Of a DNA stretch of 64,000 nucleotides, positions 1 to 64,000 are shown in pieces. Below the pieces are notes generated by a model. It searched no databases. It saw only the letters and a list, made by a program, of their open reading frames with translations, and had not been told where the DNA came from. This stretch comes from Bugulina stolonifera (taxonomy: Eukaryota; Bryozoa; Gymnolaemata; Cheilostomatida; Bugulidae). Location of the stretch: positions 434,001-498,000 of the forward strand of contig OW285187.1 in NCBI GenBank assembly GCA_935421135.1, read 5' to 3'. The first letter of the stretch is position 1. The number at the start of each line of letters is the position of its first letter. The translations under genes were made by a program, and so were the position numbers.

Positions 1-1462
1 CACAGTAATATAACCTGTTTACACACAGTAATATAACCTGTTTATACACAGTAATATAACCTGTTTACACACAGTAATATAACCTGTTTACACACAATAA
101 TATAACCTGTTTACACACAGTAATATAACCTGTTTATACACAGTAATATAACCTGTTTACACACAGTAATATAACCTGTTTACACACAATAATATAACCT
201 GTTTACACACAGTAATATAACCTGTTTACACACAGTAATATAACCTGTTTACACACAATAATATAACCTGTTTACACACAGTAATATAACCTGTTTACAC
301 ACAGTAATATAACCTGTTTATACACAGTAATATAACCTGTTTACACACAGTAATATAACCTGTTTACACACAATAATATAACCTGTTTACACACAGTAAT
401 ATAACCTGTTTACACACAGTAATATAACCTGTTTACACACAGTAATATAACCTGTTTACACACAGTAATATAACCTGTTTATACACAGTAATATAACCTG
501 TTTACACACAGTAATATAACCTGTTTACACACAATAATATAACCTGTTTACACACAGTAATATAACCTGTTTACACACAGTAATATAACCTGTTTACACA
601 CAGTAATATAATCTGTTTACACACAGTAATACAAGCTGTTTACACACAGTAAAATAACCTGATTACACGCAGTAATATAACCTGTTTACACATAGTAATA
701 TAACCTGATTACACGCAGTAATATAACCTGTTTATACACAGTAATATAACCTGATTACACGCAGTAATATAACCTGTTTATACACAGTAATATAACCTGT
801 TTATACACAGTAATATAACCTGTTTACACACAGTAATATAACCTGTTTACACACAGTAATACAACCTGTTTACACACAGTAATATAACCTGTTTACACAC
901 AGTAATATAACCTGTTTACACACAGTAAAATAACCTGATTACACGCAGTAATATAACCTGTTTATACACAGTAATATAACCTGATTACACGCAGTAATAT
1001 AACCTGTTTATACACAGTAATATAACCTGTTTACACACAGTAATATAACCTGTTTATACACAGTAATATAACCTGTTTATACACAGTAATATAACCTGTT
1101 TACACATAGTAATATAACCTGTTTACACACAGTAATATAACCTGTTTATACACAGTAATATAACCTGTTTACACACAGTAATATAACCTGTTTACACACA
1201 GTAAAATAACCTGTTTACACACAGTAATATAACCTGTTTACACACAGTAATATAACCTGTTTACACACAGTAAAATAACCTGTTTATACACAGTAAAATA
1301 ACCTGTTTATACACAGTAATATAACCTGTTTACACACAGTAATATAACCTGTTTATACACAGTAATATAACCTGTTTACACACAGTAATATAACCTGTTT
1401 ATACACAGTAATATAACCTGTTTACACACAGTAATATAACCTGTTTACACACAGTAATATTC
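1..1462. repeat. 23-bp minisatellite in MYSM1 intron, about 63 copies
   Basis: A tandem array with a 23-base period (core AGTAATATAACCTGTTTACA) fills the window from its first base to the splice donor of the last visible MYSM1 exon. Units differ by single substitutions such as ACACAC/ATACAC, TAATATAA/TAAAATAA and CTGTTTACAC/CTGATTACACG. The array is truncated by the window edge. It begins only a few bases after the minus-strand donor at 1464, where GTGAATATTACTG already resembles the unit. Confidence 0.97.
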
Positions 1463-1464
1463 AC

Positions 1465-4400
1465 CTTCTCCATAGATGTGAGCTCAGAGTGTACTCTATA
1501 CACATCCCCCAGGTCCACCCGGTACCTATAGTCTTTATACATACTCAGCAATTTCTTCAGTCGGGGTACTAGAGAGGTCAACTCAAGAGAATCTGGAGTT
1601 GTCTGCACTTGGTAGTCAAATTTATATGGAATACCTACGGAATTCATATTCTTTAATTAATAAATTAGTACACACGTACTATGTCTTTTAGATGACATAA
1701 TGCAGGCACATCCGAGTGTATTATATGAATGCAGTGTACTTACTCTGGCCCTTCTCCTCATCCTTATATGTAGTAAAACATCTAATCTCTGAGTGAACTG
1801 AATGATTGGATCTGTTATATGGACTTATTATCACTCCTAGGAAGTTATTTCCTCCTGCAGAGAACCAGTTCTGGAAAATTCTCTGTGAATCTATATCTAT
1901 GAAAGACATTCATCTATATAACATTATAATATAGCATGTACATCATTATATAAAAAGTACGCACATAACGTGTATGCTATGTTTGTACACAAGAGGCATT
2001 AACCTTCACTAAATACGAAACTTTGTATATGCTTTAATGTAGCAAAAACTTTGTGAATCTTCAAAAAACAAGAGTTGTCTTCTTTCCATTATGTAAGTTG
2101 TCCACTCTTATCCCTAATCTCAACATATAGACGTTTCTTATCAGGTATTTAGTATCTGTTAACCCCTGTACACAACGGTGCAATGAAGGCCAGGATTCAC
2201 CCCAGATGTTGTCATGGGGGGACAGTAACAGTATGTGATGTTCTATAGGAGTGACTGTAATGTCTGACAGTAACAACTTAGTAGTTAGCCTGATTACCTT
2301 GTTGGGAAGGGTTGGGTATAAATGTGGGGTGGGAGTGATACCAGCCCACCACCTGCAGTCCACATTGCTCTATAGTTTCTCCAGCCTCAGTCTGAGATAC
2401 TAAACAATGAATACACATTACATGATAATTCCAGTGTGCCTCCATAACATATTACAGAGAAATGGCAATGTGTCCATTGTTGGGATAGACTAGGTGCTAC
2501 CATAATACCAGTAATAGGATCAACTAGCAATGTGACCATCTAATAATTGTTATTGAATCAAAGTAAACATTATAATGACTAGTATTGTCCCACTACTGTC
2601 TCTATAGGCAATGCATGGTACCAGTCTACCCGCTACTCCTACATTCCCAAAGTACATTAAGTACTGCGTTACGCTCTGTGCTCTCCATAGCAGCAGATAA
2701 CAACTTTGACTTTATAATGGAACCATAATTATAGAGCATAACCAAAATATAAATGAAATGAGCTTTCTTGGAAAAATTTGCAGCAATTTTGGAGTTTCTC
2801 TCTTTTAGAACACGTTTACAATTCACTTCACTGAGAAAATAACTCCAAATACTTTAACAACAGCTTCTTGTCTTTTAGCTACTTTCTGCCATATTCTCAA
2901 CCTAGCAGACTAAAGGCATGGCTAATTTGCTCTCCTTAGGCTGATGGAGCCTCTTTCTGGGCTTAAACAGCGAAAACTAACTAGTCTCGCATCACCGAGC
3001 CCTGTTGTAATTGGTTAATATTAGATACAATGACTCCAATTTATTTAAGATAAATCTTTGTGATTGGCTAGATGTTACATGATAGTACTGGACTGGCACT
3101 GCCCATGGAACCGCAGCGGCAAACAATGGGGCTCTAGTAGCACAGCTCACGGCCTCTCGCATAACTGCATCATGTTTGCTTTCATGGGTTTTATAGTTTA
3201 ACCATCAGATTAAGAATAGTCCCCTCTTGAGATGCATACATTTAAGAGAAGGTAACTTCAACATGTGCATTATAAAGGCTCGGTTACACGAGAGGCAAAT
3301 TGTTCTTTTTTGGCCAACGGAGTTTCGTTCAAGAGCAAATCGCCGTTTGTTCATCTGTGAAGAGACCAACATGCTGGTATTTTCAGTCTCCGGTGTCACT
3401 GTGGTTGTTTAATGTTAAATACAATGACTCCAATTAGACTATTGATTGCAAATGAGCTGTTGGTTAGTGGCTGGATATCAATAGAGGCCACTGGTGGACA
3501 GGTGGACTGGTACTACATACTGCCTATAGAGTATTGCCAACGAACAACAAAGTTGCTCAGCCGAAGTTCACGGGCTCTCGCATACCCGAGCCTTAGTACT
3601 AGTATGTAGTATGTACCTGGGTCCATGTCACAGTGTAGAGAAGTACTGGTGGAAGAGCAAGGCTCTGCCCTCACGACTGTCAGTACTTTGCCATCTGATT
3701 CATATTTACCTCCGAGTAGACCAATAACTTCAGTCGTACACAAGTGACTGTGTACATCCATGACAACAGCAGCAGCCGATTCCAGTACCACTTTATATGG
3801 GCATATCTGTGTATGAACAGTCGGGTATATACATGTGCAAGTACATCAGTACGTACCAGAGGGTACACATCAGAGGGTACATACCAGAGGGTACACATCA
3901 GAGGGTACATACCAGAGGGTACATACCAGATGGTACACATCAGATGGTACACATCAGAGGGTACACGTCAGAGGGTACATATCAGAGGGTAGATATCAGA
4001 GGGTACACACCAGAGGGGGGTACACACCAGAGGGTACACACCAGAGGGTACACATCAGAGGGTACATACCAGAGGGTACACATCAGATGGTACACATCAG
4101 AGGGTACACGTCAGAGGGTACACATCAGAGGGTAGATATCAGATGGTACATACCAGATGGTACACATCAGAGGGTACACACCAGAGGGTACACATCAGAG
4201 GGTACACACCAGAGGGTACACACCAGAGGGTACACACCAGAGGGTACATACCAGAGGGTACACACCAGAGGGTACACATCAGAGGGTACACACCAGAGGG
4301 TACATATCAGAGGATACACACCAGAGGGTACACGTCAGAGAGTACACACCAGAGGGTACACGTCAGAGGGTACACACCAGAGGGTACACATCAGAGGGTT

Positions 4401-7400
4401 TGGGTCAAAGGGTACATATCACAGGGCATAATATAAAGATTAACTCACAAACTGGTGCTCATCGAACTCTGCACAGTTGATCAGAGATAGGTTAGTGGTG
4501 GAACTCTTGCTGCTTTCTCTACTTTCAGGCTTCGAAGGTTCCAAGACAGTGCGGGGCTTGTCATCAATTGGCCCATGCTACAATACAGACTCCAGCATAT
4601 GATCTCAGTCTACTACGTATGTTATATACTACTAGTATATCAACACACTATATATATGTTATATACTACTAGCATATCAACCCACTACGTATGTTATACA
4701 CTACTAGTATATTAACCCACTATATATATTATATACTACTAGTATATCAACCCACTATATATGTTATATACTACTAGTATACCAACCCACTACGTATGTT
4801 ATGTACTACTAGTATATCAACCCACTATATATGTTATATACTACTAGTATATCAACCCACTATATATGTTATATACTACTAGTATATCAACCCACTATAT
4901 ATGTTATATACTACTAGTATATCAACCCACTATATATGTTATATACTACTAGTATATCAACCCACTACGTATGTTATGTCTTCCGTGATCGGCTTCTGCT
5001 CCAGCAAATCCCACTTCTTAGGAGGTCGTCTACTTCTCTTACTCTAAACGTACAACAAGTTTGCCGTTGAAGTTTTACTGCAGCACCTTTGATATTGTAA
5101 GTTCTCATGCTAGTGAATGGCAACATTAACAGTGTACTGTACAAGTAAGTATATAATATACAGTGTACTGTACAAGTACATGTAAGTATATGATATACAA
5201 TGTACTGTACATGTAAGTATATAATATACAATGTACTGTACAAGTACATGTAAGTATATAATATACAATGTACTGTACATGTAAGTATATCATATACAGT
5301 GTACTGTACAAGTACATGTAAGTATATGATATACAATGTACTGTACATGTAAGTATATAATATACAATGTACTGTACATGTAAGTATATCATATACAATG
5401 TACTGTACATGTAAGTATATGATATACAATGTACTGTACAAGTACATGTAAGTATATGATATACAATGTACTGTACAAGTACATGTAAGTATATAATATA
5501 CAATGTACTGTACAAGTACATGTAAGTATATCATATACAATGTACTGTACATGTAAGTATATGATATACAATGTACTGTACATGTACAAGTAAGTATATA
5601 ATATACATAGGTTGTAAGGAGTTGTGCTCTCCCACCCCAGCATACTAGAAAGTTCAGTCTTGGAACCTACCTTCATTTGCTTCAGTTCAGCCTTTGCATG
5701 TGGGTTACTGTCCTGTAAACACAGAGAGGTAGGTAAACTATACAGAGATGTAGGTAAACTATACAGAGGTGCAGGTAAACTATACAGAGATGTAGGTAAA
5801 CTACACACAGATGCAGGTAAGCTATACAGAGATGTAGGTAAACTATACAGAGATGTAGGTAAACTACACACAGATGCAGGTAAGCTATACAGAGATGTAG
5901 GTAAACTACACACAGATGCAGGTAAACTATACACAGATGCAGGTAAACTACACAGAGATGTAGGTAAACTATATCCTTGTACCTCTGTAGGTGACCTTTG
6001 AACTTCACTCTGTGATTTAACAGCAATGTGATAGGTTGCTTCAGCTATATGCAAATGTATAGAAAACAACTTGAGTAATAAAGGAGCAATTAGAATAGAG
6101 GGGCTGCCGCACATACCCACAACCTTTAGCAAACAATAACATCTGACTCACAGGCTAATCAGTCTGATTAGCTCTATCCCATTGAGTGTGTAGATTATAT
6201 TGTTTGCATGGTTATACACGGTAATGGACAGCCCAACGTAGTAAGATAGACAGGTCAGCTACCAACCAGAGAGGAGCCAGTTGACGAGCTCAAGCTACAG
6301 TTTATACCCGTTAATGGGTCGTCTACCAGGTCACCCTGCTTGCTACGTATGAGGTAGGAACACTGGCTGCGGCTAGATATAGTACCACCATTAGACTGTG
6401 ACTTTGAGGGTGGTACCAGTGGTGTTGAGGTATTATATACAGACGCTCTACTAAACAACTCGACCAACTTGCTAAGCATGATGGGTAATAAGTGTCATTG
6501 TTGCACTAGTCATTACCGTTACTATAGCTACACTGTACTAAATATGACAACAATGGCACTGAAATATTACAAAATAATATCCATCCATGTTGAGTTTAGT
6601 TTTTAGTGTTTAATACACAGTGCTGGAGTTGTCCCACCAGTGTATGGAATAATACACAGTACTGGAGTTGTCCCACCGGTGTATGGAATAATACACAGTG
6701 CTGGAGTTGTCTCACCGGTGTATGAAATAATACACAGTGCTGGAGTTGTCCTACCAGTGTATGGAATAATACACAGTAGTGGAGTTGTCCCACCGGTGTA
6801 TGGAATAATACACAGTAGTGGAGTTGTCCCACCAGTGTATGGAATAATACACAGTAGTGGAGTTGTCCCACCAGTGTATACACATACTAAACAGTATACA
6901 AATGATATTAATAAGTAGGTTACTACATAGAAGTGGGATACTTACGACAGGCAAAGTTGATGGCCCCAATCTGCTGGAGATAAGTGTGTATTCTAGAGAT
7001 AGAGCGTACGTCACCCCTGTCAGGTATCTCACGTCTGATCTGTGTTTTACTCACGTATTCTGGTTTACAACTCTTCCTATCATAGCACACAGTGTGCATA
7101 CATGTACATTGTATATATATATATATATATATAATAGCAAACTAGATGTCTATGTATAGCATGTGTATGTGTACTGAACAAATAAAGAATCCATCAAATT
7201 AAACCTCTATAAATTTCCTTGCAAGACAAATATAACACACAGTTAGCAGTACAAGTACATGATTGTGTACTCAGGTAGCTACAGTTAGCAGTACAAGTAC
7301 ATGATTGTGTACTCAGGTAGCTACAGTTAGCAGTACAAGTACATGATTGTGTACTCAGGTAGCTACAGTTAGCAGTACAAGTACATGATTGTGTACTCAG

Positions 7401-10400
7401 GTAGCTACAGTTTGCAGTACAAGTACATGATTGTGTACTCAGGTAGCTACAGTTAGTGTCTTCGCGATCGAAACTTCAAGCACAGGCCAACTTGCTAAAA
7501 AGCTTTCGGGCATACATCCGTCATCGGGTCGCGAACAAACCAAAAGCAAATCTTCATTTATATGCAAAAAACCCAGGTGTGCCGACGAGCTAGGGATGGT
7601 TTTCTCCAGCCAAGCAAAATCCCAGGCCAATAGACGTTCGGGCCTACTTTGGAGTTTTATTTGTGACCCAGGCCGATTCAGGAGGTCGGGAAGACACTAA
7701 ATGAAGGTGACTCACCATTTCTTTACTATGAAGTTCCTGTAGTGGAGGTATCTCTCTGGAGTCTTCTTTGGTCGACCCATAAAGAACTCGGATAGAATAC
7801 GCTTCTCTTCCAGTGAAACCTTCTCCAGATCAGTGAACACATACTCTCTATCTGGTGGAGGCATCGATACCACCTCTCCCACAGAGTTCAGTATTCCATA
7901 CTCTGTCCCGTGTGTCGTCTTGTTATAGTGTGCCGTCTTAGCACTGTATGTGGTCTTGGCACTGTGTGCGGTCTCATCACTATGTATCCCATCAGTACTG
8001 CAGTTAGACTGCGATTCCCCTCTAGCTAAACTATCTAAACACAGAGAGGGTTTTGGATCCTTGCTGAGTGTTGCAGGGTCCTGAGGCATCTGGGTTATCG
8101 TAGCGGAAGGAGAGAGCAGGTTATCTCCATCAGTTACTACAAATACACAACTACATGACACAGGAAGAACTACAGCGCCACCAATAAGCATGCAGTAAAT
8201 CTAGAAATGGCAGGTTTTAGCATGTGTTTTGGGGAGTGGTTGTTGTAATACTTACTATGTATGTCCTCCTCACTCGGCGCTTCCCTATCAGACAGCAGTA
8301 ATCTAAAAGTGAGTCATATGATTAGCACAGTGAGTGGCTCAGTCAGCATAGTCCAAGGAGATATAGAGAGATGCACCAGTGCACATTCCCCTGCACACCT
8401 GAGGGGTATTATGCTGGGCATGTACACAACAGAACATTTTTGATTGGTTGTAAACTGCTGGATTGCTGCCAATAATGTACATGTCGTAGAGTCATTACTG
8501 TCTTCGACCAATGAGCAAACAGCAAATAGAGAGGAAATAGCACTAACCTGTGACATGGAGTGGTGTGATTAGGGGCCGCTAGAAGGGTACCATCCCAGGG
8601 TGTCAGATCACTAGATGCAGGTACTTTGGGAGACGGCTGCTCAGCAGACAAGGATGAGCCGTTGGCAGATAGGACCGGAAGGTTGGTAGTCTGAGGTTCC
8701 TCGTTGACAGTCACAGTGGGATCCACAGGCTATAAATTGCAGAGATTTGTCAAATAATCTGACATTTACATTAAATCAAGTAGAGGAACATGTAGAGACT
8801 ACCAATCTAGGCTGGATTTAACTAACCTGTTGCACATGTACAGGACTTTCTTTACTGACACTAGTAGCAGGTGATTCTTTACTGACACTAGTAGCAGATG
8901 ATTCTTTACTGACACTAGTAGCAGGTGATTCTTTACTGATACTAGTAGCAGATGATTCTTTACTGACACTAGAGGCAGGTGCTTCTTTACTGACACTAGA
9001 GGCAGGTGCTTCTTTACTGACACTAGTAGCAGGTGCTTCCGATGAAATAATGTTCTGTTTAGCAAGCACATGCTTCAGGTGGTCTCTCTTCTGTCTGATG
9101 CACAGAAATACAAAAATAATAAAATTCAGATAACCTTACCAGTAGAGTATATAATACTAGTCTCACCTTGTGGTTATATATAACAAGAGTAGAATATATA
9201 ATACTAGTCTCACCTTTTGGTTATATATAACAAGAGTAGAGTATATAATACTAGTCTCACCTTTTGGTTATATATAACAAGAGTAGAGTATATAATACTA
9301 GTCTCACCTTTTGGTTATATATAACAAGAGTAGAGTATATAATACTAGTCTCACCTTTTGGTTATATATAACAAGAGTAGAGTATAATATAATACTAGTC
9401 TCACCTTTTGGTTATATATAACAAGAGTAGAGTATATAATACTAGTCTCACCTTGTGGTTATATATAACAAGAGTAGAGTATATAATACTAGTCTCACCT
9501 TTTGGTTATATATAACAAGAGTAGAGTATATAATACTAGTCTCACCTCTTGGTTATATATAACAAGAGTAGAGTATATAATACTAGTCTCACCTTTTGGT
9601 TATATATAACAAGAGTAGAGTATATAATACTAGTCTCACCTTTTGGTTATATATAACAAGAGTAGAGTATAATATTATAATACTAGTCTCACCTTTTGGC
9701 TGCATTCACACATCTCTTGAGTAAGTGATCCGATCGGCTCCTCTTCTGTAATGCAATATTAGCATGTAATTGGTAGCACCTGATTGGTCAATTACAGATA
9801 CAACAAACATTATGATTGGTGCAGTGGATGAAAAGCAAGCACATACAGTGTGATGATAGTATGATTGACACATGTACAACCCTACCTGTTGCTATGGCAA
9901 CATGGGAGCAAGACAAACACTCACCTTCAAATAAGGTACTCCAAATCTCTCTACCTCTTCCGTAGTTCTGAATGGTAGAAGTGTAGCAACTTTATCCCAG
10001 CACGCACCATATATTTCCTAGAGAAAGAGAGAATGAATAGACACACTAATAATAGAAATGGTGCTACTGGAACTAATAAACATACAGACAAACAGATGTT
10101 ACAGTCTCCTCAGTATACTGTTGTCTAAGACTGGCCAATGTCCAATTACTCAAAGAGTTCTACATCAACCAATGAATAAAGTAAGTAATAAACTGGGAGA
10201 CAACCCTGCACTTACAAGTCCCTTTTCAAAGATGGCCGTCTCACTATCTGTAAGTAGGACCTTTCTGCTTGTCGCTTTCATCGCTTTACTAGATTTCTCG
10301 GAAACTAGCTTCCTGTCTTCATCCAGTAAATCAATCACTAGTTTTCTACTTTCTATGTCAAGGTCATCCAGCTCTGCCTCATGTTGCTGTATTAGATATA

Positions 10401-10871
10401 GTACGCAGGACTAGATACACAATAAGTTAAATTAAACGTAATTACATAAAATGAGAGTGGTTGATCAGTGACTGAGGTGATCATCTACTCAATAAGAACT
10501 TCTCATTTCCTACCTTGAGATGCCAGGCATGTCCCTGTACTCCCTCAGCAGATGATGGATTAGGTGCTGGAATTCTGAAATACCATAATAATAACCTATT
10601 ATAACACATGCATGTACACTATAATAATATAATAATAGGACCTAATATATAATATACATACACTATAAGCAAGTATTATATTATATATATACACTATATT
10701 ATATTATATAATTATAGGCCTACACTATACAGATACTGAAAATTTGTACATTAGCTGCGTTTCATGTCCACTATATACACACAGTACTATCTACAATATT
10801 ATATACACAGCTTACGTTACTCCAGCGTTAAAGTCACTTTCGATGTCTACTTCCTCCTCAGAGGAATCCAT
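1465..10871 (-). CDS. MYSM1: MYSM1-like histone H2A deubiquitinase (SANT-SWIRM-JAMM), 3' end outside the window
   Basis: Known family role: a nuclear metalloprotease that removes monoubiquitin from histone H2A and derepresses transcription. Coding exons in transcript order: 10871-10816, 10574-10514, 10386-10216, 10017-9925, 9745-9693, 9094-8827, 8729-8548, 8302-8256, 8136-7716, 7076-6946, 6445-6267 (acceptor inferred from phase), 5712-5671, 5043-4969, 4577-4449, 3806-3617, 2399-2298, 1896-1744, 1634-1465. All junction phases agree and give 841 codons before the edge. Visible domains: a SANT/Myb-like segment across 10386-9925 ([20 protein letters not shown]); a SWIRM domain across 8136-6946 ([27 protein letters not shown]); an MPN domain across 3806-1744 with [18 protein letters not shown] and NPSQQDIDSQ, so the JAMM Glu, both His, Ser and Asp are all present. 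The start was chosen at the first Met before EEEVDIES. An acceptor at 10932 suggests the exon begins in 5'UTR. The terminal exon or exons must lie left of base 1. Confidence 0.93.
3836..4425. repeat. 14-bp minisatellite in MYSM1 intron, about 42 copies
   Basis: Short units of the form CAGAGGGTACACAC, with variants CAT/ACC/CGT and TGG for GGG, run between the MPN exon at 3617-3806 and the exon at 4449-4577. The array gives long open frames on the plus strand because 14-bp units cycle through frames without stops. These frames are not genes. Confidence 0.95.
4590..4975. repeat. About 35-bp minisatellite overlapping a MYSM1 splice donor
   Basis: About 11 units contain CACTATATATGTTATATACT followed by ACTAGTATATCAACC. 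The last unit runs into the exon at 4969-5043: the exon's final bases and donor (minus strand ATAACATAC then GTAGTGGGTTG) recur in the other units with the same spacing. The exon-intron junction is therefore part of the repeat. Confidence 0.93.
5130..5605. repeat. Minisatellite rich in GTACATGTA/GTACTGTAC, MYSM1 intron
   Basis: Alternating 25- and 35-base units combine TGTAAGTATATAATATAC with AATGTACTGTACAAGTACA, between exons 4969-5043 and 5671-5712. The units carry the palindromes GTACATGTAC-like and GTACTGTAC and can form hairpins. Long minus-strand open frames here are repeat artefacts. Confidence 0.95.
5728..5972. repeat. 21-bp minisatellite next to a MYSM1 acceptor
   Basis: About 12 copies of a 21-base unit (AGGTAAACTATACAGAGATGT with ACACAC/TACAGA variants) lie just upstream, in gene direction, of the 42-base exon 5671-5712. 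On the minus strand the unit reads CTCTGTATAGTTTAC, similar to the acceptor tract CTCTGTGTTTACAG of that exon. Confidence 0.93.
6605..6885. repeat. 39-bp minisatellite, 7 copies, MYSM1 intron
   Basis: Seven units of 39 bases (GGAGTTGTCCCACCAGTGTA followed by TGGAATAATACACAGTACT) lie between exons 6267-6445 and 6946-7076. The unit length is divisible by three, so frames stay open on both strands. They have no coding character. Confidence 0.95.
7236..7456. repeat. 42-bp minisatellite, 5 copies, invaded by a MITE
   Basis: Five near-identical units (TACAGTTAGCAGTACAAGTA followed by CATGATTGTGTACTCAGGTAGC) in the MYSM1 intron that splits the SWIRM domain. The sixth unit is cut after TACAGTTA by the MITE at 7456-7697, so the MITE came after the array. 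Confidence 0.93.
7456..7697. mobile_element. GTGTCTTC-family MITE, copy 1 (TA target duplication)
   Basis: A 242-base non-coding element begins GTGTCTTCGCGATCG and ends GAAGACAC, with TA on both sides (7454-7455 and 7698-7699). Its interior matches the element at 17685-17948 in inverted orientation. TA duplication and short TIRs fit a Tc1/mariner-type MITE. It has many CpG sites in an otherwise CpG-poor region, which suggests a fairly young insertion. Its right end is only 18 bases from the MYSM1 donor at 7716. Confidence 0.85.
8836..9024 (-). repeat. 27-bp coding repeat inside a MYSM1 exon (9-residue repeat)
   Basis: In the exon 8827-9094 seven in-frame 27-base units encode Ser-Val-Ser-Lys-Glu followed by SPAT, APAS or SSAT. 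This is a Ser/Thr-rich disordered linker between the SANT and SWIRM domains. It is the only clear minisatellite inside coding sequence in the window, and its period keeps the frame. Confidence 0.93.
9165..9695. repeat. 47-bp minisatellite carrying a MYSM1 splice donor
   Basis: About 11 units of 47 bases (GTATATAATACTAGTCTCAC followed by CTTTTGGTTATATATAACAA) fill the intron between exons 8827-9094 and 9693-9745. On the minus strand each unit contains CCAAAAG then GTGAGACTAGTA, identical to the real exon end and donor at 9693, where the exon reads GCAGCCAAAAG. Each unit thus carries a potential decoy donor. Confidence 0.95.
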
Positions 10872-11034
10872 TGATGAACTATCTGTCCGAGACACTTTTG
10901 GTACGACGCCGTCACAATAGATTTCACAAGAGCTGCAATGAATCGGCAGCATGTATGAGTTATGAGTGTCAAGCTGTGCTTATCTGTGCCGCCTCACAAG
11001 CATCTTACTACTAAATACTAATGTATTCCTAGTT

Positions 11035-11135
11035 TAGCCTCACAGGCATTTTACTACTAAATACTAGTGTATTCCTAGTTTAGCCTCACAGACATCTTAC
11101 TACTAAATACTACTGTATTCCTAGTTTAGCTGTAA
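11035..11135. repeat. 46-bp tandem triplication
   Basis: Three copies of a unit with TTACTACTAAATACTA, TGTATTCCTAGTTTAGC and CTCACAGGCA/CTCACAGACA lie upstream of the first visible MYSM1 exon. No function is evident. Confidence 0.85.
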
Positions 11136-11329
11136 AACAATCATAGTTGCCATCAGTAGACCAGATGGAGCCGTTGGAACACAGTAGGTAGAAAAATTGC
11201 AACAAGAAAAGACCACATACCATTACCTCCAAACATTTTTATTCATAATCACAATGACCATGAACTGATTACAGGCCCTGGGGTTCAATGGACAGAAGAG
11301 AGTGAATGGTACATTTGAATTTGGCCCAG

Positions 11330-11418
11330 GTCGGCGTGTTCGCAACCTTGTGACAGAAGTGGCCTGGAAAAGCTTTTAGCATGTTGGCATGTGCCTGAAA
11401 TTTATGACACAAAGACAC
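11330..11418. mobile_element. Decayed end of a GTGTCTTC-family MITE, copy 3
   Basis: The stretch with GTGTTCGCAACCTTGTGAC, then TTTTAGCATGTTGGCATGTGCCTGAAA and AAAGACAC, aligns with the right end of the element at 17685-17948 (GTGACGGTAGTG, TTTTAGTAATTTGGCCTGTGCCTGAAA, GAAGACAC) with many substitutions. The left end is not identifiable. Confidence 0.6.
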
Positions 11419-11868
11419 CAAGTATCGAGTGTCACCCCCATCATCATCAGATCATCATCTGTATGTATGTATGCGAGTCTGTTGATTTTTATCAAAATTA
11501 AAATATTGTTAAAAAATTTTCCTGCTGTAAAATCTGAAGGAAGCAGAGAGTTTTAAAAGTGCCCTGGATGTGCCTTGAAACACTGGGAGTCTCCCAGTGA
11601 CACCTGGAGACTGGCAGAACTGGGTCCAAGTCAGACTTCAAGGAAACAACAAACAAGTCAAGTCATTTCTAAAATTTTGGAGGCAAGTCAAGTCACTTAC
11701 ATGGAGTTCATTGTCACGCTAGACCATCTAGGGGATGGAAGGGGCGTGCCTCATATGGGACAGTGGACAACATAAGTTGGGACAGTATTTCATGTATTAG
11801 TTTAAGAATTATTAAAAGTTGATCTGTGCAGGTTAGTGCCACCTGCCATTTGGAGATTGCTTGAAGTA

Positions 11869-12180
11869 TCAATAGGATTGTGCTATCTTTAAATCTCGAA
11901 CTGTTCTCGGTAGAAAGCTGTTATGGTACTGATTGTAGTTGGTTCTGATGGATCTTGGTATGCCTCTGGTCTGGGCTCTAGTCTGTATCTGGCTGTTGTT
12001 GAAATTTTGCTGGACAAGTTCATCATATGAGGCGCTCAATGCTGGGTGCGAGTATTCATGAGACAAGACGTTCATCAGCAGGTTCACCCTTCGGTTTTTG
12101 CGTCTCTCTTGTAGAGGTAGAAGTCCAAGCTTGCTTCTGTTTTACATCATTCATCTGCTGTCTGCCCTTAAGATTCGCAA
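11869..12180 (-). pseudogene. LINE reverse-transcriptase C-terminal fragment
   Basis: On the minus strand the reading RRKNRRVNLLMNVLSH, then RAQTRG, RSIRTNYNQYHNSFLPRTVRD resembles the C-terminus of non-LTR retrotransposon ORF2, where basic RxxRL..Y, RTR and SFFPRTIRDWN motifs are usual (family knowledge). Frames shift near 12080-12100 and no upstream RT domain is present, so it is a 5'-truncated dead copy. The clade is uncertain (CR1 or Jockey-like). Confidence 0.6.
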
Positions 12181-13000
12181 TAAATCGATGTGCAAGTCCA
12201 AGTCAAGTCGACTTGTGACTTGACTTGGCAAATCAATGACTCGGACCCGCACCCAACTCTGGAGACTTGATAGGTAATAGTTATATTCATATGATGATCA
12301 TATCCAATCGATCCCTCTTGGCCTTGCATGTGAATGCATCTTTTATTTTGATCTTGTCAAAGTGAAAGTGCGGCTAATGTGCACTACAATACCGTGTGAT
12401 TCTTTGGGCCTTTATTTATTATATTTCTTAAATAATATTTTGGTCTTTCAAATCGATTTATTAGTCATGATATTTTTTTATTTTTTTTTATCATATGTGG
12501 ACTTTGATGTAATTAGGTAAATAACTCCATAAATTGTAGAGCAATTATAGCACCACCACTATCGTGCAACACAAATATGGCCGAAAATATAGTTTTGTTT
12601 TTAGCAATCATAGACTAGAGTTATCTTCTATAAAGCTAATGTTTTCAGGCAACGAAATAGACTACTCTCTCCGGTACAAACGTAGAGGCTTGAGCATATG
12701 TACAGGCATGTGCACAACTTTTTCATGCTTCTGGAAAGCGAATTAAACAGGTGGAAACGTGTGATAACCGAAGTGTTGTTCAGACTACCTACATTGACTA
12801 CCTGATTGTAGCTAAGCTAGTACCTTAGCCACTACCGATTATGATCTAAATGTAATTTGTAGATAGAACTAGAGGACAAAAAATTTTAATCGCTTGTTAA
12901 TCTGGGTTTAGGAATTGTTTACATATTATCCAGGCTAGCTACTAGGCACCAAAGCAGAGCAAACGGTAAGCAAACTGAACTGGAACTCGCAATATTGGGG

Positions 13001-16000
13001 ATGAGGCCCGACGTGAGGGGTGAACTCCACACTTTACCTACAGACAGAGATACTCAAGCTCATAGTGAGAATCATTCTCCGAGTCAAAATGAGATCTCTA
13101 ATGCAGCTGGACAGCCGCAGGGTCAGCTGATATTGGCACAAAAGTTGGGTGTTCAAGATCATGGCGGGAACAAAAATATCAACCGAAATGGAGATATGGA
13201 ACCGTATTTGAGAGGGAATTGTGATGATAAATCGACCTCGCAGGCTATGTATAATAGTACAGGAAATTCATTGACCTCTGGTATAGTAGGGATAAGATTC
13301 TCTGAGGCCAAAAGTGTAGTGCCAGTACAGAGTCCTAGTAGGCAACCTCCCGTGGGACTATCCAATTCTAATCCGGGTCATATACCAGCAGCGGTTGTTC
13401 GGAATGTGCACCGGCACTATGTACCCCCAAATAATCATTCACCAAGGCTCCCTTCTTTTGTTCAACCTTCAACTGCAGCAGGTGGGTTACAGCAACACCA
13501 TAGTAATAATGGAGAGTTCCCGTCATTGCCGTATGACCAATCACACTTCAACAATGCACAGCAATATGGCCATAAACACTCAGCCGTTAATCCAGTCCAA
13601 CCTCAAACCAGTCAAACTATGTCCAGTCTGAATGTCTTAGGTTTAGATTCTAGCTCATTGCCACCATTTTCTTCTCCGGCTGTGAGCGCTGCCACACAAA
13701 CTGCAATTGCAAATATAGTTAGTCTGATTGAAAACACTTCTACCTCGATGGATAATTTGACTACTGCTGACAAAAGTCAACCTACCAGCCATCAATCATC
13801 TAACTCATTTAATCCCACTCACCTAATGTATGAGAGGCATGTGGCAGCCATGAGTAATGGAGTAGCTAATACTGGCCAGAGTTATATTGCCCCCAGTCAC
13901 AGCAACAGTAATGACTCGCAGTACCACGGGACTAATAAAGGTCGGTCGCATGGGAACTACAGTCAGGACCAGCGGCTCCAGCACGGTGCCATGGTTAGTG
14001 AACTAAGGGCACTTGCTCTACATGTCTTCACTCTGTTTTTATCTATATATATATCACTTGTTCCACATGTCTTCGCTCAGTTATTATCTATTAGTTCGGC
14101 ATCACATAATATAATCAGTGTCTTTGTATTGACTGTTAACTAAACCTTTACAGACTGACAGAGTTCTCATTCTACAGCGAGAATTGGAGCAGGAACGTAC
14201 TCTGCGGTTACAGCTGCAGAGTAGAGTTATGCAGCTTAGCCAGAAGGTACAGGCTCAACAGCTCGTGGAAGAGAGGTGAGATATTCCTGTCTCTCATGTT
14301 GGCATCGCGGGACGCTGCCAGTAATCCACATCATCACTCCCCCACTAGTACTACTGCATGTACATTATGTAATGATGCTTTCATGTTTGATTGTAAGGCT
14401 AGTTTGACTAAGTTTGGGTGTTGTTTGTAGTTACGAGGCTTTGTCCCAGAAGTACAAGTTGCTCTATTCGCAGATGCAGCAGATGAGCATGGTTATAGAG
14501 GTAGGTTACATGGTTATAGAGGTAGGTCACATGGTTGTACGGGTAGGTCACATGGTTATATAAGTAGGTCACATGGTTGTACGGGTAGGTCACATGGTCG
14601 TACGGGTAAGTCACATGGTTATACGAGTAGGTCACATGGTTATATAAGTAGGTCACATGGTTGTACATTTTTGTCTTCCGTCAGAACTTCTTCGTTTTCT
14701 CAATAAACTTCTATGATTAATAACATCGGGATGGATTTGCACCCTACATGTATATGTAACATGTTGTGTATATGGGTTATATAGAGATACAAGACACTGT
14801 TGAAACAGGTGGAGCAAGACAAGATACTTTTATACAAAGAGAATGCATCTCACAAAGCTCAGGTTAGTACGCATTGTATGATGCTGTATATATTATTATG
14901 TTTAGGGTGTCCGGGTGGCACAGTTGGTTGCATACAAGCACACAAACCGAGAGGTTGTGAGTTCAAACCCCAGCTGTGTCATTTCTGGCAAAGGCCTTTA
15001 GCAAGTCTTTCACCCTAGCTGTGCCTGTTCGGATCAGGGTGTATAATTAATACAGGAAGTCCCATGTAGTGTCTACATCAAAACACGCGCGTAAAGGATT
15101 CACCTCTGCCCTGATTCGAAAAGAGGAACCAAATTCTGGCAGGGTATGTGACCACATTGGGGTGGCAGGTTGATGTAGTGGTCACTGACCATGCACTCCT
15201 GTTGTGGAAGGTGAGCTCCTGTCGCTCATACAAGTTTTGTACTTATGAGGATGGCCAAGTGACTCGACGGTAACCAAATAAAAAAATAAAATATACTACC
15301 CATGCTACTGTATGCTACCGTATGATATTGTATATATGTATACATTAGCCATTCTGTTACACGTATACTACTCTATGCTACCGTATGTGTATGCTACTGT
15401 ATACTATTTTATACTACAGGAAGATGCTGCCAATGATAAAACTATACTGTATAACATACTGTTAGAGAGGAGTAAGAAGATTGAGGAAGAGAACAGTAGC
15501 CTAGTTCTGGAGAATGAGATGTACCAGAGACAGTATGAAAAGTGTATAGATGAGATATCTAAGCAAGTGGTGCAGGCACTACTAACACAGAAGGTAGTGT
15601 ATGCTCTTACTAATACATAACGTCATGTGTACACGTGTGCTATTGCACTATAGCGTGCAGTGTGTAGTACATGCTGTATTTAGTGTAAACCGTATTATAC
15701 ATGCTGTACTATGTACAGTACTACAACAAATGCTGTAGGAAGGCAACTTCAGGCAAGCATAAGAAAACACTATATGCTAGAACATGGGGAATGGTGCTGA
15801 GTTCATTTAGACCTGCTGAGCAGCCGCTGTAGTTTGTGGGGCTATCGGGAAATATAAAACTTGAGTTCGTACACTTACTACAACAGACCACACTATGCAC
15901 AGTGTTACACTTACTACAACAGACCACACTATGCACAGTGTTACACTTATTACAACAGACCACACTATGCACAGGACTATTTAGCAGGCTGCAATGTACC

Positions 16001-18813
16001 TCACATGTAGACACTAACCTATACTAGATCTTACCCATCTATACACATGTATTACAGGCCCTACAAGAGCAGTGCCTACAGCTCCAAGATAGACTCTCTG
16101 AGCTGGAGAGGGAGAATTCTGAGTATTACGAGGCTGCGGTGAGGCAGGCTAGACAAGCCTCCTCAGACTCGCGGCTCGGCTGGTCGTATAGAAGTGGTAA
16201 GGCGCGTACCCACGCTGCCTCACCCTCAGCTGATAGTGTGAGGAGTATGCCAGCTCAGCATCTCTATTGGAGGCAAAACAGTGCGTCCTCACTCGAACAG
16301 CAGCAGCAGCAAGTAGTTGAGGTTTGTGCATGTCCTTCTACTTGTACTTGTATATGCCTAGTATAGTGCACCTGCCTGCCATTATATGTACTCTAAATAA
16401 CATGTGCAACCCTGGTATTATACACTGGAATTGACATTAGCATATACATGTACTTGTACTTGTTACTGCCTACTCTACTACCTACTCTACTACTACCTAC
16501 TCTACTACTACTACTCTACTACCTACTCTACTACTACCTACTCGACTACCTACTCTACTACTACTACTCTACTACCTACTCTACTACTACCTACTCTACT
16601 ACCTACTCTACTACTACTACTCTACTACCTTCTCTACTACCTACTCTACTACCTACTCTACTACCTTCTCTACTACCTACTCTACTACCTGCTCTACTAC
16701 CTGCTCTGTTATCTACTCTACTACCTTCTCTACTACCTGCTCTGTTATCTACTCTACTACCTACTCTACTACCTACTCTACTACCTGCTCTACTACCTAC
16801 TCTACTACCTACTCTACTACCTACTCTACTACCTACTCTACTACCTACTCTACTACTACTACTCTACTACTACCTACTCTACTACTACTACCTACTCTAC
16901 TACTACTACTCTACTACTACTACTCTACTACCTACTCTACTACTACCTACTCTACTTCCTACTCTATTCCCTTCTCTACTACCTACTCAACTACCTACTC
17001 TACTTCTATATTCTTCTACTAACAGACTGCCACGGCTGATAAAGTAGCAGAATCTCCATGGACTGAGAATCACCATGCTCTGGGTGAGGGTGGGACCCCT
17101 CAACCACCCAACCCATCTTCAACTGCTAATGCTACGCAACCCGCTGTCAGCATTGAGACTGAGTTCCCGGCTAACAATGGTAGCCCTAAATCTACGAGGC
17201 GTAGTCTTGACAGACATCCCAGTAGTGGTAGTCTAGACTCAGCCTATCACAGCCGGGCCTTCGTCAAATACACAGGTGAGCAGCGTGTAAGCTAAACCAT
17301 CTTCCCATCTATGTAACTTGTATCAAAGTCATCGATACCATCTCTATATTAAAAACTCTAATCCAATGCACTTGTCGGGAATAATAATAAAATCCAGTGA
17401 GTGGACAGGGGTGTGTGTAAATCATCAAATACACATAAAAGTAGCCACTCACTCACCTGTTGGCATCGAGCCTCCCCCATGTATTGACATAATATGTTGC
17501 CTATATTCAGCATGTCATAGCATTGTGCCAGAGAACTAAGTTGCTACTAGTGCTGTTATCAAAGTGGGTGCGGCTTGTAGTACCTCGGAGTGGGTGTGTC
17601 TTGTGTAAATCAAAGTGGGTGTGCCATGTGTTTACTCAAAGTAGGTGCGTCTTGTATACTTTCAAGTGGGTATGTCTTGCATTAGTGTCTTCGCGACCTC
17701 TTGGGCGGACCCGGGTCGCAAATAAAAATCACAAGACGGCTGTCCGGCCTAGACCAAAAGGGCTATTGACCTGGGATTTTGCTTGGCTGGATGAAACCAT
17801 CCTTCGCTCATCGGCACACACGAATTCTTCGCACAATGAGGATTTTGCATTCGGCGTAGGCTGGTGCATTCGTGACTCTGTGACGGTAGTGTGTCAAAAA
17901 ATATTTTAGTAATTTGGCCTGTGCCTGAAAATTAGGTCCCGAAGACACTACATAACTTCAAGTGGGTGTATCTTGTATAACTTCAAGTGGGTGTCTTGTA
18001 TAACTTCAAGTGAGTGCGTCTTGTATAACTTCAAGTGAGTGTGTCTTGTATAACTTCAAGTGAGTGTGTCTTTTAGGGAAGGATGCGAGGTGCCAGCGCA
18101 GTGCCTCAGCGGAAGCCCTTAGAGATATGAAGGTGAAGATGAGACCCAAACATGATCTCACTCTCCCATCCATGTCTAAATCTAACACAAGCCCTGCCAT
18201 GTCCGCTACTGTCCACCCCCTCACCTCCACTACCCAGTCACAGAGCACAGTGGTGCAAGCTGAGATACACACTGACCTCTCAACTGGTTATAACGCTGCA
18301 CCCACCACCTCTACCATAACCTCCACCATGACAGACAGTGGAGTGGTAAATGACCCCTTCGCAGACGACGCGGACGATATCTTGTCTAAGCACCAGAGCC
18401 TGATTGTCGGCTCTACGGAGGACCTGTTCAGTGTGTCTGGCCCCAACATCAGGGACTGTGTGATACAGGAGGAGGAGTCTGGGGGAAGCACTGGCGCCCT
18501 CTCCTCTCAGGGTAGACACAGCGTACCAGCACCTACCCCTCCTCCTAGACCTCGCTCTACGTGCCTCTCTGAATCATCACTTTATACTGACAATGTAGCA
18601 TGTGAGCCAGTGGTGGAGACAGAAGGGGGCCCACCTCCTCTACCACCCAAACAGTATAAGGGTTCACGGAGAAAATACAAACCTCTTCCTGCTGAACCGA
18701 CTGAAACTGATGGTGATTCCAGTGACAGAAACACGGACTCTGACAGTATTAAACAAGAGATCAATGCATTGACCTCCCAAATTGTTCGTATGACCACATC
18801 AAATCATCAATAG
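13001..18813 (+). CDS. NCKAP5L: NCKAP5 family coiled-coil protein
   Basis: Eight coding exons: 13001-13993, 14154-14275, 14431-14500, 14785-14862, 15420-15593, 16058-16321, 17026-17275, 18077-18813. Phases are consistent and total 895 codons plus stop. The first exon encodes a Ser/Asn/Gln-rich disordered region. Exons 2-6 encode a coiled coil (LILQRELEQERTLRLQLQ; KIEEENSSLVLENEMYQRQY; QVVQALLTQKALQEQC; LSELERENSEY). The EENSSLVLENE...QYEKCIDE...QVVQALLTQK segment is the signature of NCKAP5/NCKAP5L. Exon 6 ends in a short polyGln. The last exon has proline-rich SH3-type ligands (APTPPPRPRST; PPPLPPKQYKGSRRK), in line with the NCK SH3 interaction that named the family; the vertebrate proteins also associate with microtubules. 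Start: the first ATG in frame; the frame remains open upstream, so a 5' exon is possible. Whether it is NCKAP5 or NCKAP5L cannot be told, and the invertebrate gene probably precedes that split. Confidence 0.9.
14492..14665. repeat. 21-bp minisatellite copying a splice donor (NCKAP5-like intron 3)
   Basis: Eight units (GTAGGTCACATGGTTATACG type, 21 bases) start at the exon end ATGGTTATAGAG and donor GTAGGT at 14501. The exon's last 12 bases recur in every unit, so each unit presents a decoy exon end and donor. Confidence 0.93.
14906..15290 (+). mobile_element. tRNA-derived SINE (family A)
   Basis: Pol III promoter-like boxes lie at the left: GTGGCACAGTTGG (A box) near 14913 and GGTTGTGAGTTCAAACC (B box) near 14952. 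A tRNA-unrelated body follows, then an A-rich tail (AAATAAAAAAATAAAA, 15276-15291). It sits in intron 4 of the NCKAP5-like gene in the sense direction. Confidence 0.8.
15868..15985. repeat. 36-bp minisatellite, 3 copies, NCKAP5-like intron 5
   Basis: Three units containing ACACTTACTACAACAGACCA and CACTATGCACAGTGTT. The palindrome ACTATGCACAGT-like core may form small hairpins. Confidence 0.9.
16466..17012. repeat. CTACTACCTACT microsatellite before an acceptor
   Basis: About 550 bases of pyrimidine-rich TCTACTACC/CTACTACTA repeat run to within about 14 bases of the acceptor of exon 17026-17275 (TACTAACAG). The many TACTAC and TACTACC words resemble branch-point sequences, so the array acts as an extended polypyrimidine and branch-point-like tract. 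The long Leu/Tyr frames are artefacts. Confidence 0.93.
17550..18072. repeat. About 25-bp minisatellite (AAGTGGGTGTGTCTTGTATAA), interrupted by a MITE
   Basis: Degenerate copies on the left and cleaner copies on the right of the MITE at 17685-17948 contain ACTTCAAGTGAGTGTGTCTT. The last unit merges into the acceptor GTGTGTCTTTTAG of the final exon of the NCKAP5-like gene at 18077. Confidence 0.88.
17685..17948. mobile_element. GTGTCTTC-family MITE, copy 2 (TA target duplication)
   Basis: A 264-base element begins GTGTCTTCGCGACC and ends GAAGACAC, flanked by TA at 17683-17684 and 17949-17950. Its interior (GGGATTTTGCTTGGCTGGA; GGCCTGTGCCTGAAAATTAG) matches copy 1 in inverted orientation. It lies inside a minisatellite unit. 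No coding capacity. Confidence 0.87.
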
Positions 18814-19514
18814 CAGGGCAATCAGGCTTCTAAATGGTTGTTCAGTTACATAATGACATGATAAGATGCTAACCATAAGGATTGTTTAATAGCACGTAGT
18901 CTATTTATGTGTACACTACAATGAAATGCATAATCACCAGTAACATTATGCTATATGCTACTAACCTGCTTCCTTATTGCAAGTATAGACTAACTCAGTA
19001 AAAATCCGTCAGTTCCTTTTGCTAACACATGTACACTATATATTATACACTGATATTGTCCATAGCCTTATCTTCCTACTACATTATTGCTCTGCTCCTA
19101 TTTCAGATATTACCCTGTCTTCTAGTTAAACTATACAAGTACTTTTCTTGTAACTGGTGCTGCTATCCAAATATCACTTTGTTTTCAGGCTTTCCTCGGC
19201 CCTCTATACATTTCTTATATTTACTAGAACTGCTATCAGATCTGTAGCTAATATTATTTATATTATTATTTCGTACAAATAATGTGATGTGCCTGTTAGT
19301 GTCATCACCCCTTTTTGCTTTTGTAATACTATTTTTATAAAATATAACTTTATATCTATAATATATGTAAATGTATGCCATCAGGAAAAACACAAATATT
19401 GGCTCCAATGTTTCATTCTAAGGTCATGATACTTGCTAAAGAGTAACAGCAAAACATCTGGTCTCATCTGCTCTAAGTCCCTGGATATGCTGTAGTTGGA
19501 GTGTGTATTAGTTG

Positions 19515-19520
19515 AATAAA
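19515..19520 (+). terminator. Candidate polyadenylation signal AATAAA for the NCKAP5-like gene
   Basis: AATAAA followed by an A/T-rich tract lies about 700 bases after the stop codon. A T/G-rich stretch follows within about 80 bases. Position fits, but transcript evidence is lacking. Confidence 0.4.
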
Positions 19521-20214
19521 AATTTTTAACTTTCTCTAAAAACTATCAAGTTATGAATTATGGTAATGTTTCTTCAATGCAAATGACTTCTCTTAGTTTT
19601 GTTTTATGTGGTTTGGTAACATTGTTCAGGGGGGTAACTTTCCTGAAAAAGTTGAGGCGGCCAAAATTGGACTGGCTAGTGGCTAACAGTAGCGGTGTGG
19701 GGAGGGTGTGTGCGAGATGGGGGAAGGAGAGTGGGGCACCTCCCAAAAGAAAGTTTTTGAAGGTTCACACAAAAACAGCCATTTTGATGCATATTTGAGC
19801 TATACGTGATGGTACAAAAGTACGAAATGTTGCATAGTAAACTGCAAATAGTTAACTTCAAATTAGTATACTGCAAAATAGTGCTTCTCTGTTTGGCTTG
19901 GCCATGATGTACCATTGTAGTCCTTTACATCATTACATGACTTAGGCCCAAAAATGTGCACACATTAATAAGAGGGGAAATAGTGCAAATTTAGTTGATG
20001 GATAGAGATGGAGAGTGGTATTCTAGGGTTCCCAAACCCTGAAGAACAGTGTTCAAAGTGGGACAAATGAGGGGGTGGGCACACTGTGTATGCAATCTTA
20101 GGGCATTTCCTATTGTTGAATACAGAATTACACATGCAGTGATCCTATCTTACAGATGAGATTAGTATTGTCATTGTATAGCTAACAAATTGAGTGAATT
20201 ACTAAAATGAAAAA

Positions 20215-20290
20215 AATTGTCCATCAGTGGGATTCGAACTCGTGTCTCTATGCATGGAGACCAAGCACTCTACCAATTGAGCTATCAAAT
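20215..20290 (-). mobile_element. tRNA-like sequence, probably a SINE head
   Basis: On the minus strand ATAGCTCAATTGGTAGAGTG matches a tRNA D-arm and A box, and GAGTTCGAATCCC matches a T-arm and B box, followed by a T run. The acceptor arms do not pair and the T stem is broken (GAG against CCC), so a functional tRNA gene is unlikely. Confidence 0.6.
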
Positions 20291-21107
20291 CAGCAGTGGT
20301 TTCACGCGAAAATTAGCCATCAGTATAATGATACACATAGTAGCATCATTTTCATTAGAGTATATTTATATCATGTGGGACATGGTACCTATGCCTCCCG
20401 ATATTTTTTCTTCTTTTAACAAAAAGTTCAGGCGGCTAGGGCCGCCTGAGCCGCCTAGATAGTTACGGCCATGTTGTTAGGTGGCTGGAAAGTAAGTAGG
20501 GACACGCAAAAACCAGAGCCCAGCCCAGGGCATGCCCTGACAAAATCTAGACACTTGATAAGTATGTGTATGATGGTAAATGCAGAATTTGTGGTGCAAT
20601 TTGGTGAAACTGGAACCAAGAGAACCAATTTTAGTGGTACAATATTGTACCACTTTGGAATTACCTCTCCATGGAAATACGGGGAGATAATTCCTTAGAA
20701 AAACCTCTCCGGACACGAGGTTGTCCTCTCGTTACTTGAGCAAGCCTGATAGAACAACTCCAAAGATAGCAGCAACTCTACGCTACTATTTCATAGCTTT
20801 GGATCCACAAAGTGGGTCTGTGGCGGTCCATAGGTTCAAAGTGGTAAAATATTGTACCACTTTGCATAAGTTACACCCGCTTGTGTAATCGTGTTAAGGA
20901 TTGAGGTCGCCAAGCTATGTTTTCATCAATGAACTGTTGCGGCTGCACAGCGGCATCTAGAAACCGAAGAAACCTGTGACATTCATTCACCACAATCCCA
21001 ACTGATTTATATTTATGAATTGTAGGGCAGTTGGATAGTTATATCTTCTCGAACAACAAGTCAAAATTATGTAGAATTTGAATTCAAAACACAGTGTTTA
21101 GCACAAT

Positions 21108-24100
21108 ATGTCTAATCGTCGTCTAAGTGGCCACAGTGCTATGTCTTCCCGTCCCAGCAGCGGCAAAGCTGACGCTGTAGAAACACAAAATCAAGCAAGA
21201 CCTGCTTCAAGGAAAAGTACCAGTGCTGTAAATAATGAGGACTCTGTTATTTTAGAGTGCAGAGCTGCTTATGTTTCTGTTGTAAAAGGTTCATCCACCA
21301 ATAATCCTCTTACGTCAAAGGCACAGCTTCTACTTGGTGTGTATTGTTGTAGTCATATAATTATTATTATATTAAAAGTTAATATAAAATTATATGAATA
21401 TGAATTTAATAATTATTAATATGGAATAATATAGATGATCATAATGTTAATGCATGGTTAGGTAGCTGAAATTTCGAGGATTAACATTTATCATAGATAG
21501 ATATTCAGTAGGTCTATGTATTGATTGATATTCTCTATTAAAATTCAAAAAATGAGGGTATGTCAAACTTTGCACCTAGTACTAAGACAGTGTACTTGTT
21601 GTGTGAGATTTGAACTTCATCTAGGGCCGGAACGAATCCAAAAATTTTCGAATCTGACGATTCCGATTCCTGACACCATGCAGATTCTCGATTTCGACTC
21701 CTAAACGATTCCGCGTGGAATTACTCGTTTTAACAAATTCAATATCTTTTGTCACCAAATAAACCATGTAATCAAACTGTATAAGCATATTTCATCTGCT
21801 ATTCACTGTTAGTTTGTAGATGAGGACATTGATGAATGGCTACTGATGTACAGCTCAACTTCAACCTGTACTACTAATTCATGACTGTCTAGTTGTGTTT
21901 GATTATACTATATAAATTATTATTGCGATTCCATGTTAACACACATGATTATTGTTTAGAACAGAAAGATCCGTATTTACAATATTATAATTTTCTATAT
22001 ATTATGTTTTTAATTGTTTTTCGGCATGGTATATCTAGGCTCTAACTGTTTGACTAATCGCCTGAAACCCTTATCTTCCACCCAGCTTATGGGTTGCATG
22101 TCCAAAGCCACCGCCAACGCTATATCTCTAGTAATAGCCTTTGATCGCTTGCTATTTGAATCTGGTGTAAAGTCAGTTAATTTGGACTGAGACTTGTCTA
22201 GTGGTCTTTTTTCGCATTAGGCTTCTCTAAAATATTGATATCGTGGACAGTCTTCAAGTGTTTCCCGATCGATGATGTTGAGCCCGATTTGTAGCTTAAA
22301 CTTGCAAGACATTTTATACAAATTGTTATGTTTTCTTTCTTTTTATGTAGTCTAAAATATTGCCAAACAGGGGAAGAAGCATTAGTTGGTACATATAACT
22401 CTTCCTGAGATGAAGTGGACTTGGTTTTAGGAGTTGCTGTAGTTTCACTAACATCAGCGACAGCATCAGTTTGACTTTCAGCCATACTTGTTGCTCAACT
22501 GCTAACGTCTGCTTATGCCGGAAAGAAACTCCGAATAAAAAGGCATCGTTTCATATAAACTTTACTAACATAAAGAAAATTCAAAAACTTTCAGTGTTCA
22601 TTTTGTTCAACATTTTTTATTAATAATTAAATAATTTTATAAATAATTACTACAAAAAATAACAAAAACTTTACAATGTTGGATTCAAAACTGAGCATTT
22701 TTGAACCGAGATTCGGAACCGTGCCTAAGGATTCGGAATCGGATTCGTGGATTTGTCACAGCCTTAACTTCATCTATATTAATTTTTATTGACTAATATG
22801 AGTTAATTCATTTTAATTAGGGCCATGTTGCGAAATAAGATAAAAATTAAAATAGAGTTGAAGAAATGTCAATTCTGATTATAGAGTCTATTTACTTATA
22901 GAATCTAATAAATTGCTGTAGTGGACATCTGTATTCTGTAATTGTTTGATTTTTAGGCTATAGTAAGTTAGGTGATTATGGATGTCATTATTATGAATAG
23001 TAGCCACACCTAATCATTTCAATTGTTACATTATAGGCTATCATGGGTTGTTAAATTGTAGATCTAATAATAGCAAGAATTTTAATTTGCAATAATGTGC
23101 TATACATGTATGTGACTACATCATTTTGTTCCTTTGGAAGCAATGTGAAAAAATTGCAGTCCCAATATAGAACCGCGCATTTGTTACGATATCATGTAAC
23201 ATAAAACTGGTAGGTAGTTATGCTATAGACCTACTAGTTGTGCTGTGGGCCTATTATTTATGCTACAAGCCTACTAGCTATGCTATAAGCCTACAAGTAA
23301 TGCCAAATAGGCCTATTACCATCATTACATGAAGAGTTGCTGAAAATATAATGACTTTTTGTGCCCATTTTGAGAAGCCATATTTGTCTTATTCATGTAA
23401 AACATAAACATATATGTGAAACATATTGGGTTTTTTGACTCAATACTCGTATGTTAGAATATAAAACATTACATACCAGTACATTACATAAACATGTACA
23501 TGTACATTACATAAACATACATTACATGAACATACATTATATAAACATACATGTACATGTACATTACACATTACATAAACATACATGTACATTTTCACAT
23601 TACATAAACATACATGTACATTACATAAAGTTAGGGGGTTTGGCCATTTTTTATATATAATTATGTATTTTTAGCAAGGAAATTATTTTGGAGCAGTCAG
23701 AGACTTGTTTCAAATCTATGAAAATACCAGTCCCAGACTGGGGTTTGAACCAGGGGCCTCTATGGCACCTAATCGCCTAGCACAGTGAACAGAACATGCT
23801 ACCACTACACCAACTCAGCAACCTTAAAAAAGGAAGCTTCACCAGTGAGCAGTACAGATGCTCTGAGCGAACTGCACACGAGGCACCTTATATGATGTTA
23901 GGGGGTTTGGCCATTTTTTATATATAATGATGTATTTTTAGCAAGGTGTAGTGGTAGCATGTTCTGTTCACTGTGCTAGGCGATTAGGTGCCGTAGAGGC
24001 CCCGGGTTCAAACCCCAGTCAGGGACTGGTATTTTCATGGATTTGAAACAAGTCTCTGACTGCTCAAAAATAATTTCCTTACTAAAAATACATCATTATA

Positions 24101-27100
24101 TATAAAAAATGGCCAAACCCCCTATTATCATATAAGGCACAAGGTGGCCATAATAAGAGGGGTGCCTCGTGTGCAGTTCGCTCAGAGCATGTCTACTGCT
24201 CACTGGTGAAGCTTCCTTTCTTAAGGTTGCTGAGCTGGTGTAGTGGTAGCATGTTCTGTTCACTGTGCTAGACAATTAGGTGCCGTAGAGGCCCTGGGTT
24301 CAAACCCCCGCCAGGGACTGGTATTTTCATGGATTTGAAACAAGTCTCTGACTGCTCAAAATAGTTTCCTTGCTAAAAATACATCATTGCATTACATAAA
24401 TATTCATAAACATGCATTACATGAACATACATTACATAAACATACATTACATAGACATACATTACATAAACATACATTACATAAACATACATTACATAAA
24501 CATACATTACATAACCATGCATTACATAAACATACATTACATAAACATACATTACATAAACATTGGCAGAACCTGAGAACTTCCATGGGCGAGTATAAAA
24601 TTTAATTTTCTTCTGAATAAAGTGGTGATTATTTTAGAAATCTTATGGCTTTCAAACAAGCACAGAGCTGAGTAGTTAGTAGTTGAATGACCAATTGGAG
24701 CCCAAAATTTACCAGACTACTGAGCCTCCATGTTGCGTCGTACTGAAACTTCACTCACAGCTCTCCGTATTTTGGAGAAATAATCGCCATTTGATTTCTA
24801 CCCTTAGTTGTACTATTATACCCTCGCATACATTCTATACATTCTAATATGGGTAGAAACGGATTGAGACAATGAGTCATCAGTGTTTACCTTGTTGTAT
24901 GTATGTACGTCTTATTACATCGAATATTTGTAGCCCTGCAGAATGCTGGTCGAAACCCAACACAAAGATCGTTAGGAAAATCATGGTCTAAGTCTACTGG
25001 TAAGCCTAATAACCCCATACAGTCTACTAGCACTACTCCTAATGTTATCATATAATAAACCATGTGTCCCACTAGCACTACTCCTATTGTTATCATATAA
25101 TAAACCATGTGTCCCACTAGCACTACTCCTATTGTTATCATATAATAAACCATGTGTCTCACTAGCACTACTCCTATTGTTATCATATAATGAACCATGT
25201 GTCCCACTAGCACTACTCCTATTGTTATCATATAATAAACCATGTGTCCCACTAGCACTACTCCTAATGTTATCATATAATAAACCATGTGTCTCACTAG
25301 CACTACTCCTATTGTTATCATATAATAAACCATGTGTCCCACTAGCACTACTCCTATTGTTATCATATAATAAACCATGTGTCCCACTAGCACTACTCTT
25401 ATTGTTATCATATAATAAACCATGTGTCCCACTAGCACTACTCCTATTGTTATCATATAATAAACCATGTGTCCCACTAGCACTACTCCTATTGTTATCA
25501 TATAATAAACCATGTGTCCCACTAGCACTACTCCTATTGTTATTATATAATAAACCATGTGTCCCACTAGCACTACTCCTATTGTTATCATATAATAAAC
25601 CAAAGGTCCCACTAGCACTACTCCTAATGTTATCATATAATAAACCATGTGTCCCACTAGCACTACTCCTATTGTTATCATATAATAAACCATGTGTCCC
25701 ACTAGCACTACTCCTAATGTTATCATATAATAAACCATGTGTCCCACTAGCACTACTCCTATTGTTTTCATATAATAAACCATGTGTCCCACTAGCACTA
25801 CTCCTAATGTTATCATATAATAAACCATGTGTCCCACTAGCACTACTCCTATTGTTATCATATAATAAACCATGTGTCCCACTAGCACTACTCCTATTGC
25901 AGAGAGTGTAACATTTGAGGAGTTCTGTGAGATATGTAAACACGAACCTCTTACTTCTGCTGATGACTTGATGAAAGCATTCAAGAAGATAGACATCAAT
26001 GGAGATGGTTTTATTTCTCACTCTGAGCTCAAGAAGATCATGACAACCGTATGCATTATATATTATGTAGCGTTGCTATGACAACCGTATGCATTATATA
26101 TAATATAGTGTTGCTATGACAACCGTGTGCATTATATATAATATAGTGTTGCTATGACAGCCGTATGCATTATATATTATAATATAGTGTAGCTATGACA
26201 ACCTTATGTATTATATATAACATAGTGTGGCTATGACAACTTTAGATATTATATATAATATTATAGTCTTGCTATGACAACTGTATGCATTATATATAAT
26301 ATAGTCTTGCTATGGCAACCGTGTGTACTATATATTTTTAGTGGTGCTATGGTAGTCAGATGTCCATGCTTTGTACATTGTGTTACTATGACAACCGTAT
26401 GCATTATATAGAGTTATTATAGCAACTATATGCATTATATTGAGTTGCTTTGGCAACTGTGTGCGTTATATATGGTCACTACGGTAGCTTTATGCGTTAT
26501 GTAGGGTTATTATGGCAGCTATGGTTGAACTGAACCTCACCTCAACCACTAACATTGACTATGGTTACTATTGGGAGTGTAAGTCGTTCTGATTTTTTGT
26601 AGATATCAGCCTTTAGATATATAATATCATGTGTAGCGTTAGGTATATAATATATGTGTAGCATTAGATATATAATATCATGTGTAGCGTTAGGTATATA
26701 ATATAATGTGTATATACCTACTGTATATTGTAGAGTTAGTTAGTATACTGTATATTATAGAGTTAGTTAGTATACTTTATATTGTAGAGTTAGTTAGTAT
26801 ACTTTATATTGTAGAGTTAGTTAGTATACTTTATATTGTAGAGTTAGTTAGTATACTTTATATTGTAGAGTTAGTTAGTATACTTTATATTGTAGAGTTA
26901 GTTAGTATACTGTATATTGTAGAGTTAGTTACTATATTTTACATGACTGTATATTGTAGAGAGGTGAGAAGATGTCAGATGAGGAAGTTTCTAGACTAAT
27001 TGATGAAGTGGATGAGAATAGAGACGGAAAACTAGACTACAAGGAGGTAATATCGGCTATACAGTCATTGGCATTCACCATGTATTCTCGTATATACATT

Positions 27101-30100
27101 GATCTACATTTTTATGTGTCTATCTGTGTATATCAGCCTGCCTCCAACAACTAACAGTGTAGACTGCTACTTGTATGCTAATCCCACCTACTGTATATAC
27201 ATGTAGATACTCTGTGTAAGTATATTATATGATATACATGGGCAACATGTTGTGTGCATTGTTACATAGAGGTACACTGACTACCCTGTGCTAGTACTAT
27301 TGTATGCACTAGCTGTGTTCCTGTAGTCACTAGTGTACATTGACAATATAGGCAGGTATTCCTGTAGTCACTAGTGTACATGTATGTGTAACTACAGTTC
27401 AGTAACACTGTATGTGTAACTACAGTTCAGTAACACGGTATGTGTAACTACAGTTCAGTAACACGGTATGTGTAACTACAGTTCAGTAACACGGTATGTG
27501 TAACTACAGTTCAGTAACACGGTATGTGTAACTACAGTTCAGTAACACGGTATGTGTAACTACAGTTCAGTAACACGGTATGTGTAACTACAGTTCAGTA
27601 ACATGGTACTAAACACATCTAAAAAGTGCAAGGAAACTGCCATTAGAAGGTTTGAGAAGAGGAAAACTCCTAAAGACACTTTACAAGAGTCTGAGAATAC
27701 TGGAGGGAATACTCACAAGAGCTCTGTGAATGGTCAGATTGACGATAGCATGGATAGTGGGAGACAAAGAGGTCATCACTCCCCTTTGAGGGAGAATAAC
27801 TCCACTGTTAGGGATCAGAAGGGTGCTTCCTCGGTGAGAGAGAGACGTAATTCTTCTAACGACAAGTCTGATACCAAGAGAGCAGTGCCGAGGTCACCAA
27901 GGATGTCTCCACGTCAGTCTAAAGGTGGGTATATAAATATATTACATGTATATGTATGTTTGATAATATATACTAATGCATCTACTAGATAATAGTCTCC
28001 ACGTCAATCTAAAGGTGAGTCAGTTCAATATAATGTATTTTCAGTGTTACATAAGCGTACACTGTACATTGGTTGCATATCTTCATACATAATATGTACA
28101 TGCAGTCATGTATTATATAATTATATTATTCTTGCTATAAGCATATGTTTTAGGTGCTAAGCTATAAGCATATGTTTTAGGTGCTAAAAGTAAAGACGAT
28201 GACTCTCAGAAAGGTTTGTATATTTATGTCATACATATTGGTATTATGTATGTTATACATTATATCATCAACTTGTGTGTGTGATGTAATCCTCTTCTGT
28301 TGGTTATGTCATCAACTTGTGTGTGTGATATCATCTAGTCTTTTTTACAGATAAATTTGGTTCACAGACATCTCTAAGATCAGTAGATAGCCGACATGGT
28401 GAGTTTTGGAACATACATTGTAGTATATACCAGCTAATACCCTTTCCCCATTAATATATAGTATATACCAGCTAACACACTCCCTCTAACATACATTATC
28501 TGCCGACTAACTCCGCCCCGTTAATAAACGGTATGTACAAGCTAACCCCACCCTTTTATTTGGGTATTATTGAAACCCAGCAAGAAGTTGACCAGCAAGG
28601 AGTTGACCAGCAAGGAGTTGACCAGCAAGGAGTTGACCAGCAGGGAGTTGACCAGCAAGGAGTTGACCAGCCCAAACGTAGCTGAACAGTCACATTCTCT
28701 TTTCCATAAACTCCGCCCACCTCGGAGTATCCAGCGCCCACCTCGGAGTATCCAGCGTTGCGTACAGTAATTACCTGCGTTTTCTTAGTCTCTAGCGCCA
28801 GCTTTTCAGTGTTACTTTTATGAACCAGTCCCATCTTTAGTAATTTTAATAAAGAGCTATGGTCGGTGGTGGTTTGTATGGGGTTGAAGGCCATGTATTT
28901 GAATAGAGAAGTGATCAGCTGGTTAGATATATCTGTGTGACTACGCTGACTACTCAAGGATGCTCCTCAATCATATAGAGGCTGATAGGCCAAGACCTTG
29001 GGATGGTCATATGGTTTATTTATTCCATAAATGAGTCATTCCAACCTTCTTCTGACTCTCAGCTCTCAGCTCTCGTTGATACTTGATCACAGTATGTTGC
29101 TAGCCTCCACACCGGTATTGTAGACGGTATTGTAGACGGTATTTCCGTTTGATGGAGCTTCCACAATGTGCTTGTTGTTTGCAGGAGAATATTGTTAGTG
29201 GGTGGAGCTCCGTATCCTTCTCTCACTTCTCTCTCGTCAAGTGATCAATATGCCATAAATTTTCGAATTTTTCATCTCAGCATTAAATTTGAGTTTATGA
29301 TGAGCGAAGCCTAAGGAACATGACTGTTTAGACTGAGGAACATGACTGTTTAGACTGAGGAACATGACTGTTTAGACTGGGGAACATGACTGTTTAGACT
29401 GGGGAACATGACTGTTTACATTGAGGAACACGACTGTTTAGACTGAGGAACACGACTGTTTAGACTGAGGAACACGACTGTTTAGACTGAGGAACACCTG
29501 TTTAGACTGAGGAACACGACTGTTTAGACTGAGGAACACGACTGTTTAGACTAAAGGTGCGTTTACACTACACCAACTCCAACACCAACTCTGTCACCAA
29601 CTCCAACCTCCAACACCAACACCAACTCCGGCTCCCAACTATGTGTTTACACTATACCAACTAGTTGTTGACCACATAATCAATTAATTGCCAGTACCCA
29701 CATCAGCAAGCATGCTTGTACAAGTAGTGTACCTGTACTGGGGTTATAGCAAATAAGCAAAAAGCTTTGGATTTATCATCTACATGTATGATCAACAGCG
29801 AATCCTAGATTTGTGAAATGGCTGGTAGTTAGCTATTGGAAATTATACATGTACTTCAAATTAAAGTTTTGTTAAGTATCACTTTGAATAGCTAGTGTTA
29901 GGAAAGGTTTTTCCCATAATAAAGCTTTAGGTTTATCATCAATAATCCAGAGCCAATCCTAGATTTGCACAACAGATGCTAGCTATAATTAAAACACTGA
30001 GTTCTGATTGGCCAATACCCTCCGACTTGTCGGAGTAACCCAGCACTGTTGGGTTGCTCCAACTCCGTCTCCGACAATAAGCATCTCCAACACCGACACC

Positions 30101-33100
30101 GACTTTTGTGTTTACACTACACCAACTTTGGCGGAGTTGGGCAGAAAAGACGGAGTTGGTGTCGGAGTTGGTGTCGGAGTTGGTGTAGTGTAAATGCAGC
30201 TTAAGGAACACGACTGTTTAGACTGAGGAACAGGACTGTTTAGACTGAGGAACATGACTGTTTAGACTGAGGAACACGACTGTTTAGACTGAGGAACACG
30301 ACTGTTTAGACTGAGGAACACGACTGTTTAGACTGAGGAACAGGACTGTTTAGACTGAGGAACACGACTGTTTAGACTGAGGAACACGACTGTTTAGACC
30401 GGAGGGGGCACTGTCATTGACCAGGCACCCAGTAGTCACATGGCACGTGGTAGTCTCATGATACATGGTAGTCACATGAGACATGGTAGTCACATGACAC
30501 ATGGTAGTCACATGACACATGGTAGTCACATGACACATGGTAGTTACATGACACATGGTAGTCACATGACACGTGGTAGTCACATGACACATGGTAGTCT
30601 CCTCTTGTATTACCAGATCTGACCAGCTCACTTACCCTGAACCTTCCCCCCAAACCTCCTCCTAGCTCAACGTCACTGAAGAATGCCAACAACAAACTGT
30701 CATCCAACCGTGTCGCACTTGCTGGGAGCGAAGATGATGACAATGACGTCATAGTTACATCACCTACAAAGCGTAAATAGCTGTGTGGTGTCATAGGCTA
30801 GGTGCAGTTGTAGAACAGAGGCTAGGTGTAGTTACGCCATAGAGCAGAAGATAGGTGTAGTTAGTAGAGCAGAGGCTAGAAAGATGTAGTTAGTAAAACA
30901 CAGGCCACTGCATGTTCATGTAGTTAGAATATCCTACCCTCTCCTCCAGCCTTCCTTCTCTCCTACCCTCTCCTCCAGCCTTCCTTCTCTCCCACCCTCT
31001 CCTCCAGCCTTCCTTCTCTCCTACCCTCTCCTCCAGCCTTCCTTCTCTCCTACCCTCTCCTCCAGCCTTCCTTCTCTCCCACCCTCTCCTCCAGCCTTCC
31101 TTCTCTCCCACCCTCTCCTCCAGCCTTCCTTCTCTCTCCCACCCTCTCCTCCAGCCTTCCTTCTCTCCTACCCTCTCCTCCAGCCTTCCTTCTTTCCTAC
31201 CCTCTCCTCCAGCCTTCTTCTTTCCTACCCTCTCCTCCAGCCTTCCTTCTCTCTTACTGTTGCTTAGTGGGGCACCTTTCCAACTACTACTACATTATTA
31301 TGGTATATATGGTTTTTAGTCTATGCTCAGGGCTCTGACATTGTCACCGATAGTTGCAACTCCCCATCTATCTGTATATTTGTAATACCCATTATGACAT
31401 TGTAATACCCATTATGATATTGTAATACCCATTATGATATTGTAGTGCGACACTATCCTATTGAAGTTGTTCTCTTTTGGTTCTAGCTAGAATGTAACAA
31501 CTAGTGGAATATATTATTATACTATTGTTATACAGCATGTAATATATTATATTATAGACACATGTAGCTGATGATATCTCTGTATTTACTTATTCACAGC
31601 ATCACTGAGAGCAGTGAGTGAGGGGTCCCTAAGGTCTGTTAATGACGGCACTGTATCACCACATAGTCCTGTTCCTAAACCCCGCCTATCTAGCACTGAA
31701 AGAAGGGTGCCCGACCCTGCTCAAGGTGATATAGTTTGTATAGAGCTGTGAGCTAAATATACTCGGCTACTTGGTGAAGAGAAGTCTTTCTTTCAGTCCA
31801 GTCCATGTTTATCTGTTTGCTTCACCTCCTTTGCCTCTAGTTCCTGGTCTATCCATAGTTTGGGAGGGTATCCACAACTGTTATAGATAGCTCTTACTAT
31901 CACAAGCACATACCTGTCTCGTACATGAGTATACAGACCTGTCTAATGTACACGTATACAGACCTGTCTGGTGTACATGTATGCAGACCTGTCTGGTGTA
32001 CATGTATACAGACCTGTCTGGTGTACATGTATACAGACCTGTCCAGTGTACACGTATACAGACCTGTCAAGTGTACACATATACAGACCTGTCTGGTGTA
32101 CATGTATACAGACCTGTCCAGTGTACACGTATACAGACCTGTCTGGTGTACATGTAAGCAGACCTGTCTGGTGTACATGTAAGCAGACCTGTCTGGTGTA
32201 CATGTATACAGACCTGTATGGCGTATATGTACTTGTATATACTGAGCATCTATTATACAGGCTACTACTGCTAGTTTGGCATTATCCTCTTTATTCTTTA
32301 GACTTGTCTTCCCATCAAGTAAACAGGTTATCATACTCACAAATACAGGTCGCCAGCTAACTTTAACTTCTCCAAACCCCAAACCGAGTAATGCCGCACT
32401 GTAGCAGCTTTATAGATCCTAGCACAATATATTTGGCAGTATACTGTCCATATATAATGTACAAGGTGTAAATAATCTACCCCTCTCTAATTGTCCTATG
32501 CTCTGCTTGTATGGTATATTATGTTAGACTATAATATTATAGTATAGTATGCTATGCTGTATTATAGTATAGCATTCTATGTTACGCTATGATGTATTAT
32601 AGTATATAGTATGCTATACTATGTGAATGTCTATACATGTAGTATAAATGTGGTCTCTTTACTTTTATTAGAAGATTCGCCTAAACCAGCTCCTCGAAGG
32701 ATGAGCAGACAGGAAGCCGTGAAACCAGCGATCTCTTCACTCCAACTCAAACTGAACACCCCAAACAAGTACACCGTTAGTATTGTACTCTCACATGGGT
32801 GACAGTACCAGCTACATATAGTTACCTGATATCATATTATAGTACCAGCTAGTACCCGATATCATATTATAGTACCAGCTAGTACCCGATATGATATTAT
32901 AGTACCAGCTAGTACCTGATATGATATTATTGTACCAACTAGTACCTGATATCATATTATTGTACCAGCTAGTACCTGATATGATATTATAGTACCGGCT
33001 AGTACCTGATATCATATTATAGTACCGGCTGACTACCTGAATAATTTTCTTCTACAGGAATGGAGGAAGATGTCGAGGCGTGGCATGTTCTACGTAGAAG

Positions 33101-36098
33101 ACAACGGGGAGCTGACGAGCACACAGTACTTACTGAGCGTAGGTAAAGCTACTAGGGTTTGGCTGAGTATCTGCCCCTCTCCCTGTCCATCAACAGCCAC
33201 CCCTGCTACACCCCTGGATATGTGTGTGTTTATAGTGAGGAGTAAACCAGACAAGAATGGCGCCGTACTGGTGGATCTTACAGAGGAGAGAGATGCTGAT
33301 GGGGTGAGTGACAACCAGGGACTCTACTACAGAGTATTTTATGATCATACTACAATATACCTCTACTACAGTATTGTATGATCATACTACAATATATCTC
33401 TACTACAGTGTTGTATGATCATACTACAATATATCTCTACTACAGTATTGTATGATCATACTACAATATACCTCTACTACAGTATTGTATGATCATACTA
33501 CAATATGCCTCTACTACAGTATTGTATGATCATACTACAATATATCTCTACTACAGTATTGTATGAACATACTACAATATATCTCTACTACAGTATTGTA
33601 TGAACATACTACAATATATCTCTACTACAGTATTGTATGATCATACTACAATATATCTCTACTACAGTATTGTATGAACATACTACAATATACCTCTACT
33701 ACAGTATTGTATGAACATATTACAATATACCTCTACTACAGTATTGTATGAACATACTACAATATATCTCTACTACAGTATTGTATGATCATACTACAAT
33801 ATATCTCTACTACAGTATTGTATGATCATACTACAATATACCTCTACTACAGTATTGTATGAACATACTACAATATACCTCTACTACAGTATTGTATGAA
33901 CATATTACAATATACCTCTACTACAGTATTGTATGAACATACTACAATATATCTCTACTACAGTATTGTATGATCATACTACAATATATCTCTACTACAG
34001 TATTGTATGATCATACTACAATATATCTCTACTACAGTATTGTATGATCATACTACAATATATCTCTACTACAGTATTGTATGATCATACTACAATATAT
34101 CTCTACTACAGTATTGTATGATCATACTACAATATACCTCTACTACAGTATTGTATGAACATATTACAATATATCTCTACTACAGTATTGTATGATCATA
34201 CTGCAATATATCTCTACTACAGTATTGTATGATCATACTACAATATACCTCTACTACAGTATTGTATGATCATATTACAATATACCTCTACTACAGTATC
34301 GTATGATCATACTACAATATATCTCTACTACAGTATTGTATGATCATACTACAATATATCTCTACTACAGTGTTGTATGATCATACTACAATATGCCTGC
34401 AATAGGCCTCACGTCTCATGTATGATTTCACTGAGTGCCTCCTGTACTCTACTCTACCCTCCTTTGTTGTGTCACCATGCATTTCTGAACCATATGAAGA
34501 ATGTGTGGCTCGTACTGCTTCAGACCCTCAGCATACCCTTTTATTTGTAATGTTTTGATCTTAGGTTATTGTAGATGGTGCCAAGTACTACACTTGTGTG
34601 TAGAGATGTCATTGTCCCTAACTATTGGAACTGTAGTTATTTGAACTTTTATCCAATGGAATTTCTCCAACACATGGAGAGTTATTTCTAAATTTCACCT
34701 AAAGACAAGAACAAACACTAAAATATACACCACTCAGTATATAAATACAAGAACAAACACTGGATGAATATCAGGTTGATGTAAGCCTACATGTACTTCT
34801 GGTTTCACATGCAGATAACTGGAGCCTCTCTTTGAGGTGCTACATTTCAAGGGTTTAAAGTGCTTTTATCACGTCGTGATATTCAGGCTGCATTAAAATG
34901 TAAAAACAAAGGATTCATAAAAATTGCTCAAAGGTTCAAAACGGAGCAAAATATTATTTAGTTACTCCCAAGTGCCTAACACAGAGCTAGTGCCTAATAC
35001 AGAGCTAGCGCCTAACACAGAGCTAGTGCCTAATACAGAGCTAGTGTGACAGTTTTGTAATGACATCCGTGCCTATATCCGTTTGGTGACTGTTCCCTTG
35101 CCAACACCACAGAGAGAGAGAGAGAGCTAGATACACCCACAATTGATGTCTATTCTGTCAGGAGTAGTGTGACTAATGACATGTGACATTTAGTGTTACT
35201 CTACATCCAGGCATCTCCACTATGTTGACATTTTATCAAAACAGATTGTTACGAAGTTTGGTCCTCTTATTCAGACAGCCAGTGGTTTCTAGAGAATGTG
35301 TAATAATAGCATCACCTGAGGTGGTGCAGGGGTTACCTTTCTGATCCATACAACAACACAATCATATACACAAATCATGAACAATGTGCATACACAATAT
35401 AGGACTGCGGTAGCTACGAACTGTAATGTTCACCACTGTAACTACTAATGATACATCATCATATGCTGTGTATTATGGGATGTTGACATCACAACTTGCA
35501 TCATTATAAATCTTACCATCTAGGGAAGTAGTGGTTGTTACAAAATGTGTTTTAGCATGTTTGTATCAGTTAGGTTCAGTTGAGTCATAGACTATCAGCT
35601 ACTGTTACTACGGCCTGTTGTACTACGTCCTGTTGTACTACGGCCTGTTGTACATGTACTATATCCTTTACCCAGAGTAAACCCCCCAATCTCTTCTCTC
35701 ACCTTATATACTCTTAACGCACAGCCTACTGCAAGGCTACCAGTAGCAGGAGTTGACCTACTCATTGTATTCTCTTGCAGACGTTTGCAGTTGGATGTGA
35801 CCTTGACCCAGGCAAGTATGTGTTGGTGACTTTCACCTCTGGCTGTGGGTTTCCTCTCGCTCGCTCTTCTACTGAAACCAAGAAAAAATTGGTGAGAAAG
35901 AAAACTAACGCTGATGGAGAGGATCAGTTTACTCTCACTAAAGAGTTTAAGTAAGTCATAGTAGTAGTAGCAGCAGTGGTAGTAGTAGCAGCAGTAGCAG
36001 TAGCAGCAGTAGTAGTAACTGAGTAGTAGTAGTAACTGAGTAGTAGCAGTAGCAGTAGCAGCAGCAGCAGCAGTAGCAGTAGTAGTAGTAGTAGTAAC

Positions 36099-36141
<43 letters not shown>

Positions 36142-39100
36142 CTGAGTAGTTATAGTCATCGGCGGGAAGGTGATGGTGGTAGAAACCTCGAGATAATATT
36201 CTTCACTTTTTTCTTTCTTGCGACAGAAATGGTGCCAGAAGCAGTATAAGGGTATGTGGATATGCAGTGTATCACGTACACTGTTTATCTCTTAATCCAA
36301 CGTGGGATTTAAGAATAACAGATAAACAAAACAAAGTAAATCTTTTTGCAGAAATTGTGCCATGCTGCAATATTTTGACTCATTTCATTATAATATACGC
36401 CTACATGTATTAAATTGATAATACACTTTAATATAATATACGCCTACATGTATTAAATTGATAATACACTTTAATATAATATAGGCCTACATGTATTAAA
36501 TTGGTGATACCTGCGCATATAGTGTAGCCTATATATTACAAGTATACCTGCATGTATAGTGTATATATTACAAGTATACCTGCATGTATAGTGTATATAT
36601 TGCAAGTATACCTGCATGTATAGTGTATATATTACAAGTATACCTGCATGTATAGTGTATATATTACAAGTATACCTGCATGTATAGTGTATATATTGCA
36701 AGTATACCTGCATGTATAGTGTATATATTACAAGTATACCTGCATGTATAGTGTATATATTACAAGTATACCTGCATGTATAGTGTATATATTGCAAGTA
36801 TACCTGCATGTATAGTGTATATATTACAAGTATACCTGCATGTATAGTGTATATATTACAAGTATACCTGCACATATAGTGTACATATTACAAGTATACC
36901 TGCATGTATAGTGTATATATTACAAGTATACCTGCATGTATAGTGTATATATTACAAGTATACCTGCATGTATAGTGTATATATTACAAGTATACCTGCA
37001 TGTATAGTGTATATATTACAAGTATACCTGCATGTATAGTGTATATATTACAAGTATACCTGCATGTATAGTGTATATATTACAAGTATACCTGTATGTA
37101 TAGTGTATATATTACAAGTATACCTGTATGTATAGTGTATATATTACAAGTATACCTGCATGTATAGTGTATATATTACAAGTATACCTGCATGTAAAGT
37201 ATAGCAAAACATGAGTCATATTTTCAACATTTTATTTTGTCCAGATCAAGAAGTTTTTAATAAATATATTAACATAATAATATGTTGGTAGGCCCTTTTA
37301 GGTCCATCTGTTATAACCAATTATATTCACATCTATCAGATTTTATTTAAAGTTGAGATATTAATATCTTTGATGTTAATTAAATATATGCATTGGCTCC
37401 GTGCACATGAATATATTACTGTATCTGTGCTATGGTGTATATAAGTAATATGAGTATATGCATTGGCTCCGTGCACATGAATATATTACTGTATCTGTGC
37501 TATGGTGTATATTAGTAATATGAGTATATGCATTGGCTCCGTGCACATGAATATATTACTGTATCTGTGCTATGGTGTATATTAGTAATATGAGTATATG
37601 CATTGGCTCCGTGCACATGAATATATTACTGTACCTGTGCTATGGTGTATATTAGTAATATGAGTATATGCATTGGCTCCGTGCACATGAATATATTACT
37701 GTATCTGTGCTATGGTGTATATTAGTAATATGAGTATATGCATTGGCTCCGTGCACATGAATATATTACTGTATCTGTGCTATGGTGTATATTAGTAATA
37801 TGAGTATATGCATTGGCTCCGTGCACATGAATATATTACTGTATCTGTGCTATGGTGTATATTAGTAATATGAGTATATGCATTGGCTCCGTGCACATGA
37901 ATATATTACTGTATCTGTGCTATGGTGTATATTAGTAATATGAGTATATGCATTGGCTCCGTGCACATGAATATATTACTGTACCTGTGCTATGGTGTAT
38001 ATAAGTAATATGAGTATATGCATTGGCTCCGTGCACATGAATATATTACTGTATCTGTGCTATGGTGTATATTAGTAATATGAGTATATGCATTGGCTCC
38101 GTGCACATGAATATATTACTGTATCTGTGCTATGGTGTATATTAGTAATATGAGTATATGCATTGGCTCCCTGCACATGAATATATTACTGTACCTGTGC
38201 TATGGTGTATATTAGTAATATGAGTATATGCATTGGCTCCGTGCACATGAATATATTACTGTATCTGTGCTATGGTGTATATTAGTAATATGAGTATATG
38301 CATTGGCTCCGTGCACATGAATATATTACTGTATCTGTGCTATGGTGTATATTAGTAATATGAGTATATGCATTGGCTCCGTGCACATGAATATATTACT
38401 GTACCTGTGCTATGGTGTATATTAGTAATATGAGTATATGCATTGGCTCCCTGCACATGAATATATTACTGTATCTGTGCTATGGTGTATATTAGTAATA
38501 TGAGTATATGCATTGGCTCCGTGCACATGAATATATTACTGTATCTGTGCTATGGTGTATATTAGTAATATGAGTATATGCATTGGCTCCGTGCACATGA
38601 ATATATTACTGTATCTGTGCTATGGTGTATATTAGTAATATGAGTATATGCATTGGCTCCGTGCACATGAATATATTACTGTACCTGTGCTATGGTGTAT
38701 ATTAGTAATATGAGTATATGCATTGGCTCCGTGCACATGAATATATTACTGTATCTGTGCTATGGTGTATATTAGTAATATGAGTATATGCATTGGCTCC
38801 GTGCACATGAATATATTACTGTATCTGTGCTATGGTGTATATTAGTAATATGAGTATATGCATTGGCTCCGTGCACATGAATATATTACTGTATCTGTGC
38901 TATGGTGTATATTAGTAATATGAGTATATGCATTGGCTCCGTGCACATGAATATATTACTGTATCTGTGCTATGGTGTATATTAGTAATATGAGTATATG
39001 CATTGGCTCCGTGCACATGAATATATTACTGTACCTGTGCTATGGTGTATATTAGTAATATGAGTATATGCATTGGCTCCGTGCACATGAATATATTACT

Positions 39101-42100
39101 GTATCTGTGCTATGGTGTATATTAGTAATATGAGTATATGCATTGGCTCCGTGCACATGAATATATTACTGTATCTGTGCTATGGTGTATATTAGTAATA
39201 TGAGTATATGCATTGGCTCCGTGCACATGAATATATTACTGTATCTGTGCTATGGTGTATATTAGTAATATGAGTATATGCATTGGCTCCGTGCACATGA
39301 ATATATTACTGTACCTGTGCTATGGTGTATATTAGTAATATGAGTATATGCATTGGCTCCGTGCACATGAATATATTACTGTACCTGTGCTATGGTGTAT
39401 ATAAGTAATATGAGTATATGCATTGGCTCCGTGCACATGAATATATTACTGTATCTGTGCTATGGTGTATATTAGTAATATGAGTATATGCATTGGCTCC
39501 GTGCACATGAATATATTACTGTATCTGTGCTATGGTGTATATTAGTAATATGAGTATATGCATTGGCTCCGTGCACATGAATATATTACTGTACCTGTGC
39601 TATGGTGTATATTAGTAATATGAGTATATGCATTGGCTCCGTGCACATGAATATATTACTGTATCTGTGCTATGGTGTATATTAGTAATATGAGTATATG
39701 CATTGGCTCCGTGCACATGAATATATTACTGTATCTGTGCTATGGTGTATATTAGTAATATGAGTATATGCATTGGCTCCGTGCACATGAATATATTACT
39801 GTACCTGTGCTATGGTGTATATTAGTAATATGAGTATATGCATTGGCTCCCTGCACATGAATATATTACTGTATCTGTGCTATGGTGTATATTAGTAATA
39901 TGAGTATATGCATTGGCTCCGTGCACATGAATATATTACTGTATCTGTGCTATGGTGTATATTAGTAATATGAGTATATGCATTGGCTCCGTGCACATGA
40001 ATATATTACTGTATCTGTGCTATGCTGTATATTAGTAATATGAGTATATGCATTGGCTCCGTGCACATGAATATATTACTGTACCTGTGCTATGGTGTAT
40101 ATTAGTAATATGAGTATATGCATTGGCTCCGTGCACATGAATATATTACTGTATCTGTGCTATGGTGTATATTAGTAATATGAGTATATGCATTGGCTCC
40201 GTGCACATGAATATATTACTGTATCTGTGCTATGGTGTATATTAGTAATATGAGTATATGCATTGGCTCCGTGCACATGAATATATTACTGTATCTGTGC
40301 TATGGTGTATATTAGTAATATGAGTATATGCATTGGCTCCGTGCACATGAATATATTACTGTATCTGTGCTATGGTGTATATTAGTAATATGAGTATATG
40401 CATTGGCTCCGTGCACATGAATATATTACTGTACCTGTGCTATGGTGTATATTAGTAATATGAGTATATGCATTGGCTCCGTGCACATGAATATATTACT
40501 GTATCTGTGCTATGGTGTATATTAGTAATATGAGTATATGCATTGGCTCCGTGCACATGAATATATTACTGTATCTGTGCTATGGTGTATATTAGTAATA
40601 TGAGTATATGCATTGGCTCCGTGCACATGAATATATTACTGTATCTGTGCTATGGTGTATATTAGTAATATGAGTATATGCATTGGCTCCGTGCACATGA
40701 ATATATTACTGTACCTGTGCTATGGTGTATATTAGTAATATGAGTATATGCATTGGCTCCGTGCACATGAATATATTACTGTATCTGTGCTATGGTGTAT
40801 ATTAGTAATATGAGTATATGCATTGGCTCCGTGCACATGAATATATTACTGTATCTGTGCTATGGTGTATATTAGTAATATGAGTATATGCATTGGCTCC
40901 GTGCACATGAATATATTACTGTACCTGTGCTATGGTGTATATTAGTAATATGAGTATATGCATTGGCTCCGTGCACATGAATATATTACTGTATCTGTGC
41001 TATGGTGTATATTAGTAATATGAGTATATGCATTGGCTCCGTGCACATGAATATATTACTGTACCTGTGCTATGGTGTATATTAGTAATATGAGTATATG
41101 CATTGGCTCCGTGCACATGAATATATTACTGTATCTGTGCTATGGTGTATATTAGTAATATGAGTATATGCATTGGCTCCGTGCACATGAATATATTACT
41201 GTATCTGTGCTATGGTGTATATTAGTAATATGAGTATATGCATTGGCTCCGTGCACATGAATATATTACTGTATCTGTGCTATGGTGTATATTAGTAATA
41301 TGAGTATATGCATTGGCTCCGTGCACATGAATATATTACTGTATCTGTGCTATGGTGTATATTAGTAATATGAGTATATGCATTGGCTCCGTGCACATGA
41401 ATATATTACTGTACCTGTGCTATGGTGTATATTAGTAATATGAGTATATGCATTGGCTCCGTGCACATGAATATATTACTGTACCTGTGCTATGGTGTAT
41501 ATTAGTAATATGAGTATATGCATTGGCTCCCTGCACATGAATATATTACTGTATCTGTGCTATGGTGTATATTAGTAATATGAGTATATGCATTGGCTCC
41601 GTGCACATGAATATATTACTGTATCTGTGCTATGGTGTATATTAGTAATATGAGTATATGCATTGGCTCCGTGCACATGAATATATTACTGTATCTGTGC
41701 TATGGTGTATATTAGTAATATGAGTATATGCATTGGCTCCGTGCACATGAATATATTACTGTACCTGTGCTATGGTGTATATTAGTAATATGAGTATATG
41801 CATTGGCTCCGTGCACATGAATATATTACTGTATCTGTGCTATGGTGTATATTAGTAATATGAGTATATGCATTGGCTCCGTGCACATGAATATATTACT
41901 GTATCTGTGCTATGGTGTATATAAGTAATATGAGTATATGCATTGGCTCCGTGCACATGAATATATTACTGTATCTGTGCTATGGTGTATATTAGTAATA
42001 TGAGTATATGCATTGGCTCCGTGCACATGAATATATTACTGTACCTGTGCTATGGTGTATATAAGTAATATGAGTATATGCATTGGCTCCGTGCACACGA

Positions 42101-45100
42101 ATATATTACTGTACCTGTGCTATGGTGTATATTAGTAATATGAGTATATGCATTGGCTCCGTGCACATGAATATATTACTGTACCTGTGCTATGGTGTAT
42201 ATTAGTAATATGAGTATATGCATTGGCTCCCTGCACATGAATATATTACTGTACCTGTGCTATGGTGTATATAAGTAATATGAGTATATGCATTGGCTCC
42301 GTGCACATGAATATATTACTGTACCTGTGCTATGGTGTATATTAGTAATATGAGTATATGCATTGGCTCCGTGCACATGAATATATTACTGTATCTGTGC
42401 TATGGTGTATATTAGTAATATGAGTATATGCATTGGCTCCGTGCACATGAATATATTACTGTACCTGTGCTATGGTGTATATTAGTAATATGAGTATATG
42501 CATTGGCTCCGTGCACATGAATATATTACTGTATCTGTGCTATGGTGTATATTGGTAATATGAGTATATGCATTGGCTCCGTGCACATGAATATATTACT
42601 GTATCTGTGCTATGGTGTATATTAGTAATATGAGTATATGCATTGGCTCCGTGCACATGAATATATTACTGTACCTGTGCTATGGTGTATATTAGTAATA
42701 TGAGTATATGCATTGGCTCCGTGCACATGAATATATTACTGTACCTGTGCTATGGTGTATATTAGTAATATGAGTATATGCATTGGCTCCGTGCACATGA
42801 ATATATTACTGTATCTGTGCTATGGTGTATATTAGTAATATGAGTATATGCATTGGCTCCCTGCACATGAATATATTACTGTACCTGTGCTATGGTGTAT
42901 ATTAGTAATATGAGTATATGCATTGGCTCCGTGCACATGAATATATTACTGTACCTGTGCTATGGTGTATATTAGTAATATGAGTATATGCATTGGCTCC
43001 GTGCACATGAATATATTACTGTACCTGTGCTGTGGTGTATATTAGTAATATGAGTATATGCATTGGCTCCGTGCACATGAATATATTACTGTACCTGTGC
43101 TATGGTGTATATTAGTAATATGAGTATATGCATTGGCTCCGTGCACATGAATATATTACTGTACCTGTGCTATGGTGTATATAAGTAATATGAGTATATG
43201 CATTGGCTCCGTGCACATGAATATATTACTGTATCTGTGCTATGGTGTATATTAGTAATATGAGTATATGCATTGGCTCCGTGCACATGAATATATTACT
43301 GTATCTGTGCTATGGTGTATATTAGTAATATGAGTATATGCATTGGCTCCGTGCACATGAATATATTACTGTACCTGTGCTATGGTGTATATTAGTAATA
43401 TGAGTATATGCATTGGCTCCGTGCACATGAATATATTACTGTATCTGTGCTATGGTGTATATTAGTAATATGAGTATATGCATTGGCTCCCTGCACATGA
43501 ATATATTACTGTATCTGTGCTATGGTGTATATTAGTAATATGAGTATATGCATGTAATCAGGGTACCATCATGTACATAGTACAATGTACATATTACATT
43601 GTAGTAGCAGAGCATACAATCGCTGCTTCCTGCTCCAGCAATGGCTGCTATGCCTAGCTCTTAATTCTATGTTGAAATGTGATTCATATTATGGTGTTTC
43701 TGTTGTGCAGGCACCTGTCCCTTCCTGACAACTGAATATCTAAATATAAATCCAATGAAAATGAAACTAATCTGCCTGCCTGTCACTTCTCCACGCCTCT
43801 TGTTTCTCACCAAATACCTCACTTTTGATTTTCCAATTTTTTTGGGATAACAAAATGGTTGTGGTGAGGATGTCAGATTATGCAACCATTGCAATTTATA
43901 CATTTTTTGTGTCAACCTTGTTGTTACAGTGTAGTGTAGGTATCACCACAGCTGTTATACATACATGTATATCTATATATTTGTAAGAGAAAGCAGAGTG
44001 TTGGTAGCAACTGATTGATCAATGGCATTATTATGCAAACTTTTAAATTAAAAATCTGCAGCTTAATATCATTGTAATTACAAGCTATTTATGTATAGAA
44101 AATTCTTGCAATTTGTGACAATCATTGAAGAATTATGTCCCATTAGAGCAGTAGGCAGTAGAGCCGCTCTTCTAGTTGGCAGATTTGCATATGAAAGAGA
44201 TAGTGTTATCATCAGAACACCTGTATGCAGATCCGTGGATATGGAGACTAGCTCATATATAATATTATATAAATATAGATACACACTCACTCATATATTA
44301 TATTATACTATATTATATTATATCATATTATATTAATATATTATATTATATTATATGCATATACATGTACATGTAGATACATACACACTCATATATTATA
44401 TTATATTATATTATATTATATTATATTATATTATATTATATTATATTATATTATATTATATTATATTGTATTGTATTGTATTGTATTATATTATAATATT
44501 ATATACATATCGATACATACTCACTGATATATTATATTATATTATATACATATAGATACACACTCACTGATATATTTAACCTGATGGATGTGGATATGAA
44601 TGGGCTGCTGTCCAGAGAGGAGTTTAACATGTACAGTGTGAGAACAGGGGAGGACACTGTGGGAGATGATGAATGGGAGATAGTGAAAGGTAAGTGCTGA
44701 CGTTACGTTACCCTACGTATGTATATCTTACTCACCCACCAGTAGCCTCCACCATCACTTGAATACTAGTAAGTACCGGTCAGGTCTCTGGGGTTCCCCG
44801 TGGGTACGGTGACATAAACTTGGCAGTAGATCCCCCACCCACCCACTCCTACATAGCCACACATTTGATAAACCCTTTACTGCTCAACGAAACCCTAAAG
44901 TGCAGATGTGGGCTGTGCGTGTCACATGCTACCCCAGTCAGTTATTCACATACATGTCATTAAAGGTGTGAGCACACTAGGGGCGAAAATGGAGCGAAGC
45001 GGAATGCTGTGCGGTGCTGCGTTCGCGTGGCACAGAGCACACGTTCGCGAATGCGTGGGGCGATTCATATTCAGGTCAACATGACTGGCCAATGAGACCT

Positions 45101-48100
45101 AACAACACGCGGTTTCCGTTTCTGCTATAGTAAACTGATTGTTTACAATTTAACGATTTACAATTATTATTTATACAGTTTTATAATATCTTTATTAATT
45201 CATACCCTGTAGTTTATTTTTGGATCTTGTGCTCATTCTAGTGTTTACTATTTTTCTGACCACAAAAAGTTCAAGTCATCTAGTAAGTTATTATAATAAA
45301 TAATTGCATAATGATAATTATATTTTATATCGTTGTATAATAATTATTTTATAATATTTATATTGTTATGGATTCTATTCAACTGTCATTCGTAGAGTAA
45401 GTAGAACAGAAGTGGAAGAGAAGCTGAAGTGTTATTAAAGTTAGATCCACAAGGTTTAGACAACTCTGAAAAGGTTTATGGAATGACAGTTGAAAAATCC
45501 ATAACAATATGAATATTATAATTAATATAAAATATTTACCAGATTAATTAAAAGTTGTCCTAGGCTTTAGAAAATACCAATATTAAAAACAAAATTTTGT
45601 ATCCGCTTGCATATCATAACACCAAACAATATAACTAAATACTAAGCAAATAATTCTTAAATATAAATAGTATTTTGCAAGATTTGAAAGTTTTCGACTG
45701 GTACAAAATACTGTTTGTACTTGAGCTGTTTTCACATGAGAGTTGTACTTGTCATACCTTCCTTACCTCTTCTGCAACACACAAAACTTGTTTATCACTT
45801 GGTGGACTTATTACCATTTTTCTAGGAGTGATTGGCCTTATCATGTATGGCTACAGAAGATCAATCGCGATTAGACGAAAGAAGATTAGGTTGCTGAGGC
45901 TTGGCCTGATATACATTCATGAGAAAAGAAAGAATGTCGTTAAGAGGAAATATTGGGTTCACCCTGTAAACAAAAATAGAGCTACAGAAGGTGTTTGGAC
46001 CACTTTTATTCAAGGATGTCGGACCCAGTTTCCAGAAAAGTACAGGGAGGTATTCCGAATGCATTCTGAGTATTTTGATGAACTTCTATGTCTAATTAAA
46101 GACTCTGTAATGAAACAAGATACAGTGTTCAGAAAGGCTATACCTCCGGAGCAAAGACTTGGTCTTACTTTATTTTACCTTGCATCAGGAGATTCATTTA
46201 AAACCCTAGCAATTCTGTTTCGACTCGGTCAATCTACTGTACGCAACATTGTGTTCAGTACCTGTGTAGCTTTATGGGAATGCTTGAATGACAAATACCT
46301 TAAGACTCCAGCTACTGAGCAAGAATGGAGAGCCATCTCACATGATTTTCATAAACTTTGGGGTTTTCCTAACTGCATTGGAGCAATTGATGGCAAACAT
46401 TGTTCGGTCCAATGTCCACCCAAGACAGGATCCGAATACTTTAATTACAAACGATTTTTTAGTATAGTGCTGCTCGGTGTATGTGATGCAAACTACCGCT
46501 TTATATATGTTGATGTCGGCACGTCTGGAAGATGGTCAGATGGTGGAACCTTTGACCATTGCTCACTAAAAGCTGCCATTGATGCAAGAAGTCTGGGAAT
46601 CCCAAACCCTGCAAACTTGCCAAGTAAGTTGAACACAAAAGTTTGTTTACAACTATAATTATACACTGTTCACGTAAACCTATGCATATAAAGCTTTTGA
46701 ATGCATTTTTAAATCACTTTACTATGTAGGTAAAATAGTATAGGGAGCAGCCGTGGCCTAGTGGTAAGGGCTCTGGGTTTTCATGAGGGGAGTCCCAGAT
46801 TTGATTCCTGTAAGGGTCATTGGTAGTGTTATAGGAAGGGCATCTAATGTTATAATGCTCCTGTGCTACATCAAGAACTTTGCCATTGGTGGAGTGCCTT
46901 CCTCACCCCAAAGCTAGTCTCTTTAGATCATTGCTTTGTTACCAAGGATTAATAGTGGGAAGTAAAGCCTGTAAGTTTTTTATGTAAAAATAGTATATAC
47001 ATATACATAGTATGTGTTCAATCATTGCAGATTCGGCAATCTCAGCACCATACATGCTAATAGGTGATGAAGCATTCCCTCTCAAGACGTGGCTCCTCAG
47101 ACCTATACCAGGTCGATCTCTAGATAATCACCAGCAAAAAGTGTATAACTACCGCCTCAGCAGAGCTAGACGAACCATAGAGAATGCCTTTGGTATCCTT
47201 GTAGCTCGATGGCGAGTTCTTAAAAGGTAGAAAATGAAATATGCTATTGTGCTATTACGATTCTATTTTTTCCAATGTAGCTTGATAGCTAGGAGATATC
47301 TTTCATGTACATGCACTTATACTATATTGGTTTAACACAATCATGTACTTGAAATAATTTTTACACAGGTCTCTTCACATGTCTACCCAACACGCCGAGA
47401 ATATTATACTGGCATGCTGTGTGCTCCATAATTATCTTCGTACCAAGGTACTGGATTCCACTCAGCAGAACATAGGTGATGCACTTGAACCAAATGGCAA
47501 TGTTACTGCTGGTACCTGGCGTCAAGACAGGACCAATGTACTTCCAGGTATTAGAGGCACTAATAGTCGTAATGCAACCCAAAATGCTATAGATGTTAGA
47601 GACAGTATGGTGACTTACTTTAACAATGAAGGACGGCTAGCATGGCAAGATGACCATGTACGAAGAGTTTAATTTATGTAGTGCTTTGGTGTCATGTACA
47701 TTGCATGCTAAAGTGAGATAAAAGCTTATTTCAAAATTATATGATAAATAGATATCTTTCGCTGTCTCTATATTATAGTTGTTGGTAATTATTCATGTGG
47801 GAACAAATTAAATATTGGTAGCTTGTCATAAAAAAATTTGTTGGATTAGTAATAAATATAATGGGAACTTTGTTCAGAAATACATTTTATATTAATTACG
47901 AGCAATATTACATTATAAGTATTATATTTTTTAAATTGTATAGTGGTATAATAATAAAATGATGGTACAATAAAAAATGTACAGATGTATATGATAGGTG
48001 AAATAACATAAACACAAACGGTGGTTATAGGTTGGTATAGGTCGGCTCATGGCAGGTAGTGGAGTTGAATCTATATTTAAATATAACATCACGGATTTCC

Positions 48101-51100
48101 CGCATCGCCATAGCTCGCTGATATGGCTCTGTGATTTTTCTAATGTCCTCTCCTATTTCCTCCCCAAACCGTGAGCATTCATCTGGAGGAATAATATTCT
48201 TCTCAGCTTCTGTAAGCTGGGCTAGCTGGGCAGCTAATGCTAACTCAAAGTCACTCTCTTTGGCTTTCCTCTTTGATGGCCGGGGCTGACAACTATTTGA
48301 GAGTGGAGTTTCTGAAATAGTAGAAGTAGAAGTCGAAGCTGGAGTAGAGCATCTACTTGAGTGGTCGTCATCAATAGATGGAGGGCTGCTGGGGGTAGTT
48401 ATTAGGTTCGATTTGGTGCTAGAAACATCAAATGTGGAAAGGTGGAAAGCAACAATTCATAGTTAGACAATGTCATTACTAGGCAGAAAATAAGCATTAA
48501 GAACTTTAGAAGAAATTAGTGTTTTTCTGCTTACGTTTTGCGTGATAGATAGGGTATCAGCCACTCCATGTGCTTATACCAGAGCCATGTCGGCTCTGCA
48601 GTGGCAGCAGCTCCACTTGGAGTCTTCTCCAGATGATCCTTTTTGCGCTTCACAAAAGTGTCCCTTAAGTTCTTCCACTTTTTTTTAGCGTCTGTAACTG
48701 TTGAATTATAAAGAATTATGTAAAATTCAGAGTAATACTAGCAACAAGATACATCATACATTTGGCAGACTCTAGCTATTTTGGTTCAGCAATGTGAATG
48801 TAATGAATTTGTCCAATAAGTATGTTCAATGAAACTGCATATTAAATTTAGTTTCATTACGTAAATATCATCGATCATTGATTTATTTGATTGTGACTAT
48901 TTTATAGATGGTCCACAACAATCCAAGGAATTATTAACATAGATGTGGAATTGTTGAATATATTATATATATTATCATTGATTGAAAACGAACATCTGGA
49001 ACAATGGCAAGTGAGTTAATAAATTAGGTAGTAGGCTAAATTTTTTTCATTCAATAAATCAACTCAAATCCAATATTATTTAAAAATATCTTAAATTAAA
49101 TAATTAATATACGCTAGCTACATACATACCAGAAAGATCGCATTCTAACGCTACTTGATTCCAGTTGTTCAAAACAACATTGCTCTCTTTGTACTGGCTA
49201 TGAGAGTGGTCATACAGAACTGACCTTTCTCTCACACTGTTGATCAGCTTCTCTTCGATAGATGCCATTTCGATATTCGTAGAAAATTTAAAGTTGAAAG
49301 TAGAGAATTTAAACTGAAGTTGATAATGTGGAAAACTGAGTACCGGTAGTGATTAGAATTGAAAACCATGGACTCGTTAGTGCCGAAGTGGGGAAATTGA
49401 ACTTGCGACCAATCAGAAACAAGCGGCACGCTTGCATATCCAACACAGCTTGGTAGACGCGAAATCAACGCGATTCCGTCCGCTCAGCCTGTCGCGCGGC
49501 AGATTCGCCCGCTTTCGCCCCTAGTGTGCTCAACCCTTAATGCTACATTCACATTGCCGTTTATACTAACTACTAGCGGCAGCGGCCAACGCTAACCACA
49601 ACTATATTATATAGTGACATGCTCCAGTGAGCGGTAGGGGTCAACAAGTTCAACAAGCTAAACTTTAAACCCGCCGCTAACTAACACGTGCTAGCTATAG
49701 TATAGTAATAGTTAACCACATTGTGGTGAGCGTTGGCCACTCGTCACTAGTAGTTGGTATAAACGGCAATGCGAATGGACCATTAGTTAGCGGCAGGGTT
49801 TAAAGTTCAGCATGTTGAACTCGTTGACCCCTACCGCTCACTGGAGCATGTCACTATATAATGTAGTTGTGGTTAGCGTTGGCCACTCGCCGCTAGTAGT
49901 TAGTATAAACGGTAATGTGAATGGACCATTAGATCAATGCAAGGTCTAGAAATCACCTCCCCTATATCCACAGTGCTCTATACAATATTGGTGATAGTAC
50001 CTGTAATTATGGGAGTTGTAGCCCCCCTCCCCTCCCACCAAGTGTCCAATAAAGCACTAAAGGCTACTAAATATCCTGCTCTGCCCTGCAGTTCCCCTAA
50101 CCTGTACCTAAACAGCCGATCACACCGGCACTCAGGTACACTCCAGGTACACTTAGATGTACACTTAGATGTACACTCCATGTACATATATGTATGTAGG
50201 AAAGACCTACTTGACTGACATACCAACTGCTCTTAGTATCCCATAATTCACCCTCATATCTACACTATGTTGGCGTGTCAAGAGCAGACAATATGTACTG
50301 CTGTACATTATAATACACTGAGCTGTCAAGTTCTCAAACTAGAGTGAACGGGCAGCCCTATCTTGTATTGTCATCATTGAGGAGAAAGTAGAGACCTAAT
50401 CCCCTCTACAAAGTGTCCAGCACACCTCAGACCAAAAGTGGACTGCACCTACTCAACAGGAGAAGATGTTTTATTCCTTTCAATCTATCACTTTCAGGTT
50501 GTGTCGAGAGACACTTAATATTATAATATATCACAACAGGTGAATGATACACTTTCATGCATAGCTACCCTGTGTGATGTAGCTAATAGCCTGTGTACCA
50601 GGCATACACTGTGTGATGTAGCAAATAGCCTGTATACCAAGCATACACTATTGTAGAGAATGCTGAATTGAAGCAGGGTGAACTCACATGCAAGGGCTTC
50701 ATTCAGCTCATTGAATTGGAGGCAGACGATGCAGCTGGTGACACTGATGACCTTTGGCTTGCCCTTGAGTCACTCGGTTATGACTCATCACTAGTACAGA
50801 ATCAAGTAAGGCTCTAGTGCTGCTATGACTCATCACTAGTGCAGAGTCGAGTAAGACTCTAGTGCTATGACTCATTACTAGTGCAGAGTCAAGTAAGACT
50901 CTAGTTCTATGACTCATCACTAGTGCAGAGTCAAGTAAGACTCTAGTGCTATGACTCGTCACTTTTGCAGAGTCGAGTAAGACTCTAGTTCTATGACTCA
51001 TCACTAGTGCAGAGTCAAGGTAAATTATTCTGATTGCCGGTAGAGCGTTACATGTTAAGCGCTGCATTGTACCTGGATAAAGTCGGCCTGCTAGTAAAAA

Positions 51101-54100
51101 GATTGACTCATATCAGAGCCATCTGTTTATTGTCAAAGTGTTGCAACACCACATGACCCCATTGAAACCGAAGCAGCGGTCTACTGCAGTTTCAGGTAAC
51201 ACAGCAGGACAAATACGCAATGTAATGTATACTTTTAAAAAGATCATTTGATACAAGATGTATCATTGATAGGACTTGCTCAGGTGCACCTGTAGCCTCA
51301 GCTTCTATCAGACTCCCCGGGTATAGATGCGTTTCTATATTAGATAACTAGCTGACGGCTGAGATGGGCCAGCTGATGTTTTTTAATAATTTCCTGTTTT
51401 TAACCTTTTTGAACATTAATATATACTGTACTTACTCTAGATATCAATGTGTCTGTAGGCGTACCCATTCACCATTGAAGTGGGAGTGGAGAGTGACCCC
51501 ACTGCTACTCTAACCATACAGTCAGGGCTAGTCACTCCAAAATCCCGATCTCTACAGCTTGCTACGAAGGAGGCCTACATGGGAAAAGGGGTGAGACATC
51601 ATTACTATAGTACTAGATATAATAGACATCATCGCTATACTACCAAATATAGACATCATTGCTATACTACTAGATATAGACATCATTGCTATACTACTAG
51701 ATATAGACATCATTGTTATAGTACAGGATATAGACATCATTGTTATACTACCAGATATAGACATCATTGCTATTACTGCATTATTGTGTGCCGATATGCA
51801 GGAGCTGCTGTCACGTGATCAACGCTGCCGCTCTGCTAAATCTTCTGGAAATGATAAGGATGTGAAGATATACTGTTATGAGACGGAGTTTATGGCAGCT
51901 GTACTTGTGGATAATAAGGTAGTGCGCACTGTATAATACATGTACATATATATATATATGTGTAGGCCTATGTATATTCCATGTACATGGTGTAGTAGTA
52001 GTAGAAGTCCAATGTTACAGTAATAGACTTATAATAGGATTGTTATTGAGTGGTTACATGCAATCACCTCCATTAATCTCATTATGATGCTAGTTATATT
52101 AGGTAATAATTCTAACATCATACTAAACTAAACTCTCTATTAGTAACTACTATACATACTGTACATACTGTACATACTGTGTATCTACCCCCAACCCACC
52201 CAGCTACACATCTTATTGGTTTATAATATTCTAATTATTATCACATAATATTGTTTTGTTACATTGTTTCAAGATTACACACTACTGTATACTGTACTAT
52301 AATATACTCATCTTGGTCATAAGTGAATCAACAGTGACATTGTCTAATCCAGACACTCTGTCTGCCCCTTGGGCCTTAGTCTATAAACTGTATAACTCTC
52401 AGGCTATCCTGTTTCTGCTCCACCCCTGTCTACACAACATTCCATTACCCTGTACATTTATATTATTTAGTTGAATATTAAATTTGTCCACTTTATGTCT
52501 TATTCAATCTGAACACCAACAATGCCTGCGTGACCCCTGACCCTTGTATTCATACATGGTGATACTGTGATAGGCACAACTATTAATAGTTGTAATACAG
52601 TATTATAATATTAGAGAGTTACTTTTTATGTATTATTCTTCTTGCAAGGAATTTTATTTATGAGCAGCCGGGGACTTGGTTCCATATCTGTAGATATATC
52701 CCACCTCTGACTGGGCCACCTCTATGGCACCTTATTGCCTAGCGCAGTGGACATAACATGCTACCTCTACACCATCTCAGCAGCCCTTATTACTGTCCAC
52801 TGTACTGTCCACTGTGCTGTCCACTGTACTGTCCACCGTGCTGTCCACTGTACTGTCCACTGTGCTAGGTAATACGGTGCCATCAGAGTGTTGGGTTAAA
52901 GTTCAGACCCCTGTCAGGGATGAGGAACCAAAAAATAAATTTTCATGCAAAAAAATAAAACATAATATACACGTAATATCTATATACTTTGTAATATACT
53001 GTGTAGCATACACTGTAACATGCTCTTTAGTATAAGAAACTTGCTTAATTCAAGCTCCAAGAGACCGCCATAATTGGTTTGAATTAGGTTTGAGTTTGAA
53101 TTGTAAAATCACTTCACTTCTATGAAACCATTTATATGTATATAGTAGTGCTCAGCAGGGACCAAGGCTACCAGTTTGAACTAACCAAGTTGTTTAATTA
53201 TCCGAGGTTGAATTAAGCAAGTTCCACTGTATATGACATGTACATGACATCCCAATGTTGATCTTTATGCATGTACATGTATGTATGTACATGTGCATCA
53301 ATATGGTGATTGTCTCACTGACCAGTGGTCACCTTCTAACCTACGTGTAACTGACCCCTCATTAGCCTATATATCTCACATAATCACCATAATTATTATT
53401 CATATCTGATTACAATACATTTACATAGAGTATGTAGTAGTATTAACAGTATATACAATTATTATGCTATAACATTTCCACTATTACATGTAGTACTACA
53501 AACCTGGGTCGATATTGCACAGTATTGGGCTCCTTTGACAGCACATATATATACTCTTTGACAGTACATATGTATACTCTTTGACAGTACATATGTATAC
53601 TCTTTGACAGTACATAGTTATGTATACTCTTTGGGCACCATGTAATACATGTAGTACAATGTAGACTGTGGATCCCTACCTCCCATTCTATTTATTTATT
53701 TATTTCTTCCAAGCTAAGGGTCACCAAAGTTCAGAAATTGTTTACCACTTATGACACGCATGTCACTATTAATACCACCACTAAATATACAACCATAAAA
53801 TATACATAAATTATTTATATTAATGTGTATTTTATTGAAATGGGGAGATGTACTGTAGATATCTTCCTACCTTGTTTACATGCACATAAAATTACTCACA
53901 TAGTTTCATAGACAACCTGGGCTCTCTAGTGTCACCTTCTACCTTATTTGTGACTCCATGCGTGGAATAGCTTTGGAGATGTACTTGAACTGGTTTAAAT
54001 AACTTTTCTTTCAAGTTTCTCCTGTTTACATTAGGTGGATGTAGTATGACTCCAGGGGGTGTGTTCAGTATGCCATGAGGTATACACCTATACACTGTAC

Positions 54101-55837
54101 ATCTATTACTCAGTATACAAGGAGATAGTACACTAGTCTATAATTAGTATGGTGGACCCAGCTTCACTCTCCAACTTGAGTAGATAAATAATAATTTATG
54201 AATTGTCAAAATTCCTGAATGCTATCCTTCAATAGACTCATTTATTTCATACTACACTTATATGCCTGTGTAGTGTACCATCATTTCATAGCCTGTGTAC
54301 CATCATTTCATAGCCTGAGCTAAGGTCACCTCACACCCCCCAAACTGTACACTTATACATGGTTATTAATACTATCATACCATAGCCTGAGGACATCTCA
54401 GCCCCTCCCCCCCCAACCAATAAGGAAACAACTTCAATACAATAACCTTCCACTATTTCAAATGATGGGCATACTAGCAGCACCTCTTGGGCTAAACAGG
54501 TGATGTCCACCTTTCCTATGAGATGTGATGAAACCGTATTATTTGGTGTAATCCTCTCAGCATACCACATGTTTGGGTTTGGTATACACTGCCATGTGTT
54601 CTGTCCGTCTGTCCGTCTGTCTGTCTGTATTGTACATGATGGCACTTTGTCTACACTTGTACATGATGGCACTTTGTCTACACTTGTACATGATGACACA
54701 TAGTCTACACTTGTAGTCTTTACTTTGTAGCTGCCCAGTAGGGTGACAGTACACTTGGACTGCTCTGCAAGTAAGAATATCAAGTCAAACAGGAACTCTC
54801 TGGTCGAAGTGTTTGCTGTGCCGGCTAATACAGCCAAGGTAGGTACATGTGTATGACTGATATAGACGTCTAACACATTACTGGACAAATGGTAGCATAC
54901 TATATTGTTAATCCAGTATTTTCTCTTCCATTCACAAAATCCATTATCATATAAATATTTCCTTATGTTAGAATTTTAATGAGTTATTTCCGTATAAGCT
55001 TGGCTATCTGTGTGATTAGGGCAGAGATTATCTCTAATAGTTTATTTATTCTCTCTAATGTGTACACATTATACTGTATGTACCTGCCATTTACCTGCCA
55101 TGTATGTAGTAGTAGTAGTAATATTCAGTGTAGTAGCTCTACCACATGATTGTAGAGAATTATTAATTGCCAATTATTAAATTTCAAAAGTGTGTATAAT
55201 ATCAGATGTAGGAGCTTTAGTGCCTTCACACGGTTTCAAGAGTAGCCTTGGCTCTCAATTTCCATGAATGTAGGCTGTTCCTGACTTGCACTATAGAGTT
55301 GTGTTCTCTTGCCCACACTGAACCAGCTAAAATTATCCCACGCTGCTTTGAATGGAACTAACTCTGTTTACAAGACACAATTCTCTGCTTCCTGTCGTAG
55401 AGAGAAATTTGCTGAATTTCAGCTGTTTGCATTGAAATAGTACAGCAGCACAAATCTAGTGATTTTACAGAACTTACTGATATTACCGTAAGATCACTTT
55501 TGCCAGTTTTTGACTTTTCCTGGTAGTAAACTATGTAGATGTAGCTTCTTCATAACAGATAGCCTTGGGTTCTGATTATACCATTGTGTATCTGTAGATA
55601 GCCTTGGGTTCTGATTATACCATTGTGTATCTGTAGATAGCCTTGGGTTCTGACTATACCATTGTGTATCTGTAGATAGCCTTGGGTTCTGACTATACCA
55701 TTGTGTATCTGTAGATAGCCTTGGGTTCTGATTATACCATTGTGTATCTGTAGGCTGTGTGTCATCTCCTTCCTAAAGATGAGAGTAAAGAATGGTTAGT
55801 CTCCTGTATAGAGAAGGAACTGTTAACTTCTAAGTAA
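21108..55837 (+). CDS. EFCAB7: EFCAB7 orthologue, EF-hand calcium-binding protein
   Basis: Eighteen coding exons: 21108-21336, 24934-24999, 25903-26048, 26960-27046, 27594-27924, 28181-28213, 28351-28398, 30617-30772, 31600-31725, 32672-32775, 33058-33303, 35781-35950, 44556-44689, 50657-50805, 51459-51590, 51802-51918, 54731-54838, 55754-55837. Together 2466 bases, 821 codons plus stop, all phases consistent. Family landmarks: CRAAYVSVVKGS, ALQNAGRNPTQ, RGEKMSDEEV, EWRKMSRRGMFYVEDNGE, LTKEFK-YTLTDIF, DLWLALESLGYDSSL and a C-terminal SKEWLVSCI. Three canonical EF loops are intact: DINGDGFISHSE, DENRDGKLDYKE and DVDMNGLLSREE. In mammals EFCAB7 works with IQCE to tether the EVC-EVC2 complex at the cilium base for Hedgehog signalling. 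The extra length over the about 630-residue mammalian protein is a Ser/Pro/Arg-rich linker in exons 5-10. Most of the 35 kb span is satellites and transposons in introns. Confidence 0.95.
21622..22766 (-). mobile_element. hAT DNA transposon remnant with 8-bp target duplication
   Basis: The left end TAGGGCCGGAACGAATCC and the inverted right end TAAGGCTGTGACAAATCC are imperfect TIRs. The 8-base duplication ACTTCATC flanks them exactly at 21614-21621 and 22767-22774. The element is 1145 bases, far too short for a full hAT, and keeps only the N-terminal part of the transposase. It lies in EFCAB7 intron 1, antisense. Confidence 0.93.
22030..22485 (-). pseudogene. hAT transposase N-terminus with BED zinc finger, truncated and frameshifted
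   Basis: From 22485 the reading frame gives a BED-type finger: SPVWQYFRLHKKK, then CIKC, then HLKTVHD, supplying the two Cys and two His. It meets a stop near 22198. In a shifted frame the sequence continues as AITRDIALAVALDMQPISWV and VEDKGFRRLVKQLEPRYTMP, the conserved start of the hAT core in ZBED-like transposases. The RNaseH-like catalytic domain and dimerisation region are missing, so it cannot be active. Confidence 0.88.
23455..23630. repeat. ACATAAACATACATT minisatellite, first block
   Basis: Loose repeats of ATTACATAAACATACATGTA precede the SINE cluster in EFCAB7 intron 1. The same 15-base motif resumes at 24385-24565 on the other side, so the SINEs seem to have landed in or next to one array. 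Confidence 0.85.
23636..23897 (-). mobile_element. tRNA-derived SINE (family C), antisense copy
   Basis: Read on the minus strand it has an A-box-like TGGTGTAGTGGTAGCATG and a perfect B-box core GGTTCAAACCC. After these come GGGACTGGTATTTTCAT, TTGCTAAAAATACAT and the terminal GGCCAAACCCCCTAA. It is head-to-head with the plus-strand copies that follow. Confidence 0.85.
23899..24389 (+). mobile_element. Two sense SINE family C copies forming a fold-back with the preceding copy
   Basis: An end fragment (TTAGGGGGTTTGGCCATTTT, 23899-23944) leads into a 5'-truncated copy that starts at TGTAGTGGTAGCATG (about 23946) and ends near 24122. A second, longer copy has its 5' leader (GTGCAGTTCGCTCAGAGCAT; CACTGGTGAAGCTTCC) and tRNA head to 24389. 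Together with 23636-23897 this gives inverted repeats of more than 180 bases that would form a strong hairpin in RNA. Confidence 0.82.
24389..24565. repeat. 15-bp ACATAAACATACATT minisatellite, second block
   Basis: About 11 perfect or near-perfect 15-base units. Because 15 is divisible by three, a His/Lys/Thr frame and its antisense stay open; neither is a gene. Confidence 0.93.
25022..25896. repeat. 45-bp minisatellite, about 19 copies, ending in an EFCAB7 acceptor
   Basis: Units contain ACTAGCACTACTCCTATTGT then TATCATATAATAAACCATGTGTCCC and are nearly identical. The final unit reads ACTAGCACTACTCCTATTGCAG and becomes the acceptor of exon 3 (25903). The 45-base period keeps three frames open for 280-370 codons on the two strands, which could mislead gene finders. 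Confidence 0.97.
26040..26480. repeat. About 38-bp degenerate repeat carrying an EFCAB7 donor
   Basis: From the exon end ATGACAACC and donor GTATGC at 26049, copies of GCTATGACAACCGTATGCAT plus TATATATAATATAGTGTT follow about ten times with growing divergence. The last exon bases are part of the repeat, and divergence increases away from the exon. Confidence 0.9.
26712..26962. repeat. 27-bp minisatellite carrying an EFCAB7 acceptor
   Basis: Eight units (GTATACTTTATATTGTAGAG plus TTAGTTA) precede exon 4. Each contains TATATTGTAGAG, identical to the true acceptor TATATTGTAG and exon start AGAG at 26960. Confidence 0.95.
27394..27607. repeat. 28-bp minisatellite carrying an EFCAB7 acceptor and exon start
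   Basis: Seven units (GTATGTGTAACTACAGTTCA plus GTAACACG) run into exon 5. The true acceptor ACTACAG and the exon's first bases TTCAGTAACATGGT match the unit with one substitution. Using an upstream copy would shift the frame to an early stop. Confidence 0.95.
28568..28674. repeat. 15-bp GACCAGCAAGGAGTT repeat, about 7 copies
   Basis: Short, clean units in EFCAB7 intron 7, followed by a duplicated CCACCTCGGAGTATCCAGCG at 28718-28756. No function seen. Confidence 0.92.
28785..28957 (-). other. Possible antisense exon of an unrecognised gene in EFCAB7 intron 7
   Basis: The minus strand has an open, non-repetitive stretch of about 57 codons containing ISNQLITSLFKYMAFNPIQT and HSSLLKLLKMGLVHKSN. 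It ends at a good donor (ACGCAG then GTAATT). No start ATG or clear acceptor was found, and I do not recognise the protein. It may be a nested gene exon, a transposon fragment or chance. Confidence 0.25.
29290..30400. repeat. 22-bp GAGGAACACGACTGTTTAGACT minisatellite, split by a MITE
   Basis: About 12 units before and 9 after the insertion at 29555-30201. Units vary at CACGAC/CATGAC/CAGGAC. Taking out the MITE and one TAA restores a continuous array. Confidence 0.95.
29555..30201. mobile_element. TAA-flanked MITE inserted in a minisatellite
   Basis: This 647-base element has TIRs AGGTGCGTTTACACTACACC (left) and AGCTGCATTTACACTACACC (right, inverted). TAA is duplicated at 29552-29554 and 30202-30204. 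TWA duplications and AGG ends fit a PIF/Harbinger-type MITE. Subterminal CAACTCC/GGAGTTG repeats extend both ends. No transposase. Confidence 0.88.
30426..30603. repeat. 18-bp TAGTCACATGACACATGG minisatellite before EFCAB7 exon 8
   Basis: About nine units. The array ends about 15 bases before the acceptor TATTACCAG at 30616. CACATG/CATGTG-like words repeat every unit. Confidence 0.93.
30938..31255. repeat. 29-bp pyrimidine-only minisatellite, about 11 copies
   Basis: Units such as CCTACCCTCTCCTCCAGCCT plus TCCTTCTCT make a nearly pure C/T strand about 320 bases long, in EFCAB7 intron 8. Such polypurine-polypyrimidine mirror-like tracts can adopt triplex (H-DNA) structures. Each unit contains CTCCTCCAG, an acceptor-like word. 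Confidence 0.95.
31928..32222. repeat. 25-bp minisatellite with GTACATGTATAC palindrome
   Basis: About 12 units (GACCTGTCTGGTGTACATGT plus ATACA) in EFCAB7 intron 9. Units differ by CTCCAG/CAAG and ATGTAAGC. Several overlapping open frames here are artefacts. Confidence 0.95.
32818..33038. repeat. 30-bp minisatellite before EFCAB7 exon 11
   Basis: Seven units (TAGTACCTGATATCATATTA plus TAGTACCAGC) containing palindromic GATATC in most copies, ending about 20 bases before the acceptor at 33057. Confidence 0.94.
33322..34395. repeat. 37-bp minisatellite, about 29 copies, with acceptor-like words
   Basis: Units contain ATCTCTACTACAGTATTGTA then TGATCATACTACAATAT. Every unit has a pyrimidine-rich TCTCTACTACAG that resembles a 3' splice site, and the near-palindrome GTATGATCATAC. 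It fills the first kilobase of EFCAB7 intron 11. Confidence 0.96.
34396..35780. other. Single-copy part of EFCAB7 intron 11
   Basis: No exon or mobile element recognised. Small features are a 19-base repeat (GTGCCTAACACAGAGCTA type) at 34970-35045, a GAGAGAGAGAGA run near 35112, and a triplicated ACTACGGCCTGTTGT near 35610-35655. Confidence 0.6.
35955..36150. repeat. TAG/CAG trinucleotide repeat at an EFCAB7 donor
   Basis: Imperfect (GTA/GCA)n trinucleotides begin a few bases after the donor GTAAGTCA at 35951 and are broken by three AACTGAGTAGTAG segments. The TAG words are read as intronic sequence only. Confidence 0.93.
36535..37196. repeat. 32-bp minisatellite, about 20 copies, EFCAB7 intron 12
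   Basis: Units TATACCTGCATGTATAGTGT plus ATATATTACAAG, with TGCAAG and TGTATG variants. A 134-codon minus-strand frame is produced by the repeat and is not a gene. A smaller duplication (TATAATATACGCCTACATGT) lies just before, at 36389-36500. Confidence 0.95.
37387..43553. repeat. 70-bp satellite array, 88 copies, EFCAB7 intron 12
   Basis: The word CATTGGCTCC occurs at 37391 and then every 70 bases exactly up to 43481, with no insertion or deletion in 88 units. Variation sits mainly at three sites: GTATCTG/GTACCTG, ATTAGTAATA/ATAAGTAATA and CCGTGCAC/CCCTGCAC. Seven units have the last variant (units 12, 16, 36, 60, 70, 79, 88). Units contain palindromes ATGCAT and GTGCAC. No reading frame is maintained. 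Confidence 0.98.
44275..44555. repeat. TATTA microsatellite with copies of an EFCAB7 acceptor and exon start
   Basis: A (TATTA)n tract at about 44385-44510 is flanked and broken by AGATACACACTCACTCATAT, ATACATACACACTCATAT and CGATACATACTCACTGATAT. These copy the true acceptor and exon start (ATATAG then ATACACACTCACTGATAT) at 44556. Confidence 0.92.
45843..47672 (+). CDS. PIF/Harbinger (HARBI1-like) DDE transposase
   Basis: Exons 45843-46623, 47031-47226 and 47369-47672 join in phase to 426 codons plus stop. The protein starts with a basic segment (RRSIAIRRKKIRLLRL), then VHPVNKNR, typical of HARBI-like N-termini. Next come a helix-turn-helix-like FKTLAILFRLGQSTV, then the DDE core: first Asp in FPNCIGAIDGKHC, second in FIYVDVGTSGRWSDGG, then GDEAFPLKTWLLRPIPG, and the Glu in RRTIENAFGILVARW, ending with HNYL. 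The family cuts and pastes at TWA targets and needs the partner Myb/MADF protein for nuclear import and TIR binding. The frame is open further 5', but the first ATG is at 45843. Intron 1 hosts a SINE. Confidence 0.93.
46742..46992 (+). mobile_element. tRNA-derived SINE (family B) inside the transposase intron
   Basis: GGGAGCAGCCGTGGCCTAGTGGTAAG gives a tRNA head and A box (split here: GCCGTGGCCTAGTGGTAAG at about 46748), and CCCAGATTTGATTCCTGT a diverged B box. The body ends with TTTTTTATGTAAAAATAG. It sits in the 407-base first intron of the Harbinger transposase, a nested insertion that leaves both splice sites intact. Confidence 0.75.
48025..49268 (-). CDS. Harbinger-associated MADF/BESS DNA-binding protein
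   Basis: Exons 49268-49130, 48697-48535 and 48418-48025 join in phase to 231 codons plus stop. The N-terminus is a MADF (SANT-like) domain: EKLINSVRERSVLYDHSHSQ, WNQVALECDLS, AKKKWKNLRDTFVKRKKDH and WLWYKHMEWLIPYL. A Ser/Thr/Pro linker follows (TPSSPPSIDDDHSSRC; QPRPSKRKAKESD). The C-terminus looks like a BESS domain (EPYQRAMAMREIRDVIFKYRF). In the family this second protein binds transposon ends and helps the transposase enter the nucleus. Its stop faces the transposase stop across about 350 bases. Confidence 0.92.
49541..49932. mobile_element. Fold-back MITE abutting the Harbinger element
   Basis: The left part (CATTCACATTGCCGTTTATA; ACTAGCGGC; GTGACATGCTCCAGTGAGCG; ACTTTAAACCC) is repeated inverted at the right end (CGCTCACTGGAGCATGTCAC; AGTATAAACGGTAATGTGAATG). 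A third terminal copy (AAACGGCAATGCGAATGGACCATTAG) sits in the middle, so it looks like two nested or joined copies. The Harbinger TAA target lies exactly at its left border. Its own target duplication is unclear. Confidence 0.75.
50780..51020. repeat. About 42-bp repeat copying an EFCAB7 exon end and donor
   Basis: Exon 14 ends TATGACTCATCACTAGTACA then GAATCAA and donor GTAAGG. Five units after it repeat CTATGACTCATCACTAGTGC then AGAGTCAAGTAAGACTCTAG, so 26 or more exon bases plus a donor recur in each. It is the clearest case in the window of exon sequence captured in an intronic array. Confidence 0.95.
51594..51775. repeat. 27-bp minisatellite at an EFCAB7 donor
   Basis: Units AGACATCATTGCTATACTAC plus TAGATAT start four bases after the donor of exon 15 (GGG then GTGAGACATCATT). 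About six copies. Confidence 0.93.
52640..52920 (-). mobile_element. Decayed SINE family C copies with internal CTGTCCACTGT expansion
   Basis: CTATGGCACCTTATTGCCTAGCGCAGTGGACATAACATGCTACC-like sequence (key word TGGCACCTTATTGCCTAGCG at about 52722) matches the family C head on the minus strand. TAATACGGTGCCATCAG and CAGACCCCTGTCAGGGA at about 52870-52920 match the head on the plus strand. Between them a CTGTCCACTGTA/G microsatellite has grown from the tRNA-like CACTGTGCTAG motif. Confidence 0.65.
53028..53229. mobile_element. pogo-like MITE, copy 1
   Basis: About 200 bases with ends AAACTTGCTTAATTCAA and TTGAATTAAGCAAGTT then CCACTG, flanked by TA. The interior (GACCGCCATAATTGGTTTGA; TGCTCAGCAGGGACCAAGGC) matches the element at 63570-63763 in inverted orientation. 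Confidence 0.75.
55556..55753. repeat. 41-bp minisatellite ending in the last EFCAB7 acceptor
   Basis: Five units (AGATAGCCTTGGGTTCTGAT plus TATACCATTGTGTATCTGT). Every unit ends TGTGTATCTGTAG, the same as the true acceptor at 55753, so each upstream copy is a candidate alternative 3' splice site. Confidence 0.95.
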
Positions 55838-56107
55838 GCAACCCTCCTCTCCAGTCTTACCATTAGCCCTTAGCCTACAACATAGGCAAACCTTTATCCT
55901 ATTCCTTTAACAGTGTGATATGACATCATCATAACATGTGTGTGATGTCACAACAACTTGTGTACTATGTCACATGCTGGTAGAATCTACCAACTTAGAT
56001 ATTATTATCCTATTACAATTTGTTTGCTATTCTTCCTGCCATATGTTACATGTATTTACTTTACACTCTCACCAATCAATCAATCAGTAATATGTAGGCT
56101 ACATACA

Positions 56108-56418
56108 TATACATGTAGTTACTGTAATATAGTAATATATAGTTACTGTAATATAGTAATATATAGTTACTGTAATATAGTAATATATAGTTACTGTAAT
56201 ATAGTAATATATAGTTACTGTAATATAGTAATATATAGTTACTGTAATATAGTAATATATAGTTACTGTAATATAGTAATATATAGTTACTGTAATATAG
56301 TAATATATAGTTACTGTAATATAGTAATATATAGTTACTGTAATATAGTAATATATAGTTACTGTAATATAGTAATATATAGTTACTGTAATATAGTAAT
56401 ATATAGTTACTGTAATGG
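56108..56418. repeat. 24-bp TAGTTACTGTAATATAGTAATATA minisatellite, about 12.5 copies
   Basis: Near-perfect units; the 24-base period leaves several Tyr/Ile/Val frames open on both strands. No function. Confidence 0.97.
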
Positions 56419-56937
56419 TAATATATAAACATGTAGTTACTGTTACAGTAATAACATATATTACATAGTGTTTTACTAATGTATAACCACAGTATAACAT
56501 ATATTTTCCTTTACCGTCCAACTTTTTTTCAACTCTAAATATTCTCATTTTTGAGGCTAGATCAAGGATTTCAATTCTTATGCAAAATGGTTCCCTTAGA
56601 GCATATAATATATTATTATGCTGTAGCATTGCTAGAGGTCATTTCTAGTTATATAATATAATTATCATGTTGGCTGTTTATTGCTTCCATTGTAGACTTT
56701 GGTAAGGCATATCCTGTAGGATAATGGCTGTTTATACTCATACAATAAATATTACAACACAACATGAAGTAATAGTTATCCTGGCCAATAGATATGACTA
56801 GTCAGTAATTATGGTGATATAATATAAGACCAGTAGCTGGTGAGATCTCACTGCACTGCTCACAACAGTGTATCTCTGGCACTACCAAAACAGTAATGTA
56901 ATATAATGGGTGTTAGGGGGTTTGGCCATTTACAGGC

Positions 56938-57245
56938 TTGTATATACATGTATTATACAGTATATAATATAATATACAATAATATATGTATAATATAGTA
57001 CATACATGTACAATGTATACAGTATATATAATATACATGTATTATACAGTATATAATATAATATACAATAATACATATATGTATAATATAGTACATACAT
57101 GTACAATGTATACAGTATATATAATATACATGTATTATACAGTATATAATATAATATACAATAATATATGTATAATATAGTACATACATGTATACAGTAT
57201 ATTATATAATATACTGTATACAATATATATAATAATATATACTGT
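56938..57245. repeat. About 103-bp AT-rich tandem repeat, 2.5 copies
   Basis: Units contain ACATGTATTATACAGTATAT, AATATAATATACAATAATA and GTACATACATGTACAATGTA. They are self-complementary in part and produce mirrored open frames on both strands. Confidence 0.92.
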
Positions 57246-57355
57246 ACTATGATGTTAATTAAACCTCTTGCATGCAAAACATCAAATATATATGGTATAT
57301 CATGTATTATATAATAATAATATAGTGTTGACAGGGTATACTGAGTATGGGCTGT

Positions 57356-57470
57356 ACTGTGCTGTGCTGTGCTGTGCTGTGCTGTGCTGTGCTGTGCTGT
57401 GCTGTGCTGTGCTGTGCTGTGCTGTGCTGTGCTGTGCTGTGCTGTGCTGTGCTGTGCTGTGCTGTGCTGT
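57356..57470. repeat. (GCTGT)n pentanucleotide microsatellite, about 22 copies
   Basis: A perfect GCTGT/ACAGC run after GTACT. It is purer than other microsatellites in the window, which suggests recent expansion. The open Cys/Ala/Val and Ser/Thr/Ala frames are artefacts. Confidence 0.97.
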
Positions 57471-57629
57471 ACACACAGGTCTAATTTGTCTAAATAATGG
57501 AGCAAACAATAATAAATAAGCTGGTAGGGTTCACCTGCAGTGAGATCAGTGATGTTAGAGAATGAACCTGTTTTCTTCCATACACATACACCTCCAACTT
57601 TCACTTGTACCTATAAATACACCTAATGG

Positions 57630-58032
57630 TAGTGAAGGGTAAGTAACAGTGGTAGTGAAGGGTAAGTAACAGTGGTAGTGAAGGGTAAGTAACAGTGGTA
57701 GTGAGGGGTAGGTAACAGTGGTGGTGGGGTAGGTAACAGTGGTGGTGGGGTAGGTAACAGTGGCGGTGGGGTAGGTACCGGTGGGGTAGGTACCAGTGGC
57801 GGTGAGGTAGGTAACAGTGGCGGTGGGGTAGGTAACAGTGGCGGTGGGGTAGGTAACAGTGGCGGTGGGGTAGGTAACAGTGGCGGTGGGGTAGGTAACA
57901 GTGGCGGTGGGGTAGGTAACAGTGGCGGTGGGGTAGGTAACAGTGGCGGTGGGGTAGGTAACAGTGGCGGTGGGGTAGGTAACAGTGGCGGTGGGGTAGG
58001 TAACAGTGGCGGTGGGGTAGGTAATAGTGGGA
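57630..58032. repeat. 21-bp GGTAACAGTGGCGGTGGGGTA minisatellite, about 19 copies
   Basis: The left units read AGTGAAGGGTAAGTAACAGTGG and grade into GGCGGTGGGG units on the right. The G-rich strand has repeated GGGG and GGTGGGG runs and could form G-quadruplexes. A Pro/Leu frame on the minus strand is a repeat product. Confidence 0.96.
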
Positions 58033-59635
58033 AGATATTTGTGAACGAGTTGTAACTTGAACCCATAAACATCAGTCTTGTGATAAATGTGTCCTGCTTG
58101 CTACACTACGCTACAGTTGCTTAGTACACTACACTACAGTATAGTATCACTGCTAAATATATCTAGCAATTAAACTGTGCAAAACAAAACAAACAAGATT
58201 AATTTGATATTCTCCAGTGAACTCTGTCTTTCAGCTGACTATAACAAGGTTTGACAGTCTCCTGTATTTGTTGAGAGGAAGACAAAACTAGTGATATACA
58301 AGCATGGATTTATATCCCAGTAAGTAATTATACATGCATATACATAGTGCATCCTCAACTAGATGAGGTGACACAGTAGTAGCTTCCCAAGACCATAGCT
58401 ACCAGTAGTAGTCACTTGCCTGTTCTATCTTAGCTATTAAAACAGGTCTACCATCCACTCCTGTCTCACCACATACCAGGTAATGGGGTTAGTACTATAT
58501 ATCTACCATCCACTCCTGTCTCACCACATACCAGGTAATGGGTTAGTGTCAACTGCCCTCTTACCCCTCTTTATGAAATCTTATCCATTTTAATGTTTAT
58601 ACTAAACAAGAGAATTAAAACTTTCTTTTTTGCTTGTGGTAAAATGTATGTGATTATGTAACGTATTATGTAACGATTATGTTACCTTCCAAGGGACATG
58701 CAGACAAATAGTCTCTCTTCTAACAAAAGGTAAGACACAAAAAGTCTGAATTATACACAAATACTTGTTTTAATGGAAGAAAAAATCTCAATTTTCTGGT
58801 TAGCTAATAAAATAAAATGGTCCTAGTAGCTTGTAATTATGCAATAATTGGCAAAGAGCGGAGTCTAGAGTTATAGCTTGGGCTCTAAGGTCTAAACATA
58901 CTGCACACATACAGGTACATTTCCAATAGAATTACCAGTATCCAGTGGGAAATAGTTAGGAACCCAGGCCAAAGACTGTACTCTGCAAACGAGAGTCTAT
59001 AGAGTAGACAGTCAAACATTAACTGCTAATATAAAAATATTAGTTTTCCTGTAATATACTTGAATTTACAAGAATTCCATAACTAAGTTATGATGTATAT
59101 GATGTATGTATACTATGTTGTATATAAAGTAAGTAATACTCTAGTAATGTAATAGCTGTAGTAACATTAGCCCTAGGAGAGTAACGTATGTAGTAATGGT
59201 AATATCCTAGGCTAATACACACTCATTATCACTGACCACAATATTACTATAACAATAACTCTACTCATCTATTGTACTGGTGATGCCAATAAAATGTCAT
59301 AATCAGAGTTGGGTGTGCCTGCAATATGCTGCCCTTTATTAGTGTTATTCTTTTCTTGAAATGTCCATTATAATACCAGAGACTCCCTTTGCTGCAAAAA
59401 GTAGGAAATTCACTGATAACAGAAGGGAAGGCATCAATATCACAGGCTGCTGCTGACCACATTACTTGGGTTTTGTTGACTACACCCTAAACTAACTGAG
59501 TGCCCCCTCCCTGCCCATAAGTCAGTTGTCAGAGTGTGGTATGCCTGACAGCAGTGGGCGCAGCCCCCACTACCTCCCACTGACGACGACATCTGCATGT
59601 GTATCCTAGAATCCCTCCATCGTTTATCTGGGAGC

Positions 59636-59884
59636 CTACCCAGATACCAAACCAAAAGAATTAGATGAGAGAAACTCTCTCAATGTCTTTTGAGGGGGTA
59701 GAGAATTCAGCCAATCACTTTTGGATAGAAGTTTGAGTTTGTCATATATTATTGCACCAGTTAAAACTTTATCTTGCATTTTAAATAAACTTTTATAAAA
59801 TGTATGTAGTGAAACATTTTCAATTTCTCTCAAAAATGTTTCATACCTCAGTGGTACTATTCGTAATTCTCCATTACATCTCAT
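59636..59884 (-). other. Unrecognised 82-codon frame, possible gene fragment
   Basis: The minus strand starts at ATG and encodes a non-repetitive peptide including RYETFLREIENVSLHTFYKS and YDKLKLLSKSDWLNSLPPQK before a stop. Composition is coding-like, but I recognise no domain and see no convincing splice partners. It may be a transposon fragment or a species-specific small gene. Confidence 0.25.
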
Positions 59885-59989
59885 TGGTCAGTTACACCAA
59901 TCGGTAATCACCTTTTATCTGACACTGTGACTTACAGTGATAATTCACAGATAGTCTACGTATATATAGTTACACACTAGTCCTAAGTC

Positions 59990-60368
59990 TAGGTACATAT
60001 AGTTACATACTGGTCTTAAGTCTAGGTATATATAGTTACATACTGGTCCTAAGTCTAGGTATATATAGTTACATACTGGTCCTAAGTCTAGGTATATATA
60101 GTTACATACTAGTCCTAAGTCTAGGTATATATAGTTACATACTGGTCCTAAGTCTAGGTATATATAGTTACATACTAGTCCTAAGTCTACGTATATATAG
60201 TTACATACTGGTCCTAAGTCTAGGTATATATAGATACATACTAGTCCTAAGTCTAGGTATATATAGTTACATACTGGTCCTAAGTCTACGTATATATAGT
60301 TACATACTGGTTCTAAGTCTTTGTATATATAGTTACATACTGGTCCTAAGTCTAGGTATATATAGTTA
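59990..60368. repeat. 33-bp minisatellite, about 11 copies
   Basis: Units GGTATATATAGTTACATACT plus GGTCCTAAGTCTA, with CTAGTC/CTGGTC alternation. The 33-base period gives a long Leu-Gly-Pro-Val-Cys frame on the minus strand, not a gene. Confidence 0.96.
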
Positions 60369-61530
60369 CCTAAATAAAGCGAAGTATAATTATACATACA
60401 TATATTATAGTATACTACAAGTAAGTGTAGTGTGTACTCTGTCAGCTGTCTAATGGCTGTTAGTGGAGAAAGTAATGCAAATTTTAATGATAATAATAAC
60501 AATGATGGGCCGGTATTTACTCCTTGGTACAAAGGGTTTTGGTTTCACCTATTCAGACTGTTATTAGGTATAGGGTAGGGTGTACACCTAGTAAGCCTAC
60601 ATTAAGGTCTAAACAGTTTAGTAGTATACCCAGTAGTAGACCAGACAGTCAGCACGTTCACAGCCATGACCAGCCAATGTAACATTACATCTGCGTGTAT
60701 ATATGACACTGAGGTATGGATAGATATTATAACATAAATATGGGCTATTGCATTATAAACAGACAAAACAATGTGAAAGGTGATAGAAGGTGGGTCAACT
60801 TCTATAAACCAGGCTGAGGAAGCCAAGACTAGAGGGGAGGTACATCAGAGAGAGGGAGGGGCATGTGCAGTACTGATCACCAGTGGTGGTGTGAGGACAC
60901 CTGTGAAATGATGCCAATCTAATACAGCATGCACATTCCAGAAATATTAAATATTTACAGAAAATAATTCTGAACTACTTTCTATTGTATACAGATGACT
61001 GACTTAGTGAAATGTTGTAGTTAGTTACATGCCATTAGGCCTAGTCTTACTTGGTAATAGTTGATAACTAGCTCTAAGCCACAGCGTTGGCAGCAGGGTC
61101 TGGTGCTAATCTTGGCTAAGTGCCAGAAGGACTTGCTCCACTTACCAGTGTTACATGTACAGTGTAGAACATGTACATTATATCATATTGTGTTACTTAC
61201 TCCATTCTTCAATGTACATGTGTATAATAATTATGCTGAAATCATAGGGACAGGTAGAGCAGTGGGGTTGGTTTTGCATTTCAACTCAATATTTTTTGCT
61301 TTTAATTTATGCCTGTAAGATCACCTCTCTTGGCATTTTGCTTATTTTAGCGAGACATGACTGTATGTATATTGTGCAACCATAGCCAATGCTTGCAACA
61401 CCTTGCAGGGCAGTAAATAAAATAACCATCATTCACTGGCTTATCGCCTGGGATTACCCAATGATAGCAGACAATGACTGAATGACTATGTGTAGAGGGC
61501 GTGGCTTAGCCCTGCCCAAATCTTCATTCT

Positions 61531-61540
61531 CTATTTATAC
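61531..61540 (+). promoter_or_regulatory. TATA-like element upstream of the P450 gene
   Basis: CTATTTATAC lies about 95 bases before the start ATG at 61628. This would place transcription start near 61560 and give a short 5' leader. Position and sequence fit a core promoter; it is not tested. Confidence 0.45.
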
Positions 61541-61627
61541 TAGTTGCACAGCCAGCAGCTCCCATTCCTCCACTGTGCGCTGTACCAGACGCATGCAGCA
61601 ATAGGCTAGCCTTACCTTCTGTTCAAC

Positions 61628-63474
61628 ATGGATATAATCACCTTGTGCCTTATATTAATACTATCGGCTCTAATTTATACCTACCACCACAAAGACGGTC
61701 TCAGCTCTATCCCAGGACCTTTCAGATTGCCCATATTTGGTAATATACAGTTTCGTTTCTCTGAGCTGCACCTCCAGTTTACGGAGTTTGCAAAGAGATT
61801 TGGTCATGTCTACAAGATCCAGATCCTCAGTCAGCCAGCGGTTGTCATCAATTCCTACGAGGCCTTCCATGAGTCGTATATGAAAAGAGGAAAAGATTTC
61901 GTTGGTCGACCGCACATGCTCAGATTTGATGTGATGGGAGCTGCTAAAGGAATAGCTTTCAGGGTGAGTGACGCCTTAGTGAATGGTGCAGACTGTAGTT
62001 ACCATACTATCCTCTAATGCTGTGTATATGTTTGCTATCTTTTGGTATGTGTGTGTTTCCTATCTCATCGCATAGTTCGCAACGTAACGTAACGACCACA
62101 ATTCTCACATATTTAGTACAATGTTGTGGAGCTATCAGCTAGCCTGAGGGGGTAGGAATAACCTGCTTTCACTTCACTGTAGATGAACAAATCTTTAACC
62201 CTTAATTAGCAGCCTGCAATATTGCAAGGTGATATGTGGACACAAAATATACATGTACATTGTATTGTGTTGTATAATAGGTCCAGTCCAACAATTATAA
62301 AAGATGCATAAAATTGTAATGCATGTAGATAGTCTGTATCTACATGTACATTTATTGCAAGAAATTTAAATCATGTTCTAAAATTTAACCATGTAGTTCC
62401 GACAGCCCTAACTAACAGCAAGCTACAGTGTACAAGTGCAATGTTATATGTAACAGCAGCTACAGTGTACAAGTGCAATGTTATATGTAACAGCAGCTAC
62501 AGTGTACAAGTGCAATGTTATATGTAACAGCAGCTACAATGTACATGTGCAATGTTATATGTAACAGCAGCTACAGTGTACAAGTGCAATGTTATATGTA
62601 ACAGCAGCTACAGTGTACAAGTGCAATGTTATATGTAACAGCAGCTACAGTGTACAAGTGCAATGTTATCTGTAACAACAGCTACAATGTACATGTGCAA
62701 TGTTATCTGTAACAACAGCTACAATGTACATGTGCAATGTTATATGTAACAGCAGCTACAGTGTACAAGTGCAATGTTATCTGTAACAACAGCTACAATG
62801 TACATGTGCAATGTTATCTGTAACAGCAGCTACAGTGTACAAGTGCAATGTTATATGTAACAGCAGCTACAGTGTACAAGTGCAATGTTATATGTAACAG
62901 CAGCTACAGTCTACAAGTGCAATGTTATCTGGATTCTTTACTAACTGCCAAAAGTAAATGAAATTGGAGATGTCTCTATATTGTCAGCTTCATGACAATC
63001 ATAACCACAAGCAATCCAAATCTACCATGTTGTCAATAAATAATAAAACTAAATTAAAACTAATAAATAATGATTGTACAGTAGAGTTAGTGTGCAGTGT
63101 TAGTATTTATGCTCTTTAGGTCTGTTCTGTCTCAATAGGTCAGCTTCTAAACACACTCATCATCATACAAACACATAAAGTTATGTTGCATAATGTTGTA
63201 TTCCATATTATCATCTATTTATATTCATCAGCTTTCACAATGCTCCTACTACAAAATGTATATCAACTTGTTCTAACAGTCATACTCAGAGAAACAGAAG
63301 GAACTAAGGCTATTAGGTATAAAGTCTGTGAGGATGGACAGTCTAGATCACCTGACCAGCATCATCAACGACAACCTCCACGAACTGGTAATGGTGATGA
63401 GGGAACAGAACGAGCAGCCGTTCGACCCTAAAGCACTCATCAAGAAATGTTTAATCAATGTCATCATGTCCATA
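61628..63474 (+). CDS. Cytochrome P450, CYP2-like, first two coding exons (gene continues off the window)
   Basis: Exon 1 (61628-61963, 112 codons) encodes an N-terminal membrane anchor (IITLCLILILSALIYTY, residues 3-19), the hinge SSIPGPFRLPIFGN, EFAKRFGHVYKIQI, and GKDFVGRPHMLRFDVMGAAK ending GIAFR. Exon 2 (63280-63474, 65 codons) encodes SYSEKQKELRLLGIKSV, then EQNEQPFDPKALIKKCLINV and IMSI, where CYP2 proteins read QPFDPxxLxxxxxxNVIxSIVFG. Both introns are phase 0 with good GTGAGT donors. Microsomal P450s are ER-bound, haem-thiolate monooxygenases fed by P450 reductase; the substrate cannot be told. In the C-helix the usual WxxxR becomes QKELR, so the haem-propionate Trp is replaced while Arg remains. 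The I-helix, ExxR and haem-Cys exons must lie beyond 64000. Confidence 0.9.
62392..62932. repeat. 37-bp minisatellite, about 14 copies, P450 intron 1
   Basis: Units AGCAGCTACAGTGTACAAGT plus GCAATGTTATATGTAAC, with ACAATGTACATG and TATCTG variants that recur in pairs and suggest a higher-order order. The array lies between exons 1 and 2. Confidence 0.95.
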
Positions 63475-63569
63475 GTGAGTAGCCAATAGTATGCAGCCTG
63501 TGTGCTCACTAGTCAATAGTATGCAGGCTGTGTACTCTTGATTATAGGAAAAATATGTAGGCCTATATA

Positions 63570-63763
63570 CAGTTGAACTTGCTTAATTCAACCTCGGATA
63601 ATTCAAAAACTTGGGTAGTTCAAACTGGTAGCCTTGGTCCCTGCTGAGCACTATATACATGTAGATGGTTTCATATAAGTGAAGTGATCTTACAATTCAA
63701 ACTCAGACCTAATTCAAACCAATTATGGCGGTCCCTTGGAGTTTGAATTAGCAAGTTTTACTG
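63570..63763. mobile_element. pogo-like MITE, copy 2 (TA target duplication)
   Basis: This 194-base element begins CAGTTGAACTTGCTTAATTC and ends GAATTAGCAAGTTTTACTG, with TA at 63568-63569 and 63764-63765. CAGT...ACTG ends and TA duplication fit pogo/Tigger MITEs. It is the inverted match of 53028-53229 and lies in P450 intron 2. Confidence 0.85.
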
Positions 63764-63765
63764 TA

Positions 63766-64000
63766 TATATTACATATCAAGGCACAACCAAGGTCAACTA
63801 ATTTTATTTAGTGTATAAATAATAGCAACGCAGCAGTTGTCCTAGCAACATTACACATTCTGACTGCTATAAAATCAGCAGCAACAGCCCACAAGTCATG
63901 CAGGCAGCATTTCTAATTCATGGTGGAGACAATTCCTACAACAAGGGACCTCGCATCCATGTGCAGTGAGTAGACTCTAGACTGCCATGCACATTGTAAA
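63766..64000. other. Right edge of the window, P450 intron 2
   Basis: No further P450 exon is visible up to base 64000. I saw nothing else to support here. Confidence 0.5.

Follow-up and report, generated by a model that had tools for sequence, protein, structure and literature searches.

Minisatellites spanning splice junctions in neighbouring genes of the bryozoan Bugulina stolonifera

Introduction

Tandem repeats that span exon-intron boundaries have been described in amphioxus under the name 'mirages'. They were found in the Adh3 and globin genes, their origin was called unclear, and they were described as possibly general in cephalochordates (PMC3087553, in the passages drawn on here). 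The same passages state that they do not disturb regular splicing (PMC3087553). Troponin C and PGBD5 were added to the list in another report (PMC3902484, likewise known to us from excerpts). In human genes within segmental duplications, minisatellites with units of about 30 bp lie at exon-intron boundaries (PMC2812944). As described in the excerpted text, these change how recent primate paralogues are spliced and give rise to new introns there (PMC2812944), whereas the models of the conserved bryozoan genes reported here keep their reading frame. Tandem duplication has also been proposed as a route of intron gain (Rogers 1989; Zhuo 2007; Gao and Lynch 2009, as cited in the parts of PMC3087553 and PMC3488318 used here).

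Here we examined a window of 64,000 nucleotides in the bryozoan Bugulina stolonifera, positions 434001-498000 of chromosome 1 (C1), about 0.5 Mb from the chromosome start. An earlier note on this DNA had pointed to minisatellites containing splice sites and had known of no described mechanism that predicts them. The structure itself is already known from amphioxus, and the bryozoan arrays match it; the comment on mechanism stands in so far as the amphioxus authors also call the mechanism unclear. As in the excerpted accounts of Adh3, BflGb6, BflGb9, troponin C and PGBD5, the unit spans the boundary, donors and acceptors are both involved, and many but not all of the copies carry the AG or GT.

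Unlike those cases, the present ones come from a bryozoan, number eight in three neighbouring genes, and are known from genome sequence alone. The units are 21-47 bp long, compared with 10-72 bp in Adh3, 150-160 bp in the globins, and 60 and 108 bp in PGBD5, going by the same excerpts. In human CBS a 31-bp VNTR lies across exon 13 and intron 13, and in IFI6 (6-16) a 12-bp minisatellite carries splice donors. These VNTRs also contain a splice junction, but they are single loci. In the literature searched, the matches listed included none that described mirages in bryozoans.

Results

Gene models in the window

Four genes were modelled, EFCAB7, MYSM1, an NCKAP5-like gene and a P450 gene (start at 61628), with 46 introns in total. 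Rfam and tRNA scans were empty. EFCAB7, on the forward strand, had 18 exons with GT-AG borders, which joined into one open frame. Its best protein match was from the bryozoan Watersipora subatra, with 56% identity across 49% of the query. Twelve of the 17 junctions were gapless in this alignment when read by eye, including 26048, 27594, 44556 and 50805. According to the alignment, 33143-33235, at first modelled as an intron, is exon. Exons 11 and 12 were thus merged into 33058-33303 after the alignment, for which the query protein had been without that stretch.

The NCKAP5-like gene (13001-18813, forward strand) had eight exons encoding 895 aa in one open frame. A search with a 206-residue stretch gave four matches altogether. 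The Watersipora orthologue was 69% identical over that stretch and gapless at the junction between exons 3 and 4, and Nck-associated protein 5 of fish and octopus matched more weakly. MYSM1, on the reverse strand, contained SWIRM and JAB domains and matched vertebrate MYSM1; its last exon falls to the left of the window. The phase across its intron 6448-6945 was not closed, and therefore the frame past this intron, donors 4969 and 1465 included, was followed separately for each exon.

Arrays at splice junctions

Eight of 60 intronic arrays crossed a junction, five at donors and three at acceptors (Table 1). Each contained at least 7 exon bases (range 7-27). The earlier note had listed 11 junctions as part of a repeat unit. 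Eight of these lay within an array together with exon bases, but of the other three, 55754 shared only its AG with the array, 26960 was reached by a degenerate copy only, and 25903 lay 3 bp beyond the array. The degenerate copy at 26960 matched from -14 to +2, and none of 500 shuffles matched as well. By gene, the two MYSM1 introns and one NCKAP5-like intron of that note (which had allowed one or two for the latter) were recovered; its figure of at least eight EFCAB7 introns came down to five, plus one that includes the AG but no exon base.

Table 1. Tandem arrays at, near and away from splice junctions (window coordinates; exon bases are those included in the array).
Position	Strand	Unit	Gene and feature	Relation of array to feature	Basis
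4618..4977	-	35 bp, 10.2 copies	MYSM1 donor 4969	crosses, 9 exon bases	TRF, gene model
9141..9699	-	47 bp, 11.7 copies	MYSM1 donor 9693	crosses, 7 exon bases	TRF, gene model
14488..14667	+	21 bp	NCKAP5-like exon 3 donor (exon end 14500)	crosses, 13 exon bases	TRF, gene model, Watersipora orthologue
26040..26522	+	38 bp, two merged TRF rows	EFCAB7 exon 3 donor (exon end 26048)	crosses, 9 exon bases	TRF, gene model, Watersipora alignment
27382..27608	+	28 bp	EFCAB7 exon 5 acceptor (exon start 27594)	crosses, 15 exon bases	TRF, gene model
28134..28187	+	27 bp, only two copies, exact	EFCAB7 exon 6 acceptor 28181	crosses, 7 exon bases	TRF, gene model
44294..44576	+	43 bp, AT-rich	EFCAB7 acceptor 44556	crosses, 21 exon bases	TRF, gene model, Watersipora alignment
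50779..51019	+	42 bp	EFCAB7 donor 50805	crosses, 27 exon bases	TRF, gene model
55557..55753	+	39 bp	EFCAB7 last exon acceptor 55754	ends exactly at AG, no exon base	TRF, gene model
25026..25899	+	45 bp	EFCAB7 exon 3 acceptor 25903	stops 3 bp short, AG outside array	TRF, gene model
26719..26941	+	27 bp	EFCAB7 acceptor 26960	stops 18 bp short	TRF, gene model
1..1460	-	23 bp	MYSM1 donor 1465	begins about 70 bp left of window, ends 4 bp from donor	TRF, gene model
17952..18072	+	25 bp	NCKAP5-like acceptor 18077	ends 4 bp before acceptor	TRF, gene model
51594..51773	+	27 bp	EFCAB7 exon end 51590	begins 3 bp into intron	TRF, gene model
63480..63537	+	30 bp, two copies	P450 exon 2 end 63474	begins 5 bp into intron	TRF, gene model
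8848..9039	-	27 bp, multiple of three	MYSM1 exon 8827-9094	wholly exonic	TRF, gene model
7928..7985	-	18 bp, multiple of three	MYSM1 exon 7716-8136	wholly exonic	TRF
-2982 to -2793 (L030:7018-7207)	-	24 bp	MYSM1 stop codon, coding end -2805	across stop codon	no splice site involved

Further arrays had an edge within 8 bp of a junction without crossing it, at 1465, 18077, 51590, 63474, 50657 and the MYSM1 acceptor 5713. Arrays were wholly exonic in two cases in 9,119 exonic bases, both with periods divisible by three. No array spanned both ends of its intron, and nearly filled introns kept 26-46 bp free of array at one end. Sixteen of 45 introns contained no array; these 16 had a median length of 188.5 bp.

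Two observations on introns were made by the way. A near-copy of the end of EFCAB7 exon 5 and its donor was noticed by eye in the following intron, at 27985-28018, as a non-adjacent duplicated splice site. A single intron held 88 copies of a 70-bp unit, with 98% matches, over 6.2 kb (37385-43553).

Chance expectation in the window

For the counts, TRF rows with a score below 50 or a period below 9 were left out, including a TAG microsatellite 8 bp from donor 35950, as were the P450 introns beyond the fourth. Under a null that scattered the grown arrays randomly within introns, 0.48 of 58 arrays were expected to touch or cross a junction, and nine did so (P = 2.5e-10). Since an array grows from a single unit, what matters is the position of the founding unit in the intron before growth. 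A second null therefore placed the founding unit uniformly over the intron plus its borders. Reconstructed without their arrays, the 46 introns had a median length of 256.5 bp, as against a median of 24.5 bp for the unit.

In the first version of this founder-unit null, crossing by eight of 58 arrays compared with 9.65 expected from the array-free intron lengths (P = 0.85), or 3.07 from the full lengths (P = 0.009). In a refined version, three transposon-like stretches, picked by eye, were subtracted from the intron lengths. Crossing by eight of 60 arrays then compared with 7.3 expected when calculated per intron (P = 0.45) and 4.8 when pooled (P = 0.10). Where a minimum of intact intronic splice signal was required, 5.6 and 3.3 were expected (P = 0.16 and 0.014). 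With arrays scoring at least 100, eight of 44 crossed, where 2.8-6.8 were expected (P = 0.005 to 0.36).

The size of the excess over chance thus hinges on the null chosen. The crossing counts were near the founder-unit expectation in most variants, which suggested that the crossings alone do not call for a special cause. The earlier note had held that the arrays do more than merely sit in introns. This was borne out against randomly placed whole arrays, but not, in most variants, against randomly placed founding units.

The distance from array edge to junction, which that note had proposed to compare with random placement, gave a different picture in the window. Under the founder-unit null, 14 of 60 arrays had an edge within 5 bp of a junction (5.0-9.5 expected, P = 3e-4 to 0.05) and 21 of 60 within 20 bp (8.2-13.5 expected, P = 2e-5 to 0.004). 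For the arrays scoring at least 100, it was 20 of 44 within 20 bp (6.3-12.4 expected, P = 6e-7 to 0.002). In this window, array edges thus remain moderately over-represented in the 20 bp next to junctions.

Arrays in other parts of the genome

For comparison, we took a block from the interior of chromosome 1 (5.0-5.1 Mb), with five predicted genes, 41 introns and 14 arrays. Exons here had to be predicted with a self-trained gene finder of our own making. One retraining fused neighbouring genes and a later version over-split them, with some exons of a few bases, so that some exon borders in this sample are rough. The counts drew on these five predictions, leaving aside those in the rest of the block and in the blocks on contig 2 (C2). 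One of the five was tested and is GPAT-like; of the other four, we take one to be PPM phosphatase-like and three to be angiotensin-converting-enzyme-like.

One of the 14 arrays crossed a junction (0.87 expected) and one had an edge within 20 bp (2.1 expected). When weaker arrays were added, two of 20 crossed (1.0 expected), and three edges lay within 20 bp (2.7 expected). In the one clear crossing case, the unit measured 39 bp and lay across a donor in the GPAT-like gene.

Four complete introns with five arrays came from a gene for a dynein heavy chain (C1:302 kb), whose exons were located via a Pfam model. None of these crossed (1.8 expected); one edge was within 5 bp (2.3 expected) and two within 20 bp (3.4 expected). 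The exon borders of this gene combine the Pfam match with the output of the gene finder and our own reading, which departs from the gene finder for the exon at 2496 of L031. By our reading, a fifth, incomplete intron contained a 27-bp array carrying the acceptor. It was left uncounted because its full length is not known.

Splice-junction arrays thus occur outside the window too, and the edge excess was not repeated in these 19 arrays, a sample that could miss a twofold effect. In the 104 kb surrounding the window, arrays made up 29% of the sequence (24-kb repeat described below counted), and in 30 kb near the C2 start 48%, one of three 10-kb pieces there being all array. In two interior 100-kb blocks, they made up 5% and 7%. 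This suggested that the region of the window is minisatellite-prone, much as is reported for human subtelomeres (PMC7608644).

Do duplications start at junctions?

The edge excess in the window, strongest in the high-scoring arrays, would be expected if duplications started preferentially at or near exon-intron junctions, for instance through repeated AG/GT-like microhomology of splice sites with GTA/TAG-rich introns or through a break linked to transcription or splicing. A start at junctions was one of the two origins offered by the earlier note. On the other hand, the arrays within 25 bp of a junction had their edges spread between -27 and +22 bp and not gathered at the junction, and the excess was repeated neither in the 14 arrays of the 41 predicted interior introns nor in the five dynein arrays. 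The window had been chosen for looking unusual, and one array straddles a stop codon instead.

The share of exon in the crossing units ranged from 15% to 64% and was compatible with a uniform distribution (KS test, P = 0.20, n = 8). This suggested that the ends of the duplications are not tied to the junction. With the wholly exonic arrays and the near-random crossing counts in addition, a start at junctions is not clearly supported, and we regard it as rather unlikely. A narrower proposal, drawn from the edge counts within 20 bp, is that bryozoan genes towards chromosome ends gain tandem duplications preferentially up to about 20 bp from a splice junction, beyond the opportunity offered by short introns. 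Splice sites or their surrounding sequence would then be weak hot spots for the birth of minisatellites. This appears to us about equally doubtful.

Are splice signals in the arrays selected?

The other origin offered was selection for arrays that carry splice signals. These might serve, for instance, as spare donors, acceptors or pyrimidine tracts by which splicing would stay robust as introns expand. The arrays that end at or just before acceptors 25903, 55754 and 18077 would fit this. Among nine arrays, with their nine authentic copies counted, the GT or AG was intact in every copy of six. In total, however, 54 of 65 copies kept the dinucleotide, which is about as well as the neighbouring bases were kept, and in one array only four of 11 copies did so. 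The 16 introns free of arrays also speak against such a benefit. This proposal is likewise without clear support, and we consider it very unlikely.

Are the splice sites placed correctly?

The junctions rest on gene models and not on transcripts, and true junctions outside the arrays would remove the phenomenon. The MYSM1 donor 4969 is exposed in this respect, lying in a poorly conserved stretch behind the unclosed phase; the gene finder placed it at 4966, 3 bp further into the array. The gene finder also missed acceptor 44556, putting a start at ATG 44584, but the Watersipora protein was identical across 44556. With one open frame through 18 EFCAB7 and eight NCKAP5-like exons, and Watersipora proteins gapless at 14500, 26048/26960, 27594, 44556 and 50805, a general mis-assignment is highly improbable.

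Are the arrays relics of intron birth?

That the introns were born by tandem duplication of exon sequence, as the amphioxus authors proposed for globins (PMC3087553, in the part used here) and as a unit with exon bases and a splice site would allow, is hardly credible for this locus, where the EFCAB7 intron 26049-26959 has two different arrays, one towards each end. Intron gain by tandem duplication resembles the present case in that the duplication holds a splice site, but it needs both intron ends in the unit. We rejected it, as none of the arrays runs from one end of its intron to the other and the unit hence does not supply both donor and acceptor.

Duplication and mobile elements nearby

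About 24 kb from window position 45430 onward, including the 3' half of EFCAB7 and the P450 gene, are repeated directly downstream (C1:479430-503219 versus C1:503309-527729). The aligned stretches of the two copies were free of mismatches and differed by a single insertion of about 620-630 bp plus two gap bases; the copies joined in a run of GGGGTTT repeats. This is either a very recent tandem duplication or an assembly duplication. With no mismatch, the second copy carries no information on array lengths, and it was left out of the array counts.

The duplication begins inside an insertion in an EFCAB7 intron (44964-49537). The insertion has inverted ends, recognized by eye, and contains two genes on opposite strands, one of them transposase-like; it resembles a Harbinger-type transposon. 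Two short elements, at 7457-7700 and 17684-17951, are similar to each other, with matching ends (gtgtcttcgcgac...), and lie beside or inside minisatellites; they appeared MITE-like by eye. To the left of the window, a frame of about 1300 aa (L030:523-4428), open as predicted, has similar flanks near 187 and 4439. From its look, we assume it to be a Copia-type retrotransposon.

Discussion

The reading we favour is that these are minisatellites of the mirage type, born at near-random positions in short introns, and that copies straddling a junction survive since splicing can ignore the extras. We give it a probability of roughly 0.68. The starting point is what was observed: the arrays and the gene models, the straddling, the unit phase, the exonic and stop-codon arrays, and the near-random crossing counts.

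Tandem duplications of short stretches, usually about 20-45 bp, would arise nearly at random in this minisatellite-prone stretch near the chromosome end. We infer that the first duplication is made by slippage or microhomology, after which some duplications may grow through slippage or unequal exchange. As the introns were short before array growth, a randomly placed unit would often straddle an exon-intron junction. Such a duplication would keep one complete junction beside the intact exon, namely the outermost copy. If the spliceosome uses this outer copy, the extra exon bases are spliced out as part of the intron, leaving the protein as it was, so that straddling arrays could persist in the same way as intronic ones. 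Use of the outer junction and the neutrality of the other copies are likewise our inference. The copy at the junction would be held by selection, and the remaining copies would drift.

The gene models built on the outer copies gave one open frame for EFCAB7 and for the NCKAP5-like gene, and an unclosed one for MYSM1. Wholly exonic arrays, by the same reasoning, would survive only when in frame, and arrays at the stop codon would run into untranslated sequence.

Splice-junction minisatellites, which we found reported mainly from amphioxus, thus recur in another animal phylum. Judging arrays by the position of the founding unit in the array-free intron, and not by that of the grown array, provides the right null for such cases. 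A chromosome-scale assembly and RNA reads (ERR10123683; PMC10213821, in the portion consulted) make the question countable. An excess over this null genome-wide, if true, would suggest that exon borders are a hot spot of tandem duplication; otherwise, mirages would be a side effect of introns being short and splicing being tolerant.
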